A stretch of DNA of 64,000 bases from Perkinsus chesapeaki (lineage: Eukaryota > Perkinsozoa > Perkinsida > Perkinsidae): positions 4,505 to 68,504 of the forward strand of contig JAAPAO010000044.1 of assembly GCA_013115145.1 (NCBI GenBank), written 5' to 3'. A program made the translations under genes and the position numbers. Shown in pieces: positions 1 through 64,000 of the stretch (positions are counted from its first letter, which is position 1; each line of letters begins with the position of its first letter). The notes beneath the pieces were generated by a model, which was not told where the DNA came from, did no database searches, and saw only the letters and a list, made by a program, of their open reading frames with translations.

Positions 1-74
1 ACTCTTATTGAACCGTCTTGCTTATGGCTATACTCTTATTGAGCCGTCTTGCTTATGGCTATACTCTTATTGAA
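1..74. repeat. 31-bp tandem repeat at window edge
   Basis: A 31-bp unit starts at 1, 32 and 63. The second copy differs from the first by one base (aacc versus agcc) and the third is partial. The array runs off the left edge, so its full size is unknown. No coding frame is apparent. Confidence 0.9.
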
Positions 75-697
75 TTTGGTATAAACTATACCGTATAATA
101 CCACCAACTCTTGTGCGTTCCTTCACAGCCGTATATGCTGGAAAATGACCGCCCACCGCGTCCTTGACTCTTGCAGTGTTCGAGTGTTTGAATCACTTGT
201 CCGGAGATTATTACCCTCTATGAGCAATTGATAAGTGTAGTCGGTGGGTATCGACTATACCGTAGGACTACTGCCCACTGGATTCTACCACCCGGACGAT
301 GAGGCAAATAATATAATCGCTCTTAAGAGCTACTTCCTCGAGTAGTCTAATTTCCTTAATCCACTACTCCAGAAGGAATGCATTTGATATTTCCTCTGTC
401 TGAGAACATTTTCACAGCTTAATTGTATCTCCGCATAAGGAACACTTTTCAATCCTCGGGGATCGCACTATCCAGTGTAACTTAAAAGGTATTTACAACA
501 ACCCAAGAACCCCAATGACCGAACAACAGTTTTTAACATCACAACATGATAGTAATCACTCAGCTGCCGCACCATAACTATCAGACTTCGGCCCGTCATC
601 AAACTCGAACCCGTCCCAGTCTCCTCCCGCAGTCGCAGTCCCTCTCGCCTGGCGTTTGGCAAACACGTTCAAGTTACCTTGAAAAAAACAAACTACT

Positions 698-1941
698 TCA
701 TGGCCGTCTACGCAAGACCTTACCAACAGATGCATTCACCTTCACCGCAGCCCGACTTAATGTCGCTCCAGGAGCAGCCAAGAACCTCCCAAGAGCGACC
801 GTTAGGCCTTCCTCCCATGCAGCAACTCCGATGAGGCTCAGGACAACAACTATAAGAAGGAGAGCTAGTAGGCTCAAGGGAGATGTGGATTGAGGCATTG
901 ACGTATCGGCACTTCCCCGCACTGAAGCAGTCATATGTAAGCCTTGGCCAAATAAAGGTGCTACCTCGAGGCAGTGCAGATTCCTGGCTGCCTCCCTTCA
1001 TCACAGTGGTGACCTATAAGACGATACCATCTCCTACAGAGGATCATTCATCTTACCCCTTTGCTGTTCTTGGCCATATCAATGACAACTTTCGTTGCTC
1101 TAATGGACTCCTTGCAAAGGGCCCCCATCTCCTTCCCTTTGTCGAGTTGTTCGCTAAGGCAGGCCAGTACGCCCCTAAAGCCACGTCACCTCAATCAGGG
1201 GGTAAAGTGACCACTAAACTCATACCGCTCCATTGTTTCATCTGTGCTGCAATACTGTGAGATCGACAGTGAACAAACGAACGGCAGAGACTTCTCGACG
1301 GTTTTGACGCACGTCTGTGAAACCTCTTGCGCTCGAAGCCCCAGACAGTGGAGCCTGCAAAGACTACTCTAGTTCAGAGTGAACCTTTACGGTACCTCGA
1401 TTTCTGCATCCCTATTGTGATCTCATCTTTCCCTTTGCTCGGGTCTTTCGGGCACAGCCGAGCAACGTCCTTCTCACAAGGGTCGTCTAGTGGTGGACCG
1501 TTTTTCACTAGCAACTTCTTCAGAAAATGCGGCTCGTTGAGACCGAAACCCTGACAGACCGTTTGTTGACCGAGCCGACTTCACGTGACTTACCGGAGGA
1601 CCAAAGCCACCGCCCCCGCCGCCTGGTGGGGTTAAATCGTTAAGAATGCTGTCGAGTAACGAGTCCATAATGCCGTCTCCAGGTGCCATAGACCCATGAA
1701 CCGGGAACAACTTATTGATGTCATCTAGCGGTATGGGCGAGGATGCGTGGGGGTCGAGTGGTGACGACCCCCGATTGCCTAGAATATCTCCAAGAGGTAT
1801 GAACTGCAGGAGAATACGGATTTGGCTATTACGAACAAATCGTTTCTTCTCACCCTGACATGGACTCCTGTACCCTCGGTTAGCCACGTCACCGCCGTTA
1901 CGCTTAGCAGGATCCTTTGATGGTGCCCCATATGTAACCAA
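698..1941 (-). CDS. Cys-rich (GLG1-like repeat) protein with C-terminal membrane anchor, six exons
   Basis: Six exons join with matching phase: 1941-1594, 1550-1396, 1354-1226, 1174-1057, 1013-965, 921-698, giving 340 aa. Donors include GTAAGT, GTATGAG and GTAAGA; introns are about 41-51 nt. The middle exons carry the spacing of the Golgi apparatus/FGFR-type Cys-rich repeat (PF00839-like): CEKDVARLC, then LHCLGLRAQEVSQTC, then VLACLSEQLDKG ending in LC. The N-terminal part is Gly/Pro-rich with acidic 'IMDSLLDSILNDL'. Near the C-terminus there is one hydrophobic segment (LSLLALLLIVVVLSLIGVAA) followed by a basic tail ending KVLRRRP. Known members are secretory-pathway glycoproteins, so a Golgi or surface location is inferred. 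The start is uncertain: no signal peptide is visible, exon 1 could hold one more short intron (GTGAG..CTGCAG), and an upstream exon may be missing. Confidence 0.72.
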
Positions 1942-2748
1942 CTAATACTACTGGGAATATAATGTAACGTACTGTCAAGTGTTGCCTAGCAGCTGCGAAT
2001 ACGATCAAGCATTATGATTCCTAGTCTTCGACATGTACTCCTTTTTAATGCCTATCTTACAGGTAGTAAGCACCACTGAGAAGATTGGCTACGGAAGACT
2101 GCTAGGACAATCTTTTCGAATACGTTGAAGTTAGTGCGAGGCAGACAACCTTCCCTTGGTGTAGACCAGTAGATTTACTAAACCATTCATACTATCTCCT
2201 TCATGGCTCTAAAAGTGAGCATCGCGTATCTTGAAAAGTCTAACTACACTCATCGGCCACTGCAACATGCCTCCGGCTAGCAAGCGTATGAAAGAATTGA
2301 CTACGTAGTTCCTAGCACATTGAAGTTATCGCCACGATCACCGCGCGGATCGTTGCCGATTGGATGCGCGGAAAAGTGCGGAGAAATGTAGCTTCCAGGG
2401 ATCGATCCTGGGACGTCCTATCGCATGTCTAACATCCTAACCAACTAAGCTGCTAAGATCAAAATAGGCTAAAAGGTGCTTAGCGGAGCGAAGCAGAATC
2501 TTCTTTTTTCTCAGCTATTCATGTCGCCCTCCTGTGTTACTGCGGCTGTGATGATGATGTTTATATTGCTAGACACATAAGCAGTTGATAGATAAAATAG
2601 TAATGATACACGAACAGACTTATGGCGAATAATTCTATTAAAACGGTGTTCAAAAATCAGGATATTTCCGAGGTTGATTCGATATCCCCTGTTTTCAGGA
2701 GTATAAAACCGTTTGTCTTTTACGAAGCTCGGCGTCGCGTCTTCCCGT
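1942..2748. other. intergenic, with a tRNA-like Pol III box remnant
   Basis: No convincing ORF. On the minus strand at about 2462-2393 there is an A-box-like GCTTAGTTGG and a B-box-like GGATCGATCC about 40 nt apart, as in a tRNA. The acceptor and anticodon stems do not pair, so this is at best a decayed tRNA or tRNA-derived SINE. Confidence 0.35.
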
Positions 2749-5373
2749 ATGACCTTGCCTAAGAAGCCTTCCTCGGTTTCAACCTACGCCCTCGCGAGCG
2801 CTCTATTCACCACAGCATGTGTCGCCTTTGCCATTATTCCGGTCTACGCTTACGACATGAAGAATTCGGTTATCTTTCCTAGAATGGTAAGATTTATTGC
2901 TCGACTTAATCTGATTGTTCTTCTTTTAGATGGTTGGTGCTGTTGTATCACAAGGAGCCATAATGGACATCCGTGGTGGTACCATGTTCACCATTAAAGG
3001 TCTGATAACCATTATTATGGCATTCGGAATCGGCGAGGCAATGTTCCAGATCGTCTTGGCCGTATGTGAAGCTCTCAACGCCCCTTACTCTCGTATTTGG
3101 GCAACTGTTGTGACCTATCCCTTCAGTCTCTTCTTTGCGCTTGGGACTCCTACATCAAGGTGCAAGCTTGGTGACTATATAATGCCTAATGTAGCCTCTG
3201 CCTTTGTTTACATACCCACCTCCCTTTACTTTGAAGAGGCTGCTCAAGAGACACTAGTGGCCTTCGTCATGGCTATCTATGCCTTCTTCATTCCGATAGT
3301 ATTCCTAGCCCTCTTAAAGGCCACTGGACTCCTCATCACCAACGGACCACCGCCCATGGTCAGATTTGCCTGTGATGCTGCTGCCTTCAACGGCCTATTA
3401 AATGACTACTTTGTCAGTGCTGGCACACACAAAGAGGTTCTCGATGCCGCTGAGAAACACTTCAATGACATTTGCGTCGAACTCGCTAAGAGCCCTCTTC
3501 CTCCAGAAGTTGCTACTATCCTCTTCCACATGTCGGGTGAGCTCTTTGCCCTTCACGAAAGTCTGGTGGAAATCGGTGATTTCGAGCCTGCTATTGTGGA
3601 GAAGATGTGGAAGCCGATCGCTGGTGATCTCATGGAGCTCAGAAGCAACGTTGATTTAGTCCTCCGTCAAACTGCTGAGGGGAACACAGATGAAGACGGC
3701 CAGCTGTCGCAGAAGCTCAGGGATTGTGAAGCCAACTTGCTTCGGTCATTGGACGACATTGGCATGAATGTGGCCAGTAACTGCGACGCTGATGAAGCTC
3801 CCGAAGCCTCTGAAGTGGTTCGCTTCCATTACGCCACCGGATCTTTAGTTTACTTTGCTTATCTTGTTGAGAAGTACAGAGTGGCAACTCAGGCGATGCT
3901 GAAGGCACATGAGGGAGAGAATGAGGTGAGCTCTGAAATATCTTGTCGTACAACCTCCATTTGTATCTTACTCAGCTCTATCCCTATCTTCATCCTTTCT
4001 CCACTGCCTGGAACGCTGCCAAGGCCTGGTGGAAGAAGCCTCTATTTGCGGATCTTGAAGACAAGGCAGATCTCCGTCGTCGTCTGAAGTTCCCCGTCCG
4101 CTACAGCATTGCTCTCTTCTGCGTGGTCCTGCCACTATCAGCCTGGGCCAAGTTCAGCGAGAACGTCAGGATGCATTGTTTCTGGTCCGTGGTGCCAATC
4201 TATATGTGTTTCCTACCAACCCCTGGCGCGTCTCTCCTCAAGGGTACTCGTCGTGCTGCAGGGACCATTCTCGGTGCTGCCTGCTCTCTGATCTGCATTG
4301 TGGCCAATCCTTTGGACAGGGCGGCCCTTTTGCTAGAGTTGCTTATCTTCAGTTTCCTCGGCAGACTTGGACGTGTCGCTGTGCCTTGGATCGACTATGC
4401 TGGTTTCGTCTTCCCTCTTACCTTCACGGTGGTTGGATTCGGTTCACTACTAATCCCTGGCTCCCTCAGCTTTATGCTCTACAATGCATGTTGGCGTATC
4501 GTCTTTACACTGTGTGGTGTGACGCTAGCTCTTCTTGGAAGCATACTTTTCTTTCCAGAGTTCGCCTGCGATAAGCTTCGCCGTGCATCTGGCAGGATTA
4601 TTAAGGAGGTCGCTGACCAGATCGACCATCAGCTCAAGCTCGTTGCCGCGTGCGAGCCCGGTGATGATGTTAGCGTAACCGAGGAGGAGCTCACTGCAGG
4701 TGTCAGAGACCTTGGCTTGAAGGTTTATGAATCGATCGCTCATAGAGCGAATCTTATGGCCGATGCTCGGGCCGAGATCGCTGTCTTCAGCCCCTTCACC
4801 AAGCTCTTGGACGTCAATCGAAGGGTTATGATGGAGCAGCATCTCATCACCGAGCTATTGCGCAACGCTTTGGTGCTGAGCAGTTCCTTGGGCTCTGCTG
4901 CTCCCTATCTCAGTGACCCTGCCGCTCGTGTGGCGATGGAACCCCTTTTGAAGGCCATAGAGGGCTTGCAGGAGGCAATGAGCAAGTCCGCTGAAGCGAT
5001 GTCCCAGGAGATCTCCTCTGCTGGCAAGGACCGCGTCCAGCCTGTTATTGACAACGTTAATGTCCAGCTACAGCAGTGCACTGACATCATGGTCGAGGTG
5101 CGTAACAAGTATCTGGCTGATCTTATGGCTGGTAAAGGAGATCTTAGACAGCTTAAGAGAGAGAGCGGCTTCAGGATTTATCATACCATTTATGCTTTAA
5201 CGGCATTCGCTGAGAAGTGGAATACACTTGAGGGTGGTCTCCTTGGTCGACAGATGCCAGTTGAGGGTGCTGATGTAGCATATGAAGTTGAGATGGATAA
5301 TATGGAAACGAAGGAAACCCGTGCGAGAACGCAATCTCTCAACTTGAGGAAGAACAAGTCAGCTCCAATGTAG
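2749..5373 (+). CDS. FUSC/aluminium-activated malate transporter-like membrane protein
   Basis: Three exons, 2749-2886, 2930-3925 and 3976-5373, all joined in phase 0, give 843 aa. Introns are 43 nt (GTAAGA..TTTTAG) and 50 nt (GTGAGC..CTCAG). Two membrane blocks are visible. An N-terminal one starts about residue 15 (YALASALFTTACVAFAIIPV) and continues through roughly residues 60-185. A second one follows exon 3 (VRYSIALFCVVLPLSAWA, then the stretch around TPGASLLKGTRRAAGTILG, then three more helices). Long soluble helical segments follow each block. The KGTRRAAGT..G motif in a helix and the 6TM-plus-cytosolic layout match the FUSC/ArAE/ALMT superfamily, which exports organic anions or aromatic acids. 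The substrate cannot be told. The ATG at 2749 is the first in frame; TATA-like 'gtataaaa' lies at 2701. Confidence 0.75.
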
Positions 5374-6073
5374 AGGCGGTTGCTGTGGCAGACGCTGTTC
5401 AGTCCTGCATCGACCCTATCGACATTTCTCCCTCTTTGAGGGGAAATCTGCCAATCTGAACTGCTTAATGACGGCTCTGATGGTTACTCTATTTGAGCTA
5501 GTCTATACTGTTGTTAGTGGAGTAAAATACTCAATTCCTGTTGCTGTTGTTCTTCTTCTATATACTACCAGCACTTACTACTACCGCTGCAGCTGCAGCC
5601 ACCGCCGCTGAGTTCTGGCGCTGTGGCAGCAGAGGCAGCAGCATCGCAGGTAAATTTACAAACGTGTTGTTAAACTAATGCGACGTTGTCATAAGATTCT
5701 TCTGCACTTCTATGTATCCTTTCTGACACCCTCTCAATCATCGGGTTTCTAGACCACTCATCATAATTATTGTGTTAACCATATTACTAACAAAACTAAA
5801 TCTAGTGATGGAGATTCCCGCCGCCAATTTACACTAATGCTATTGCAGAACCACTATATGAGCATAGACACACACCCATGTTCGCAACATAAGCTCAAAA
5901 GGAGACCCGGGAGAGGAGGGTGGGTCAAAAACGCGGTAGAAAACAACCTAATATGAGATGCACTCACTGATGCCCCGAATCTCGAAGCACCGTATCTTTC
6001 TGCAATTGCATGCCCAGCGCACTAGGATTGTGTCGCGCGCGCACGTGACGTGCTGTCCGTGCACGCGTGCCGC
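5374..6073. other. intergenic, no gene seen
   Basis: No coding signal. The stretch holds a CTG/CAG-rich patch near 5590-5645 and a GC-rich segment with a 6-1-6 palindrome (gcacgt, g, acgtgc) near 6040. Confidence 0.5.
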
Positions 6074-6663
6074 CTATTGACGAACGCAACTAAACTTGTC
6101 TACTTCGTAAACCTCACCTATTAGTATATTTGGAATCCGTACGAGGACCCCATAGAATGGTTTATATGGATTCCAGTATGAAGTTGCGTCCTCCACCTTG
6201 AGTAGAGGCTCTACTGTAGAGGTATCCTCGGTGACGGTATCAAGAAGAAGATTCGGGACACACACGGATGGGCTACGTGTAGCAATTTGCTACTCGCTTT
6301 TGCTACTCGCAAAAGTCTTAATCGTTGACTCGTCTTTGAACCAAAGACTTCGGTTATGCCATGGAGCAGTTGTTTGTACTCATCAAGGCCGATTCGACCA
6401 GAATAGTAAAGTTAGGTGCGAAACACAATAACCTTACACTTCGACGAAGCAAAAAAAACGGAGCGACTTCGTCTTTTTACAGTCGCTCTCAGAGCCAGTC
6501 GCTCCGCGAGCGAGGAGTAGCGCCCTGAGCAAAGTCCGTATCTTGAGGCTGCTTTGAACGGTCCACTCTGAATATTAGGCTTCACGAACACCGTTTCAAC
6601 TCCACGGTGTTCAACACTGATGGTAAAGCTGCACGTTACAAGTAGACGCAGTAAGATATCCAA
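6074..6663 (-). CDS. possible small secreted protein, fragmentary model
   Basis: Two minus-strand open segments may belong to one spliced gene. The first (from 6663) begins MDILLRLLVTCSFTIS, which looks like a signal peptide, and continues for about 40 plausible residues. The second ends at 6074 with IGEVYEVDKFSCVRQ. Between them is repetitive DNA (twice 'ttgctactcgc') and no donor/acceptor pair could be fixed. There is no recognisable family. It could equally be two spurious ORFs. Confidence 0.28.
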
Positions 6664-7036
6664 CGAAAATGAATTTCCTTTCGATTATATTCAATTTTCA
6701 CTGTAATACTATGATAGTATAAGCTGAAGTCACCAGGATCCATCTAATGGATGCCTTATGCTACACTAACTCACACAGTGTCTGGAATCGAGAAGTACAC
6801 TGGCTTGTCTACACGGCTTATTCAGTGCCTCGTTGAAGGTATGAGTCATTACCGTTCCTGATCCGATGTCTATGTTACCCGATATATAATACTATATTAT
6901 ATTATTGATACACATTGTATATCACTTATTCGTCCTCCAAGTATTCACGTAACTTCCGCAACTATGAGCAACTCAAAATGAATGCTTACGAGATGAAATG
7001 AGTTGTATAAACTTCCAGTTTGAGCTACCAAGCAAG

Positions 7037-8134
7037 CTAGTCGGATTCGTCGGCAGAATCCCACTCACCAGTGTCCGACCCTAAAGGTTCTATAACGTCA
7101 ACATCGTCATCTTCTTCCGGCCCCTCCCATGCAGTATCATACTGCATGCCTTTTATATACGCAACTTTTCCAATCACTTCTGATACGGCGACCACGCTAC
7201 CCCTCAGAGTTGTGAAGAGACGGTCAACTATCCAGTTGAAGTGCCTTTTAAAAACTATGCGGCCTCCGTCATTGCCAATCTCGACAACCTCTAGTGTAGT
7301 TGCGTTTTCGCCATCTTTGGCGGTTCTGCACACCATTGATGGAGTTAGCATCGTAATTGGTGTAGAGGCTTCGAATGGCAGCTTAATAACCGATACAGAG
7401 TTTAGGGGACCAAGGTTGACGTTGACAAGTCTATCACCGGAGCAAAAGGCAATACAAAGAGTATTAGTTACCAAGCCGCGGCTCAGGAAGAAGTCGGCGA
7501 GATTCTCTGAGATTTCAGAACTGGACTTCCAAACAACCGTGGCGGAGTACTGGCAGTTATCATCGCATAGATCTGTTCGCCAAACACATAAATGATCATC
7601 CGTTACTCCCGCAATATAAAGGCTCTCTTCGAGCCAGCGTATGTGAGGACATCTCAGACCTGCTGGTATATCGCCGACCTTGCCATTCTTGTATTCCTTA
7701 CTGAAATAAGGCAAGTCGATACCTTCGCAATTGATCACTGTAGTAGTTGGATCAAATGCATACACCATCTTTCTGCCATCACCGTAGTAAAAGCATTGGT
7801 AAGGATCTTCCTTCGGACCGGGAAATCCTCGGCCAAAGCCTCCACCCAGGTGGTTCGTGAGCTGGAAGGAGTTACCATAAGACTGTGAAACAATAGCACC
7901 GAATGCTTCTCCGCGACTAACAAATGCGTACTGCAGGCGACCACCACCACAGTATGCTGGTCGCTCAATGATTGATCGTAAAGCTCTTCGGTATGGCCAG
8001 AGATACTGAATAATATCTTCAGCTAGATATGGCAGGGTTCCTTCAACAGCATGAAGTTGATAAAGTTTGTCGATTAATGCCGTATAAAGAGACAGGCGTT
8101 CTAGCCTGTCGAGTGTGGTTAATGATCCTGTCAT
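7037..8134 (-). CDS. propeller-like lineage-specific protein (family A)
   Basis: Single open frame of 365 aa from the ATG at 8134 (MTGSLTTLDRLERLS). An in-frame extension to 8329 is probably upstream sequence. After about 30 residues there is an F-box-like helix region (LPYLAEDIIQYLWPYRRALRS). It is followed by repeated short beta-strand segments with Trp, Gly and Asp, such as YYGDGRKMVYAFDP and RWLEESLYIAGVTDD, as in a kelch/WD-type propeller. The C-terminus is very acidic (EGPEEDDDVDVIEPLGSD). Related layouts occur at 12374-13402, 60205-61038 and possibly 21233-21559, so this looks like an expanded lineage-specific family. The F-box assignment is inference. No enzymatic motif is visible. 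Confidence 0.65.
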   Translation of the reverse strand: MTGSLTTLDRLERLSLYTALIDKLYQLHAVEGTLPYLAEDIIQYLWPYRRALRSIIERPAYCGGGRLQYAFVSRGEAFGAIVSQSYGNSFQLTNHLGGGFGRGFPGPKEDPYQCFYYGDGRKMVYAFDPTTTVINCEGIDLPYFSKEYKNGKVGDIPAGLRCPHIRWLEESLYIAGVTDDHLCVWRTDLCDDNCQYSATVVWKSSSEISENLADFFLSRGLVTNTLCIAFCSGDRLVNVNLGPLNSVSVIKLPFEASTPITMLTPSMVCRTAKDGENATTLEVVEIGNDGGRIVFKRHFNWIVDRLFTTLRGSVVAVSEVIGKVAYIKGMQYDTAWEGPEEDDDVDVIEPLGSDTGEWDSADESD

Positions 8135-8329
8135 GGTTGGTGTGGTAAAAACGGAGCGAGTGTTACTGATCCACAACAGTACACCCATCATTCTCACAAC
8201 GAGTATAATAAGACAATAATAGAAGAATATTGAAAAATAAAATATAGACAGAGCCACCAGAGGGCTACGCTGGAATGTACGTTCACAGATTCTGGTCCTT
8301 CCCTCAGTTGAGTTTGGAAATTTACACAT

Positions 8330-9444
8330 CCAAAAGCCCCGCGGATTATCAAGTTTAAGATTTCAAGTCGGTCCGAATTTCATAAATTTCACTGGAAAAC
8401 GGAGCTGCTGACTGAGAACTTTTCGGCTAGTACGTGCGGGCCTCTACTGGGCGAAGAAATGGTAGAAAAAACAGGACGAAAACCGTATCCCTCAGCGTTC
8501 AGCCAATCTCCCTCCCACAATCATGTATTGATGAAGTCAAAATGCATAATAATTATTATCAGAAACAAGCACCGTGCCATGCTAGCATTCCCTTAATATC
8601 GAGGTTTGACAATATCCTGCGTGTTTGGCACTTCAAGTGATTGTCCAACCCATCTGCCGCCAGCTGTCCTTCGTAAACCTTTAAATCCCGATTGTGTGTC
8701 GGTTGGGAAGAGCCAGTGACTGACGTTGGTGTAGTAATGAGGACGTCCTCTAGGCTGCAGCCGAGAACTAAGAATGAGTAGACTTATCAAACATGTCGAT
8801 ATCAGCATTCTCTTTTGCAAAGATGCATAGAGATAGTATTATCGATGAAAATGCTCTATGAATATAGAGCTAAGTCCTTCTAAATATGCGCTATTTACCA
8901 ACCAGAACTTGGCGATATTCTTGTCAACTCCTCACCTTGTATCCTCTCCTATATCCGGTGCAGCTCCAGTCTTCTTTCGTACCATCAATGGTGGGGGAAT
9001 ATTAACCTTCTGTGATCGCCAAGTCCACGGCATTATATTCACACGCCAATGGTCGGCACGGTTACGTATCACACCCGAATACTTCTTGAATTTATATCTG
9101 ATCGAAAACAATTGTCTCCCCCAAGTATAACAAAATCGTGCTCTACCCAATACCAAACGATAAGCGTGTATGGACGCAAGTCTTGGAAGGACATTTGCGG
9201 TCCACGCAATTTCGCACCGGTCGACGAGGCACTAGTCGAGAAATTTTCAGAGTGAAGGCTTGCTGTGTCGTCCCAGTGTCAGCTTACGACAGTGAATGTT
9301 ATCATATACTCTCACATGCCGCCTCTTGCCACCGTGTCGCCGCTCAAGAAGATATTTTGCAAACTCCGATCGGCTTCACAAACCCCCCAGATCACCCTCA
9401 AGTGACGACAACATACCCCCGAAGTCATTCCAGCAGCGAATCTC
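8330..9444. other. intergenic, possible stray exon on minus strand
   Basis: No complete gene. A minus-strand open segment at about 9120-8932 has plausible codon use (ADHWRVNIMPWTWRSQ) and could be a 3' exon of the macro-domain gene upstream. Splice joins could not be established. A 7-4-7 hairpin (gctctat..atagagc) lies near 8852. Confidence 0.3.
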
Positions 9445-9956
9445 CTACTTGTCCCGTTTCCTGGTTAAATTAAGCTCGTGCATATCATGCATCATTATAA
9501 GCCTCCTCGTCAGTCTCCCTTGATGGACTGCTGCCGGCTCAACTTGTTTATCCGGGAAAGTACGCTCTGCAACCTGATACGAGCACTGAATTGGTCCATT
9601 TAATAATCCTTTCATTCGCTTAAAGCGGCAACGCTGCAAAGCTGTGCTCCCATGACAGACTATACAGGCGGAAGGAGCTTTCTCATCTACACAGCTTCCT
9701 AATCCAGCGTCACTCGATTGAGGAATGCAAGCAGCCAACGATGCTTTATCGATTCGGCGCCTTGCGGAAAGAGAGGGAGTCATTTATTGATATTCTATTC
9801 GAGTATTTTTCGCATAGGTTGGTTTAGTGCCCAAGCGCCGCGCATCATCGATTGGCAGACAAAAGCCGAAGCCGGAGTTCCATAAAGATATCTTCCCAAA
9901 ATCTTCCGAGTGCGTAACCCTCCTTCCAGTTGAACTGGAACGACATTGCTGATCCC
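9445..9956 (-). other. open segments that may be 3' exons of the macro-domain gene
   Basis: Two adjacent minus-strand frames stay open here. One contains FGDLLALDDVLRDQQ and NSGFGFCLPIDDARRLG; the other contains a CxxC-type stretch (SACIVCHGS) and a basic C-terminal end. They follow directly after the macro-domain exon on the same strand. No splice pair was found that joins them with certain phase. Confidence 0.3.
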
Positions 9957-10740
9957 TCAGAACATCATCCAGAGCCAATAAATCACCAAACTGCCCGACA
10001 ATAAGATCCATATCATTACCATAAGAAGGCTGTCCCTCATCATATCCACCACACTATCATCAATATCAACAAGAGTTATGTTCTGTAAAGTATAGTTAGC
10101 ACCACTTGTTCTATCTCGACACAAAATGGCGTCAAATGCCTCCTCCGCCATAATCATTGTTGGACCTATCAACGTTTCTATTAACCGTTGCATTATATCG
10201 TCGCACTGGCAAGAGACTATTTCAAAATAACAGCAGCAACTCCGGTTTCGTCATTTGCCCAAGATGCCAAATAATTCTTTCTTGCCTATCGGAGGCACTA
10301 ATCGGTTATTCATTCTGGAACAGATCGGTGGAGTGAAATATTTCACAGAAACGAAAACAATTGAACCTTTTCCGAGAAATATACATCGACCTTTAATAGA
10401 GCTTTATGATTGTACAATGATCCAAGAAATACCATGTCCCCAGAGCGAGAAGATACGATAGATACCATTTCATGATGATGCTTCTACTACGGCCCTACGG
10501 TGACGAAACTTTCATCATCATCACCATCACCCCTATTACCCATTGACCCTTTATGGTCTGCATAACCAAAGATGCCCCTGCCAAGGTGAGGGATAGCAAC
10601 CGACCTTATCTCCGCATGCGACGATACGTAGTCCAACGCCGATCGAATAGCATATCTAAACCGTCGCTCAGCATCGGTGCTCGAGCCTTGCCAGAAATAT
10701 GGCATAACCACAAAGAAGACCGCAGCTACATTACTGATAC
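9957..10740 (-). CDS. macro-domain (ADP-ribose-binding) protein, partial model
   Basis: Exon 10740-10540 and exon 10216-9957 join in phase 1 (TCAATG G / GT... AG / TC). Exon one gives a strand 'VAAVFFVVMPYFWQG', then AERRFRYAIRSALDYVSS and the signature EIRSVAIPHLGRGIFGY. The last corresponds to the macro-domain phosphate loop (usual form SIAFPAIGTGIFGYP). Exon two gives the following helix and the last strand LQNITLVDIDDSVV. Macro domains bind or hydrolyse ADP-ribose. The N-terminal half, which would carry the NAAN motif, was not found. An open segment at about 11020-10967 with SPGNALMEACSKP can be joined in phase but lies too close to replace it. The C-terminal tail after MRDSLL may be intron read-through. 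Confidence 0.5.
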
Positions 10741-12373
10741 CTGAAAGAAGACAACCTAACCAACCCGACTCGGCAAAATACGAAATATATCAGACCCAGT
10801 TTGAGAGTGAAGAATTTCTGGAATCTCACGACAGAGTCATTCGTAGCGCACAGATACTTGCACTCCCATCAACGTATACAGCCCGACGCAATAAAATAGA
10901 ACATTTCGTATTTTTCGATTTCTCACTCAACATTAATTATATACTGTAAATCAGACAGGACGAGATCGAGACCTTCCAACACCGACGGACGAGTTTACGT
11001 GGTTTGCTGCAGGCTTCCATGAGGGCATTTCCAGGGCTCATTATTGGTCGAAGGGCAAAGACAGAAATTAAAGGTCCCATCGATACTTCATTTCCCATAG
11101 TCCACCCAAGTGATGACCGCAATGTCAGACTACAAGCTACTACCATGTGCCGGAGCCGGTATAACAGTGCCAACTGGCAGACCGGAATTGAAGTTAGCCT
11201 TTACTGTTGGTCCGAGATCCGGAGGCTCGATCTGTTCACGAAGGGATTGGTCAGATCGGACAAAGCCGAAGACATCCTTGATTAGATCTCGGCCACCTGA
11301 AGCAGACCAGCAACTTGCACGAAGATGATTCCCTCAAATGTGTTAACTTCAATCCACATCTTCGTACTTAATCGAATTCATTATTTTTCTAACTTTGCCG
11401 TACTGCATTGTCATTGTGAATTCCTATGATCCTTCGATTAGCTCTCACTTCTCCACCGTCCCACCCAACCCCGTCCGGCTCCATTACTACCCCTCTCCAA
11501 AGCCTCCAAAGGCAGCCCTCGATAAGGCATGATGTTCGGTGACATCGGCAATATCAGACAATCTCCTTGCCAGTCAAATATACTACCGTGATGGACCGTT
11601 ATGCTGCCAAACTAAAAAACTAAAATAATTGTCCATTGAGATTAGCGTCCGTACCGGTTCCACCGGTACGTTGCAGACAGTTCCTCGATACGTGGGTTTA
11701 ATTAGCTCCTCCAAATTCCTAAGGCCTTCGTCGTCCTCCTCCGCCCATTGCTCCGTTCTAGTGTCATCTTGCCGCTGAGTCTTCTGCTTGTGTGGTGAGG
11801 AATAACGAAACTTTGTTTGTATCCGCAGTGACGGGGTTCTGCGGAGGAAAAGTTGGTATGGAATGAGACCGATTCCACCCCCTTCCAGTAGAGCGGGAGA
11901 ACAATCCCGATTCGATCCTATTGTGTCCGAATTGAACCATCACGCTCGAATGCAGGTTGTCAAAACTACTACAGCTTAATCTAGAGCCTAAGACAGCCCG
12001 TCCAACTACGAACCCCTGACTTGCCACTATTACTACCTCAATTGTTTGTCAACCATCCATATCTGTTTATCAGCTTCATTAGCAGCTTGCAGCTCCGTCA
12101 TCCATTGGTTATGTTGGTGTAATGCTAGATTACGTGCCTTGCTCTTTTGCTTACCAAGCCATGATAGTGATCGGGTCTGCACTAGGATCGACCGATGATA
12201 GGCGATGCCAGACCCATGATAAGATAGCATTTATTGGCAAGCTGCCGATAATGGAAACCAAAACAACAGCACTCTTCAAATTCGCTCAAGAACAGCAGCT
12301 GGTTTCGTTCCACGTGGTCACGCTGTACTGCTGCGTGAGACTAACACGGAGCGTAGAACATTAACCGAGAAAT
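10741..12373. other. no certain gene; 5' part of macro gene may lie here
   Basis: Open segments are short. On the minus strand at 11050-10967 SPGNALMEAC may belong to the macro gene. A 9-3-9 palindrome sits at 11650-11670 (arms cgtaccggt / accggtacg). Otherwise nothing recognisable. Confidence 0.35.
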
Positions 12374-13402
12374 CTAGTTATACTTGAATGAGATGATGAA
12401 AACACTCGTCGCCGAACGCCTGATGATCTTAAGAATCTGACCCCTCGAATCACCACTCATCGAGTGAATATCCTCCACGCTTCCTGGGCACAGCGAGGCA
12501 AGCTTTAACTCGGACGTGGGTGGAAAAGTGTTGGCTCTCTCCCGGTGGATGCAAATCAAATCATCACAAAGTCGAGTGAAGGTGGCACGCAGTACATCTT
12601 TGAAACCCTCAAGGTCGAGGCGAGTCTGCTTGATGAGAGAACCTGTCTCAGATAACGAGATAATATAATGTGACATGGAAGACAAGATATCGACTTCATA
12701 TTGTCCATTGTCAGGATTCATTCGAACATCAAACGCTTTAGGCATATCCCTGCCGAGGATAACAGACCCATTGTGCGCCTTACTAAATGCACCGTAGGAA
12801 ACATCGATCCAATTCAGAGTGAACTTTTCTCCACAAAAGAGAACGAAGATAAACCTGTGACACTTTTTAACAGCAACAACGGGATGATGACGAGCTGCCT
12901 TCCATCGCAGGACGATCTTCTCATAACCATCATCTTCATTCACGTCGAGAGGTATCTTTAGAATTCGGAGCAGATGCTTGAACTCACAGTACGATACCGC
13001 AAAAAAACAATCGTCGCAAGAATCTGCAACGAAGAACGTAGTACCGGTATAAGTGTTGTCGTCACCATGGGAAGGCACTATTTTCCTACTGACAGGACTA
13101 CCCGTCGACGTCCAAAGATTCACCTTGTACCCCACAGAGATGCGCTCAGCAATCGCCATACCATGCTTGACAGTTACGCAACCCCAGTCGCCCCAGCCGG
13201 TTGGGTGATTCGCGATGAGAGGCTTGTCTGACTGCTCCAGGACAGTGAGACTCACGAACTGAACGACTATTCGCCTGAGCTCTTCGGGGACAGCCGTTTT
13301 GTGTTCGTCGAAGGATCTGGAGAGACGCTTCAAACACATCAATCCAGCAAAAGGAATCCTCAACATCGCCAAAGTAACATTGGCGTACTCTGGGCAGTCC
13401 AT
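12374..13402 (-). CDS. propeller-like lineage-specific protein (family A)
   Basis: Single open frame of 342 aa from the ATG at 13402. The N-terminal 50 residues are helical with an F-box-like segment (AVPEELRRIVVQFVSL). The rest is a series of beta-strand-like segments (GWGDWGCVTVKHGMA, GTTFFVADSCDDCFFAVS, RPDMP-like turns) like the proteins at 7037-8134 and 60205-61038. It lies 72 bp downstream of the glycosyltransferase-like gene on the same strand. No catalytic motif is visible and the function is unknown. Confidence 0.62.
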   Translation of the reverse strand: MDCPEYANVTLAMLRIPFAGLMCLKRLSRSFDEHKTAVPEELRRIVVQFVSLTVLEQSDKPLIANHPTGWGDWGCVTVKHGMAIAERISVGYKVNLWTSTGSPVSRKIVPSHGDDNTYTGTTFFVADSCDDCFFAVSYCEFKHLLRILKIPLDVNEDDGYEKIVLRWKAARHHPVVAVKKCHRFIFVLFCGEKFTLNWIDVSYGAFSKAHNGSVILGRDMPKAFDVRMNPDNGQYEVDILSSMSHYIISLSETGSLIKQTRLDLEGFKDVLRATFTRLCDDLICIHRERANTFPPTSELKLASLCPGSVEDIHSMSGDSRGQILKIIRRSATSVFIISFKYN

Positions 13403-13474
13403 AAAATGGATAAAAACAACAAAGACATTCAGCGCGGATCAACGCGACACATGGAGTGGGAGCCAATAATCATA

Positions 13475-15238
13475 TCACATGCATTCTGAATCATGCCCAC
13501 TAAAGACACCATCGAGCGCCCCATGGTAAAACTGAGCAGCCGCCAGTTGGACTACTTCCCGCACATATTTGCAAACCCCCCTCGCTGCATCCTCGACCCT
13601 TCGTGTGTCTTTGGCAATCGCTATCATCTCGGAAATCGAACCAAAGCGTATGAGATTCGGGTACCGACTGAACTCACTAGCCTCGTAAGCTCTGACGAAC
13701 CCATAGATATCATTTTGACCTTCGATAAAGATACCAGAAAGGTTAGAAAACGCTTTGGGCTTGAAGATGTCTTGCATCTCGTTGAAGGCCAATGTTCCCC
13801 TCAACACCTCCACTGCCAGCTCGGTCGTCGGGACGAGGACCGGCAGACACATCGCGTACAACTCGTACAGAGACCGCTTGCTGGTGTTATCCGGAAAAAG
13901 CACCACAATAGGCCTCTCAGATGCCAGCCGTTGGTATGATACCCTCTCCGAGCTGTCATGCTGAAGTATCTTAAGTCGACCCGCGAGATCAGCTTGCTCG
14001 AACAACTTGCTCATCATGCTCGAAAACAACGCTCCTTGGTTGCACGCTGCAAACCATCTCGGCCGAAAAACAATGATTCCCTCCAGACCTGTTCTTGGAT
14101 TCTCCACATCGGCGCCGGGGCCGGTATAAAATGCAACACTCGGTACCGAACTGCTGGACACGTTCAGCAGTCGACTCATGGCGTCACTTAGACTGCTGCC
14201 GACTTCGCCGTATACGACATTCTGTGGCCGACTTTTCACAAATTCCAACACGGCAGCTTCATCCTCTTCAAGAATCCCAAAGGTCATCGGGCCGCCGCTA
14301 ACCGCCAGTATCGCACTATTATTGAAGGCTCGCCACACAGCCAGTGCGATGCCTGCAGATCTCGTGGCGATTACCAGATCCCACTGGACGTTCCTAGGCA
14401 GACAGCTTTGGAGCTTTGAAGAGAGCTCTTCGACAGTGACACCACCATCGCCAGATATTCCTTCTCGACGCCGGTGATTTTGGGATACGAATTTGCCCAT
14501 GACTCGATTGCAAGGATCCTCACAGTCCTGTAAGTTCCCATCGCAGTACGCATAATGACCGTGATAATCGAAATTGAATTTTCTATCTGGAAACAGTGCC
14601 GCAATAGCGCTGGTCACTTCCGTCGATAAACTCAAATGCTCCCCGACAACCAGCACATTTGCACTGCTGCCTAGAGCCTTACCCCGCCCATGAATAGGCG
14701 AAGGAGTGGTATAGGTAAGGTCGGGATACTCTGAATCGGATCTCTGATAGTGTTCCAGTCTACCATCGGCGGTCGAGACAATAAAGTCGATATATGGGAA
14801 AGTATCCCAATTATTTGTCTCCTTGAAAAAGCCCACCTCTCGAACGTACTGATACTTTAACAACGTCGGTAAAATACCAGGATACTCACCGAGGTCGAAC
14901 AAAAGCCAAACCGCCGCTGTAAAGAAACCCAATACGCACCCCACAGATTCGAAGGGGATATTCAAGCTGGTTGAATCACTGTGGGCTAGGTGGAGGTAGA
15001 AGATACGCAAAGTTGGTAGAAGATCCCTTTCGAACGCCCCGCCTTGTGTGAGATCTGTCGAGAGACTCGACACATACGAGGTGTTTACAAGATCAGGATG
15101 ACTGTAGTAGTCTTTTATCAGAGTAGATAGATGCCGCCACCGAGGATCGAACCCGGGACCGTTGCATTCCAAGAAGTCCTGTAAAGTTATTTCCGACGCC
15201 ATCGCTGATATAGGAATCAAAAGGAGCGCCGGTACCAT
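13475..15238 (-). CDS. secretory-pathway glycosyltransferase-like protein
   Basis: Uninterrupted frame of 587 aa. The start at 15238 gives a short hydrophobic N-terminus (MVPALLLIPISAMAS), probably a signal peptide or anchor. The C-terminal third has the look of a GT-B nucleotide-sugar domain: ERPIVVLFPDNTSKRSLYELYAMCLPVLVP resembles the conserved acceptor/donor helix of exostosin (GT47)-like enzymes. The central region holds Cys pairs (YCDGNLQDCEDPC) and N-glycosylation sequons (NTS, NSS), fitting a lumenal protein. The exact family and sugar are not determinable. Residues 28-40 (CNGPGFDPRWRH) are encoded by DNA resembling a tRNA T-arm. Confidence 0.6.
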   Translation of the reverse strand: MVPALLLIPISAMASEITLQDFLECNGPGFDPRWRHLSTLIKDYYSHPDLVNTSYVSSLSTDLTQGGAFERDLLPTLRIFYLHLAHSDSTSLNIPFESVGCVLGFFTAAVWLLFDLGEYPGILPTLLKYQYVREVGFFKETNNWDTFPYIDFIVSTADGRLEHYQRSDSEYPDLTYTTPSPIHGRGKALGSSANVLVVGEHLSLSTEVTSAIAALFPDRKFNFDYHGHYAYCDGNLQDCEDPCNRVMGKFVSQNHRRREGISGDGGVTVEELSSKLQSCLPRNVQWDLVIATRSAGIALAVWRAFNNSAILAVSGGPMTFGILEEDEAAVLEFVKSRPQNVVYGEVGSSLSDAMSRLLNVSSSSVPSVAFYTGPGADVENPRTGLEGIIVFRPRWFAACNQGALFSSMMSKLFEQADLAGRLKILQHDSSERVSYQRLASERPIVVLFPDNTSKRSLYELYAMCLPVLVPTTELAVEVLRGTLAFNEMQDIFKPKAFSNLSGIFIEGQNDIYGFVRAYEASEFSRYPNLIRFGSISEMIAIAKDTRRVEDAARGVCKYVREVVQLAAAQFYHGALDGVFSGHDSECM

Positions 15239-16214
15239 CTGTGAACGAACAACTTGCTAGCGGGATCGAATAACGGAGATAAGCAGGTTTTAGAAATAGA
15301 TAAAATTCAATGTAGGAAAATCAGGAAAGTCTGCAAGGTCATCGAGTCAACCTAGATTGAATCTTAACTGAGGTCAACAAACAAGGTCCGGGCAAGATAC
15401 GTCAGTTCATTCAAACATGTCAATGGCGTCGGAGAATGTCTTCATCCGGTCTCATCCAGTCTCGCACGAGATAATCATCATAACCGTTGTCAAAGTAATC
15501 ATGTCTCATCAGTGCTGCTGCACCCTCTTGGGGATAGGTGTAATTAGTAGCACTGAAGAAGATCTGAGAGGGGCCACAATCAGATAGTCGGCAACCCACG
15601 AGATGGTCCTACTCGACCAGTGGGAGCTGCGGCCATCTCCTCTCCCTCAAAGTTAGTAGGCTTAACACGAAGCATGTATCTGATACCCATGTAGTTGAGC
15701 TAGGTGTAAGACACAGTAATGTGTCATTCGATACTGCGCGGGGGAACATATTGGGCTTTAGGGCCTCATAGCCATCAGCATTACACTCGGGGATAGGGGG
15801 TGCTCCCAGTGATATCTTCAACTTTTTACCGTAAGTAACAGATTTAGACGACTATTTGCATTCTGTTAACTGCGGCCACTTGACCAGAAATTGTCCGACT
15901 CACTTGTGCATCTCCAACGGTGGTGGGCATATCTTATGGAACTGCACCCAAGCTGCTGGCTTATCCTCAAGGTCATTCTTAAAAATGAACTCGTCGTGTT
16001 GATGGTTCACTGGGTCTATCCTTGGTAATCGGTGGAATCTAGGTGGCAATGATGTCTGATGGTTGATCACAACGGTGTGACGTACACGTCCTTAATGGCT
16101 TCAACTCCCGTGTGGGGTTTGGGTATTTTATAGTAAGCATCCCAGAGAGCCTAACTTGATGGGGACAATTTGCACAATGAATGCAATAAGACCTTTGGAT
16201 GGGGATGATGGGAT
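15239..16214. other. intergenic, possibly decayed LINE sequence
   Basis: No intact ORF. It precedes the reverse transcriptase remnant on the same strand and may be its decayed upstream part, but no endonuclease motif could be seen. Confidence 0.35.
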
Positions 16215-16442
16215 GGCGTGAGGTCGAGGAGCTGTACATGGAGCCTTGTGTACCTTTAAAGATTCTCATTTTTACAACTCTGATACGGCAGATTGGAATA
16301 TCCATTGTACTTCATCAGTCAGAGCTTATCAAAGCTCTTTGGGAAGGTAACCAAATTTAAGGAAGCTTCCCTACATGAAGTTGTCCTATATACGTATGCG
16401 GATGATTTAACACTTGAATTGAAGAGCATTTTACGTGGGTAA
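16215..16442 (+). pseudogene. degenerate LINE reverse transcriptase fragment
   Basis: In one plus-strand frame, with two internal stops (TAA and TGA), the translation runs from GVRSRSCTWSLVYL to HEVVLYTYADDLTLEL. The first corresponds to the GVPQGS-type motif of LINE reverse transcriptases and the second to the catalytic YADD motif, at about the normal spacing. A stop follows 9 residues after YADD. This is a dead non-LTR retrotransposon fragment. Flanks could not be delimited. Confidence 0.6.
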
Positions 16443-17429
16443 CATTTTCGGAGCAAAATCACACAAGTCTCACAGTGAGAATGCTCGCCCGATCCCTTAC
16501 CCAAGCCATTTAGGATCTCTTGCTATGATGGTAGGATGCATCCAGCCTTTGGTGACCCAATGGTCATGACCGTGGCATGTCCAATGGTCTTCAAACCAAG
16601 GCAAGGAGATATTAGGACAGGATACGCCTTCCTGACAGGAGCCATCAACCTTATCTGTATCGTAGATGGTACCTCGTAGATCGGTCGAGATATATGTATA
16701 CCACTCCTCAGTAGTGAATCATGCAAAGGAGGAACACCACCGGTAACCATGGAGGGACACAAAAGAATGCCAAGGCGAGCGCGTGAATCAGCGCAAGATT
16801 CGCTGACAAGTTAGCTGGGTACGTTCTTGAATCTATCCGTGAAGCTGATTTGAGCAATACTGAATCTAGACATCAACTATGACTAGATTTCGGGCTTCCT
16901 TACTACACAGGTTGTCGGAATTCGCTCATCCGTGAAAGATTCTCCTACTGTTGGAATCAACTAAGACTCCACAATCAGCCATTACTTCGACAATGCCACA
17001 CCATTGGGATAAATCTTATTATTATTCGATTAAGGAACCCTACTATTATAGCGATAGAAAACAGCAGCTCGGCAACAACCCATCAAAGATACTCCCTAAT
17101 AGCAACCATGCATCTGTTGGTGAGCTCGGTTCAATTGCCCTGTTAATAACTCCTTCGATAGCCCAGACCAACGCCTCTGATGGCGTCAATCGTTCTGGCT
17201 CCAACTGCAGTACGTATCCGAGTGAGTTCTCAGAGTCTTCCATCGACGAAAGCAAATTGTGGACAGACCACCCGGAGAGAAATGTGACCTCGGTGGGGCT
17301 CAGGCTGAGTTGCCATTGTATAGCCCCCTCTGTCTTTCTTAGAGCGAGGAGATATCTCTTAAAGCCATTTCTGATAGACTTGAGAGGCTTGAAGTAGCAA
17401 CATACACTCTTACACTCGTGTGCACCTTT
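16443..17429. other. no certain gene
   Basis: Overlapping plus (16951-17397) and minus (17483-17046) open frames of about 145 aa lie opposite each other. Neither has a recognisable domain and at most one can be real. The plus one could be an upstream exon of the following gene. Confidence 0.3.
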
Positions 17430-19009
17430 CATCAGACTGCAGTCGCCAGGATTCAAGAGACTATTGAAGAGAGAATCGGTCACGGAAACGCCAGACCTTC
17501 CAATGTGACACCCGACCAGGAGCAGTGCCCGCCCAGCGGGTACACTTGCAATCAGGTAGATGTAACGATGTGAATGAACTGCAGCGATATCTTTTCCTCG
17601 AGCTCTTTTGTCTATTTAGACACGATTTGAAAGCTTTATTCTGAAGGCGGTGAAGGATAACGTGGAGACGGGTTAGCCTGATGATTGGAATTACTTTTGG
17701 TGGTTACTTGGTTCGTCTCAGGGTCTGGAGATGTCATAGAGGAGCTGCAAGAGTTCACTTATAAGTTGGCGCAGAACCAGATCGACCTTATCGGTGACAT
17801 GGTAACTTGAACGATGCGTGCGTGGTGAACTGTCTTCATCAGCTACAGCAAACGCTCCTTCAAGCAGTGGCTATTGCCGCTGCCAATCCCTTAAAGGGGC
17901 CATCCGTAGACGACAGCCTTGAAAAGTGACATTGCGTATTAGATCTGCTCCGATTAATCATCAGGTTACACCACCACACCGACGCCCATCCATTCACAAC
18001 GTCAGCGTTGTCGAAGCATACGAACACCGTGGCTTCACTTTGCCGATCTACCGGCAATCCACCAGTATGTGAATCTTTGGCAAGCTCGACTTAGTGCTAA
18101 TTTGATTCAGCAATCGCGGAGGATGGCAACCATTGGCCTGCCGCATAGGGCTGTATCTAACCTACCTTCCGAAATAACCCCAATAAGAGAAGGTCAGTTA
18201 CCTTCCTATCACTCGATATATAGTAGAGGGAATATGTTGATATTAAGAAATTGCTCAACATTAAAAATCGATCGATCACTAAAAATCTGTCACCGAAGTC
18301 GGGTCCAGGCAACTGGATATATCACTACTGGAATTCACTTGATCATTTTCAGAGAACTATGTCAGATATCTCTAGTGCCCGACGACTTGTTGGCATCATT
18401 AATGCCACCAGCATGAAGTCTGCACTCGTTAATAACAACCACACCGCTGTCGTGGCCAGTACGAGCGATCTCGCTCAAGTAGACTCTCCGACGATCGGCG
18501 TTCAGACACCAGCAATACCAACACCAGTGGACGCTCGACAGTCACTTGGCAATATAACGCAGACGAACGTTCCCGCTGCGGCGGCCTTTCTTGTGAGCCT
18601 GTCTAATGTCTGACGTTCTCCGACGCTTGTCGTTCATCAGGCAGCAGGGTAAGGGACTTTTTCAACATTGGTATCCCCAATTGCGCAACCATCAACGCCT
18701 CCGATGATATTGGTGAGCTCCGATTAGGTTGCCAATTTTTGTACCACATTCTCAGTTATCGATTGCGATGTTCTGGCCGAAGCAGGCGTTCGCTACTCCA
18801 GTCAAATCTTCAAAATAGGTTCGGCTGGTCACCCTCTTCTCGCTTTAATTGAACTTGTGTCAGTGTCACTTCTTGAAGACTTCATCTCTGCCGAGCAAGC
18901 TGGCAAAGCTTTCAACATGTGTCAGAATTGGCAACGAGTTCTCGGCGACATAGCGGCGGGCGTCACAGACACTACTCCTCCTCCTCCCAATAGGGCATCA
19001 CGAAATTGA
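17430..19009 (+). CDS. unknown protein, multi-exon, incomplete model
   Basis: Several plus-strand exon-like segments lie in order: ARIQETIEERIGHGNARPSN ending at a donor near 17560; TRFESFILKAVKDNVET; DVIEELQEFTYKLAQNQIDL before GTAACT; QLQQTLLQAVAIAAANPLKG. Then come 18359-18592 (starting MSDISSARRL just after a TTTTCAG acceptor), a segment ending at 18712 and 18756-19009. The last two join in phase 1 (intron GTGAGC..CTCAG). The join after 18592 could not be made in phase, so an error or an unseen splice site is present. The C-terminus has helices and a Pro-rich end (TTPPPPNRASRN). No family is recognised. Confidence 0.45.
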
Positions 19010-19701
19010 TCATCTGCATTAAACGTTACGTACACACACGGAAGATTGTGAATATCTATTTGCACCGCTCCGTCTATTTAATGGGTATTTAATCTGTTAC
19101 TCATTTCTGCATGGAATTCGTACCTTACGGTTCGCTATGTTTCTCCCATGCCCGGCAGTTTAGTTCACAGTGACAAAGCTAGAGTGATCGCTGGTGGCCT
19201 TGCCAGCACGAAGCAAAGAAATGCAAACGTGATGCAGAGAATCTGCTAAGGTCCAAAAGCCATTGCTGGTGTTCATAAAATCGAATAAGTCTTGTAATGC
19301 ACACTAGGTCCACGCGAGCTCTGTACCAACCTTAATGGGTGCAAACTACATCCTATCGAGATAGCTGCAGCAAGACTTTTTGTCAAAAAGTTTTTGACCG
19401 AATGGAGGATAATCTTCATATATGGAGATAGGTTTGAGATGTGACAATCGTCGAACGCCTTGTATCGTTAAGAATGCTGAAAACCTCTTAGTAGTCAAGG
19501 CTCATCCAGCACATTAGAATGCACTAGGTAAACGATTTGACTCACCATGCCACAGCACACTGAAGACCACATTCGAACTGGTATGCGAATACAGAGGGAC
19601 TGTCCTATAGAGCAGCTTGTATTTGGAAGACCAACGTCAACTTGTGGTGGGTCGTATAAAATCTTTCGACAGTGTCACACAGAGCGAACAAGTTGCCTCC
19701 A
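19010..19701. other. intergenic, holds one X-N-X'-N-X triad
   Basis: No coding signal. The only structured element is the 14-nt-period triad at 19377-19396. Confidence 0.5.
19376..19396. repeat. 14-nt triad: tttttg / caaaaa / tttttg
   Basis: X 19377-19382, reverse complement 19384-19389, X again 19391-19396. Base 19376 (c) pairs with spacer 19390 (g), so the first two arms form a 7-1-7 palindrome. Confidence 0.9.
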
Positions 19702-20274
19702 ATGGCCGGTGTATTAGGTAATGAACGCATAGCATCTCTTAAGAGATACGTTATGGCCCTCGACAATCTGATGCCTCACACTCAAGTCCAATCGCAAACT
19801 CCGTCTGTGACTACTGTATTAGCAGCTTGCATGGTTGTTGTCAATGAGCAACTCAGGTCGCTCCTCAGTGCGAACGATTGCTTGGTCGGTCAGCCAAGCC
19901 GGAGTTCTCCTTTGCTGTACTGGAGAGTATCAAAAAGGACTGTTTTCTGCAGTGTGCATATCGCAACTACCTCACCGGAACATGTACGCTCAATAACATC
20001 TGTAAAGGTAAGAAAATACATTCTAGCACTTGCCTTGTGCCGCCGCGCGCTGGAGAATAGGGTGCATATTAGTGATTACAAAAAGCTTAGTTTCCCTCTT
20101 GGCCGCGAAGAGCGGATGCCTCTGTCCTCAATCATGCTAAGGTGTTCAGATAAGGATTTCTTCTTTGTCGACACTCGAGAGCGGGAAGAGACCAGAGTGA
20201 TGCTCAAGATGCACGAGGTCACCGAGGATCCTTACCTATTCCTATGCACACCAATGATGCACCGTACGAACTGA
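19702..20274 (+). CDS. hypothetical ORF, possibly broken gene
   Basis: Open frame of 190 aa from ATG 19702 (MAGVLGNERIASLK) to 20274. The first 60 and last 70 residues look coding. In between, the +1 frame looks better (SFAVLESIKKDCFLQC, then NYLTGTCTLNNIC, a CCCH-finger-like spacing) and ends at a consensus donor AAAG/GTAAGA at 20007. The two frames cannot be reconciled by one splice, so this may be a frameshifted gene. No family assigned. Confidence 0.3.
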   Translation: MAGVLGNERIASLKRYVMALDNLMPHTQVQSQTPSVTTVLAACMVVVNEQLRSLLSANDCLVGQPSRSSPLLYWRVSKRTVFCSVHIATTSPEHVRSITSVKVRKYILALALCRRALENRVHISDYKKLSFPLGREERMPLSSIMLRCSDKDFFFVDTREREETRVMLKMHEVTEDPYLFLCTPMMHRTN

Positions 20275-21232
20275 CAAGCTCTGCGCGCTGTACTTCGCTA
20301 TCATGACTATCAAGAGAAAACACAACTCCCAAGCCGTCTTCGGATCTTGTCGTCCTTCATACACTAGAGGAATAGGTCCAAGGAACGGTACTTTCCACAG
20401 ATTCGTCCAGCCGTGACACAACCGCCCCGTGTTCCGACTTTGAATGGGTCTGCGAAACTCAGGTACTTGGTGGTTCCACTCGGCTTTCAATTGTGAGAAT
20501 GATAGACTATTCGACAGCCAAGATGAGCATGTTAAGTGCCTTGATGAGCTCAGGGAGAGTGCCATTATGAACAACGTGACAATTTTATAATCTGCTGTGA
20601 ACGAGATGCTCTCCGCAGATTCCCGATGGTGGAACTGCTGGCCTACAGCGCTCTATGGCTGGCAGTTACTCCCCTCTACTGTTTATGCCATGCATTGTTC
20701 TCGTAGCTATCATTGGCGACGATGTAGTGCTGCTGCTGGTAGCGACGCTTTTATCGGTGGGACCAACCCGTCCGCATTACCCATCAACGTGTCAGGTGTT
20801 CCTACTGTGGATATCACGTTTTTGTAACCACTATCATAAGTATCTTCACGAGCGCCACTATTCCATCTTGCTTCGAGCTCTCTTTGCTTTCTGGTTGGCA
20901 TTCCGAGTCTTACAAACTGGGCCAGCGGATCAAGGTAGATTACCCACAAACTACTGTATTCATGCGTGTCGTGCTACTTGTACTAATGTATATCATCATC
21001 AGTATTAAGGAGCAAAGTCTTAGCCCTTTGAATAATGATCTACCTTGTCGCTGTTAATCTGTAGAGTAGTCTCACATGAGGCGCTTGTGGTTGATGAGTG
21101 CTCAATGCCTTGTCCAGGATTTCATCCTCGACAATGTTTCCGATGATGGTTCCTTTTGCAGATAACTGGACCTTGACATCTATGTCGCGTACCATATCAT
21201 GTGTTTTAATGGTAACAATACTCGACTTAAGC
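20275..21232. other. no certain gene
   Basis: Short overlapping frames on both strands (for example 20655-21008 plus, hydrophobic) without splice support or recognisable motifs. Confidence 0.3.
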
Positions 21233-21559
21233 TCATTTCAAGTACTGCTGTTTTCCTTCCAGATACTCGATTTTATTTTCGGCGACGTCATGGGTGCATT
21301 TAATATTCACAAACGAGGCGTTAAGTTTGAGATTCTCAAGAGGCTTCCGGTGAGGGAGCCGACCGTTGATTACTGTCAGGCTGGGGGACGCGTTTCGTAA
21401 ATGAGATGCCCTGGGCACATAAGTAGCATCTGATGATGGAAGGGTCTCTTCCAGAAGAACTCCATCATCATTCAGGCTGAGTGCATAACATGCAGAATTC
21501 CCAGTATATAAATAATATAATAAACCGTCGAATGTAATCGGCACTTTGCGAAGATACAT
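21233..21559 (-). CDS. exon of a propeller-like protein, partial
   Basis: Open frame of 108 aa whose ATG follows an acceptor-like CCCTGAAACAG on the minus strand. It contains ITFDGLLYYLYTGNSACYALSLND, the kind of strand-turn-strand repeat seen in the propeller-like family at 60205-61038, and a plausible continuation to NKIEYLEGKQQYLK. It may be the remaining exon of a family member. Other exons were not found. Confidence 0.38.
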   Translation of the reverse strand: MYLRKVPITFDGLLYYLYTGNSACYALSLNDDGVLLEETLPSSDATYVPRASHLRNASPSLTVINGRLPHRKPLENLKLNASFVNIKCTHDVAENKIEYLEGKQQYLK

Positions 21560-22823
21560 TCTGTTTCAGGGACGACTATACGTCTGCCGCGAAGTTATCA
21601 CATGGCCGAAGGACAATCAACGAGCATCAACGGATCGTGAATTCAGCTGTGTAGATGACGCTATTGTCGCGGGTACTGTTGTTTCTTATAAGTGCTAACT
21701 TAGGGAGCCGTCATTGGCCAAGACATCTATCGTGATTATGCAGTGAAGCAAAGAAAAGACATAAAGCTGTTGTGCGATGTTCAAGGTTAAGGTGCAATAT
21801 GTCCTTTAGGAGAACTTATTTCAGGTATGATTTGCTGGTTGCAACCTATCACTAGACACGATCTGCATGCGCTGATGTACTGTGGTGATGTACCTTTACC
21901 CATTCCAGTGTATTCTACAGCGACTTTCAATGTCGAACTTCAGCTTGCTACAGTAGGTTTACAGTAGGCTACGGTAGTACTCAACATATCAGGATTCAAC
22001 GGCAAGGATTGATGCGTACGGCAAAGCGCGACGTCGAGCTGTGAAGTGAAGTACACATTACACATCAGGATACGCCTTGTATGCTAGGGCATGTGTTGCG
22101 TTGGCTATTCAATTCTCAATGTCAACCGTGAGCCAGCCGTTTCGGGCCAGGACTCAAGGCTGAGTCGGGCGAATATCTTGCAAAAGTTCGATGCTTGCAA
22201 ATTGTTGTGCCAAAGATTCTGATCACCGCTTCAAGGACTCCCAGGTTCCCGCGAAATCTTATATATGTCTCACATATAGGCATGCTCATGAAGAGCAGTT
22301 GATCGCGAAGTATCCTATATGCAATCGAAATGATCTTGTCTTGTGTAGAACAGGATTATCTTGCGCTTGCGGTTCGTGGAGTTCGCACCCCTCCAATTCG
22401 TGCATTTACTGCCGCAGTGTACCCGCGCTCCGGGAGAACTTGGGGATTCTCCCGTCCAGCTTATGCTATCCTGGCTTGACCAATGAGAACAAGACGTCCT
22501 GGAATAGTCTTATACCTTGTTCTCATGTGAGGTTTACCAAATCCAGGCCACAACATAGACCTGGGTTATGTCTCACGCCATCCTAGATTGACACTGCGCA
22601 CAACAAAACATCTCCTGTATTATACAGTCTGTATAGTGCGATGAGCGCATAAGACTGACAAGTATGTCCCAAGTTTGAGAGACAAACTAGAATCGGTAGT
22701 AAATACCGACCCTTCTATGAGTTAATATATGAGATTATGAGGTGTGACTTGTAGCTTTATCCTTATGATAGCCCAAAATTAGCCAGACCAAGATGGCAAC
22801 CCATCTAACATACCAACCAAAAG
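21560..22823. other. intergenic
   Basis: No supported gene. An 11-bp inverted repeat with a 24-nt loop lies near 22482-22529 (arms atgagaacaag / cttgttctcat) and an 8-8-8 hairpin near 22430. Confidence 0.4.
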
Positions 22824-23429
22824 CTAGTTAACGGTGTGCACACATACACCGATGCAGTAACCTCCTTCAGAGCATTCCTAAATAACAGAAAGATATGTAC
22901 GGGATTCTGAAGCTGCTTACACTATCAGAAGAACACTTCACTCCGCAGAAGTTCAACGCGTCGAAACATTCCGCCTCGCCGCTGGGGGGCTGAGGGCAGT
23001 CACTTGCGTTTTCGCAACCCACTGTACAGAGAGCGCCTGCGAGTTTACTCGTTTCGTTATCCTGAGAAAGTGAGTGTCTGAGTAACACCTATAGATAGTT
23101 TTCTCACAGTAACAGTGACGAGGTGACTGGGCTGCTCGCAGAAGCAATTCTCGTCATTCTCACAACTCCCGGTTGGCTTCTTGTAGACGTCACCTGAATA
23201 CGGCATAGATTTCACAATGTCAGTTGAGGGTACCATAGTCAGTAGTAAGATGTCTGGATAGGGAATACCTGGAAGTATCAGGCTCAAAGCAGATCCAAAC
23301 TGCTGGCATAATAACCAACTATTAGTCGCACGGTAGATCGTACATGTGTCCTTCGGAGTCGCTGATGAGCTTTACTGCAATGGTGCAGCTGAAAGCCGCG
23401 ATGAGCAGAACGATGTGAATGAGTTGCAT
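22824..23429 (-). CDS. small secreted Cys-rich protein, four exons
   Basis: Exons 23429-23376, 23302-23108, 23061-22921 and 22877-22824, all phase 0, give 147 aa. Introns of 46 nt (GTGAGA..TCTCAG) and 43 nt (GTAAGC..ATTTAG) match this genome's usual size; intron 1 is 73 nt. Exon 1 is exactly a signal peptide (MQLIHIVLLIAAFSCTIA). The mature part is acidic and then Cys-rich: SCENDENCFCEQPS, ALCTVGCENASDCPQPPSG, CFDALNFCGVKCSS, ECSEGGYCIGVCVH. Cysteines come in closely spaced sets, as in extracellular disulfide-rich modules. No named family is recognised; lineage-specific secreted families of this kind would fit Perkinsus. The acceptor of exon 2 could be 3 nt further on. Confidence 0.72.
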
Positions 23430-25047
23430 ACTGATGCTTTCCCAATTCTTGAAGAGAGTAGCAGATCTTTTAAGCTGATTCGCGTTTAAAAAGCTTATTC
23501 AGCTGAGGGGAGCTATGTATAGCTATTAAAACCGAGCATGCGGGAGTCACCGACTCGTAAAGTGTCTGCCTCCAGCTGTATAGCGTGACAGAATTAACTC
23601 GATCGAGCAGTGCTCAGCGCTCAAACAGTGTTATTGCTGGAGCGACTTGTCGAAAGCCGAAGCAGCAAAGGGAAGCCATGTTTTACAACATTGTTATGAG
23701 GTAACGCCGCGTACGCGTTCTACTTATGTAAATAATTCTGTTTGCTAGGCTCGGCGTGTGGAAGGATGGCCGAAGCTCGAGAACTATACGGCTGGCAATG
23801 GTTCAGTTTGAACTTCAGAATCTGAGGATGAGCGAAACATGCAACATTGCATCGCAAGATGAAGGTCACCAAGAAACAAGGCGACGCCAGGAGACGTCAA
23901 GTGCTAAGCTTTTTCTCTAAGAGAAATTCTCTTCATTATCTCATCGAAAGTAGACTTTCTCTTCGCAAGAAGGCTGAGAATTCAGAGAATGTACTTGTGC
24001 AAAAATGAACAAGTTTCCTTCGGTCCGATGTATGGCCAAAAATGCTTCTATACAGCTACTTTTTCTGCTCATAACGAATTGCACGCTCAAGCTTGGATGC
24101 ACTGTTGACTCCCGCGCAGCGACGCCACGAAAATGTTAAGGCGAGTAACTATTGTGCTGACAAAGCAGATGCGGAGTCCCTCACGTCGTTATATGCTTGC
24201 TCTTCGTGAGAATGTAGTGATTGGCACAAATTTGTCTTGGTCTCGAATATTTTCGGGATTGTTGCTGGAGGATCAGCGAATGCGCGTCGCGGAGCCAGGA
24301 TATACGTTGAAAGGGGTTGCGGAGCCACGATGCATATGTCCAGGCGAGTTACCCTAAGATCTCAGCTAGTTGAGCCTCGAGGCATCTCCCATCGATGACT
24401 TGAGGCAATGCATCATGGGTATCCGATCAGGTTTGGTTGTTTGAACTCTCAGCAGACCAGCAGAAAACTATGTATCACGGAGCTCCAGCAGGCAGTGAGC
24501 AGCTTCGCCCAGAGTTGTCGGTCCGACAGAGAGGAATCTTCTCAGGTCACCAGTGAGTAGGTAGATCTTTATATTACCAAACAGGTTTTCGAATTCGACC
24601 CTCTACCTTTGCAAAAGAAATCAAGGGAGGCCTGACGTGGTCCACAGCGACGCCGGAGATTTTGTTGGCTGTGTAGTTCAGTGAGTAGTCGCCAACCCGA
24701 GTTCAAAACTTATTCTAATCCTTGCCATCATGACTCACATTTTGTGAGACATGAGAGCTTCCTGTTGGGAAGCACCTATACTCCCGCGCTGCCCCACCAA
24801 CAGCTTGGAACTCCGTTACTTGAGCCAAAACTGTTGGTTAACACGTGACGCACGTGCTTTTTTTACTTTCCGGCACTTCAATACGAAGGATTATCGTAGA
24901 AACGCGAATTGACTTATATGTCCTCTATTGGAAGTGGCGCGTCAGACGTGTGAGACTTGAAGAAATGCTGAGTGTCGACTCGCTCTAAGCGAGTCGCGAA
25001 GGCTGCTAGAGCAAGTATCCGAGCATCGCGAAGCTATTCACAAACCT
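23430..25047. other. intergenic, holds one triad and several hairpins
   Basis: No supported ORF. It holds the triad at 23913-23932, an 8-3-8 hairpin at about 24976-24994 (gactcgct / agcgagtc) and a 6-3-6 hairpin near 24735. Confidence 0.45.
23912..23932. repeat. 14-nt triad: ttctct / agagaa / ttctct
   Basis: X 23913-23918, reverse complement 23920-23925, X 23927-23932. Base 23912 (t) pairs with spacer 23926 (a). Confidence 0.9.
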
Positions 25048-25251
25048 TCATCCGTCCAGCTGAGCAGTACCTGTTTTGCATTTTAAATCATCGCAGAACG
25101 CATTAAGTTGATGGTACCAATACTCAAGCATCCTGATACCCGTCGACTTCAGAAGTTCCGAAGTATCCTCCAAGTCACCACAAAGTCCCTTTTTCACGCG
25201 TGGCGCTATTAAAAAGAATCCGTCGCGTAATCGCGTCTCCATGCAAGTCAA
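25048..25251 (-). CDS. exon-like ORF of unknown function
   Basis: Open frame of 67 aa with plausible composition (KKGLCGDLEDTSELLKSTG, LEYWYHQLNAFCDDLKC). Two Cys near the end suggest a secreted or Cys-containing protein. It may be an exon of a spliced gene disrupted or flanked by the retrotransposon insertion at 25620. No family recognised. Confidence 0.3.
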   Translation of the reverse strand: MTCMETRLRDGFFLIAPRVKKGLCGDLEDTSELLKSTGIRMLEYWYHQLNAFCDDLKCKTGTAQLDG

Positions 25252-25624
25252 GCTGTGAAAGCTTTGCAGGGCATCCTCTGTAGCCGAAGCGCCTATCGTT
25301 TTATCATTGTATCTTCATGGTATATCATCTTGATCATAGGAAGGCTTCGATGGGATGAATGTAAATTCAGTTATTAGTATGTCAATCATTGAGATCATCG
25401 CTCTGCTAACGAGCATCTTCCTCAAGGTATCATCACTCGATCCGCTAGATGGGAGGGTCTTCTTCGTGAGGGATATTTCGACTCATACTTTGGCGATCAT
25501 TATTGCATTCTCGCAAGTATCAGGAGTGCCCTATGCATGTTCAACATGCATGATGCATAATGCATCCAGTACCATCCTAAGTCCATGGCAGTAGATTATG
25601 AGGACTATTCTGTATATCTACCTG

Positions 25625-25813
25625 TGCTGTGATATCAATGTGCCACAGTGGTTCTGTCTTGACTGGGGTAGTTATATGCGTATAGCATCTGCGCCATAGT
25701 GATCGATTTAACTGTAGCTCACTATTGTACGCACGCACTGGTAGTGCTCTTTCCACCCCCTCTTTGGTGGCCTCGTGTTCCCAGTGAGCTGGACGGTTGC
25801 TATAAACATTACA
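25625..25813 (+). repeat. 5' LTR, 189 bp
   Basis: Starts tgctgtgat and ends acattaca; identical to 30111-30299 except one base. A perfect 5-bp target duplicate precedes it. Confidence 0.95.
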
Positions 25814-25815
25814 TC

Positions 25816-25829
25816 TGGTGCCCAGACCC
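25816..25829 (+). promoter_or_regulatory. primer binding site candidate
   Basis: Two bases after the 5' LTR comes tggtgcccagaccc, starting with the TGG that pairs with a tRNA CCA end. The priming tRNA was not identified. Confidence 0.6.
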
Positions 25830-25838
25830 AGGATCGGC

Positions 25839-26762
25839 ATGCCGTTCAAGCTCGAATCTGTATTAGAGCCCTATGCTGGTGGGGATGAAGACTTTGCGCT
25901 TTGGTTGCGTGAGTTCGAGACCGTGGCCGAGGCCTCGAAATGGTCTGCTAAGCAAAAGTCGCACTATATTGTCTTACTTACAAAAGGCTCTGCTAAGGAC
26001 ATCGCGAGGGAGGCCCTCGATGAGGTTGACAGCGATTCTGCCGTGGCTTATGCTCACGTTGTCAAAGCTTTGGATAGCGCCTACTCGCTCAAGACACAAG
26101 ATGCCTGGTACCTGCTGACCCATAGGCAGTGGCATAAGGAGGACACTGTTGACGGAGTCCTTGCTGAGTTTAGGCGTTACCTTAAAGTCCTTGCCATCTC
26201 CAACTCTGTGGCTAACGAGAACATTCTGAGGGAGAGTCTCTTGGCGGCCCTCCCGGAGGAAGTGAGAAAAGCCATCCGTATGTTCGAGGAGAATGGGCGA
26301 CAGCTGCCATTAGCCGATGTTGTGGTTAAAGCAAGAGCTCAGCTTAAAACCCACAAGTTCGACAAAGATTTGGCTGCTGCTGCTGTTACTATATTATTAC
26401 CTAATATTGTTACCCAATATTGTTACCTATGTAAGACAACTGGGCATACAGCTATCGATTGTGCCCAGCGAGGTGTGGGGTCTTCTACAACCTCCAAAGG
26501 TGACGAGCGAGTCGCTCGGAGCGACCTAGAGGCAAAGGCAAGGGTAAAGGCAAGGAGCGAGGAAAAGGTCCACGTTGTTATGCCTGTCAAAAGTATGGCC
26601 ATATTGCTCGAGATTGCAAAGTTAAGTCAGGGAAAGCGGGTGCAGCAGTTGATCAGGATTTTGGGCCGGCAGGGCAACCGACGGGCGAGGTTGTTCTGCA
26701 CATGTAAGACGCCCCTACCTGCTTTGCAAGTTCAATGGCGAGGAGCACGCCATTGGGGTTGA
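25839..26762 (+). CDS. Gag polyprotein of the LTR element, frame broken near 26505
   Basis: Starts MPFKLESVLEPYAGGDED and runs as a capsid-like helical domain (retrotransposon gag: WYLLTHRQWHKEDTVDGVL, YLKVLAISNSVANENILRE) to one zinc knuckle CYLCKTTGHTAIDC (CX2CX4HX4C). After about 26504 this frame becomes meaningless. A second knuckle, CYACQKYGHIARDC, lies in the -1 frame, open 26504-26704 with stop 26705-26707. The register change coincides with a 14-nt duplication-like palindrome (26505-26524). Removing 14 nt puts both knuckles in one frame. So Gag probably had two knuckles and is now truncated or miscoded in this copy. Confidence 0.85.
   Translation: MPFKLESVLEPYAGGDEDFALWLREFETVAEASKWSAKQKSHYIVLLTKGSAKDIAREALDEVDSDSAVAYAHVVKALDSAYSLKTQDAWYLLTHRQWHKEDTVDGVLAEFRRYLKVLAISNSVANENILRESLLAALPEEVRKAIRMFEENGRQLPLADVVVKARAQLKTHKFDKDLAAAAVTILLPNIVTQYCYLCKTTGHTAIDCAQRGVGSSTTSKGDERVARSDLEAKARVKARSEEKVHVVMPVKSMAILLEIAKLSQGKRVQQLIRILGRQGNRRARLFCTCKTPLPALQVQWRGARHWG
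26504..26524. repeat. 14-nt triad inside gag: gagcga / tcgctc / gagcga
   Basis: X 26505-26510, reverse complement 26512-26517, X 26519-26524; base 26504 (c) pairs with spacer 26518 (g). It lies exactly between the last codon open in the gag frame with sense and the start of the second-knuckle frame. Confidence 0.92.
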
Positions 26763-29700
26763 CACCGGTGCTGACTATTCCCTGCTATCTGCGTCCTTTG
26801 CAACGTGCCTAGGTATCGCGGTGCAACGAGATTGTCCTGATGTGGTCCTTCATATGATGGACAGCGTTGGTGTGATGACAACAAGTGGTCAGGCTGAATT
26901 GGATATCAATTATCTGGCGAAAGATGGTTGGGTAGGTGTAAAGCATACATGCTATGTGGTGGATCGACTTGCATTTGGTCCCTTGGTCCTTGGTGCCGAC
27001 TCTGCCTCTCTCTATTGTCAAGGTATGTCATGGGATAAAAATGGTCTCATCAAGGTGGCTGCTGCTGTATGTGAACCCTCTGAAAATGTCCAAATATATG
27101 ATTTGCCTGATACACCCGGGGTGCGTGTTCTAGAGCACTCTGATGGTACCGTTGAACTCATCAGCAATGACTTTATACTGGTTAAGGGCCGCGGTGACCT
27201 TCAGTTTACCTGCAAATGGATTTGGCGTGGAGGAGAACCACCAGGGACATTCTTCAAGGCCAATAGAGGTGACTACAACCCCAAGTTAACCCCTAAAGAG
27301 GAGGAGCACCTTGCTGTTGAAACCGCTAAACTGGTTGACAATGGGTGGATTAAACGGTACCACGGTGAGGTGAAGAACATATTACCATGGGTACTTGTAC
27401 CCCAACCCCATAAGCTATCAACTCCTCTTCGCATGTGCTTAGATTTCCGAGCACTGAATCGCCACATCGTGAGTGAGCCCATTCGCGATATAGTAAACTG
27501 TGTGGATTCTCTCCACCAGTGGCGTTCCATAAGGCGGGGCTACACGCTAGATGTTACGAAATGTTATTACTGCATAAAAATGTGTGAGAGTCTGTGGCCA
27601 TATTTATGCGTCATGATTGGTGGTGACATCTACACAATGGTGGTTTTGGGATTCGGTGTCAGCATTGCGCCAAAAGTGGCAACAACAGTTATCCGGTGGT
27701 TATTACTAAAAGTACCATACCCTGTATCAGCATACCTTGATGATGTGGTCATCGAGGAGGCTGATCCCAATGCTGTTATCACTACTACATCGAGTGCGGA
27801 GGTCCAGACTGATCCCCCATGTGTAGTTGTCGTTAGGGAAGCTCTGTGCAAAGGCGGTATGAAGTGCAAGCCCACAGTAGTGATAGGTGCTGATAACAGT
27901 AGAGTCTTAGGGTTGAGTCTCCATGAGCATGCTGGAGAAATATTCTGGACGAGAAGAGAAGATCAGTCGTTGGAGATCGACCTAACGGTGGGACAGTCCA
28001 TATCTAAACGTGAAGTTGCAGCATGGTGCGGTAAACTTACTGCATTGGTCCCCATTGCTGGTTGGTTGAGGCCTCATGTAAGTACAATCCTCAGAACCCT
28101 CAGTGCTACGAAATGGGATAGCATGGTCGATGAGTGTCATCTTGACCTGGTACATTATGTCCAAAATAAAGTGGAGAATGAGGGCGACCCAGCTCATGGT
28201 GTCTGGTTTTGTCCACGAGCGTCAGATGCTAGGGTATGGCATGTACATTCTGATGCGAGTGGTATAGCCCAAGGGGCTACTTTATCTTATGAGAAAGAGA
28301 ATGGCGAGCTTGTGGTAGTTCGTGATGCTGCGTGGTTGCTGGACCGACGTGGAGCCCTACGACACATAAATGTTAATGAGTTATGTGCGGCGACTCGTGC
28401 TCTTGCGTGGGCTGCTCCATTCATTGCGGTAGTCTACCTGCATGTAGATATCGAATGCGTTCGCAACTGGATCGAACGTTTCCAGGAAGGCCAAAATGTG
28501 CGGCGTGGTGGCCTGTCTACTACTATAGTTGGTCGTCGTCTCCAAGCAATCTATGACATTGCGGAACCGTTCAACTCTTTCAAAATCTGTCGTGTAACCT
28601 CTGCTCAAAATCCTAGTGATCCCCTGAGCAGACTTGATGACAGATTTCTAGCTCTCATGGATTCTATTATTTGTGATACATCCTCCGGTATCGACGTTGA
28701 GGCAGACCTGAATGTGCACGCAGGCGCGGCTCTCAACCTCCCAATATTAGATGATGAGATGTTTCTGAATCTCGCGGAGGTGGTAGAAGGCCAGTATGAT
28801 GATGATGACCTGTTCAAAATCCGGAGAGCTTTGCGCTTGGGAAGGTTGCTTCCTGAAGGTATTGCTCTAGACTTACAACAGGTTTATTATGAGCTAGAGA
28901 TTGATGAGTATGACGTGCTGAGGCGCAAGTATGTGGCGCCGTACCAGGGAAAGGAAATATGTGTTCCTGTGGTCCCGGAAGCACTTAAGGTCGAGCTTAT
29001 CCATTCGGTCCATGGGCTTCTCTGCCATGTGGGTCAAAGGCGAACCTTAGAGGCAATTACTAGTATTGCATGGTTTCCTAACATCCTTGACCAAACTGCT
29101 GAATGGTTACAAAAATGTGATGTATGTAGCAGACGTGCTCGACCGTTAATCATCAAGCATGATATTGGCCTTTTCAGTCCCAATGTTCTCTTGGAAGCTA
29201 CGCCATTTTCGGTCGTGAGTGCTGACATTGTTTATCTCCCAAAGCCTTACCTCAGTCAGCAATGTGCAGTCAGTCGATTTGCATGTCTCATCGAGCTGGA
29301 GGGCGAGGATGCAGGTCGCATTACTGATGCCTTCGAAGCTTCTTGGAAGATTTTGGGCAAGAGACCTAGTATTCTTCTGACTGACAATCAAAGCAGTTTC
29401 TTGAGTTGTGATTTACCTGGTGTAGCTCGAGTCTATACACCCCCTAGGTCAAGCCAATCTAATGGTATGGTAGAATCTTTACATCGCACGGTACGGATGT
29501 GGATGAGATCGATTATGGCTGATGATGCCGAGCTCCATGTGAGCAAGGCAGTCATTAAGGTTATGAAGGCTTACAACAACACCGTGCATAGTGTGACTGG
29601 TCGTATTCCGGCTGATATGATGAAGCTGCAAGCCACTGATGTGGAATGGCAACGCTTGGTTGATAAGTCTGTCCGCGACGCGCAGAATAAGCTTAATAAC

Positions 29701-30018
29701 TGCACCCACCATGATCTATACCCTGGGGCAGTTGTTCGACTGCGCGCTGTGAATAAGTATGACAAGATCATCACGAAGACTATGGATATGCCCTTTAGTG
29801 GGCGACGCTGGCGAGTCGTTGGATTTGTTAGCAGTTCCAAAGGATTGGTTACTGATGTCGATGATGATTATTATAGTCTTTTCAGGAAAGCCAAGATTGT
29901 AAGCAACCGTGAGACAAAAATTGTGCATGTCTCTAGGCTGATACGCTGCGATCCTGGTGAAGTCGATGTGTTAGATTTGAGAAGAGCTATGCGTAGAATA
30001 GCTAGAGCTGATGATTGA
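26653..30018 (+). CDS. Pol polyprotein (protease, RT, RNase H, integrase)
   Basis: Frame open from 26653 to the stop at 30018, about 1,121 codons. Order of motifs: protease VDTGAD (about residue 36) with PLVLGAD as the second flap; reverse transcriptase LDVTKCYYCI, VVLGFGVSIAPKV and the catalytic YLDD (about 361); RNase H HVHSDASG (Asp about 534), NVNELCAATRA and YLHVDIE; integrase zinc-binding H..H..C..C from about 784 (HSVHGLLCH, CDVCSR); DDE core Asp 858, Asp 911, Glu 941 (SNGMVES). It lies -1 to the second zinc-knuckle frame and overlaps it by about 50 nt (26653-26707), consistent with a -1 frameshift to make Pro-Pol. No break was seen. Confidence 0.92.
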   Translation, partial: SGFWAGRATDGRGCSAHVRRPYLLCKFNGEEHAIGVDTGADYSLLSASFATCLGIAVQRDCPDVVLHMMDSVGVMTTSGQAELDINYLAKDGWVGVKHTCYVVDRLAFGPLVLGADSASLYCQGMSWDKNGLIKVAAAVCEPSENVQIYDLPDTPGVRVLEHSDGTVELISNDFILVKGRGDLQFTCKWIWRGGEPPGTFFKANRGDYNPKLTPKEEEHLAVETAKLVDNGWIKRYHGEVKNILPWVLVPQPHKLSTPLRMCLDFRALNRHIVSEPIRDIVNCVDSLHQWRSIRRGYTLDVTKCYYCIKMCESLWPYLCVMIGGDIYTMVVLGFGVSIAPKVATTVIRWLLLKVPYPVSAYLDDVVIEEADPNAVITTTSSAEVQTDPPCVVVVREALCKGGMKCKPTVVIGADNSRVLGLSLHEHAGEIFWTRREDQSLEIDLTVGQSISKREVAAWCGKLTALVPIAGWLRPHVSTILRTLSATKWDSMVDECHLDLVHYVQNKVENEGDPAHGVWFCPRASDARVWHVHSDASGIAQGATLSYEKENGELVVVRDAAWLLDRRGALRHINVNELCAATRALAWAAPFIAVVYLHVDIECVRNWIERFQEGQNVRRGGLSTTIVGRRLQAIYDIAEPFNSFKICRVTSAQNPSDPLSRLDDRFLALMDSIICDTSSGIDVEADLNVHAGAALNLPILDDEMFLNLAEVVEGQYDDDDLFKIRRALRLGRLLPEGIALDLQQVYYELEIDEYDVLRRKYVAPYQGKEICVPVVPEALKVELIHSVHGLLCHVGQRRTLEAITSIAWFPNILDQTAEWLQKCDVCSRRARPLIIKHDIGLFSPNVLLEATPFSVVSADIVYLPKPYLSQQCAVSRFACLIELEGEDAGRITDAFEASWKILGKRPSILLTDNQSSFLSCDLPGVARVYTPPRSSQSNGMVESLHRTVRMWMRSIMADDAELHVSKAVIKVMKAYNNTVHSVTGRIPADMMKLQATDVEWQRLVDKSVRDAQNKLNNCTHHDLYPGAVVRLRAVNKYDKIITKTMDMPFSGRRWRVVGFVSSSKGLVTDVDDDYYSLFRKAKIVSNRETKIVHVSRLIRCDPGEVDVLDLRRAMRRIARADD

Positions 30019-30098
30019 GATTAGCTCAGAGTTGTGATAGTAGACTTATTTGTATTGTCTGCGATTCACCTTTAATCTTGTGATTCATTCCTTTGTGG

Positions 30099-30110
30099 CA
30101 GAAGGGCGGA
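30099..30110 (+). promoter_or_regulatory. polypurine tract
   Basis: The run agaagggcgga sits directly before the 3' LTR start at 30111, where plus-strand priming is expected. Confidence 0.65.
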
Positions 30111-30299
30111 TGCTGTGATATCAATGTGCCACAGTGGTTCTGTCTTGACTGGGGTAGTTATATGCGTATAGCATCTGCGCCATAGTTATCGATTTAACTG
30201 TAGCTCACTATTGTACGCACGCACTGGTAGTGCTCTTTCCACCCCCTCTTTGGTGGCCTCGTGTTCCCAGTGAGCTGGACGGTTGCTATAAACATTACA
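30111..30299 (+). repeat. 3' LTR, 189 bp
   Basis: Second copy of the LTR, followed by target duplicate acctg at 30300-30304. Confidence 0.95.
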
Positions 30300-30304
30300 A
30301 CCTG

Positions 30305-31790
30305 AGATACGCCGTACTGCTTATATTCCCCGGAAACTGGTCAAATCCAAGCTTTCACTTCCAAGCCAAGTAACTTGTGCTTCCCCAAGCATCTATGTAT
30401 TTCCCAAGCACCTATGTTAATCCATGCACTGCGGTGCAGTGTTTGGATTAACCATGTTATTGCTAGGTACATGGTAAAAGCCAAGTAAGTAGGAGCTGCA
30501 CTCTTCTGTGTAGAATGTGTAGTTAGTTACTCCTTGTTAGTAACGCAATGCACTTGAGTATTATGCTAGAAACAGTCACGAATCTTGACCGCACTGGTGA
30601 CCTAGATAAGAGCAGATTTTGCTCGCATAAGCACGGCTCACACCTCACGAATTGACCCTCGCTGATAGTGCTTCGTGCCCCGGATTTTCATCTCGTGAGC
30701 ATATTGAAGGATATCAATTGGTTCTGGTCGTTGTAGGAAGTGTTGAGGGCTTGAACATTTCATGGATGTAATCACCTGTGTTAAAAACACAGATCTTCTG
30801 TTTCACCAAATTTGCGGATCCTCGCTGCAAACTTCGAAATGTCAAGTCTGCGCCGTTTAGCCAGGATGATCACAAGTGAGACCAGTCGTAACAGTGACTT
30901 ACTTGGGTTCCTACGAGTCCTTCAGCCGTCAGAGCAATATTAGGGTGTCCATACTTGTTGACATCCAGAGTATTACGCAAGTACTCTGCGCCACGAACAC
31001 CCTTCTCTTCCGCGGCCATTATGAGTGCCTCGGAAAGGCACTTATATATACTAATGTAATTAATGCATTGGTACTGTTTTGGAGTTCATATACTCAGTAA
31101 TTGCGGAGAAATGAAAGATACAAGGTTTCGCCTATCAAAAATGCACGGTCTGTACTGTCCGTTGGTGTAAAATGCCGCCTGACTGCTCAACATTGTCGGA
31201 ACTCATTATGAAACCGATACTGTTAGTAACAGTCTGTTACCGTACTAGTGCAATATAAGAGACGGAAAATGACGATGATCAGGGGAGAGTCTCCCCGGGA
31301 GACTTCCCCGCCACATCACGTCACGAGAAGCGCCAGCGATGCGGTCACCGGCGTGTCAAGGTATAGGGGGTTGTGAACGATACCAAGTGTAGTCGTTGAA
31401 GGTATAACTTGTAGAAAACGCAAATCAGAACCTTGCACCTAATACGCACTTGTACCGGGACAAGAAGCGTCAAGTTAATACGAATAAAAACGTATACTTA
31501 CGTCGTATACCTACGTACACGATCTGTGCACTTATACGAGTATATTGCAGCACCTAAGCTATAGCTAGCCTAGCACAGCTCAGCCACAAGATACGTTACT
31601 CAAAGTCGTCACAATAATTGTCTACTTAATTCGGGCCAACGGTTTTCTAGGCGCGTGACGGAGTGTGGCGCGTGACGAACGAATGCATCCCACAACAGGC
31701 GTGCGCATAGCGCGCATGGCGTGCGCCACCGATAACAGTTGGGCTGGCGCGAAGGTAGAATTTATGTCGTTTGACCTGCCGATATTTAAA
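30305..31790. other. intergenic, hairpin-rich
   Basis: No supported ORF. A compound inverted repeat lies at 30416-30452 (outer arms gttaatcc / ggattaac, inner cactgc / gcagtg). A gtgcct / aggcac hairpin lies near 31025. An 8-1-8 palindrome lies at 31288-31304 (agtctccc, c, gggagact). Two copies of gcgcgtgacg lie at 31651-31677. Confidence 0.5.
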
Positions 31791-31853
31791 TTACAATTGA
31801 GAGTAATCTCCAACGGGGAGGCCTGGATCGCACCAGTGTATCCCCCTCTCCAA

Positions 31854-31874
31854 GGTCCGCAGCGGACCGTCCGC
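31854..31874. repeat. 14-nt triad: gtccgc / gcggac / gtccgc
   Basis: X 31855-31860, reverse complement 31862-31867, X 31869-31874; g31854 pairs with spacer c31868. Confidence 0.9.
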
Positions 31875-31904
31875 TTGATGGTCCTTCAAGTTCTTTGAGA
31901 AGTG

Positions 31905-31925
31905 AAAATAGGCTATTTTAAATAG
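31905..31925. repeat. 14-nt triad: aaatag / ctattt / aaatag
   Basis: X 31906-31911, reverse complement 31913-31918, X 31920-31925; a31905 pairs with spacer t31919. Confidence 0.9.
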
Positions 31926-32054
31926 CAACGAGCTGAAAATATACCAAGTATACCAGCAGCTTCCTGAATATAAGTGACCATTTCGCACACCAGGTAAATA
32001 GGTTTTACAGGCTCGAAGAGCTCCTTGGTGAGCGTCATGAACACACAGATTTAT

Positions 32055-32075
32055 GACATGAATCATGTCACATGA
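32055..32075. repeat. 14-nt triad: acatga / tcatgt / acatga
   Basis: X 32056-32061, reverse complement 32063-32068, X 32070-32075; g32055 pairs with spacer c32069. A further 9-1-9 palindrome follows at 32083-32101. Confidence 0.9.
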
Positions 32076-32258
32076 TGCCATTGCGATGTCATTGACATCG
32101 CTCAGCGTCCTCTCCCCATCTGTTAAAACTTGAACGAGCACATCTAGATGTCCCAGCAAGTGATAGTATATCTCGTAGCACTCTTCGTCAATAATCGCCA
32201 AAAGAAAAGGTACAAACGTGTGCCTGTGTTCATGCTCACGGCTAGGCCTGAAGCGACC

Positions 32259-32279
32259 ATCCAAGCCTTGGATTCCAAG
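32259..32279. repeat. 14-nt triad: tccaag / cttgga / tccaag
   Basis: X 32260-32265, reverse complement 32267-32272, X 32274-32279; a32259 pairs with spacer t32273. Confidence 0.9.
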
Positions 32280-32423
32280 GCAGGTTAAGCCAAATTGTTT
32301 CTGAACAACAGCTCGTCTCCTGTCACCTCGAGTCTCGAAAGACATGAGAAACCAGCTAAACTCCCAATAACCCTCATGCAAACATTACTTTCATCTGTTT
32401 GATAATGATAGAGAATTTGTGAA

Positions 32424-32590
32424 GGTACACTCAAGGTGTACACTGATAAAGGATTTGTAAAGGTACGCTCGAGGTGTACGCTGATAAAGAATTTTAAAAG
32501 TACACTCAAGGTGTACACTGTTACAGAACTCTAAAGGTACACTGGAGGTGTACACTGAGAAGAACTTTTCAAGGTGCACTCGAGGCTTAT
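32424..32590. repeat. 37/38-bp tandem array of a palindromic unit
   Basis: Five diverged units start at about 32424, 32462, 32499, 32536 and 32573. Each begins with an inverted repeat of the form gtacac..gtgtac separated by 5 nt. Units differ at several positions, so the array is not new. Confidence 0.8.
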
Positions 32591-32609
32591 CTGCCCACTG
32601 CAAAGTAAA

Positions 32610-33574
32610 CCAAGTAAATCAAAACAAAAATTTGCAAGACACACCATACACAACCAGCCTGACTTCACATCTCTATAACCTGGTAGGTTGAACCTACATT
32701 ATATTGTCAGTGAAAATTCCTACATGTTAAATCCTAAACCCGTCGCAGTCTAGACTCTAGACTGCGACTGTCGCAGACACTAGCTTCTCTAGACTCTAGA
32801 GAATAGCCAACGACTCACGTGGTTGGTTGCCAGACACTGGTGTAAAGCTGGGGATGTACTGCAACTGAAATGCTAAACAGCAAAACCGGGAACTTGGGCA
32901 TCGCTCTACACGCCCAACCAAATGTCATCGCTCCACCAAATTTCTCGCGCGTGCCCGTGTAGCCTCTGGCTACAGTAGCCACTACGCTCATCAACTCACA
33001 ACTTTTTGGGCCACTTACCTGGATTTGTATCGCTTGGGGGGAATACGGTTGGTCGGAGCATCAAAAAGGAAGTGACGAACACTATTTGAAAAATAGAATT
33101 TATGGCTGCCATAAATTGTTGCCGCAATGAGAAACGAATATTGAGGAGGTCTGGCGTAATATAGAGACTTTCATATGATATGATATGATATGAATCATAT
33201 CAGCATGTACTTTCTTGTAATATTAAGGACTTCTTCTAAGCCAGGTGAGCGGCTCACTTGAGCCACATAGAAACATCAATGATCCGCGTATTACTTACCG
33301 ATTCGTCGTATTGCGGCGCTCGAGACCATGCCATGTTCGTGCAAGCCTCGCACTGCAAAGTGCAAGAAAAGCTCAAAAATGAATCTTTCACCCACCATTC
33401 GAAGTTGTGTGCCCCTTTCACAGGCAGCGAAGACCTTGGGAAGTTCCCAAGGGCTAATTAGCGTCTGAAGGGGGCCTCAAATTGAGGCCGCCTTCAGACG
33501 GTTATATATTGGTAGCCGATTACTCCCCACCTAACGCAACCCCTTCAGCCATGGACGGAAACAGTTGAACATGT
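32610..33574. other. intergenic block with strong single-base-spacer palindromes
   Basis: No supported ORF. Near-perfect palindromes with a 1-nt centre: 32742-32768 (13-1-13), 32785-32803 (9-1-9), 33187-33201 (7-1-7), 33245-33257 (6-1-6), 33434-33452 (9-1-9) and 33462-33500 (19-1-19 with one mismatch). The first is followed by a third partial copy of its left arm (32770-32776), making a 28-nt-period triad. Confidence 0.8.
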
Positions 33575-36500
33575 TTACTTCTGATGGTCGATGGTTGCTG
33601 CGAGAACATTCTTAATAACTTGCGGTAGCTTCCTCAAATCCTTCACTGTCGTCGCTTTACCTGAATTAGACAGGCTTCACCAACGCTTCGCGGAGGTCCG
33701 TAAAACACCTCTGGAAATTGATTGGCATAACACGTCTGCCTGATCATCGAAAGATGCTATGAAAAATACGTGGGAATGAACTTGGTCGGGTGCCCTATTC
33801 AACGCCGCATCCATCTGTTTAGGACTGATATCGTATCTAAGGGATACGAGCTTATAAATACGATACAACTCATCTCTACCGTTCACCTGTCCAAGTTTGC
33901 ATCGCTGAAAGCCATTAGTAACTTCTCATCAGCAGGGCCGGCGTTCACCAATCGATCCGTTGCAAGCTGAATGGCTTCAAGCGTGGAATCACCGGGGCTG
34001 CAGTACTGTGCGTGGGCACACATTTCCTGAAGTTGCAGGTTTTTGTTAATAACTTATCGATTATCTTGAGCAACGTATCTCACCTGTATAACTCTGTACT
34101 TTTCCTTCTCATTCTTTGGGGGTTTCTCAAAGTCAACAAGCCTGATAGCCGGCCCATCACCACTATGTCCACGAATCTCATAGAGGAAGCGATCTTCAAA
34201 GCCATTGAGGGCTTCAAGCAAGAGTACAGCAATCTCGGTCATGCGCTTTAGACGCCCATCAACACCATTAAAGCGGTACCTGCCAAATGATGCGCCATCT
34301 CGACATGTAGATTCTCAAAGAACTAAAGCTAGGCACGATTCGTGCCAGCATGTGAGACGGCACGAAAGGATAAGGCCACTTACATGCTGGCACTGACGTC
34401 CAATACAATAGACAGTCGTTTTGGCAAAATCTGCGGCTCTCCGACTTTGGGCTCTTGTAGAGCCCTACGGCGATAGACACGTTTGTCACCGGCAAGGGCG
34501 TCGACCAACCTGTTGTAACTGGACTTGGAAATTGCAGATTTGTTTCATATTCACTTGTTTTCATCCAGTTCACCCTCACTCCCCGCTAGCCACTTTCTTT
34601 CTCTCAAACGACTATCAGAGTTGTGCAGCACTCGTCGAAGCTGTTGTATTTCATCACCAACACCGTTCATCTGGAAATATCTCAAGCTGAGGAGACGACA
34701 TCCGTTTTACCAATTGAGTGTATCGTTGCCAATCTGCGCTGGACATTTTAATTTCCTCAAGTCTCTTCCTCAGTGCTTCTTGACCCATCTTTCGAGCAGC
34801 TTCGGCAGCCTCTGGAGATATACTGGCCTTTACTTCGTCACTTACCTATAACGACAAAAATATGTTTTCAAGAAGAGCCAAGGTGTACAGTGCCGGAAGA
34901 ATTGCCTGCTACCCTCACCCGGACCTGAAGCTTCCACATCAAATTGATCCAGAGAGTGCTTTAACGCCCGGAAGTCCAAAAACGGAATTTCCTCTTGAGC
35001 ATGTGTACGCAAACCCATGCATTTGTTCAAATATTGTTGATATACCTGGTGCACCGGATGCCCTTTGTCCAATCTGTACGGCCCTCCAACTCCGCCGAGG
35101 CCAGCCGTATCAGCACCACCGGTGCCACCAGCATAGGTGTTACCACCGACGTGTGGTGCATTATCTGGGTTGCGAAGATATCAACATCATATCTGCCTTA
35201 TCATGGCCACTACCTTCTTTGCCGTGCTTTGGCTCACCGCTGGCTGTCTTGTGATCTTCTCTTGTAGGAAGGCTCCTCAAATGACGGTACTCCTTCTCTG
35301 CAAGCTCAAGCTGGCTGCGCATTATCTGCAATAGGAGATGACGATCCGTTTATTTGTCGACTCGATAACTGTGCGCCCCAGACGATCCACTTACCTCGAG
35401 TAAGTCTACCCACCCGTCGGTGTAGATGACTAATATCTTGCCATTATCTCCAATCTCTCTTATGAGCTCTACTGGAAAATCACGAAGCGGCAAGCGTCGA
35501 ACCTGAACCACACTGTGGTGAGGGCCAGTACTCGCCATACGATCCTACAGATGCTGGCTCCACCGTATCGACAATCTCGAGCTGACCTAATCTATAGTTT
35601 ATCAGGGTACCACTACGTCCGATAATCGAGCACTGGCTGAAGCCGCCCCGAGTGCCTCCTCCACCGGGGCACACCCAGACGCTTTGGTCGGGTTGGATTC
35701 GATAGAAGTAGGAATGCTCTAGATTTTCCCTTTGGTAGACATTATTGGCAAAGTCGTATGCGAGCGGCGGTGCCATAGGAAAGTGTACGATGGAGATGAC
35801 GCCTCCTTCAAGCTTCAGGCCATCACCACGGGCATTCGACAGCAATACGGTTTTGCTCCCCGAAGCGATGTTAGTGATTTGACCAATCTGGTCAGCTGAC
35901 CTCAGAATGAGGCGAACGGCTGGAGGGTTTGCTGTCACATCTACCTCGTAGACCTCCTTGCTGCCCACAAAGCTCAACGTGGAGGAAGATGCATCTTTAT
36001 CGGCAATAGCAACGAAGAGGTCCGCATGTGGACCAAACAATCGATGGACGACACCTCGAGAGCTGGCAGCCGACTCGGGCAATTCGACCAAGATTCCAGC
36101 TGTAGGATGCCACACGTAGACCTTGTGGTTGACCATCACCACCTGGGGCTTCCCTCTAGACCTTGCCGACTGGCCGTTAAGGCTCACGTCCGCCCCACTG
36201 TTGGTGGTATTCCTCCATCTCATAGCACTGATACCGAGGGACCGACAGCTGCATTCCCAGTTGTTGGTGTCAACTGTGTAGAGGCGCATACCGTCGGTCA
36301 TGGAATCGCATAGGATATTCACTTGACCAGGGGAGGCTACCGCATCAACAATTTCCTCTTGGCGAGGGTACCTGAGAATCACTGTGTCAATAAACTTCAC
36401 CGAGATGAGCTCAATTCCCTAACCCGATCAATGGGAGTTGTAGAGATGCCGCCTTTTCTGTGAAGGCCCCCACGGAGCGCGGTTGTTCAAGCGACTTCAG

Positions 36501-39500
36501 CGGTGAGTTCATCGATGGCTCCATAATAATGGTTCGGCTCTCGGCCTTAAGCCATGGGCCTGAGGGCTAGAGTGAGCAAGATGAGCAAACGGTCTAGTCA
36601 ACACCTGGCGTTTGCTGGTGATGCTTAGTAATCTGAACTGACCCGACTGGACGGAGTGGAGGGAGAAGTTCGGCCTCCTAAATCCAAGGAATTGATTCGG
36701 CACTCATTTGAAGAAGAGATTATTCAATGGTACTATACAGAACCAGAGTAACATCCAAGACAGGGATCAAGATGAGGCTCATTGCAAATGTCTATCCGAG
36801 AGTGTGTAGTGGGCGAGACCCTCTCGCCCTCCCAGAGCCTGAAGCCAAGAGGCTAAGGGCCCTACCTGTAATAGGACAGCTGCCGATGAATCGGTAAAAC
36901 CATCAAGTATGGCTTTAGATGGGAAACCATGGCGTTCGAGAACCCTGCGGATGTGATTCAAGGCCGTAGTATCCCACCTACACAACAGAAGACTTAACAG
37001 ACGCTATAACATAGAAAGATTTAATCTTACCTCTCGAACGCCAGAACGCCCTGCAGCGCCTCATCTGAGCGTCCAAAGTGCTCCATGTGTCTGATGGTAA
37101 ATTGTCAGTAACCTCCCCTTTAGGCGGTTACCGTGCACTCGCTAGCAGCTCCCGAGTTGAGAAGGGATAGGAAAGTAGGCCATCCATAGTGAGTTGGCGG
37201 AGGTCGCCGAACACCGACACCAACTGGGACAGCACTCCCATGGGAACCTACGAGGGAAGGAGGAGCAGTTTTGGTTGTGAATAAAAAGTAGAGGGCAGGC
37301 TCACTTTTGGGGCGACGGAGCGAACTAGCTCGAGTTCTGAGTTCTTATCGGGGTTGTCCAAAAGAAAGACCGAGAACACATCACCGCACTCCCGGAAGAA
37401 GTCGTTGCCGAGGAACGGGAAGCCGGGCCGATTGCTGAGGAGAAGAGAAATCTTAGAACGACCGGCCAGCTTGGAGTGTTACCAGAGGACAACACACTTG
37501 AAGTGTGGGTGGATAGGCATGCTTAGGCCCTGCCCACCAAGGATTCGACCATCAGGCAGATTCAAATAACCGTCCTCGAGCAACGATTTGAGGAGGATAA
37601 CCACCTCGAGAGGGGCCTTGTCCGCTTCGTCGAGGACAATCCAGCGCCCTAAAGACAAAGAGAATTAGAGGGCCTTTCTCAAGCCAGCATGCCTTCGATT
37701 GCTGCTTTAACTAAGGGAGACTCCTTCCAGGTGATGGCACCATCTTCGAGCTCAGGAATGCAGGTCAATGATCCCACGGTACTGTCGCGATGAAGCTGCA
37801 TATAGTACCTGAAAACCATAGTCAGACTTAAGCGCTCCGAAAGCGAATGAGAGGTTTGAGTGCAGGTCCAGCTATGGAGTTCAGAGTTCAGGGCCGCGTA
37901 GAAGTGTTCAAGATGTACGGGAATAGAGCTCGAGGTTATTTATAGAAACGTAGGGAACGTGGAAGTCACTCGCGCTCCATACGTGGGCCCTGATTTATTA
38001 TATTTTTTGTGAGTAGCACGGAGTGCATGTGTCCTAAGTTAGGACTCCTAACTCCAGTGGAGCTAGTTCGCATGCGACAGAGCTGGGAAGTGCACTATCT
38101 CTCTCTGTCTACCAACCCAATCCGCCATGCTTCTTGAGTGATGGCTTAGGCGTTGAACCTTTCATTCATTTATGGTCAGTGAAAGCCGCACACCGGAGGT
38201 ATTTGGCAGCGGGCAAACTGAGTGGGTGGTGTGCTGTTTGGAGCCTCTCTCACCTCTCCACCCCCAGCAGCTCCATGTAATAGTCGATGACTTTATTCTT
38301 CCCGACACCTTGAGGCCCCACTATCAATAAATGTCGTTCACCACGCAGAAATCTGAATAAGACTGGACCTTCATCAGCAGTATGGTGACTTACAGATCGG
38401 CATGAATTTCCGACATAAATCTTTTATGTGAAGGAATAGGCACAAAGCTGTCACGAACATGAGGGACCTGACTTCACCAATTACCAACACTCGCCTATAG
38501 CACCTACCAACTCAGGCCGAGAGCCTTCAGCTCTCGTAGAGTACTTCGGTGCCTCAATGCCGGAAATAACCACAGAGCCGCCGAGCTCAGACAGCTAGCA
38601 TGAGACCATTCGCAATAAGCCACTTGGCGTAAGCTCCGTTACAGTGACTTCATCGCTAGAGCTTCGGCTTGCATTTGCGCTGAGTGCGGCTTCTATGAAG
38701 GCTTTCGGGAGAGCATCGCGCTCTACGGCGGGGACAAGATCGAGGAGTAGCTGTCGCCACATCACCGATGCTATGAGCTCATTTGAAGGCGATTCTCCAG
38801 AGCAACTGCATAGGTAGGCAAAGAGCATTCACCAGAGAGAGTCATGAAGTGTTACTTTTTGGCGATTCTAAGGAGCCTTCTCAAGGTGAAAGGAGGTATC
38901 CCTTGACAGCCATCTACTGCTGTTTTAAATGACAACAGAGACGAGAGAAAAGCTGAAACATCTGTAGGTTCGAGAACTAACCAGAGGAACACTCCTCGAG
39001 GGAATCTAGCTTACCTGATCCATTGTATTTAGCCGACAGTATCTCGGTTGCGAACCCATCGTTCATGACATGGAATGAGAATAACCCCATTACCTATGAA
39101 TCGGTTTATTCTTGATTGCTGTATTATTAAGATACCTCTGAGGTTAGCCATGGGTTACCTTGAGTAGGTGGATTGGCTATGGCGATGATGCGGAAGTTCG
39201 GGTGTACATGGACAACTTCAGGCCCCTGAAGGATTACATTTCTGTGCATCTGGGAGGAACTGACTAACGCCCGATTAGTTCAGCTGGATAGAATGTCTGC
39301 CTACGGAGCAGATGGTCGTAGGTTCGAATCCTGCATCGGGTATTTCACACAAGCACTTGCTTCATTGTCACCAACGTTCTCATAACGGCTTGTCCCTCCC
39401 GGAGCGATATGTCGTTGAACAATACCAGTGCAATGCATCACCACTTTTTGAGACTCAAACATTGCTCGTGTGTCGATATTTCACATTCGTGAATATTCAA

Positions 39501-41789
39501 CATCACCCTTACCGTATCATCATCATCAATGTCCATCTGATCATCATCAGTTAATACAAGTCCCTTCCCTCTCGTATCCGAGTTCTGTAATGGACATTGC
39601 CTATCAGCTATCAGCGGCCCCAATGCACATAGAACGTCCGATGGTACACGATGCAGCCCATCCAGTATGAGTAACTAAAGCCCTTCAACTGCCGCTCTAC
39701 TAAATCATCATCACCAACTTTCCCTTCTATCGCCGCCCTCACAGCAGCGCTGGGCAACCATACCGATGCACCGCTGGACAGATCGGTAGCTCGACGCTGA
39801 AGGAGGTCTCGGGCGGATATGTCTTGATAGAGAAACAGCGTTTCGGTGTGAGCCGGAGACAAGTTTAAGGTCCGCATGAAATACCTATGAGAACTTTGTT
39901 ATAGGAGAGATTAATCGACTTCCTGTTCTCCCAGAGATTCAGATACACTCTAATTTGCTTCAGTGATGTTTTCAAGTTTTGTGCAGCTCTCTCGGAGGCC
40001 CTGTGCGTGCTACGTCAAGTTTTCATAGTTTGGATTGGGCGGATTCGGTTTGGGAGCAAGTGTCCGCGAGACTTCCTACTGCATCGTCCTTGTCTTTCCA
40101 CAACCGGAGGGACCGACAATACACACATCGAGACCATTCCGCCAATCGATGGCAAGATTCTCAAGCATAGTCTTCACAGCCGGTGTCGACACAAAACCTG
40201 TCTCCTGAAGTCATACCGATTTAGTTAGCATTTCGAAACTCAGATCGGACTTTGTCAATTTGTGTAGAGCCTCCTCCTGTTGTAGTACTTTGAGATATAC
40301 CCAAACTGCTTAGGATAGATTCCACTCCTCTCTTTGGATCCTCGTTTGTAAACAACATCCAAGGATACACCCTGAGCAAGAAAATACATTTCCGTAGTAG
40401 CGAATCTATGTTTATGCATGTTGCTCCGGATCAAACAAAAATTCAAGCCCATCGGACTTTGACTCGGAATTGAGGTGTAGATCAGTGGAAGCTGGATTGA
40501 TTACCAAGGTGTGCAGCTTCAGAGCTGAGCTCACTCATTCTCGCATATCCTCAGTACGCGTAATACCGCAACATTCAACACAAAAGCCCTGAGACTAGCC
40601 TTCTTCCCATGACATGCCCGATGATGATCGGCTTAGCGTTTTCAAATAGTTTATTAACCGTCGCTACCTGGCAATGGCCTGGTGAAGGTCACTCGTGGCT
40701 GAGTAGATCTTTTCGAGGTTGACCACGGCATCACTTGGCATCAAAGGCAGCTCTGACGCCTCACCAATAGCATCCACAAAATCGCGGAGCGATGCGTTCT
40801 CCCCCTAAATATCTGCACTGAGCTTGGATACTTTATTGGTACAAACCTCATTCCCAATTGGTGAACCTCCGACTACTCGACCTTGAAAACGGCTCCTAAA
40901 ATGCCATAACGAGTCGCCTGCGCTTCTAATTCATTTCCTTACCGAAGCGGCGGGTCCAAAGTGTGGCCGACACAGGGCGGCACTGGCAGACCGAGAGCAA
41001 TAACGATGAAGTTGGGCGAAACTCTTACGAGGTTACGAGAAGCAACCTGTGGGGTGGTACACGCCTTCCAGCAAAATTTCTCGCTGACCTCGGCCTTGCC
41101 TAGGCTCGTGACGAGCCGGTCGTACTTTGTATGATTCAGCAGACATCTGCCATCGTCGAGAACCTTTGAGAAAATTGCTTCCTAATTCACTCCACTCGAT
41201 GACCCACCATTTCTCTATTCTCCAATAAGTTGTTAATTGTTGGTAAAACATTTCGTTCAGCCTTTTCTATTCCGTCCAAGATGAGTACCCTTCCCATGAC
41301 AGCAGCCCGAACAACAGCAGAGTCGACGTAAAGAGTCTGCCTGCCAATAGGACCCCCTCCCGTATTTACAATCGCTCACCTGGCCGGACACGCCAATCTC
41401 TCGCCTTTGTCGGAGGTCGGCCTCAACCGTATCCCGTGTTATCACCAGAAGCTCAGGCTGGAGCCCCTCGGTAACACAGAAATGATACGCCTACAAATAA
41501 TTTTGTGGCGCAGTGAAGATATCCAGCAGCTCGCTAACCAGTCTTCTTCTCGTCGATCCTGGATTCCCTATTAAAAACATATCTTGCCTCAAAGCGTACT
41601 TCTGCCGCATCCACTTCAAATGCCCTTCAAAAACCGTTTCAAAAGTGGCATCTCCCGAGACTATCTGAAAAAGCTCCAAACTCCCAGCAAGAACTCGCGG
41701 CTCACTTTAGGAACGATCCCCCTCCCCAAAGCCGACGGAGGCCGCCTTCCAACATGGGAGGCCACCGAGTTCAATCGCCGCCCTGCCAT
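33575..41789 (-). CDS. VWA8: VWA8-like mitochondrial AAA+/VWA-domain protein, many exons
   Basis: The span holds VWA8 homology in order on the minus strand. Exon 1 (41789-41706) encodes 28 residues rich in Arg with no acidic residue, as in a mitochondrial presequence. Exon 2 from 41664 has KWMRQKYALRQDMFLIGNPGS (first P-loop region). Then come TRDTVEADLRQRREI, a sensor strand FIVIALGLPVP near 41010, LYQDISARDLLQRRA and LDGLHRV..ALGPLIADRQCPL near 39.5-39.9 kb, and HPNFRIIAIANPP at 39225-39160. A beta-rich region follows at 36400-35480, then YRFNGVDGRLKR, EIRGHSGDGPAIRLVD, SDANLDRYDISPKQMD and the last exon 33660-33575. The final join (33709/33660) is phase 1 and gives the expected C-terminal helix. 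Human VWA8 is about 1,900 aa; the span allows a similar size. Not all exons were placed. Confidence 0.88.
38031..38051. repeat. 14-nt triad in VWA8 intron: tcctaa / ttagga / tcctaa
   Basis: X 38032-38037, reverse complement 38039-38044, X 38046-38051; g38031 pairs with spacer c38045. Confidence 0.9.
39269..39342 (+). tRNA. tRNA-Arg(ACG), nested antisense in a VWA8 intron
   Basis: 74 nt. The acceptor strand gcccgat pairs with atcgggt (first pair G-T). The D-arm follows (agttcagctggat). The anticodon stem is tctgc/gcaga with loop ctacgga, anticodon ACG. The T-arm is gtagg-ttcgaat-cctgc. The gene lies inside the VWA8 intron 39512-39226 on the opposite strand. Discriminator base A at 39342. Confidence 0.92.
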
Positions 41790-42116
41790 GGTGAATTTAA
41801 CTGCATGATGTAAATTGACAACTTAACTCAATGTAGCCAAGATACCTCCTCGGGAAACACTCAACAATCTTCTTCTTCAATGGCTTTGTCTTAGTCGACT
41901 ACCGCCAATCGGAATAGTAATAGGCGAAGGAAACCAGATGAAGGAGGAGGAGGAGGAATGGTCACAATAATTGTAACGGTTATTGTTGTTATTGAAGAAA
42001 GTCCACAAGTACATCGAATACGACGATGTCGTCGATGAAGCTTCTAAACAGTTAGACACTGTCATCAATGATAACAACGACGACGAAGCTGCTGCTCATT
42101 CTTATTGTTGTTGCTC

Positions 42117-43254
42117 TTAAAACACCAACTCAGCATCCTTCTTAACGTCATCGAAGGCAGTACCAGCAGCAGCGGGCTGCTCCTCGTTACCAACGGCCAT
42201 AGCGAGAACGCCAGCTTCTGAACAAACGACAACAAACTGATAGAAAAAACGGTTTTCAGAGCACCTACCGCCGCCTTCCCTGGCTCTATCAGCCTTCTCC
42301 TTCTCCATCTTTTCCTTCTTCTTCTCGACAATCTTCTTAACTCTGATGATGAATGACAAATCGGAAATGATTGAGTCTGCCTTTCAATCTTACCTGAAGA
42401 ACTCCTCACGCTCCTGCTCATCCATAGCCTGCTCGATGAATTTAATAATCTTCTCAATACGAGGGATGACGACATACTCCAAGGCATTCACACGACGACT
42501 GGAAAAACATCACCATACTGGGAGGAGCAGGAGAAGAAGAAGCTTACGATGTCATCTTGATCTCCTCATCCAATGTGATGAAGGATGTTTGGAGAGAGGC
42601 CATCTTGACAAGCTGATAGAAAAACCGTAAAATAAATTACTGCAGGACCAAGGAGTTCTTACGAGTTCAAGGACCTCAGCGTGCTGCATTCTGCAGGTTT
42701 GAATAACTTGTCCACCTTGACCGGCACCAAGACTCATCATAGGGCCCTACAAAATAGCAGGCAGTAAGCGGCGGTAATGAAGAGGGAGGAGGAGTGAAGT
42801 TACATCTAGTGTGGAATCCCTTTGTAGCTCGAATGTTGGAAGGAATACACCGGCAACATTATCAGCGGAGACTTTCAAAGTGACACTAAAACAAGATTAA
42901 TAGAATAGGTTATTCTTCTAGTGTCTTTTTCTTACCTAGGCTTCTTGACTCGCTGAATAACAGTCTGAACGAAATCGCTATCACCGGCCCATCTAGCCTT
43001 AGCGATTGAGAAAGAGCAATCGGCCATGCTGTCACCAACTGCCTTCTTGGTCTGAGATAGTAACAAGTGAGCAGTAGTACTGGAGTCCGCTGGTTATCGC
43101 TTACATCGACGATCTCCTTGAGCATCTGAGAGAATCTGCTCTTAAGGGCATCACGCTTCTTCTTAAGCAGACTGTGACCCTTCTTGGCACCGACACCCTT
43201 GGCCTTAAAGGTCTGCAAGGTCATACGGTTCGCAGGGGGCATCTGCTGAGACAT
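42117..43254 (-). CDS. ATP6V1D: V-type H+-ATPase subunit D, eight exons
   Basis: Exons 43254-43105, 43051-42936, 42885-42804, 42746-42663, 42612-42548, 42498-42394, 42342-42269 and 42217-42117 join with consistent phase into 258 aa (family about 247). The protein begins [20 protein letters not shown] and carries the hallmark [16 protein letters not shown], then [49 protein letters not shown] and [15 protein letters not shown]. It ends in a Lys/Glu helix and a disordered tail [14 protein letters not shown]. Subunit D is the central rotor shaft of the V1 sector and couples ATP hydrolysis to proton pumping. Introns are 45-60 nt with GTAAG-type donors. Confidence 0.95.
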
Positions 43255-43994
43255 CTTGAGAACTGGTTAAACCGGAAAAAACTTCTGATGAAAAAATTTC
43301 ATACACCCTGATTCAACCTTACTGGTATCTTGCACGGGTAACCTAAAGATACTTTCCTAAGTCCTGATAATTCTCTAGATCCATTTGAGCTGTAGCACAA
43401 GAGCAAGTGCGCTTCAAACCAGGATTAAGCTCGCTACAGCGAATCTAATCACCACCAGTCGAATAGGGGACTATAACCAATCGACACAGAAATCAAACGA
43501 CAAAGTCGAGAGCAATAGATTCCAGTAGGCACTGTTCAGATAATTGGGCAAAATATCCAGGGTCAACATGTAAAGGTTCTGACACCTCTAGCCATGCGGG
43601 GCCCCAGAAGTTCCAAGGCCTCAGCGCAGAAAGCGCAGCAAAAGCCGTGAAGGAATTGCAAGATTTCGAGTGTTCAGCTTTCTGTCTTAGCCTGCCATTA
43701 TGAATGCACCCGGGTTCGAATCCCACCACCGGCATTTCATAGCTTTTTATATTTAGATCACTTACTAGGCAACCGAGGGAAGAGTTGAGCTAAAATGCCG
43801 AACGAAAGTGATACAGGGCAATCGGATAGGGGGACTTCGGCTCTCACAGCTCCGTCGCTTGAATCGAATATGCAGTCCGATTTTATATACGGCTTTTGGG
43901 TTCGTGAAAGGGTATCTTGAGGTTGATGCTAGGTTTATGAGTATGATGTTAGTTGTTTATGGTGAATAAGCCCCTATCGGGTACTGTCCTTAGA
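43255..43994. other. intergenic between divergent genes, T-arm-like tRNA remnant
   Basis: Plus-strand 43706-43735 reads like the 3' end of a tRNA (cccgggttcgaatcccacca then ccggca), but no matching 5' half is found. An ORF starting MPNESDTGQSD at 43796 could be an upstream exon of the TyrRS gene; its splice phase does not fit. Confidence 0.4.
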
Positions 43995-45860
43995 ATGAGT
44001 AACCTTAAGCTGCCATTAGCACCATCAGTATCAATCTTCAATGGTGGTCTAAGCACAGTAGCCACAACTACTCCTGGTTCACCTAGGAAATCTGGAGGCT
44101 CGTCACCTAGGAAAGGAGGATGTAACCAGCGATTCTGGCTTGGATAATTCATACCACATTTCCTCAGCATCGCCTCGTCGTAGGGCCGCTCCCGGTAAAG
44201 CCCCTGTTGTTGCGCCAGTGGCCGGATATGACCCCATTCACACTATAATGGCCACCAAACCTGTGGCCTCTAAGTAGTCAACTTGCGGAGATTCTAGAAG
44301 ATATTTTTGAGGTTAGATTGTCGCTAGATGAGCGAGTCGCCAAATGTATGGCTGTTGCAAATTACGGCGGTGAGATCATCCAAGAGGAAGAGGTTAGAAA
44401 GCTGTTCGGTAAAATATCTTTCCGTTTCAACCTTCTTTACGCATCTTCCTTAGAGGCTAAAGCCAATCCTATCTGCTACGATGGTTTCGAACCAAGCGGC
44501 CGGATGCACATTGCTCAGGGAATTCTCAAGGCCATCAATGTCAACAGGTATCGCTAAGGTTCGCACTCCGACCTCGAAAATATCTTTTAGGTTGACCTCT
44601 GCCGGCTGCGTATTTGTTTTCTGGGTAGCTGACTGGTTTGGTCTGCTTAACAACAAAATGGGTGGCGATCTTGAAAAGATCAAGAAGGTGAAACGGAAAG
44701 ATTCTTCGGAGGTTGATTGGATGCCTCCTGTCAGGTCGGCCAGTATTTTGTTGAAGTGTGGAAGGCCGCAGGTATGGACATGAGTAACGTCCGTTTCCTT
44801 CGGGCCAGCGAGGAAATCAACAAGGTAGCTTATTGGCTCCACCTACTTGACAAAATATAATCTATAGAACCCCCAAGACTACTGGCTACGTGTTATGAAC
44901 ATAGCCCGAGCAAACAGCATTTCCAGAGTCAAGCGATGCGGTCAAATTATGGGACGCTCTGAGGGGGATGATCAACCTAGTGCTCAGATTCTGTAAGATA
45001 TGATAGTTTTGTGGCGCGTGACGGTTATTTGTAAGGTACCCGTGTATGCAATGCAGCGATATATTCTATCTCCACGCTGATATCTGCCAGCTCGGTATGG
45101 ATCAGAGAAAGGTGAACATGCTAGCCAGAGAGTACATGGATAAGCCAGAGGCTTCTAAGGACAAACAAAGGATGTAGAGGGGGGAGGTCAAGTTGACCTT
45201 GAAAGAATCTTTGCTGATTTAGGCAAGGCCGAAAGCCTATTATCGTGTCACACGCGATGGTCCCTGGTCTCTTGGAGGGACAGGAGAAGATGTCCAAGGT
45301 AAATTTCGTGGCGCGCGGTCATAAGTTATTTACTTGTTCACTCAGTCTAATCCTGACTCTGCTATTTTCATGGAGGACTCTGAGGCTGATGTTAAGCGCA
45401 AGATCAAGAAGGCCTACTGTCCTCCCAATCAGCTCGAGGGCAATCCTTGTGCCACCTACGTCAAGGTACCACAGGGATTCACCGAGACTCGGTGGTGAGG
45501 GTGGTGGTGTTGTTGTAGATGTTGGTGTTCCCTTATATGGGCAAGTTTGAGGTCCAAAGGAAGGAGGCTAATGGCGGTGATGTGTAAGTGGAGAGCTACG
45601 AGAATATTGGGTTACAAAATCTGACAGAACCTTCAAAACTGTTGAGGAGTTTGAGGAGGCCTACTCTCATGGTCAGCTACATCCTGGCGATCTTAAGGCA
45701 GCTCTTGCCAGGTAAAGGGGATGATGAATGCTTTATGATGATTATACCGCTTATCAGATGCCTTAATGAAATGATTGAACCTGTTCGTCGGCACTTCGAG
45801 ACGGATCCCGAGGCTAAGGCATTACTTGCTGAGATTAAAACTTATAAGGTTACCAAGTAG
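43995..45860 (+). CDS. YARS1: cytosolic tyrosyl-tRNA synthetase, thirteen exons
   Basis: Exons 43995-44121, 44168-44273, 44317-44408, 44454-44547, 44591-44687, 44735-44824, 44868-44992, 45036-45173, 45223-45298, 45346-45465, 45519-45583, 45628-45711, 45758-45860 join in phase. Class I signatures: the HIGH-equivalent in YDGFEPSGRMHIAQG, FWVADWFGLLNNKMGG, YPCMQCSDIFYLHADICQLG, and GQEKMSKSNPD (KMSKS) split by an intron after KMSK. The sequence resembles plant-type eukaryotic TyrRS. The N-terminal ~80 residues are a Ser/Thr/Pro/Arg-rich extension (TPGSPRKSGG, SPRRRAAPG) not found in typical cytosolic enzymes. Introns are 41-54 nt. The start could be the ATG at 43959 or lie in an upstream exon. 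Confidence 0.93.
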
Positions 45861-46401
45861 AGAGAGACGCACCAACAACTACTTTACGAAGTTTCTCGAG
45901 TTGATGATTTCAGTCGGTGGTCGAGTAGATCAATTGGAATGGGTGGGTATGGATCCTTAGGGGAGCAGTTGCAGGCGGGAGGGGGTATCCTGGCTATATA
46001 TGATAGTAGATGGCTTCGGAAGTACTTCCGCGTATAGAATGCAAATATGCCTCCTCGGATTGGCGTTTCGGACGAGCGTCAGGGAAAAGAGTAATATAGG
46101 GTGATGAAATGGTCTCTTCTGGGACCTTGCAGTATGGATATATCTCCTATCAAAACTAGTATTATACCTGTGCGATAGGAACGTTTCTTGAGCCTCGCTC
46201 CTACAGTACCCGCCATCTGAAGACAGTTGAACTTTCAACGGGCCTCATGCATTCAATTTTCAGAGTTTTCACTTGAAGTTTCAAATATAAAGGTTTTGGG
46301 GTATGGTGAGTACATTAGTGGGGTGAATGAAACCGTTTCTAAAACAACGGTAGCTATTGGTAGTTGCTGTTGTTGTTGGTGTCCTCTTATGTCGCCAACT
46401 A
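45861..46401. other. intergenic / possible 5' exons of next gene
   Basis: No clear gene. Short plus-strand open segments may be leader exons of the coiled-coil gene that follows. Confidence 0.4.
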
Positions 46402-49118
46402 ATGCCATACGGGAGTAAACTTTATGATGGTCATGATATAGATAGGATACGACGATCCAGTGTCAGCTCGCCGACTAGGGGATATGGTAGTCAATGGGGC
46501 AGTAGTCAAGTGTCAGTGAATCCTATTACAGGGGAAGTAAGGGGAGAGTGTATGGTATCATAATAATAAACCCTTATTAGATTGTCCGGTATGGAGAAGT
46601 GTCCCGTAGTGGCCCACTGAGCAGTCGGATATCATCTCGAGAGGCGCGCAGGGTAGGAAGCTGCGGCAATGGATATGTGGGGTTTTCGTAATAATAATTA
46701 TAAGTTTCCTTTGTTGTACATTACCCGAAGCTTCAGTATTATCGGGGCTATCGAAAAGAATTGAAAAATCGAAGTGGGAAAGTTTTGGGACCAGTTTACT
46801 TGATCAAATCTCGGATATCTGCGTTGGCGTTTTCGTGGGCAATGCCAAATTGGCATTGAGTGCCCTTTATTTATTTTCCTTGCCAGCTTCGGGAGGATGA
46901 AAAGGCTACATCGAAGGAGCTGTACAGACGGGAGCTTCTCAGCCAAATAGCGGGCGGCAGCAAGCAGGATGCGTATAGGGATCATCCTAGCGGACTCCGT
47001 GCCTCACCGAAGCATCACCTGCCAGGGGCGTTTTTAAAATCCCGTTATGGCGTGCCTGGTGTGAAGGGACCGATGAGGAGGTATTTGGAGCGCTTGTTGC
47101 TGGATGGAGAGGAGGCGGCTGGGCCTGTGCCTCTAGGAAGAACGCCGAGTCGGCGGCGCCGGCGACGGTCTGTTGAAGGGGAGCAGTATTCTCCGGTGAT
47201 GGTTGAGGAGCCGATAGTAGCAAGTATTAGGAGTTCTGGGGGAAGGGGCTCACCGAAGAAATGGAATGACAATGCAGATGAAGTCAGAAGGGTGTCACCG
47301 AGTAGAAGATACGCTGCTGAGCTTGAAGCACAAGTGGCTGAAAAAAAGGAAAGGGAGAGACGGGAGAAGGAAAGAGAGGCAGTGCGGGATAGGATATTGG
47401 AGGAAAGAATACGGAAGGATGCTGAGTAAGAAGTCAGGTAGTTGGAGTCATTGATAAAGGGCTTTACCCTACGGCGACTTGAGTGTTGAGTATAGAAAGG
47501 TTACTATCCTTCCTATGGGCTTTTTCCAGGAACCTATGTGCTGTGGAATTAAAGTGTGTATACTTCCACGGTAGGAAGTCTTGGCAACTCTAGAAGAACA
47601 TATTCCCATGAGGCTGCATGATTTACTTCTATCCCGGCCGCGACCGTAATTGGCTTCTTTGATTCAGGCGTGATGCTTCAGGAGTGTCAAGCGGGAGGAT
47701 TGCTGGACGTAGGATTGTTGGCGACCCATTCGAAGGCATTTCCGAGGTAACAGTCGAGCTGGAGCTGCTGCTTTGGTCGAATGGAATTAGTGGCAGAGCA
47801 ACGTGGAGCATGTGTTACCTCCCGATACTAGTAGAAGTCGGGCAAGCAGCAAGAGACACCAACAGCGTCGTCATCTTATCGATATCGATGCGGAGTGGGC
47901 CGACTGGTACACCAAGCATCCGGAGATCAACAAGAGGAATGGTACTGAATAGGGAGATGAATTTTGGGGCGCGCGGGGAGATCTACAAGTGATCTCAGGT
48001 GACGGCAAGCCCAAAGAGAAAGTGGATAAGCCCGTCACGGTTGTTCGAGAGGGTGTTCCTCGTAGTGGTAGGAGTGCGGGAGACGAGGTTGTGTATATGA
48101 GAAGGGACGATGAAGCACAAACGAAGAGTGGTGTAGAGAACAACTGTAATGTAGCGGAGGACACTATAACGGGGCAGTTGGGGAACCGATGGCAGCAGAA
48201 GTTGCCAACGTTTAGAGAATTGGAAGGGCGGCGAAGCGAGTGGGCGATGGAAAGAGTTTGTGAAGATGATTGTGAGGAATTGGTTATGGATAGATTGAAG
48301 GATGAGATGGATATATTGAAGAAGGACATGGAGGTGTGTCTCGCTGGAAATCTTTCGGTAGTTCTGGAATATCAGGCAGCTAGTGTGATAGTCTTATATT
48401 TCGGTTCGACTCGAAGAATTTAGAAATCTTTGGGGCCTTCGGTCAGCTTGGGAAATGGTGACGCCGTCACCAACGTACGAAGGGGAGTTCGTTGAGGGAG
48501 GGTCGGTTGTTACCGATCTGAATTGCTGTATTAGCTTACAGGATACGAAGGCCATATTAGGCGTCATTGTCGGGCGGGCCTGTATTGCGAACCTCACAGG
48601 TGTGGGGAGGTCGACATCTGGCTTTATCGTACCAATACGGGGAGTTCGACTGATTGCCTTGGTATTTTCAGGCCAATCGGCGACGGCTGGATGAAGAGAT
48701 ATATCGAATAAACTCCTCGAGGCTGCTGCCATGTAGATCAGATCTTATCGAAAGATCCTCGCCGAGATGGTGTGGCATGACTAGGAGCGGTAGAGCGGAT
48801 CAACACTCTGGGGAAGGGGAGGAGGAGGAAAGGTCTTTGGACTCGTGGAGTGATGGCGAGACAGTTGTTAATGACCGCGCGCCGTCAAATTGTGGGTCGA
48901 ATGTTGGCCTGGAAGATACTATAGTGAGTGAGTCGGCCCCGGCAGATCTGGAGAACTCCCAATTCGAGGAGGTCGATGAAGCTGTCGAGGTCACTGATGG
49001 GTTTGAAAAGTGGAATGAAGATGTGGGATCAGAGGGCGGAGGGAGGAGGGGTAGCAGGCAGATGAAGGTCCACTCGCCTGCTAAGTACTTTTCGCCGGAC
49101 AAGATGGATGTATATTAG
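46402..49118 (+). CDS. coiled-coil cytoskeletal-type protein (CSPP1-like motifs), multi-exon
   Basis: The first clear exon reads MPYGSKLYDGHDIDRIRR and GYGSQWGSSQVSVNP. The next carries ELYRRELLSQIAGGSKQ, then a long basic region and YAAELEAQVAEKKERERREK, two copies of the Y-x-x-E-L-x-x-Q-I/V pattern found in centrosome and spindle-pole coiled-coil proteins such as CSPP1. Further exons: DIDAEWADWYTKHPEINKRN joined in phase 1 to VISGDGKPKEKVDKPV, a helical MDRLKDEMDILKKDMEV, and an acidic C-terminus ending SPAKYFSPDKMDVY. The context is consistent with a basal-body or flagellar role, but this is inference. Exon borders are incomplete. Confidence 0.55.
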
Positions 49119-52100
49119 ATTGGAGCGTCATGTTCAATCATGACCTATGCATTCACGTTGCTTTTACAACTTGTGCTTCATTTGTGTTGGTGTGTTTTCA
49201 AACGGTAAGATTGTCGGATTTATTACACCTCATCAGCTATGTTCGAATGATCGTTCGATGTCGTCGGCCGCTGCTCTGTGGGCCGTCAGCATCACAGCGA
49301 GGGTTGGATGCCACTTCGGCTGTGATTCACTCGACAGGTGAGCTCGTGCGGATGTGTTTTGAGGGGGGTGGGGGTGGTATAAATAATGTGTTGGACAGTA
49401 AATACAGATATAAGGCTCTCGTCGACATAAATTTTCATACTGCTATTTAAGTTGCCTTTATTTCTCGCCAAGTGTATTGCATATGGGACATCATCGCGGA
49501 GAGATGCCGAGATTTGTGGGAGGATCATCACTATCGCAATAGCTTTTTTCAACTTCTCATTCATGGATCTGACACATGCGTGCCGATCGATGTAACAATT
49601 TCCTAAGAGTCTTTCGAAAATGGGCTGGATAGGTCGGGAAAGCGACATTCATCATGTACAATTTGCTCAAGCGTCGAAGTTGCCGTAATTCAGATGATTC
49701 TGGCGGCACCTTCTCCACCGCATCTCGGTTTGCTGCCCTGCAACGAGCGTATGCTGACAACCATTCCGAGTGGATATATCAGCTCAACACTCGAACACCA
49801 TATCATCTTTGGAAAGGACCAGGAGTTATATTTACCCCAACTGGCTTCCAGATGCGACTGCCGAGGTTCCAGGATTGGTAGGCTACGGTTATGCGCATGC
49901 GTGCGAAAAGATACGCGTAGGTACTTTATGGAGGGTGAGAGTATCTTTGAGAATGGTAAAGAACTTGAAGTGGAAATTTCGGGAACAGGCGACCCGACAT
50001 GGTCTGTGAACAGGAGTAAGGTTTGCATCGCTCCGCTAGAGAGTGTTGCATGTTTTCGGATTTTTAGGTTACAAGGAGCGGTCGAGCGTTAACATCCTGG
50101 CAGCAACTAATGCCAATTCGAGGATGTTTTGGCTTTACATGAGTGCTGCCAAAGCCTTTAATATCGACGTTGGATCATCACAGCTAACACTTCCTAATAT
50201 GCGGCTTATACTGGGGCATCCGAAGACAGCTTTGAGGTCACTTGGGATAGTTGGGGCGCATGAAAAAGTCGGAGATCTCGGTATTGTGTGAGTTTTTGTG
50301 CTGATTGTGAGGTGTGCAGAACTCACAGAACCTGATTGGCACCATATTGCTCACGGAAAGGAATGGTCTTGGAAGCTTCGAGTTGTTGATTTGAGGGGTT
50401 TTGTGGATGATGGTTATTGACTATCTTTCTTAGGCTACTACAACCGGAGCTAGCTCATAAAGTTCGGCGAGTTTATTTTCACCATTTGGATGCTGGAGCG
50501 GTTAGTCGGCACAGGCCTGTAAATATGACATCGACTCTGATGAATACAGTATATGATGTTTTGAGGTGAGGACTCCTCACTGAGCCTCCTGGAGGCTCCT
50601 CACTGAGGAGGCGGGTTATTGATCATTTACGAACCCAGTCTTGGTAATGTTATTTTCGCTAATACCTGGTATCTCCTGGTGAGTGTTTTTCTTCTTATTA
50701 ACCCAAAAGTATATGCTTCATAGAAGCATGCGTTTACACACGGATGGGTAGCAACAGCAGCAGTGCCGAATGTCCCCTAGAACTGAAACGAATGCCCACT
50801 TTGAGCTGCCGCTCGGCCTATTGGTCTCTACAAAGGGAATTGTATGCGTCTGTTGGACATGGCCTATAGTGTGGTTTCATCAGAGCTTAGTGTTTGAACA
50901 ACCTGTTTGATGTCGAGGTCTCGGAAGAATCGTGAGAATCATCGCCCTAAATCCAACTTCTAAGCTCTGCCAAACTCGAGCCATGGGGGGTGATATGGTA
51001 TCCTATTTAGGGAAGGCGAGGGTGAGTTCCATGTGGTGACCGATAATGAAGGATTTATGCACAAAATAGTGGCGATAATGCACGAGAAAAGGTCGGCTAG
51101 GGTGGCGGTCTGCCTTGAGGCAAATGACCGAAGGGTTCCTATACCACTCGCTGCTCTGTGCTCTCGGCCAGAGATGCTCTTGTGTCTGAGTTGATGTAGT
51201 CTATTGCACTCTTTTTCCTGTGTTTCAGTGACAAGTTTGAAGCAGGATATGAGTATCCATTTTACGGTGCAACGGAAAAGGACACTCGGAGGCTGCCGGA
51301 GACTTGTGAGTGGATTTTAGGGGACAGTTTGTGTGTAATTCTGTGTAATAGGATTTAGGCATGTACAATGTGTTAATTCTGATCGATAGTTATAGTGAAA
51401 TGGTCGATCGATATCAACTGTGTGTATACGGTATACCATTGAACTTTGAGATCTCAAACCACCCTACGGTAACCTGAATAGTATTCGGCCACACAGTAGA
51501 AGTGTCAGGTCCACAATACTTAACGAGAAGTGTTTACTCTGGTGGGTTGCCAGGACTCATGCCCGAGAATGAAAAGCGAGCTCGAACTGAATCTAGAAGA
51601 TATCTTCTGGATGCGGAGATAATTATAGACAGAGGCAGCGATAAAGGGAAGGTTAGACTGTGGAAGGATAAGGAGGATGCAGTGGATGTTTATAAAGGGA
51701 ATCAAAGGTAGTAGAGTTACGGCGGATGATGAACGTGAAATAAATTCCATGAAATATCATTCAGTGAAACCCGAATTTTATTGGAATTCGGCGCCGGGAG
51801 GTTTCGGTGTTATTTTTATCCTTCTGGACGGAATTTTCGGAGATAGGAAATTTTAGTGGTTCTCGAATGTCGATAAAATATTGGTACTCTGACGGGCCTC
51901 ACTTTGTTGAGGGTTAGTTGTCAGTTCGAGATGGGGAGACAATTCTTTGTGTTGGGGTGACGCGCCGCCGCTCCATGGGAAACCTGCGTTTGGTCGTCTG
52001 TTGGTCCCGGATGGGGGGCATGCTTGGGTTACTTAGCGGAATGTGAGCGCGGGCAGACCGATTGCGTTGGGCGCTTCACCAGACGGATCCCAAAGTGTCG

Positions 52101-52729
52101 CTTTTTTCGTATTTAATTTTTACTGGTGCTGCGCCACTGGCGCAGGTTGTGATTCGCGGGAAGGCGTTCAAGTTGGTATTCTCGCGCGCCAGGAAATGTT
52201 AAAGTTTCTTAGAGTTGGGATATGGGGTGATAGAAGTCCTGAAATAAGTAGAATTACGACGATGACCTCGGCACTAGAGTTGTGAATTCTTCCGGGTGCG
52301 CAAAGATATGGTTTTAAGGTATCACGCTGTTTGGTTGAAGCGGGTGAATCATTTACCAAATTGGAGATGGACAGGTTGGACCGTTAAGCTAGGCAACGAA
52401 CGTCGACAGTTGTTGGAAGGCAAACAGACCGCGCTTGATCGGAAGCTGGCGAGATTGAGAATTGAGAATGGTCGGGCTGATAAAGCCTAAGACTCATGCA
52501 TGTTTCTTGAGATGGTTTCTGTGGATGATGTGATGCGTTATGATTGTGTTATTATGCTTGATTCATTTGTTAATAGGATTGTCGCCTCCTGTTTTGGTGC
52601 AGTTTATCATCATCTTGTTATTATGGGGTTCCTGGACGCCTACACACCAATACCCTTTGAGAAGGCCAGGAAGGTTCATGAAGTAAGTGTCCTGGGGGTT
52701 AACTTGGAATGTTATATCAAATACGAATA
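49119..52729 (+). CDS. unidentified multi-exon gene (or two genes)
   Basis: Exon-like segments on the plus strand in order: RYFMEGESIFENGKELEVEI (from about 49917); MFWLYMSAAKAFNIDVGSSQ; SWKLRVVDLRGFVDDG; LLQPELAHKVRRVYFHHLDAG ending at a GTGAGG donor at 50566; KFEAGYEYPFYGATEKD; GLPGLMPENEKRARTESRRY with RLWKDKEDAVDVYKG; LPNWRWTGWTVKLGNERRQL; ending near FGAVYHHLVIMGFLDAYTPI. No domain family is recognised. Segments have good codon use and lie upstream of GCL on the same strand. It cannot be said whether one or two genes are present. A palindrome-rich patch (ctcctcactgag twice around gcctcc-t-ggaggc) lies at 50571-50612. Confidence 0.4.
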
Positions 52730-52878
52730 GTCCAACAATCGACCTTTGGAGGTCAAAACTAATCTTCGTAATTTGCCTCCGTTGAATGGGATCTATGCAA
52801 CTTGTTGTATGTCATATATAAAATGATAATGAGGGCTCAGTTTGCTATTTGTTTGGTACTGCTGCTGCTGTTGCTCAG

Positions 52879-53156
52879 ATGGAGATTCTCGGTGCCTGGT
52901 TCGATCAGAGGTTGTAGGTTGGTTATTGTATATGGTGTGTTAGGTGGTTAAAAGTTCAGCAATCGAGCAGCTTATCAACAACTGGCAGAGATCAAAGCAA
53001 TGGACTAAGCCGTTGTGTAAACTGAAATGGGGAGATGAGGTGCCGATGGGAGGAATTGAACCTGGGTCGTCAGTAGGGAAGAACATTACTTCTCGATAGA
53101 GCCTCCTTGCTTATTCAAATAAGCTTCATTCTTTGTACTATCTCCATTTGACTATA

Positions 53157-53216
<60 letters not shown>

Positions 53217-56200
53217 GTATTATGCTAATCTCGGAGAAGGCATGGACTTTCGCTCCATGTCACCTGGGGTACGCTGCGTATTATACCCACTTCCCCGGTG
53301 GCGGCGGCCTTCAACTGAAGATGTATGTGTTAAATGATGCATCTCTATTGAATAGATTCGATCCTTTGGTTATAGATTATATATTTACTGTTGGTAGTAC
53401 TAGGATCTGACCTTGATGTTGCAACAGTGTTGATATTTCAGATGGAATACATGCTGGTTCGTATGGCTGAGGGAGAGCCACCAAAACCATATTACAAAGC
53501 AGATGAACTCATTTCCATTTTGAAGAAGGGAACTGGCGATATTTGGAGGCCAGAGTAAGGAGGAATCTTTTGTTTTATGAGATGCATGGTTAACCTTGAG
53601 ATACGCTTCTTACATGGTCGAAGCAGTATCCGATCCCGCGTTGGATCTTGTCCAGCCAGATTTCTCTGCCACAGTTTTCCGCAGTCTTCGTGACCGCCGA
53701 CGACTAATCCAAGAAGTCTTGCCTGATGGCGTCGAGCTCGCCAGCGTTGCCGCCTTCCCTACCTTGGGAGCTTCCTACACTCACGAAGGGGAAGCCCTTG
53801 GGGGGAAGGCATCCAAGAGCATTATGGTGCCGGAGAGCGTTATCACGCCTCATGCGAGGTTTCAAACTCTGACTAGAAGTGTCAGGAAACGTAAAGGAGC
53901 TAAGGTAAGAAGGAGGGAGGCTACTGATAGAGACGCTCTTGCTTTTGGCAAAGCTCAGTTTGACTTAATTATTATCATTTTTCGGCGGAGCGGAGCTTTT
54001 TCCTTTTGATAATGTATAAGAGGTGGATTTTATAGAAGTATGGTATGCGGATTACATTAAATACAATATAGATAATATTGTAATTAGATTACCTATCGAT
54101 ATTATAATAACATATAAATACGATGTGATAAAATCAAAATATAAGTCTAATTTACAGGATCTCACCTATCAATGCCGCCGCCGTCGCAGAGCTGGAAATC
54201 TTTTTTTTATTAGCTTTTATTGAAGCTTTAGAGCCCCTAGTGGGGAACGTGGCTATAAGTGAAATGATGATGCTAGTTGTTGTTGTTTTGAAATAGAGTG
54301 TTATCAGGTTTGTATATCGGCTCCACTTTATAAAGACAAGAATACTTCTGAATGGGGTAGTGTGGAGTATGATGCAGATTTGTCGCCATGGGAAGTACAG
54401 CAAAAAGCTGGAAATGATATGAACCCATTGAAGGGAAGGATCTATATGGATGCTACCGTTTTTGGGTTCGGTCAGAGCTGCCTCCAGGTGAGCGGTAATT
54501 GGGAACGAATAGCAATCGCCGGAATTGTTGTCCTAGAATCTATCGTATATCTTCATGTGTACATCTTGGAAGCGCGGGAAATAGTGAAACGGTTGATCGA
54601 TTTGTCATGTTGTCGAATTTGGATATGTCGATAACCGGTGAAGGTCTGATTATCCGATCTGAAGTATCGATTAAGATATTATTTGTTGTGCGTTGTGGAT
54701 GTCAAACAGAAACACGGTGTAGTTCTATACTGTTGAGCTTCTGTTTAGCACTCCAGATAGTACGATATATTGCATCGTACTGTTGAACTCCGATTATTCT
54801 CGAGCGAAGTGTCACATGCTCAACATGCATTATTTCATATACCACCAATTTTCATTACCTCCGCTAATGATATCATTCCACAACAGGCGGTAGTGATGAG
54901 GAAGCTTGGAAATATCTGTATTATATAATGCTTCAAGGTCGTTGGAGTTTCATAATCAAATTCACCTCGACAGTGCTGTTCCGAGTGAGACGAACTTTCA
55001 GGCGCAGAATTTCCCTGGTTGGCTATTCCCGTGTATTCAGGCTACTTTCGAAGCAGCTAGCTTGGACACTGCAAGAGCTCTTCATGACCAGTTCTGTGTG
55101 GTAGCACCATTGTTCATGGCCTTGGCCGCAGCAGCGCCATTTCAGAGAGGTAGAGGAGGAGTTGCTCTTGTTTTGCATTATCAGCTTTATTGTCAGGTTT
55201 AGTGTCGGATTATGATGTCCGTTATCAGTTATTAAATCAATGTGTTGATGATAGAACTGTTGATGAAGCCACAAGGGGGAGTGATGTGTATAAGCAACAA
55301 GGAAGGATGCCTGAGGTCGTACACAGGTAAGCAGTTACAGTAGATGCGCTATACCGAGTAACTGAAAGATCAATCGCAGCTCGCCCTCTGTAGGGCAGGT
55401 GCCATTCCACGACCACCAGCTTATGCGTCTTGCCTAGTCCACTTGTACTCAACCGACTCCGCGCATAAACCAGCGGACAAAAATTGTCCGCCTTTCTCTT
55501 CTACCTGGCATCTCCTTCTTGGGGCTGTAGGATGTGGTTTTTCTGGGTAGACTTCAAGATTTGCAACAACTTGGATGTTGCAGTTGACAGTGCTCTTTGT
55601 TCGTTACCAGGGTACGTCATGCGAATACGAGACTTCCAGGTCATCGGAGTCTGAATCATTTGAAATATCAGTCGTCTGCTTAGCGCCAGTGTTCTGATCA
55701 AACTACCTTGCACGGACTTCAACTATTGAATATCGTCCTTGAACTATTTTCCCATTTTTCCATCAGTTTCTCTCTGTTATCAGGTATGTAAGTAGATGTG
55801 CTGAAGCTGTTAAGATGTCGGACTTGCCCGTTGAGCATCGTTCTGATCAAAAACTAAGGTTACTCGAAGCCGGTATGGATGAGCCTTTGGCGGACTTCAT
55901 GGCCTATTGCTTCTACCGGTACGTACCAACTTTCCGTCTGATCATGCTCGGTATATCACTTATCCTCTTTCCTCGCCGTCGGGATATATCTCTATGAATA
56001 GGCTCGCTGTTGCTGGTTGCTATATCTATGTTTCAACATGCCATTCCTAAGTACAAAGCAGATCTAGGAACTCAGTATTTTGCGAGACGTACGGATTAAT
56101 TGTACCGTATGATAACATTCTTATGAATCAGTAGTAATAGCGATCATTCAAGTGTGGGAGGTTGTTGTTGTTGTTGATCCCAATGAAAAATGTGTAGTCG

Positions 56201-57390
56201 AAGAAAGCAGAATGGGCTACCTTATCAAGACAGATTCTTTCCTTTATTTCAGTGATCCGATGATTGTATTCCAAGAGCGGATTGACCTCGACAACAGTGT
56301 CTCCACGGAGCACTTCGAAGGCATGTACTCTACTCTCTGGCCGATCGTAAGTCACTGGTCCTTTCACCGCGGTGGCATTCTACGGTCCTATTGATTCAGG
56401 TTCGTCTGAAGCCACCTCCGCCAGCTCAAGATGCTATTCATTGGCGAGTCGAGATGCGAACTCCGGATGTTCAATTGAGCGATTTTGAAAATGCCGCGTT
56501 TGTTACTGTTACCGCCCTGCTCGCTCGAGCCATTCAAAGACGAGCAACTAGCGCAGATTGCTGTGCCGGTGGGCAGGTAGGAACTGCTTGAGTTGGTGGG
56601 AATGATTTCAAAAGTTTCCAGTCCGAAATTGAAGAAGTCTTAAATCGAATTGGAGTTCTTGTAAAGCGATGTGTTTTCAGGTATCTGAGTTAATTCCGAT
56701 TTCACTGTTACTCGATAATATGCGTCGCGCGCACCGAAATGACGCTGTTAGAAAGCAGAAATTCTGGTGGAGTTTCAGAGGGGATATTCAAGAACGGACC
56801 ATGGAGGAAATTTGGTAAGTAAAAGTACAACTGCAAATAACAAGGTTCATACCACTTGTTGCTGCTTTCCCCTCGACTCTATCGTATTTCCTATCGTGTC
56901 TCTATTATACTATTTCCCTTTACTATCTCTTCATCGAGCTTTTTCTCGAGGAACATATTTTCGTTCTGAGCTACTGCTACTCGAAAAGCAGTGCATTTCC
57001 ATCTCAGGTGCGTTCCTGGGGGTCTGTTGGACGTTTGCCGTAGCGAGCTGTCCAAGGGCTTCTCGGGCGCCCCCTGTTGTGGTTCGGTCGGTGGCGGTGA
57101 TAGCACACGCGCCGCAGCGGCCAACGCTGAACGATTTATAGACTTTTTGGAAGCAAGAATAAAGGGAAAGGTGGGAACGCGTTTCGTCACGCGCCGCGAA
57201 ATTATTTTTTCAGGTCATCACTGGTGCCCAGTTTTTGAGGAACAGATTGTTTGTGTCCAAGAATTATCATGACGATTCTGTCATCGGGCCCGAGGCTGCG
57301 AGAGAGATAATGGAGCTCTGTGTGAAGATGGGCAACACTGAAACAGTCGAAGAGCTCCGACGCATCGCACCAGAAATGTTTGTATATTAA
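52879..57390 (+). CDS. GCLC: glutamate-cysteine ligase (gamma-glutamylcysteine synthetase), multi-exon
   Basis: Conserved eukaryotic GCL segments occur in order. LCKLKWGDE ends at 53039; VEYMLVRMAEGEPP is near 53450; WRPE joins in phase to YASYMVEA (53603). Then come SVAAFPTLGA, GKASKSIMVPESVI..HARFQTLTRSVRKRKG, YMDATVFGFGQSCLQ (54448), TFEAASLDTARALHDQF, QCVDDRT, ILFxERIDLD, RLKPPPPAQDAIHWRVEMRT with VQLSDFENAAF (56400-56500), SELIPISLLLDNMRRAHRND and MEEIW, and a C-terminal exon VSKNYHDDSVIGPEAAREIM. This enzyme makes gamma-glutamylcysteine, the rate-limiting step of glutathione synthesis. The first exon (from ATG 52879, MEILGAWFDQR) is tentative because its phase does not fit. Introns are longer than average; one of about 450 nt follows 55327. 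Confidence 0.88.
53157..53216. repeat. (ACT)n microsatellite in a GCL intron
   Basis: About 19 uninterrupted act/cta triplets between the exons ending 53039 and starting near 53445. Confidence 0.95.
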
Positions 57391-57530
57391 CTTGAGTGTC
57401 GATCTGTACATAATAACACTACCCCCATCTTTTCCCTCATCAGTGAGAACTATATTACTCCCGCTTTTACTGCTAAAGCTGATGATGCCAGTAGACTACT
57501 GGCAGTAATACTGGTATCATCACTGGTCTA
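57391..57530. other. short intergenic
   Basis: No feature seen; leads into the minisatellite. Confidence 0.5.
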
Positions 57531-57955
57531 GTCCCCGTATTACTCCTGTGACCAGTACAACAGCTACTACTACTANNNNNNNNNNNNNNNNNNNNNNNNN
57601 NNNNNNNNNNNNNNNNNNNNNNNNNNNNNNNNNNNNNNNNNNNNNNNNNNNNNNNNNNNNNNNNNNNNNNNNNTATTAGTACTCCTGTGACCAGTACAAC
57701 AGCTACTACTATTAGTACTCCTGTGACCAGTACAACAGCTACTACTATTAGTACTCCTGTGACCAGTACAACAGCTACTACTACTATTAGTACTCCTGTG
57801 ATCAGTACAACAGCTACTACGACTATTAGTACTCCTGTGACCAGTACAACAGCTACTACTACTATTAGTACTACTCTATCTGATGCACCAGCTATATACT
57901 TCTCATTTTTCATCGTCTTAGTTTATGTCAACGGTTCGCTGTATTGCCGCCGCTG
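57531..57955 (+). CDS. Thr/Ser-rich repeat protein with hydrophobic C-terminus, gapped
   Basis: After the gap (57576-57673) a plus frame reads repeated TISTPVTSTTAT. It ends LSDAPAIYFSFFIVLVYVNG..YCRR with stop at 57955. The same frame occurs before the gap. Repeat units are 36 or 39 bp, always multiples of 3, which suggests that a reading frame is kept. A Thr/Ser-rich stalk followed by a C-terminal hydrophobic segment is the layout of mucin-like surface proteins. The 5' end is unknown: an in-frame TAA lies upstream of a possible acceptor at about 57531. Confidence 0.5.
57542..57880. repeat. 36/39-bp minisatellite, interrupted by N gap
   Basis: Units start at 57674, 57710, 57746, 57785, 57824 and 57863 (36, 36, 39, 39, 39 bp). 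The longer ones carry one extra act triplet. One unit is visible before the gap. 98 N at 57576-57673 probably mark collapsed copies. Confidence 0.92.
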
Positions 57956-58045
57956 ATCACTTCATCGCATTAGCGAGGATACTTGTGTGTTGCGTTGGAG
58001 TTACACGACCCTTCGGTAGTGATGATCCTACGGTTAACAGTTTAA

Positions 58046-60080
58046 ATGAATTTCAATTCTGATGCTCCCCAATACAGGGCAACATTCGTGTCTTTTCACA
58101 CATCCAACTTTGTCACTCGGTACACTCTGACCATCTCACCGGCGAACGCCCCGTTCAAATGGCAGATTGTCAGACGATACTCGGAGTTCTTGGAGCTGCG
58201 ACAGATGCTGACTCTTGCCCACCCACTGCAAGTGCCGAAGATTGCTTTCCCTGAAAAGATCCTGTTTGCGTCGATGGCACCTGACCGCATTCTCACTGAC
58301 CGTGCACTGGCTTTGACCAATTGGTTGAATGAGATTCTCACTGTGGTTGAGCCGGACCCGATGTCTGTTGCTCTGAGGCAATTTCTAAATTTATTCCAAC
58401 CATGCAAATCGCTTCCACCTGACATGACAATCGGGCTTGATAACAGTCCAGTAGGGCCGCCTGTCCGCAGCTGCGATGGCAGAACGCTCTTGGTACAACC
58501 ATTGCCTGTTTATGTCTTCTCCTTCCTCCAGACGAGAGATGCCTCAAAGCTCGCTATGGTGTGCAAAGGCTTCTGGCGCGCCTCTAGCGATCCACTGCTA
58601 TGGTCCAGCACTGGACTTGAGTTCTCCTGCCCTGATCTTGAGCGTCGACAGCAAGGCCTTATACGAATACTCTACAGAGCAGCCTCGACACTTCCCGAGT
58701 TGGTGCTCAATATAAGGTTTAATGGAACTCCTAGGATGCGCCAGTCCTTGCCCATGAGCATGCACTTTAATCATCTTACTAGCTTGTGCATGCGTACAAG
58801 AGACAGTGCGTCCTACCAACTTTTCTGCGAAGTATTGGACAGTGTGTGCTCCTCCGACTATATGCCACTGCGCACGCTAAATCTCACCGGTCCTATCGAT
58901 CTGGACTGCCTCCGTCCAATTGATGAAGTTGCTAAGCAGCTCATCAGTCTTCGTTTGACGTGGATAGATAGTCCTCGGCTGGGGTTCGTGGACTTGCCTG
59001 AAGAGGTATGCTTTACTATCGAGGATCTCCTCGAGAAGTCGGTATCATTGCGGTCCCTGGCCATGTTAGCTGAAGATGAGACCAGGCTTCGACGAACAGC
59101 TTTTAGCGACCTAATAGCAGTTGTGGTGAAGCTTCCTCTGTTGGATTCTTTCGAGTGCGATTTTGTCGATGACGACCAGCTTATGAATGCACTGTCTCTA
59201 CCGCAGGCATCCTTGAGGCCGATCGTAATGCATATGACCGGACTCAGAGCGGCGCCTAATATCCGAGTCAACGCCTTCGCTCAGTTGCTTACTAAGCTGA
59301 ACTCGAATTTGATATCACTTCACTTGGAGGAGTTTCAGAATCCCACTCAACGGTGGATGTTCCAAGGCGTTATTTCCCCGCCTATTTACACCATCAGTGA
59401 CAGTGTACACTTCTCCCATTTGACTGACCTCACTCTCACTGCTGTCGCACCGTTGGCAACACCGGGCCTGGCAGCCTTGGTCGAGGCCACATCGGAGAGT
59501 CTCCGGGTGTTGGCTATTCGCGATTCTATCTGGCATATGACTGATGAGTGTGGACCAATTCTGAACTCTGGCAAGTTGGCTCGGTTGGAACGCTTGGAGC
59601 TTATCGGTGTGAATGACTTATGGACAGATGGATTTTTGGAAGAAATGGAATCGATGAGTACTCTGTCGGTGTTGAAGCTGAGCCGTAGCCGCAATATGAC
59701 CGATGCCGCCATCGATCACCTCAAAAGAGAGCTTACCCCTCTGGCTCATGCAGACGAGCTGCGCAATGGCAGTCTCTTCGATCACGTAAGTGCCTATTGC
59801 CCTCACAGGTGGCAGGTGTTGTTTTTCTCAGGCTCTCAATTCTTCTGTGAGAATCGGTCTAAGATCGCACGGTAATTTGCGGACTCACTTGACTCCACCA
59901 ACATCGACCTGGTCGACCAATGATGGCGGTCCCCTCCTCGCCCACAGTGGAGCGTCATTCTCTCACGAAACAGAATTGACTATCCTTCCTTATGCTCATA
60001 TTTCTGAGCCGAAGCCCCGTGATGGTGGTGGCATTCATTCGCCACCGAGGTTCGTAGTTGAGCCGTTGCCTAGCAAGTAG
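58046..60080 (+). CDS. PX / F-box / leucine-rich-repeat protein
   Basis: Exons 58046-59785 and 59832-60080 (phase 0, intron GTAAGT..TTCTCAG, 46 nt) give 662 aa. Residues about 10-115 form a PX domain: the phosphoinositide signature IVRRYSEFLELR, a Pro-rich loop (LQVPKIAFPEK) and the last helix TNWLNEIL. About 150-190 is an F-box (LPVYVFSFLQTRDASKLAMVCKGFWRASSDPLLW). About 220-570 are leucine-rich repeats (LRTLNLTGPIDL, LISLRLTWID, LERLELIGVNDLW, LSVLKLSRSRNMTD). The C-terminal exon is low-complexity. F-box/LRR proteins are SCF ubiquitin-ligase substrate receptors; a PX domain in front would place it on an endosomal membrane. The combination is unusual. Confidence 0.88.
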
Positions 60081-60204
60081 AAGACTTGAATACTTTTATA
60101 CTTTTTGAAGGTCTATTGTGATGTACCATAATAATAACAGTGTGCTCTACCATGTTGGTAGTTGAGTTATCGTGAAAGGAACAGTGCTGAAGCTTTTCGT
60201 TGCC

Positions 60205-61038
60205 ATGGATGTTCTATTATATCGTTTGGCTGTATTGAAAGTTTCTCCTTTTATACAGGACCTTCACTCAGCCGTATGGGAATATCTGAAGATTAACTTG
60301 TACGTGGCTGAGTCCATGCGAATCATACTGCCACCATACTTTTCCCCTCTGTGCTGCAAAGAAGGTCTTCTATACCTACAATCTCGGGATGCTATTCATG
60401 GTTTAGACCTTGCCACTGGCAAAATCCACTTCATCATGAATGAACGATCAGCTCCTAGATCTCTGGAAGTCAGAGGCGAGTTGGAAATATCAACGCCAGA
60501 TACTAGCAGTCTTTGGTATCCGAACAATGTAGAAGATGGTGTAGTTTGCGCTACTCCACAGAGGGCGCGTAGGTGTATCTATCTCGGACAATCGCAGGCC
60601 TACAAAATCCGATCAGATCGACCTGTGCTGAGCATGCTAGCACCGAGGGTACGGGACCGTCGTGATCTACGCAAACTGGCCTCGACGAAATCGTCGGCGG
60701 CGTGGGATAGAACACACATAGCATTATATGACTCAGCGCAACTCATCCTAGTTGATACTTCCAATGGTGATCAGCGCACGCTCTGTATTGGTGAGAAAGA
60801 GAGTATCAGAAGTGTTGCTGGTGGTCGAGGTATCTACAGCTTGGTTGGTGTGCAGGACAAAGATACCCTTGAAAGGAGTATCCTAGTGCTTGACAGCCGT
60901 ACCGGAAACTTGCTCGCAAAAGTGAATAAAGATGCTAGCAATTTCATTGGAACTATTGAAGGGGATAGCTTCATAAGAGTATTCAACAGTTTCAGATCTG
61001 ATAGCTGTATGGTTACCAAATATAGGGTATTCTTTTAA
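60205..61038 (+). CDS. propeller-like lineage-specific protein (family A)
   Basis: Frame of 277 aa from ATG 60205 (MDVLLYRLAVLKVS). The bases before 'GACCTTCAC' (60259) read as a good acceptor (tttctccttttatacag), so the first 18 residues may be intron and a true first exon may lie upstream. The F-box-like start DLHSAVWEYLKINLY precedes beta-repeat segments: CCKEGLLYLQSRDAIHGLDL, SAAWDRTHIALYDSAQLIL, GRGIYSLVGVQDKD, ILVLDSRTGNLLAKV. It is like the proteins at 7037-8134 and 12374-13402. Function unknown. Confidence 0.6.
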   Translation: MDVLLYRLAVLKVSPFIQDLHSAVWEYLKINLYVAESMRIILPPYFSPLCCKEGLLYLQSRDAIHGLDLATGKIHFIMNERSAPRSLEVRGELEISTPDTSSLWYPNNVEDGVVCATPQRARRCIYLGQSQAYKIRSDRPVLSMLAPRVRDRRDLRKLASTKSSAAWDRTHIALYDSAQLILVDTSNGDQRTLCIGEKESIRSVAGGRGIYSLVGVQDKDTLERSILVLDSRTGNLLAKVNKDASNFIGTIEGDSFIRVFNSFRSDSCMVTKYRVFF

Positions 61039-61608
61039 ACTCTTCAACTAACGCTGTAACATCTGCTGTGGATGAATCTGCTTCATCATTGCGAGTGGAG
61101 TATGACGCGCAATTCTTGCACCATTCCCCGTACCCGTCTTTCGGCGACGAGTTTCTATCAGCTATAAAATGATAAAATTATGTTTCAAAGGGAGTAAGGT
61201 TGACTGGAGTTCCCGTTGAGGAGTGATCATAGGCGTCTTCAAGGTGATTACGAGCGATTTTAGTGAACTCGACAACATAGTTGAAAATGAAATAATATCC
61301 GAGTCATACAAGCTACAAACGGCAGACCATAGCCTACGGGCCATAGATATCGACGTAAATGATTCACGGATGCTAACGCAACTGTCCATGTGCGACCATA
61401 ATACGACACTATGACGGAAGAAAAACAATCTCGAACTATTCTGTTTGTTGTATGGAGAGCGCTAGCCAGTGAAGATCGTACAAGGGCACATACCTTACGC
61501 AAATAGATATGATAGACGCAAACATCGATAGACGCGAGTGAAAACGACTCGATTCATGTCATAGTGCCTGAGTAGACGAAACACGTCAGCACATAACCGG
61601 AAGAGCTA

Positions 61609-61629
61609 CTTGGTAGTACCAAGTTGGTA
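61609..61629. repeat. 14-nt triad: ttggta / taccaa / ttggta
   Basis: X 61610-61615, reverse complement 61617-61622, X 61624-61629; c61609 pairs with spacer g61623. Confidence 0.9.
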
Positions 61630-61734
61630 CCGTGATACTTGAGCTTATTAGCAATGAATAGTGCGGTACGCTTATGATCATCCATTGGGGATTAGTCATC
61701 ATTAACTGAGATTATTCATGTTATAATTCATGGT

Positions 61735-61755
61735 CCTGGCTTAGCCAGGCTGGCT
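61735..61755. repeat. 14-nt triad: ctggct / agccag / ctggct
   Basis: X 61736-61741, reverse complement 61743-61748, X 61750-61755; c61735 pairs with spacer g61749. Confidence 0.9.
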
Positions 61756-61962
61756 AGTTTCAACGTCCAGGGGCGCGATGACTTTGATGATGCATGTTTG
61801 AGGATCTTAGATTGAGATGTAACCGCCCGAGACAGGTATTAAAGGTTCAGCTACGGGAAATCTCATTCTGCTCTTAGAGCTTGATACAAGTTCGGTCTGC
61901 ACTTTCGTCTTTCGAGGCAAGTGCAAGCCCTAGAACCACGGTAATGTGATGTAACCGTGCTA

Positions 61963-61983
61963 CTCACGTAACGTGAGTCACGT
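61963..61983. repeat. 14-nt triad: tcacgt / acgtga / tcacgt
   Basis: X 61964-61969, reverse complement 61971-61976, X 61978-61983; c61963 pairs with spacer g61977. Confidence 0.9.
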
Positions 61984-62204
61984 TGCATTCATAATACCGA
62001 CTTACCCTATAGTCGCTTCTGTCGGAGACACGCACAAGACTTCCCTCACGGGCCCGGACTGACGGCAGTGTTGAATGGAATAATGTTAGACAGCCTAGGA
62101 AATCCCAATTCTGGGGCCGAGAGTAAACTCACAGCACAACATGAAACAGCGTCGATGAAAACCAGTACCAGGCGCAAGACCCTGATATCTGGGAGGTGGG
62201 TAAC

Positions 62205-62339
62205 TGTTAACCATCAGGGAACTCAAGAAACAAAGGTGAGGCTAGAATCTAAGAATCTAATCTTAACTTAGTAAATTAACAGCAGTACTAGCGTCAAGCT
62301 GAGCTAAGGTTCCATTGTTGTGCAACTCACACAACAACA
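62205..62339. repeat. left 135-bp terminal repeat
   Basis: TG...CA ends; pairs with 62671-62805. Confidence 0.85.
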
Positions 62340-62347
62340 TCCCCCTT

Positions 62348-62368
62348 CCTCCAGTCTGGAGGCTCCAG
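62348..62368. repeat. 14-nt triad: ctccag / ctggag / ctccag
   Basis: X 62349-62354, reverse complement 62356-62361, X 62363-62368; c62348 pairs with spacer g62362. Confidence 0.9.
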
Positions 62369-62670
62369 AGACTAGCAACACAGGGAATTAAAAACTAACA
62401 TACATCAACAGCAATGTAGATCTCGTCATCGTCATATTGGATCAACATAGGAATCACATATCGCAAAATCAAGTTGTTCTTGGTGTTGAACCTTATCAGT
62501 CTTCTTATCAAACTCGTCAGTCGTCATGTCGTAAAATATTAGGATTACCAGTAACGCCAAAATCAGATGCAATTTGCTAAGCGACAGGAATAGGGATAGA
62601 TGTAGCAGGGCTCTCCACCATGTTAACCATCAGGGAAGAATAGGAATAGATGCAGCCGGGTTGTCCTCCA

Positions 62671-62805
62671 TGTTAGTCACCAGGGAACTCAAGAAACCAA
62701 AGTGAGGCTAGAATCTAAGAATCTAATCTTAACTTAGTACATTAACAGCAGTACTAGCGTCAAGCTGAGCTAAGGTTCCATTGTTGTGCAACTCACGCAA
62801 CAACA
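62671..62805. repeat. right 135-bp terminal repeat
   Basis: Second copy, followed by gtaac at 62806-62810. Confidence 0.85.
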
Positions 62806-62810
62806 GTAAC

Positions 62811-63736
62811 CGACGCCGAGATAAATCATGGCTGAATGACGCTACTACCAGGCACAAAAGATCACTAGAACATACTATTGTTAGAATGTCAAGCCTTGTC
62901 AAAACTGGGCTCAAATTGAGCCGCTCAATCGGTACCATGTGAACTGGTCACCGCCGTACGAAAGTGACGAGGTAAAGGAAAATGTGATGGACAAGGGAAA
63001 TATAGAAATAAAGACAGACTCAGATTCTGAGTCTGTCTTGACGCAAAGCTTCTGAGTCTCACAAGCTTTGCGTAACAAGGAAATTTGTTATCAGGAAGGG
63101 GACAGTATTGAGGTGCGTCGCACATGGAAAAGACTAGTCTCATTTCGTGAATTCTACTGGCATTAGGTATCGTTAGCTTCTATGGATCTTCAACTGTAAA
63201 TAAGTACACATCGTAATATCAGCTACTTAGTGGTCATTGCATGACATTGCTCACCATGTTTCATACCGGCTGCCATATGGTGTAATTGCAAAGTGCAAAG
63301 TGGGGCTCCACACAGTTTGTTTGGTCTGCGCGAATGTGTGTGGCATAATTTCTCGGTACATGTTCATGTGGGCATTCGTGAATATCTACAACTTATAGAC
63401 TACAAGTTTATTTAGCTATATAGATCTCAATAAGTATCTACCTGCTCATTAGAATCATCCCGATATCCAATTTTGCAGCTGGCCATGAGCAACTCGTCGG
63501 GGACAAGGCGGTAAGTCGCGGCGCCGCTCGTCAGCCCATTAGTCATGTAACGTGACACGATGCCGAGTAGGTACTTATAAATTGTACGGTGGGACTCTCA
63601 GTGAGGGTCTATCACCGTTAGAGCAACTGATCGTTATGTGTCGATCATGAAAGTATGTCTCTTTGTGGGTTAATAACATGAGAATTACTGATGATGCAAT
63701 GTTTGTTCTGTCATCAAGAATCCCTTCTTTTGATAA
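62811..63736. other. intergenic upstream of protease gene, palindromes
   Basis: No supported ORF. A triad lies at 62909. A 13-1-13 perfect palindrome lies at 63012-63038, and an 11-11-11 hairpin directly after it at 63041-63073. Confidence 0.6.
62908..62928. repeat. 14-nt triad: gctcaa / ttgagc / gctcaa
   Basis: X 62909-62914, reverse complement 62916-62921, X 62923-62928; g62908 pairs with spacer c62922. Confidence 0.9.
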
Positions 63737-64000
63737 ATGTGGCCCATATTCCATAAACTCTTCTTATTGATCATCCCAGCGATGCTTGACAGGTCCACCA
63801 CGGAGAGCCTATCCTACACGGTCGGTGCTCCACCAGTGAATGACCCTCGTTACTGGCTGCAGAGACCCTATATGGAGGCAACTCATGTCCCGGCGGCTTG
63901 GAAGCGTTTACTATCAACCAGAGTGAAAAGACATAGAGTTACTGTAGGGATCGTGGACAGTGGGGTACAGCCGGATCACCCCGACCTGGTTGCTAACCTT
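63737..64000 (+). CDS. secreted subtilisin-like serine protease, 5' part only
   Basis: The frame starts at ATG 63737 (MWPIFHKLFLLIIPAMLDRS), a typical signal peptide, and runs off the right edge after 88 codons. Residues 75-83 read VGIVDSGVQ followed by PDHPDL, the catalytic-Asp block of subtilases (S8 family: D-S/T-G). A short pro-region precedes it (NDPRYWLQRPYMEATHVPAAW, with W and H placed as in mature subtilase N-termini), so the usual inhibitor prodomain is absent or lies in another exon. Secreted subtilases are abundant in Perkinsus. The His and Ser blocks lie outside the window. Confidence 0.85.
   Translation, partial: MWPIFHKLFLLIIPAMLDRSTTESLSYTVGAPPVNDPRYWLQRPYMEATHVPAAWKRLLSTRVKRHRVTVGIVDSGVQPDHPDLVANL

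What the first reader, a model, noticed from the sequence alone, without database searches (positions are those of the whole stretch)
19376..62928. Recurrent 14-nt triad: X6-N-X6'-N-X6, thirteen exact copies in 64 kb
Read directly: a hexamer, one base, its reverse complement, one base, the hexamer again, always with a 14-nt period. Starts of the first X: 19377, 23913, 26505, 31855, 31906, 32056, 32260, 38032, 61610, 61736, 61964, 62349, 62909. The hexamers differ, so this is not a shared repeat sequence but a shared geometry. With 12 constrained positions and even base use, chance predicts about 64000 x 4^-12 = 0.004 cases. In all thirteen the base before the first X also pairs with the second spacer, which makes each a 7-1-7 palindrome followed by a 6-nt direct repeat. 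Equivalent reading: a 14-nt insertion made of one base, the inverted copy of the preceding 7 nt, and a 6-nt repeat of the target. The constant lengths suggest a stereotyped enzymatic event (fixed-geometry template switch or repair of a hairpin end), or sites kept for protein binding. I know of no described system with this exact form.
Basis: seen in the sequence. Interest (0 to 1): 0.93.

Follow-up and report, generated by a model that had tools for sequence, protein, structure and literature searches.

The report
Identical 14-base scars of departed transposons
The repeated 14-base pattern is real and is best read as the scar left each time a hAT-type jumping gene leaves the DNA of what is probably a Perkinsus parasite of shellfish; what is unusual is that the scars share one exact shape.

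Summary
The full form, a-X6-d'-X6'-a'-X6-d, reads the same on both strands. In 323,153 sampled bases of this genome 50 have the complete form; no other target length from 6 to 14 bp gives more than one. Three of three fetched paralogues carry one intact GTCCTAAC and lack exactly the 14 nt present at 38032.

The geometry is that of a hAT-type transposon: an 8-bp target duplication and flank hairpins offset by one nucleotide. The inferred targets show the hAT motif nTnnnnAn (50 of 100 half-sites against 26.4%, p = 4e-7), and so do decayed copies. Seven "twin palindromes" keep both hairpins separately.

Likely mechanism: the transposon leaves, both hairpins are opened 8 or more nt from the tip, and the opened strands anneal through their shared 8 nt, which always adds 14 nt. 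Against this: classical short hAT footprints are not in excess, no resident element was identified, and transposase remnants are few. The kind of event is known; its uniformity and abundance are new to me.

The parts
6201..6222 (.). triad scar with one outer pairing missing (X6 GTAGAG)
   Evidence: partial
19376..19397 (.). full triad scar a-X6-d'-X6'-a'-X6-d (X6 TTTTTG)
22614..22635 (.). triad scar with one outer pairing missing (X6 CTGTAT)
   Evidence: partial
23912..23933 (.). full triad scar (X6 TTCTCT)
25545..25566 (.). triad scar with one outer pairing missing (X6 ATGCAT)
   Evidence: partial
26504..26525 (.). full triad scar (X6 GAGCGA), inside a gag-like retroelement ORF
31219..31240 (.). 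full triad scar (X6 CTGTTA)
31282..31303 (.). full triad scar (X6 GGGAGA)
31854..31875 (.). full triad scar (X6 GTCCGC)
31905..31926 (.). full triad scar (X6 AAATAG)
32055..32076 (.). full triad scar (X6 ACATGA), apparently nested in another hairpin-type scar that reaches to about 32101; a paralogue (L021) lacks both
32259..32280 (.). full triad scar (X6 TCCAAG)
32742..32803 (.). twin palindrome: two one-base-centred palindromes whose centres are d' and a' of one inferred target, GTCTAGAG
38031..38052 (.). full triad scar (X6 TCCTAA); three paralogues carry the empty target GTCCTAAC and lack exactly 14 nt
50566..50610 (.). twin palindrome, inferred target GTGAGGAG
61609..61630 (.). full triad scar (X6 TTGGTA)
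61735..61756 (.). full triad scar (X6 CTGGCT)
61963..61984 (.). full triad scar (X6 TCACGT)
62348..62369 (.). full triad scar (X6 CTCCAG)
62908..62929 (.). full triad scar (X6 GCTCAA)

Best explanation
Each triad is the excision footprint of a hAT-type DNA transposon. (1) The element inserted at an 8-bp target a-X6-d and duplicated it. (2) On leaving, the transposase cut each flank one base outside the element and sealed the strands into hairpins: left ...aX6-d'X6'a'..., right ...d'X6'-aX6d.... (3) Each hairpin was nicked on its far side, 8 nt or more from the tip, so it unfolded into a 3' strand holding the whole inverted target. (4) The two strands are complementary over those 8 nt, annealed there, lost any flaps, and the gaps were filled. 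The result is always a X6 d' X6' a' X6 d, 14 nt longer than the empty site, whatever the target sequence and wherever the nicks fell. Shown here: the exact geometry, the 8-nt target size, the empty paralogues and the target motif. Inferred: the hAT transposase as agent, the nick positions, and annealing as the joining step.
For: Paralogues: 3 of 3 fetched copies (of 13 other matches listed) have a single GTCCTAAC and lack exactly 14 nt at 38032. One further paralogue lacks the 32056 scar and its neighbour. Target size: 50 complete structures for 8 bp; 1, 0 and 0 for 6, 7 and 9 bp; 0 for 10-14 bp; for 8 bp, 0 with a blunt or 2-nt offset. Target motif: T at position 2 or A at position 7 in 50 of 100 half-sites, p = 4e-7; non-window stretches alone 37 of 70, p = 2e-6; window alone weaker, 13 of 30, p = 0.03. 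Decayed copies with 1 and 2 substitutions carry it too: 35 of 76 and 55 of 104. nTnnnnAn is the published Hermes target (passages of PMC10368747 and PMC2803484). Seven twin palindromes have two centres that both fit a single 8-bp target. hAT C-terminal domains match at 4 places in the genome.
Against: No resident element with 8-bp duplications and terminal inverted repeats was identified: a strict scan gave 0; a relaxed one gave 13 candidates, against 5-13 for eight shifted controls, and these were not inspected singly. hAT transposase matches are few: PF05699 at 4 places in open frames of 97-246 aa, DUF4371 at 2; the two fragments used as queries found 2 and 0 relatives. Classical short hAT footprints are not in excess (7 against 4 in one shuffle), unlike plants, yeast and Candida. 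The assembly is 884 contigs, so repeats may be missing from it. No excision was observed.
Confidence: 0.86

Rival explanations
1. Short-range template switching during replication: the polymerase turns back, copies the other strand for a few bases and returns, leaving an inverted copy between direct repeats.
For: It produces inverted copies next to their source. PMC7954356 (passages) reports a median switched length of 12 nt in great apes.
Against: The same passages report a spread of lengths (up to 128) with gains in 65.0%, losses in 29.5% and no change in 5.5% of events. Here one length exists: 50 at 8 bp against 0-1 at the other lengths from 6 to 14 bp. A symmetric target motif is not predicted.
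Confidence: 0.04
2. Excision footprints of another superfamily with 8-9 bp duplications, such as Mutator-like, Merlin or P elements.
For: Muta1 makes 8 or 9 bp duplications (passages of PMC5225508). A listing with the start of its abstract shows a paper reporting Merlin in Alveolata (PMC8101967; not read).
Against: For Muta1 donors without duplications small deletions of 1-4 bp predominate (the passage on donors with duplications is cut off in what I saw), and the text has no occurrence of 'hairpin'. There is no 9-bp class here. The nTnnnnAn motif and the one-nucleotide offset point to hAT.
Confidence: 0.05
3. Programmed removal: a hAT-derived enzyme removes insertions in a regulated way, as ciliates remove internal eliminated sequences, so that the sequenced form shows scars without elements.
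For: 66 exact scars were found in 323 kb with no excess of candidate resident elements. The product is uniform.
Against: There is no second, element-bearing genome to compare. Draft assemblies lose repeats. The scars are of all ages, which ordinary transposition also gives.
Confidence: 0.06
4. Sites kept for binding by a protein or as RNA hairpins.
For: The spacing is constant.
Against: The X6 sequences differ from site to site. The fetched paralogues lack the sites exactly. Copies with 1, 2 and 3 substitutions are as common, above background, as exact ones.
Confidence: 0.01

Closest known systems
Ac/Ds (hAT) excision footprints in plants, budding yeast and Candida albicans
   Same: Palindromic additions centred on the complement of the base bordering the element; made of flanking DNA, not of element DNA; microhomologies in yeast and Arabidopsis; yeast arms up to 20 nt (passages of PMC5873905, and of PMC4561436). 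The 8-bp duplication of Ac/Ds is recalled.
   Different: There the footprints are many and, in Candida, short: 28 types among 128 excisions, inverted parts of at most 3 nt. Here one full-length type dominates what can be read, and the short classical form is not in excess.
Hermes / hobo hAT transposons
   Same: 8-bp targets with nTnnnnAn; hairpins on the donor flanks.
   Different: No resident element has been identified in this genome sample.
mPing (PIF/Harbinger) repair through target-duplication microhomology
   Same: The two target copies serve as microhomology and make one product predictable (passages of PMC4561436).
   Different: mPing has staggered cuts, 3-bp targets and precise repair. 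Here hairpins make the annealed copy inverted, so 14 nt are added.
TcBuster (hAT) excision in human cells
   Same: Small complementary insertions attributed to flank hairpins (passages of PMC3499496).
   Different: Insertions of a few nt and deletions up to 50 bp, not one fixed form.

Membership tests
hAT excision footprint | 8-bp target duplication | tested here: met
   50 at 8 bp and 0-1 at the other lengths from 6 to 14 bp; a single copy of the 8 bp in three paralogues
hAT excision footprint | palindrome centred on the complement of the base bordering the element (one-nucleotide hairpin offset) | tested here: met
   (for 8 bp, blunt and 2-nt offsets give 0)
hAT excision footprint | target preference nTnnnnAn | tested here: met
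   50 of 100 half-sites, p = 4e-7; for decayed copies
hAT excision footprint | footprint made only of flanking DNA | tested here: met
   all 14 added nt derive from the 8-bp target
hAT excision footprint | hAT transposase in the genome | tested here: met
   PF05699 matches at 4 places, in open frames of 97-246 aa; whether any is active is unknown
hAT excision footprint | resident element with terminal inverted repeats between such duplications | tested here: inconclusive
   no excess in about 0.3 Mb; low power, draft assembly
hAT excision footprint | excision observed in cells | not testable with these tools
   needs experiment or resequenced strains
classical short Ac/Ds-type footprint | two target copies joined through 1 to a few inverted bases | tested here: not met
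   7 at spacer 2 against 4 in one shuffle; clear excess only at spacer 8 (51 against 8)
Transib/RAG-type coding joints | 5-bp duplication, blunt hairpin (recalled) | tested here: not met
   blunt geometry 2 at 5 bp against 0 in one shuffle, and 0 at 6-10 bp
short-range template switch | variable length of the switched piece | tested here: not met
   one length only

The most novel reading that the evidence does not exclude
This lineage runs a near-complete, possibly regulated removal of hAT-type insertions: an enzyme that opens hairpins beyond the target, together with annealing through the target copies, turns almost every insertion into the same 14-nt scar, so that the sequenced genome carries thousands of scars and hardly any element. 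That would be a hAT-based counterpart of ciliate DNA elimination that leaves a fixed scar.
Probability: 0.08. Interest if true: 0.88.

Novelty: new variant of a known kind. Interest (0 to 1): 0.62.

Why it matters
The scars are a self-reading record, spread over this genome, of how a cell repairs hairpin-capped DNA ends, the problem that V(D)J joining also poses. Each scar gives its own empty site, so transposon traffic can be counted and aged even where no transposon remains. The uniform product makes testable claims about where hairpins are opened and about the target duplication as microhomology. The substitution spectrum of the scars fits steady production over long times (inference), so excision would be a regular source of 14-nt, frame-shifting insertions in this lineage.

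Tried and rejected
Tried without result: resident elements with target duplications of 4-10 bp and 13-nt inverted repeats (6, 4, 0, 0, 0, 0, 0 for 4 to 10 bp) and a relaxed 8-bp version (13, no excess over shifted controls). DNA searches for paralogues of 26205-26805, 61500-62100 and 22400-24200 found only the window itself. The tandem copy beside 62349 loses homology before the triad, so it does not test it. Paper searches for Perkinsus with palindromes, hAT, footprints or genomes and for protist footprints showed no title or abstract on these scars; listings only, in a library without most subscription journals. Yu et al. 2004, a key yeast paper, is not held.

Rejected: chance; palindrome-rich DNA in general (other spacings lack the excess); binding sites; template switching; a motif common to the X6 copies (they differ). 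I considered loss of end-joining genes as the cause of uniformity: a Ku domain (weak, 28.3 bits against a cut-off of 25, with stops inside), an SNM1/Pso2-type domain and one family-A polymerase are each matched once, so plain loss of these is not supported.
Full report
WHAT WAS CHECKED. The complete scan finds 18 in the window and 0 or 1 at each other spacing tested. One hundred fourth-order Markov shuffles gave none. The genome that holds the window, G000 (35.4 Mb, 884 contigs), is probably a Perkinsus: the protein at 3943-5370 has one relative at E up to 0.001 among the 7,999 candidates scored, from P. marinus ATCC 50983, 82% identical over 29% of the query. The species is not settled.

ANATOMY. 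Writing the unit as a-X6-d'-X6'-a'-X6-d, both outer bases pair: a with the second spacer, and d with the first. The reverse complement of the structure has the same form, so it has no direction. In 29 stretches of G000 including the window (323,153 bases, 304,582 without N; single-letter X6 left out) there are 66 triads, of which 50 are complete; the other 16 lack one or both outer pairings. The stretches were not a random sample: 16 of the 20 were picked blind, but others sat beside the window, beside hAT matches or on contigs already known to hold triads. In those 16 blind stretches (L004-L018 and L023), one search lists 24 triads (one a T-run, two overlapping) in about 144 kb without N. That extrapolates to roughly 6,000 in the assembly; this is an estimate, not a count.

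ONLY ONE LENGTH. I counted the complete structure for every target length from 5 to 14 bp in real and in one set of shuffled DNA. Real counts were 10, 1, 0, 50, then 0 for 9 to 14 bp; shuffled counts were 4, 0, 0, 0, then 0. The blunt form gives 2 at 5 bp and 0 from 6 to 10 bp. The 2-nt-offset form gives 6 at 6 bp against 4 shuffled, and 0 from 7 to 11 bp. A length-8 unit with a one-base centre is the one clear class.

EMPTY SITES. The window at 37800-38300 belongs to a repeat family with 13 other matches in G000. In 3 of 3 the sequence reads CATGTGTCCTAAC, with one copy of GTCCTAAC, and the alignment shows a gap of exactly 14 nt opposite the triad. The other ten were not seen. A second case: a paralogue in L021 (80% and 87% identical over the two matching pieces) lacks the triad at 32056 and a neighbouring palindromic insertion, and carries ATAACATC where the target that I infer by hand for the neighbouring insertion is ATGACATC. 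So these triads are insertions, and the ancestral site held one 8-bp unit.

TARGET MOTIF. With the 8-bp unit a-X6-d taken as an insertion target, position 2 is T (equivalently position 7 is A) in 50 of 100 half-sites, background 26.4%, p = 4e-7. The effect is in the stretches outside the window (37 of 70, p = 2e-6) and weaker in the window alone (13 of 30, p = 0.03). Both bases fit in 14 of 50 sites and at least one in 36 of 50, so it is a preference, not a rule. Decayed triads with 1, 2 and 3 substitutions show it as well: 35 of 76, 55 of 104 and 84 of 222. This is nTnnnnAn, the published preference of Hermes (passages of PMC10368747 and PMC2803484).

TWIN PALINDROMES. The DNA is rich in palindromes with a one-base centre (94 of arm 7, triads included, against 8-24 for centres of 0 and 2-6 bases). 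Seven pairs of such palindromes share one X6 and have two centre bases which are exactly d' and a' of a single 8-bp target; two lie in the window (32742 and 50566). Their inverted parts run 8-14 nt on the left and 8-28 nt on the right of the tip. They look like the two opened hairpins joined end to end instead of annealed.

MECHANISM. In hAT excision the element is cut out with one base of flank, and each flank is sealed into a hairpin. The published sign is a palindrome centred on the complement of the bordering base (PMC5873905; PMC1978519; passages of each; the detailed Hermes chemistry is recalled). For a target a-X6-d the left hairpin strand reads aX6-d'X6'a' and the right one, on the other strand, d'X6'-aX6d. 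If each is nicked at or beyond the far edge of the target, their 3' ends carry d'X6'a' and aX6d, which are complementary over 8 nt. Annealing them, trimming flaps and filling two 7-nt gaps gives aX6d'X6'a'X6d, a gain of 14 nt, for every target. Shown: product, target size, motif, empty sites. Inferred: nick position, annealing and the enzyme. In Candida, 28 footprint types occurred among 128 excisions and inverted parts were at most 3 nt; in yeast the maximum arm was 20 nt. Here the short classical form is not in excess, so the hairpins seem to be opened far from the tip as a rule. Detection is biased: footprints with deletions leave no readable structure.

AGE. Structures with 0, 1, 2 and 3 substitutions number 51, 38, 52 and 111, against 0-1, 0-4, 3-20 and 42-80 in ten wrong geometries on the same DNA. 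(The zero class is 51 or 52 where single-letter X6 are kept, and 50 where they are left out.) After subtracting this background by eye the classes are about equal (roughly 51, 37, 42, 50). That is what constant production with random decay predicts: excision has gone on for a long time and is not one burst. This is inference from one sample.

WHERE IS THE TRANSPOSON? hAT C-terminal domains (PF05699) match at 4 places and DUF4371 at 2, one shared neighbourhood being 105-106 kb of the window's own contig. The two fragments that I used as queries have 2 weak and 0 relatives. Scans for resident elements found no excess. Either the elements are short-ended and rare at any time, or they sit in the gaps of a draft assembly, or they are removed with great efficiency. 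This is the main open point and the ground for the novel case.

VERDICT. The finding is real, not chance, and not protein-binding sites. It is best explained as the excision footprint of a hAT-type transposon in a full-length, uniform variant that I did not find described in the papers I could search (listings, and passages of eight papers).

Noticed in passing
window 32742-32803, 50566-50610; L009:7772-7833, L012:6049-6127, L017:52-87, L019:9441-9499, L021:7858-7916: Twin palindromes: two one-base-centred palindromes sharing one inferred 8-bp target, with inverted parts of 8-28 nt.
   Followed up: yes
window 26821-30018: Long retroelement-like ORF (DUF7047, Integrase_H2C2, rve_3) with a gag-like ORF before it at 25818-26762; only one copy of 26205-26805 found in the genome.
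   Followed up: partly
window 37847-38167: Part of a repeat family with 13 other matches in the genome, 68-82% identical.
   Followed up: partly
L029:6813-7831 (contig C379 near its end): Fragments of a hAT transposase (DUF4371 and Dimer_Tnp_hAT) on the window's own contig, with a triad at L029:7945 just beyond.
   Followed up: partly
several palindromes, e.g. window 32742 and 32785, L021:7858 and 7886: TCTAGA recurs as the core of one-base-centred palindromes; it fits the nTnnnnAn target and may be a favoured target.
   Followed up: no
window 31220-32280 and 61610-62929: Triads are clustered (6 in about 1.1 kb, 5 in about 1.3 kb), and no exact triad lies between 38.1 and 61.6 kb; possibly local hopping or selection in genes.
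   Followed up: no
window 57674-57872: Tandem array of a 36/39-base unit beside a 98-base run of N.
   Followed up: no
window 53157-53216: Perfect ACT triplet repeat, 20 copies.
   Followed up: no
window 3943-5373: Protein with ALMT/FUSC transporter domains; relative in P. marinus.
   Followed up: no
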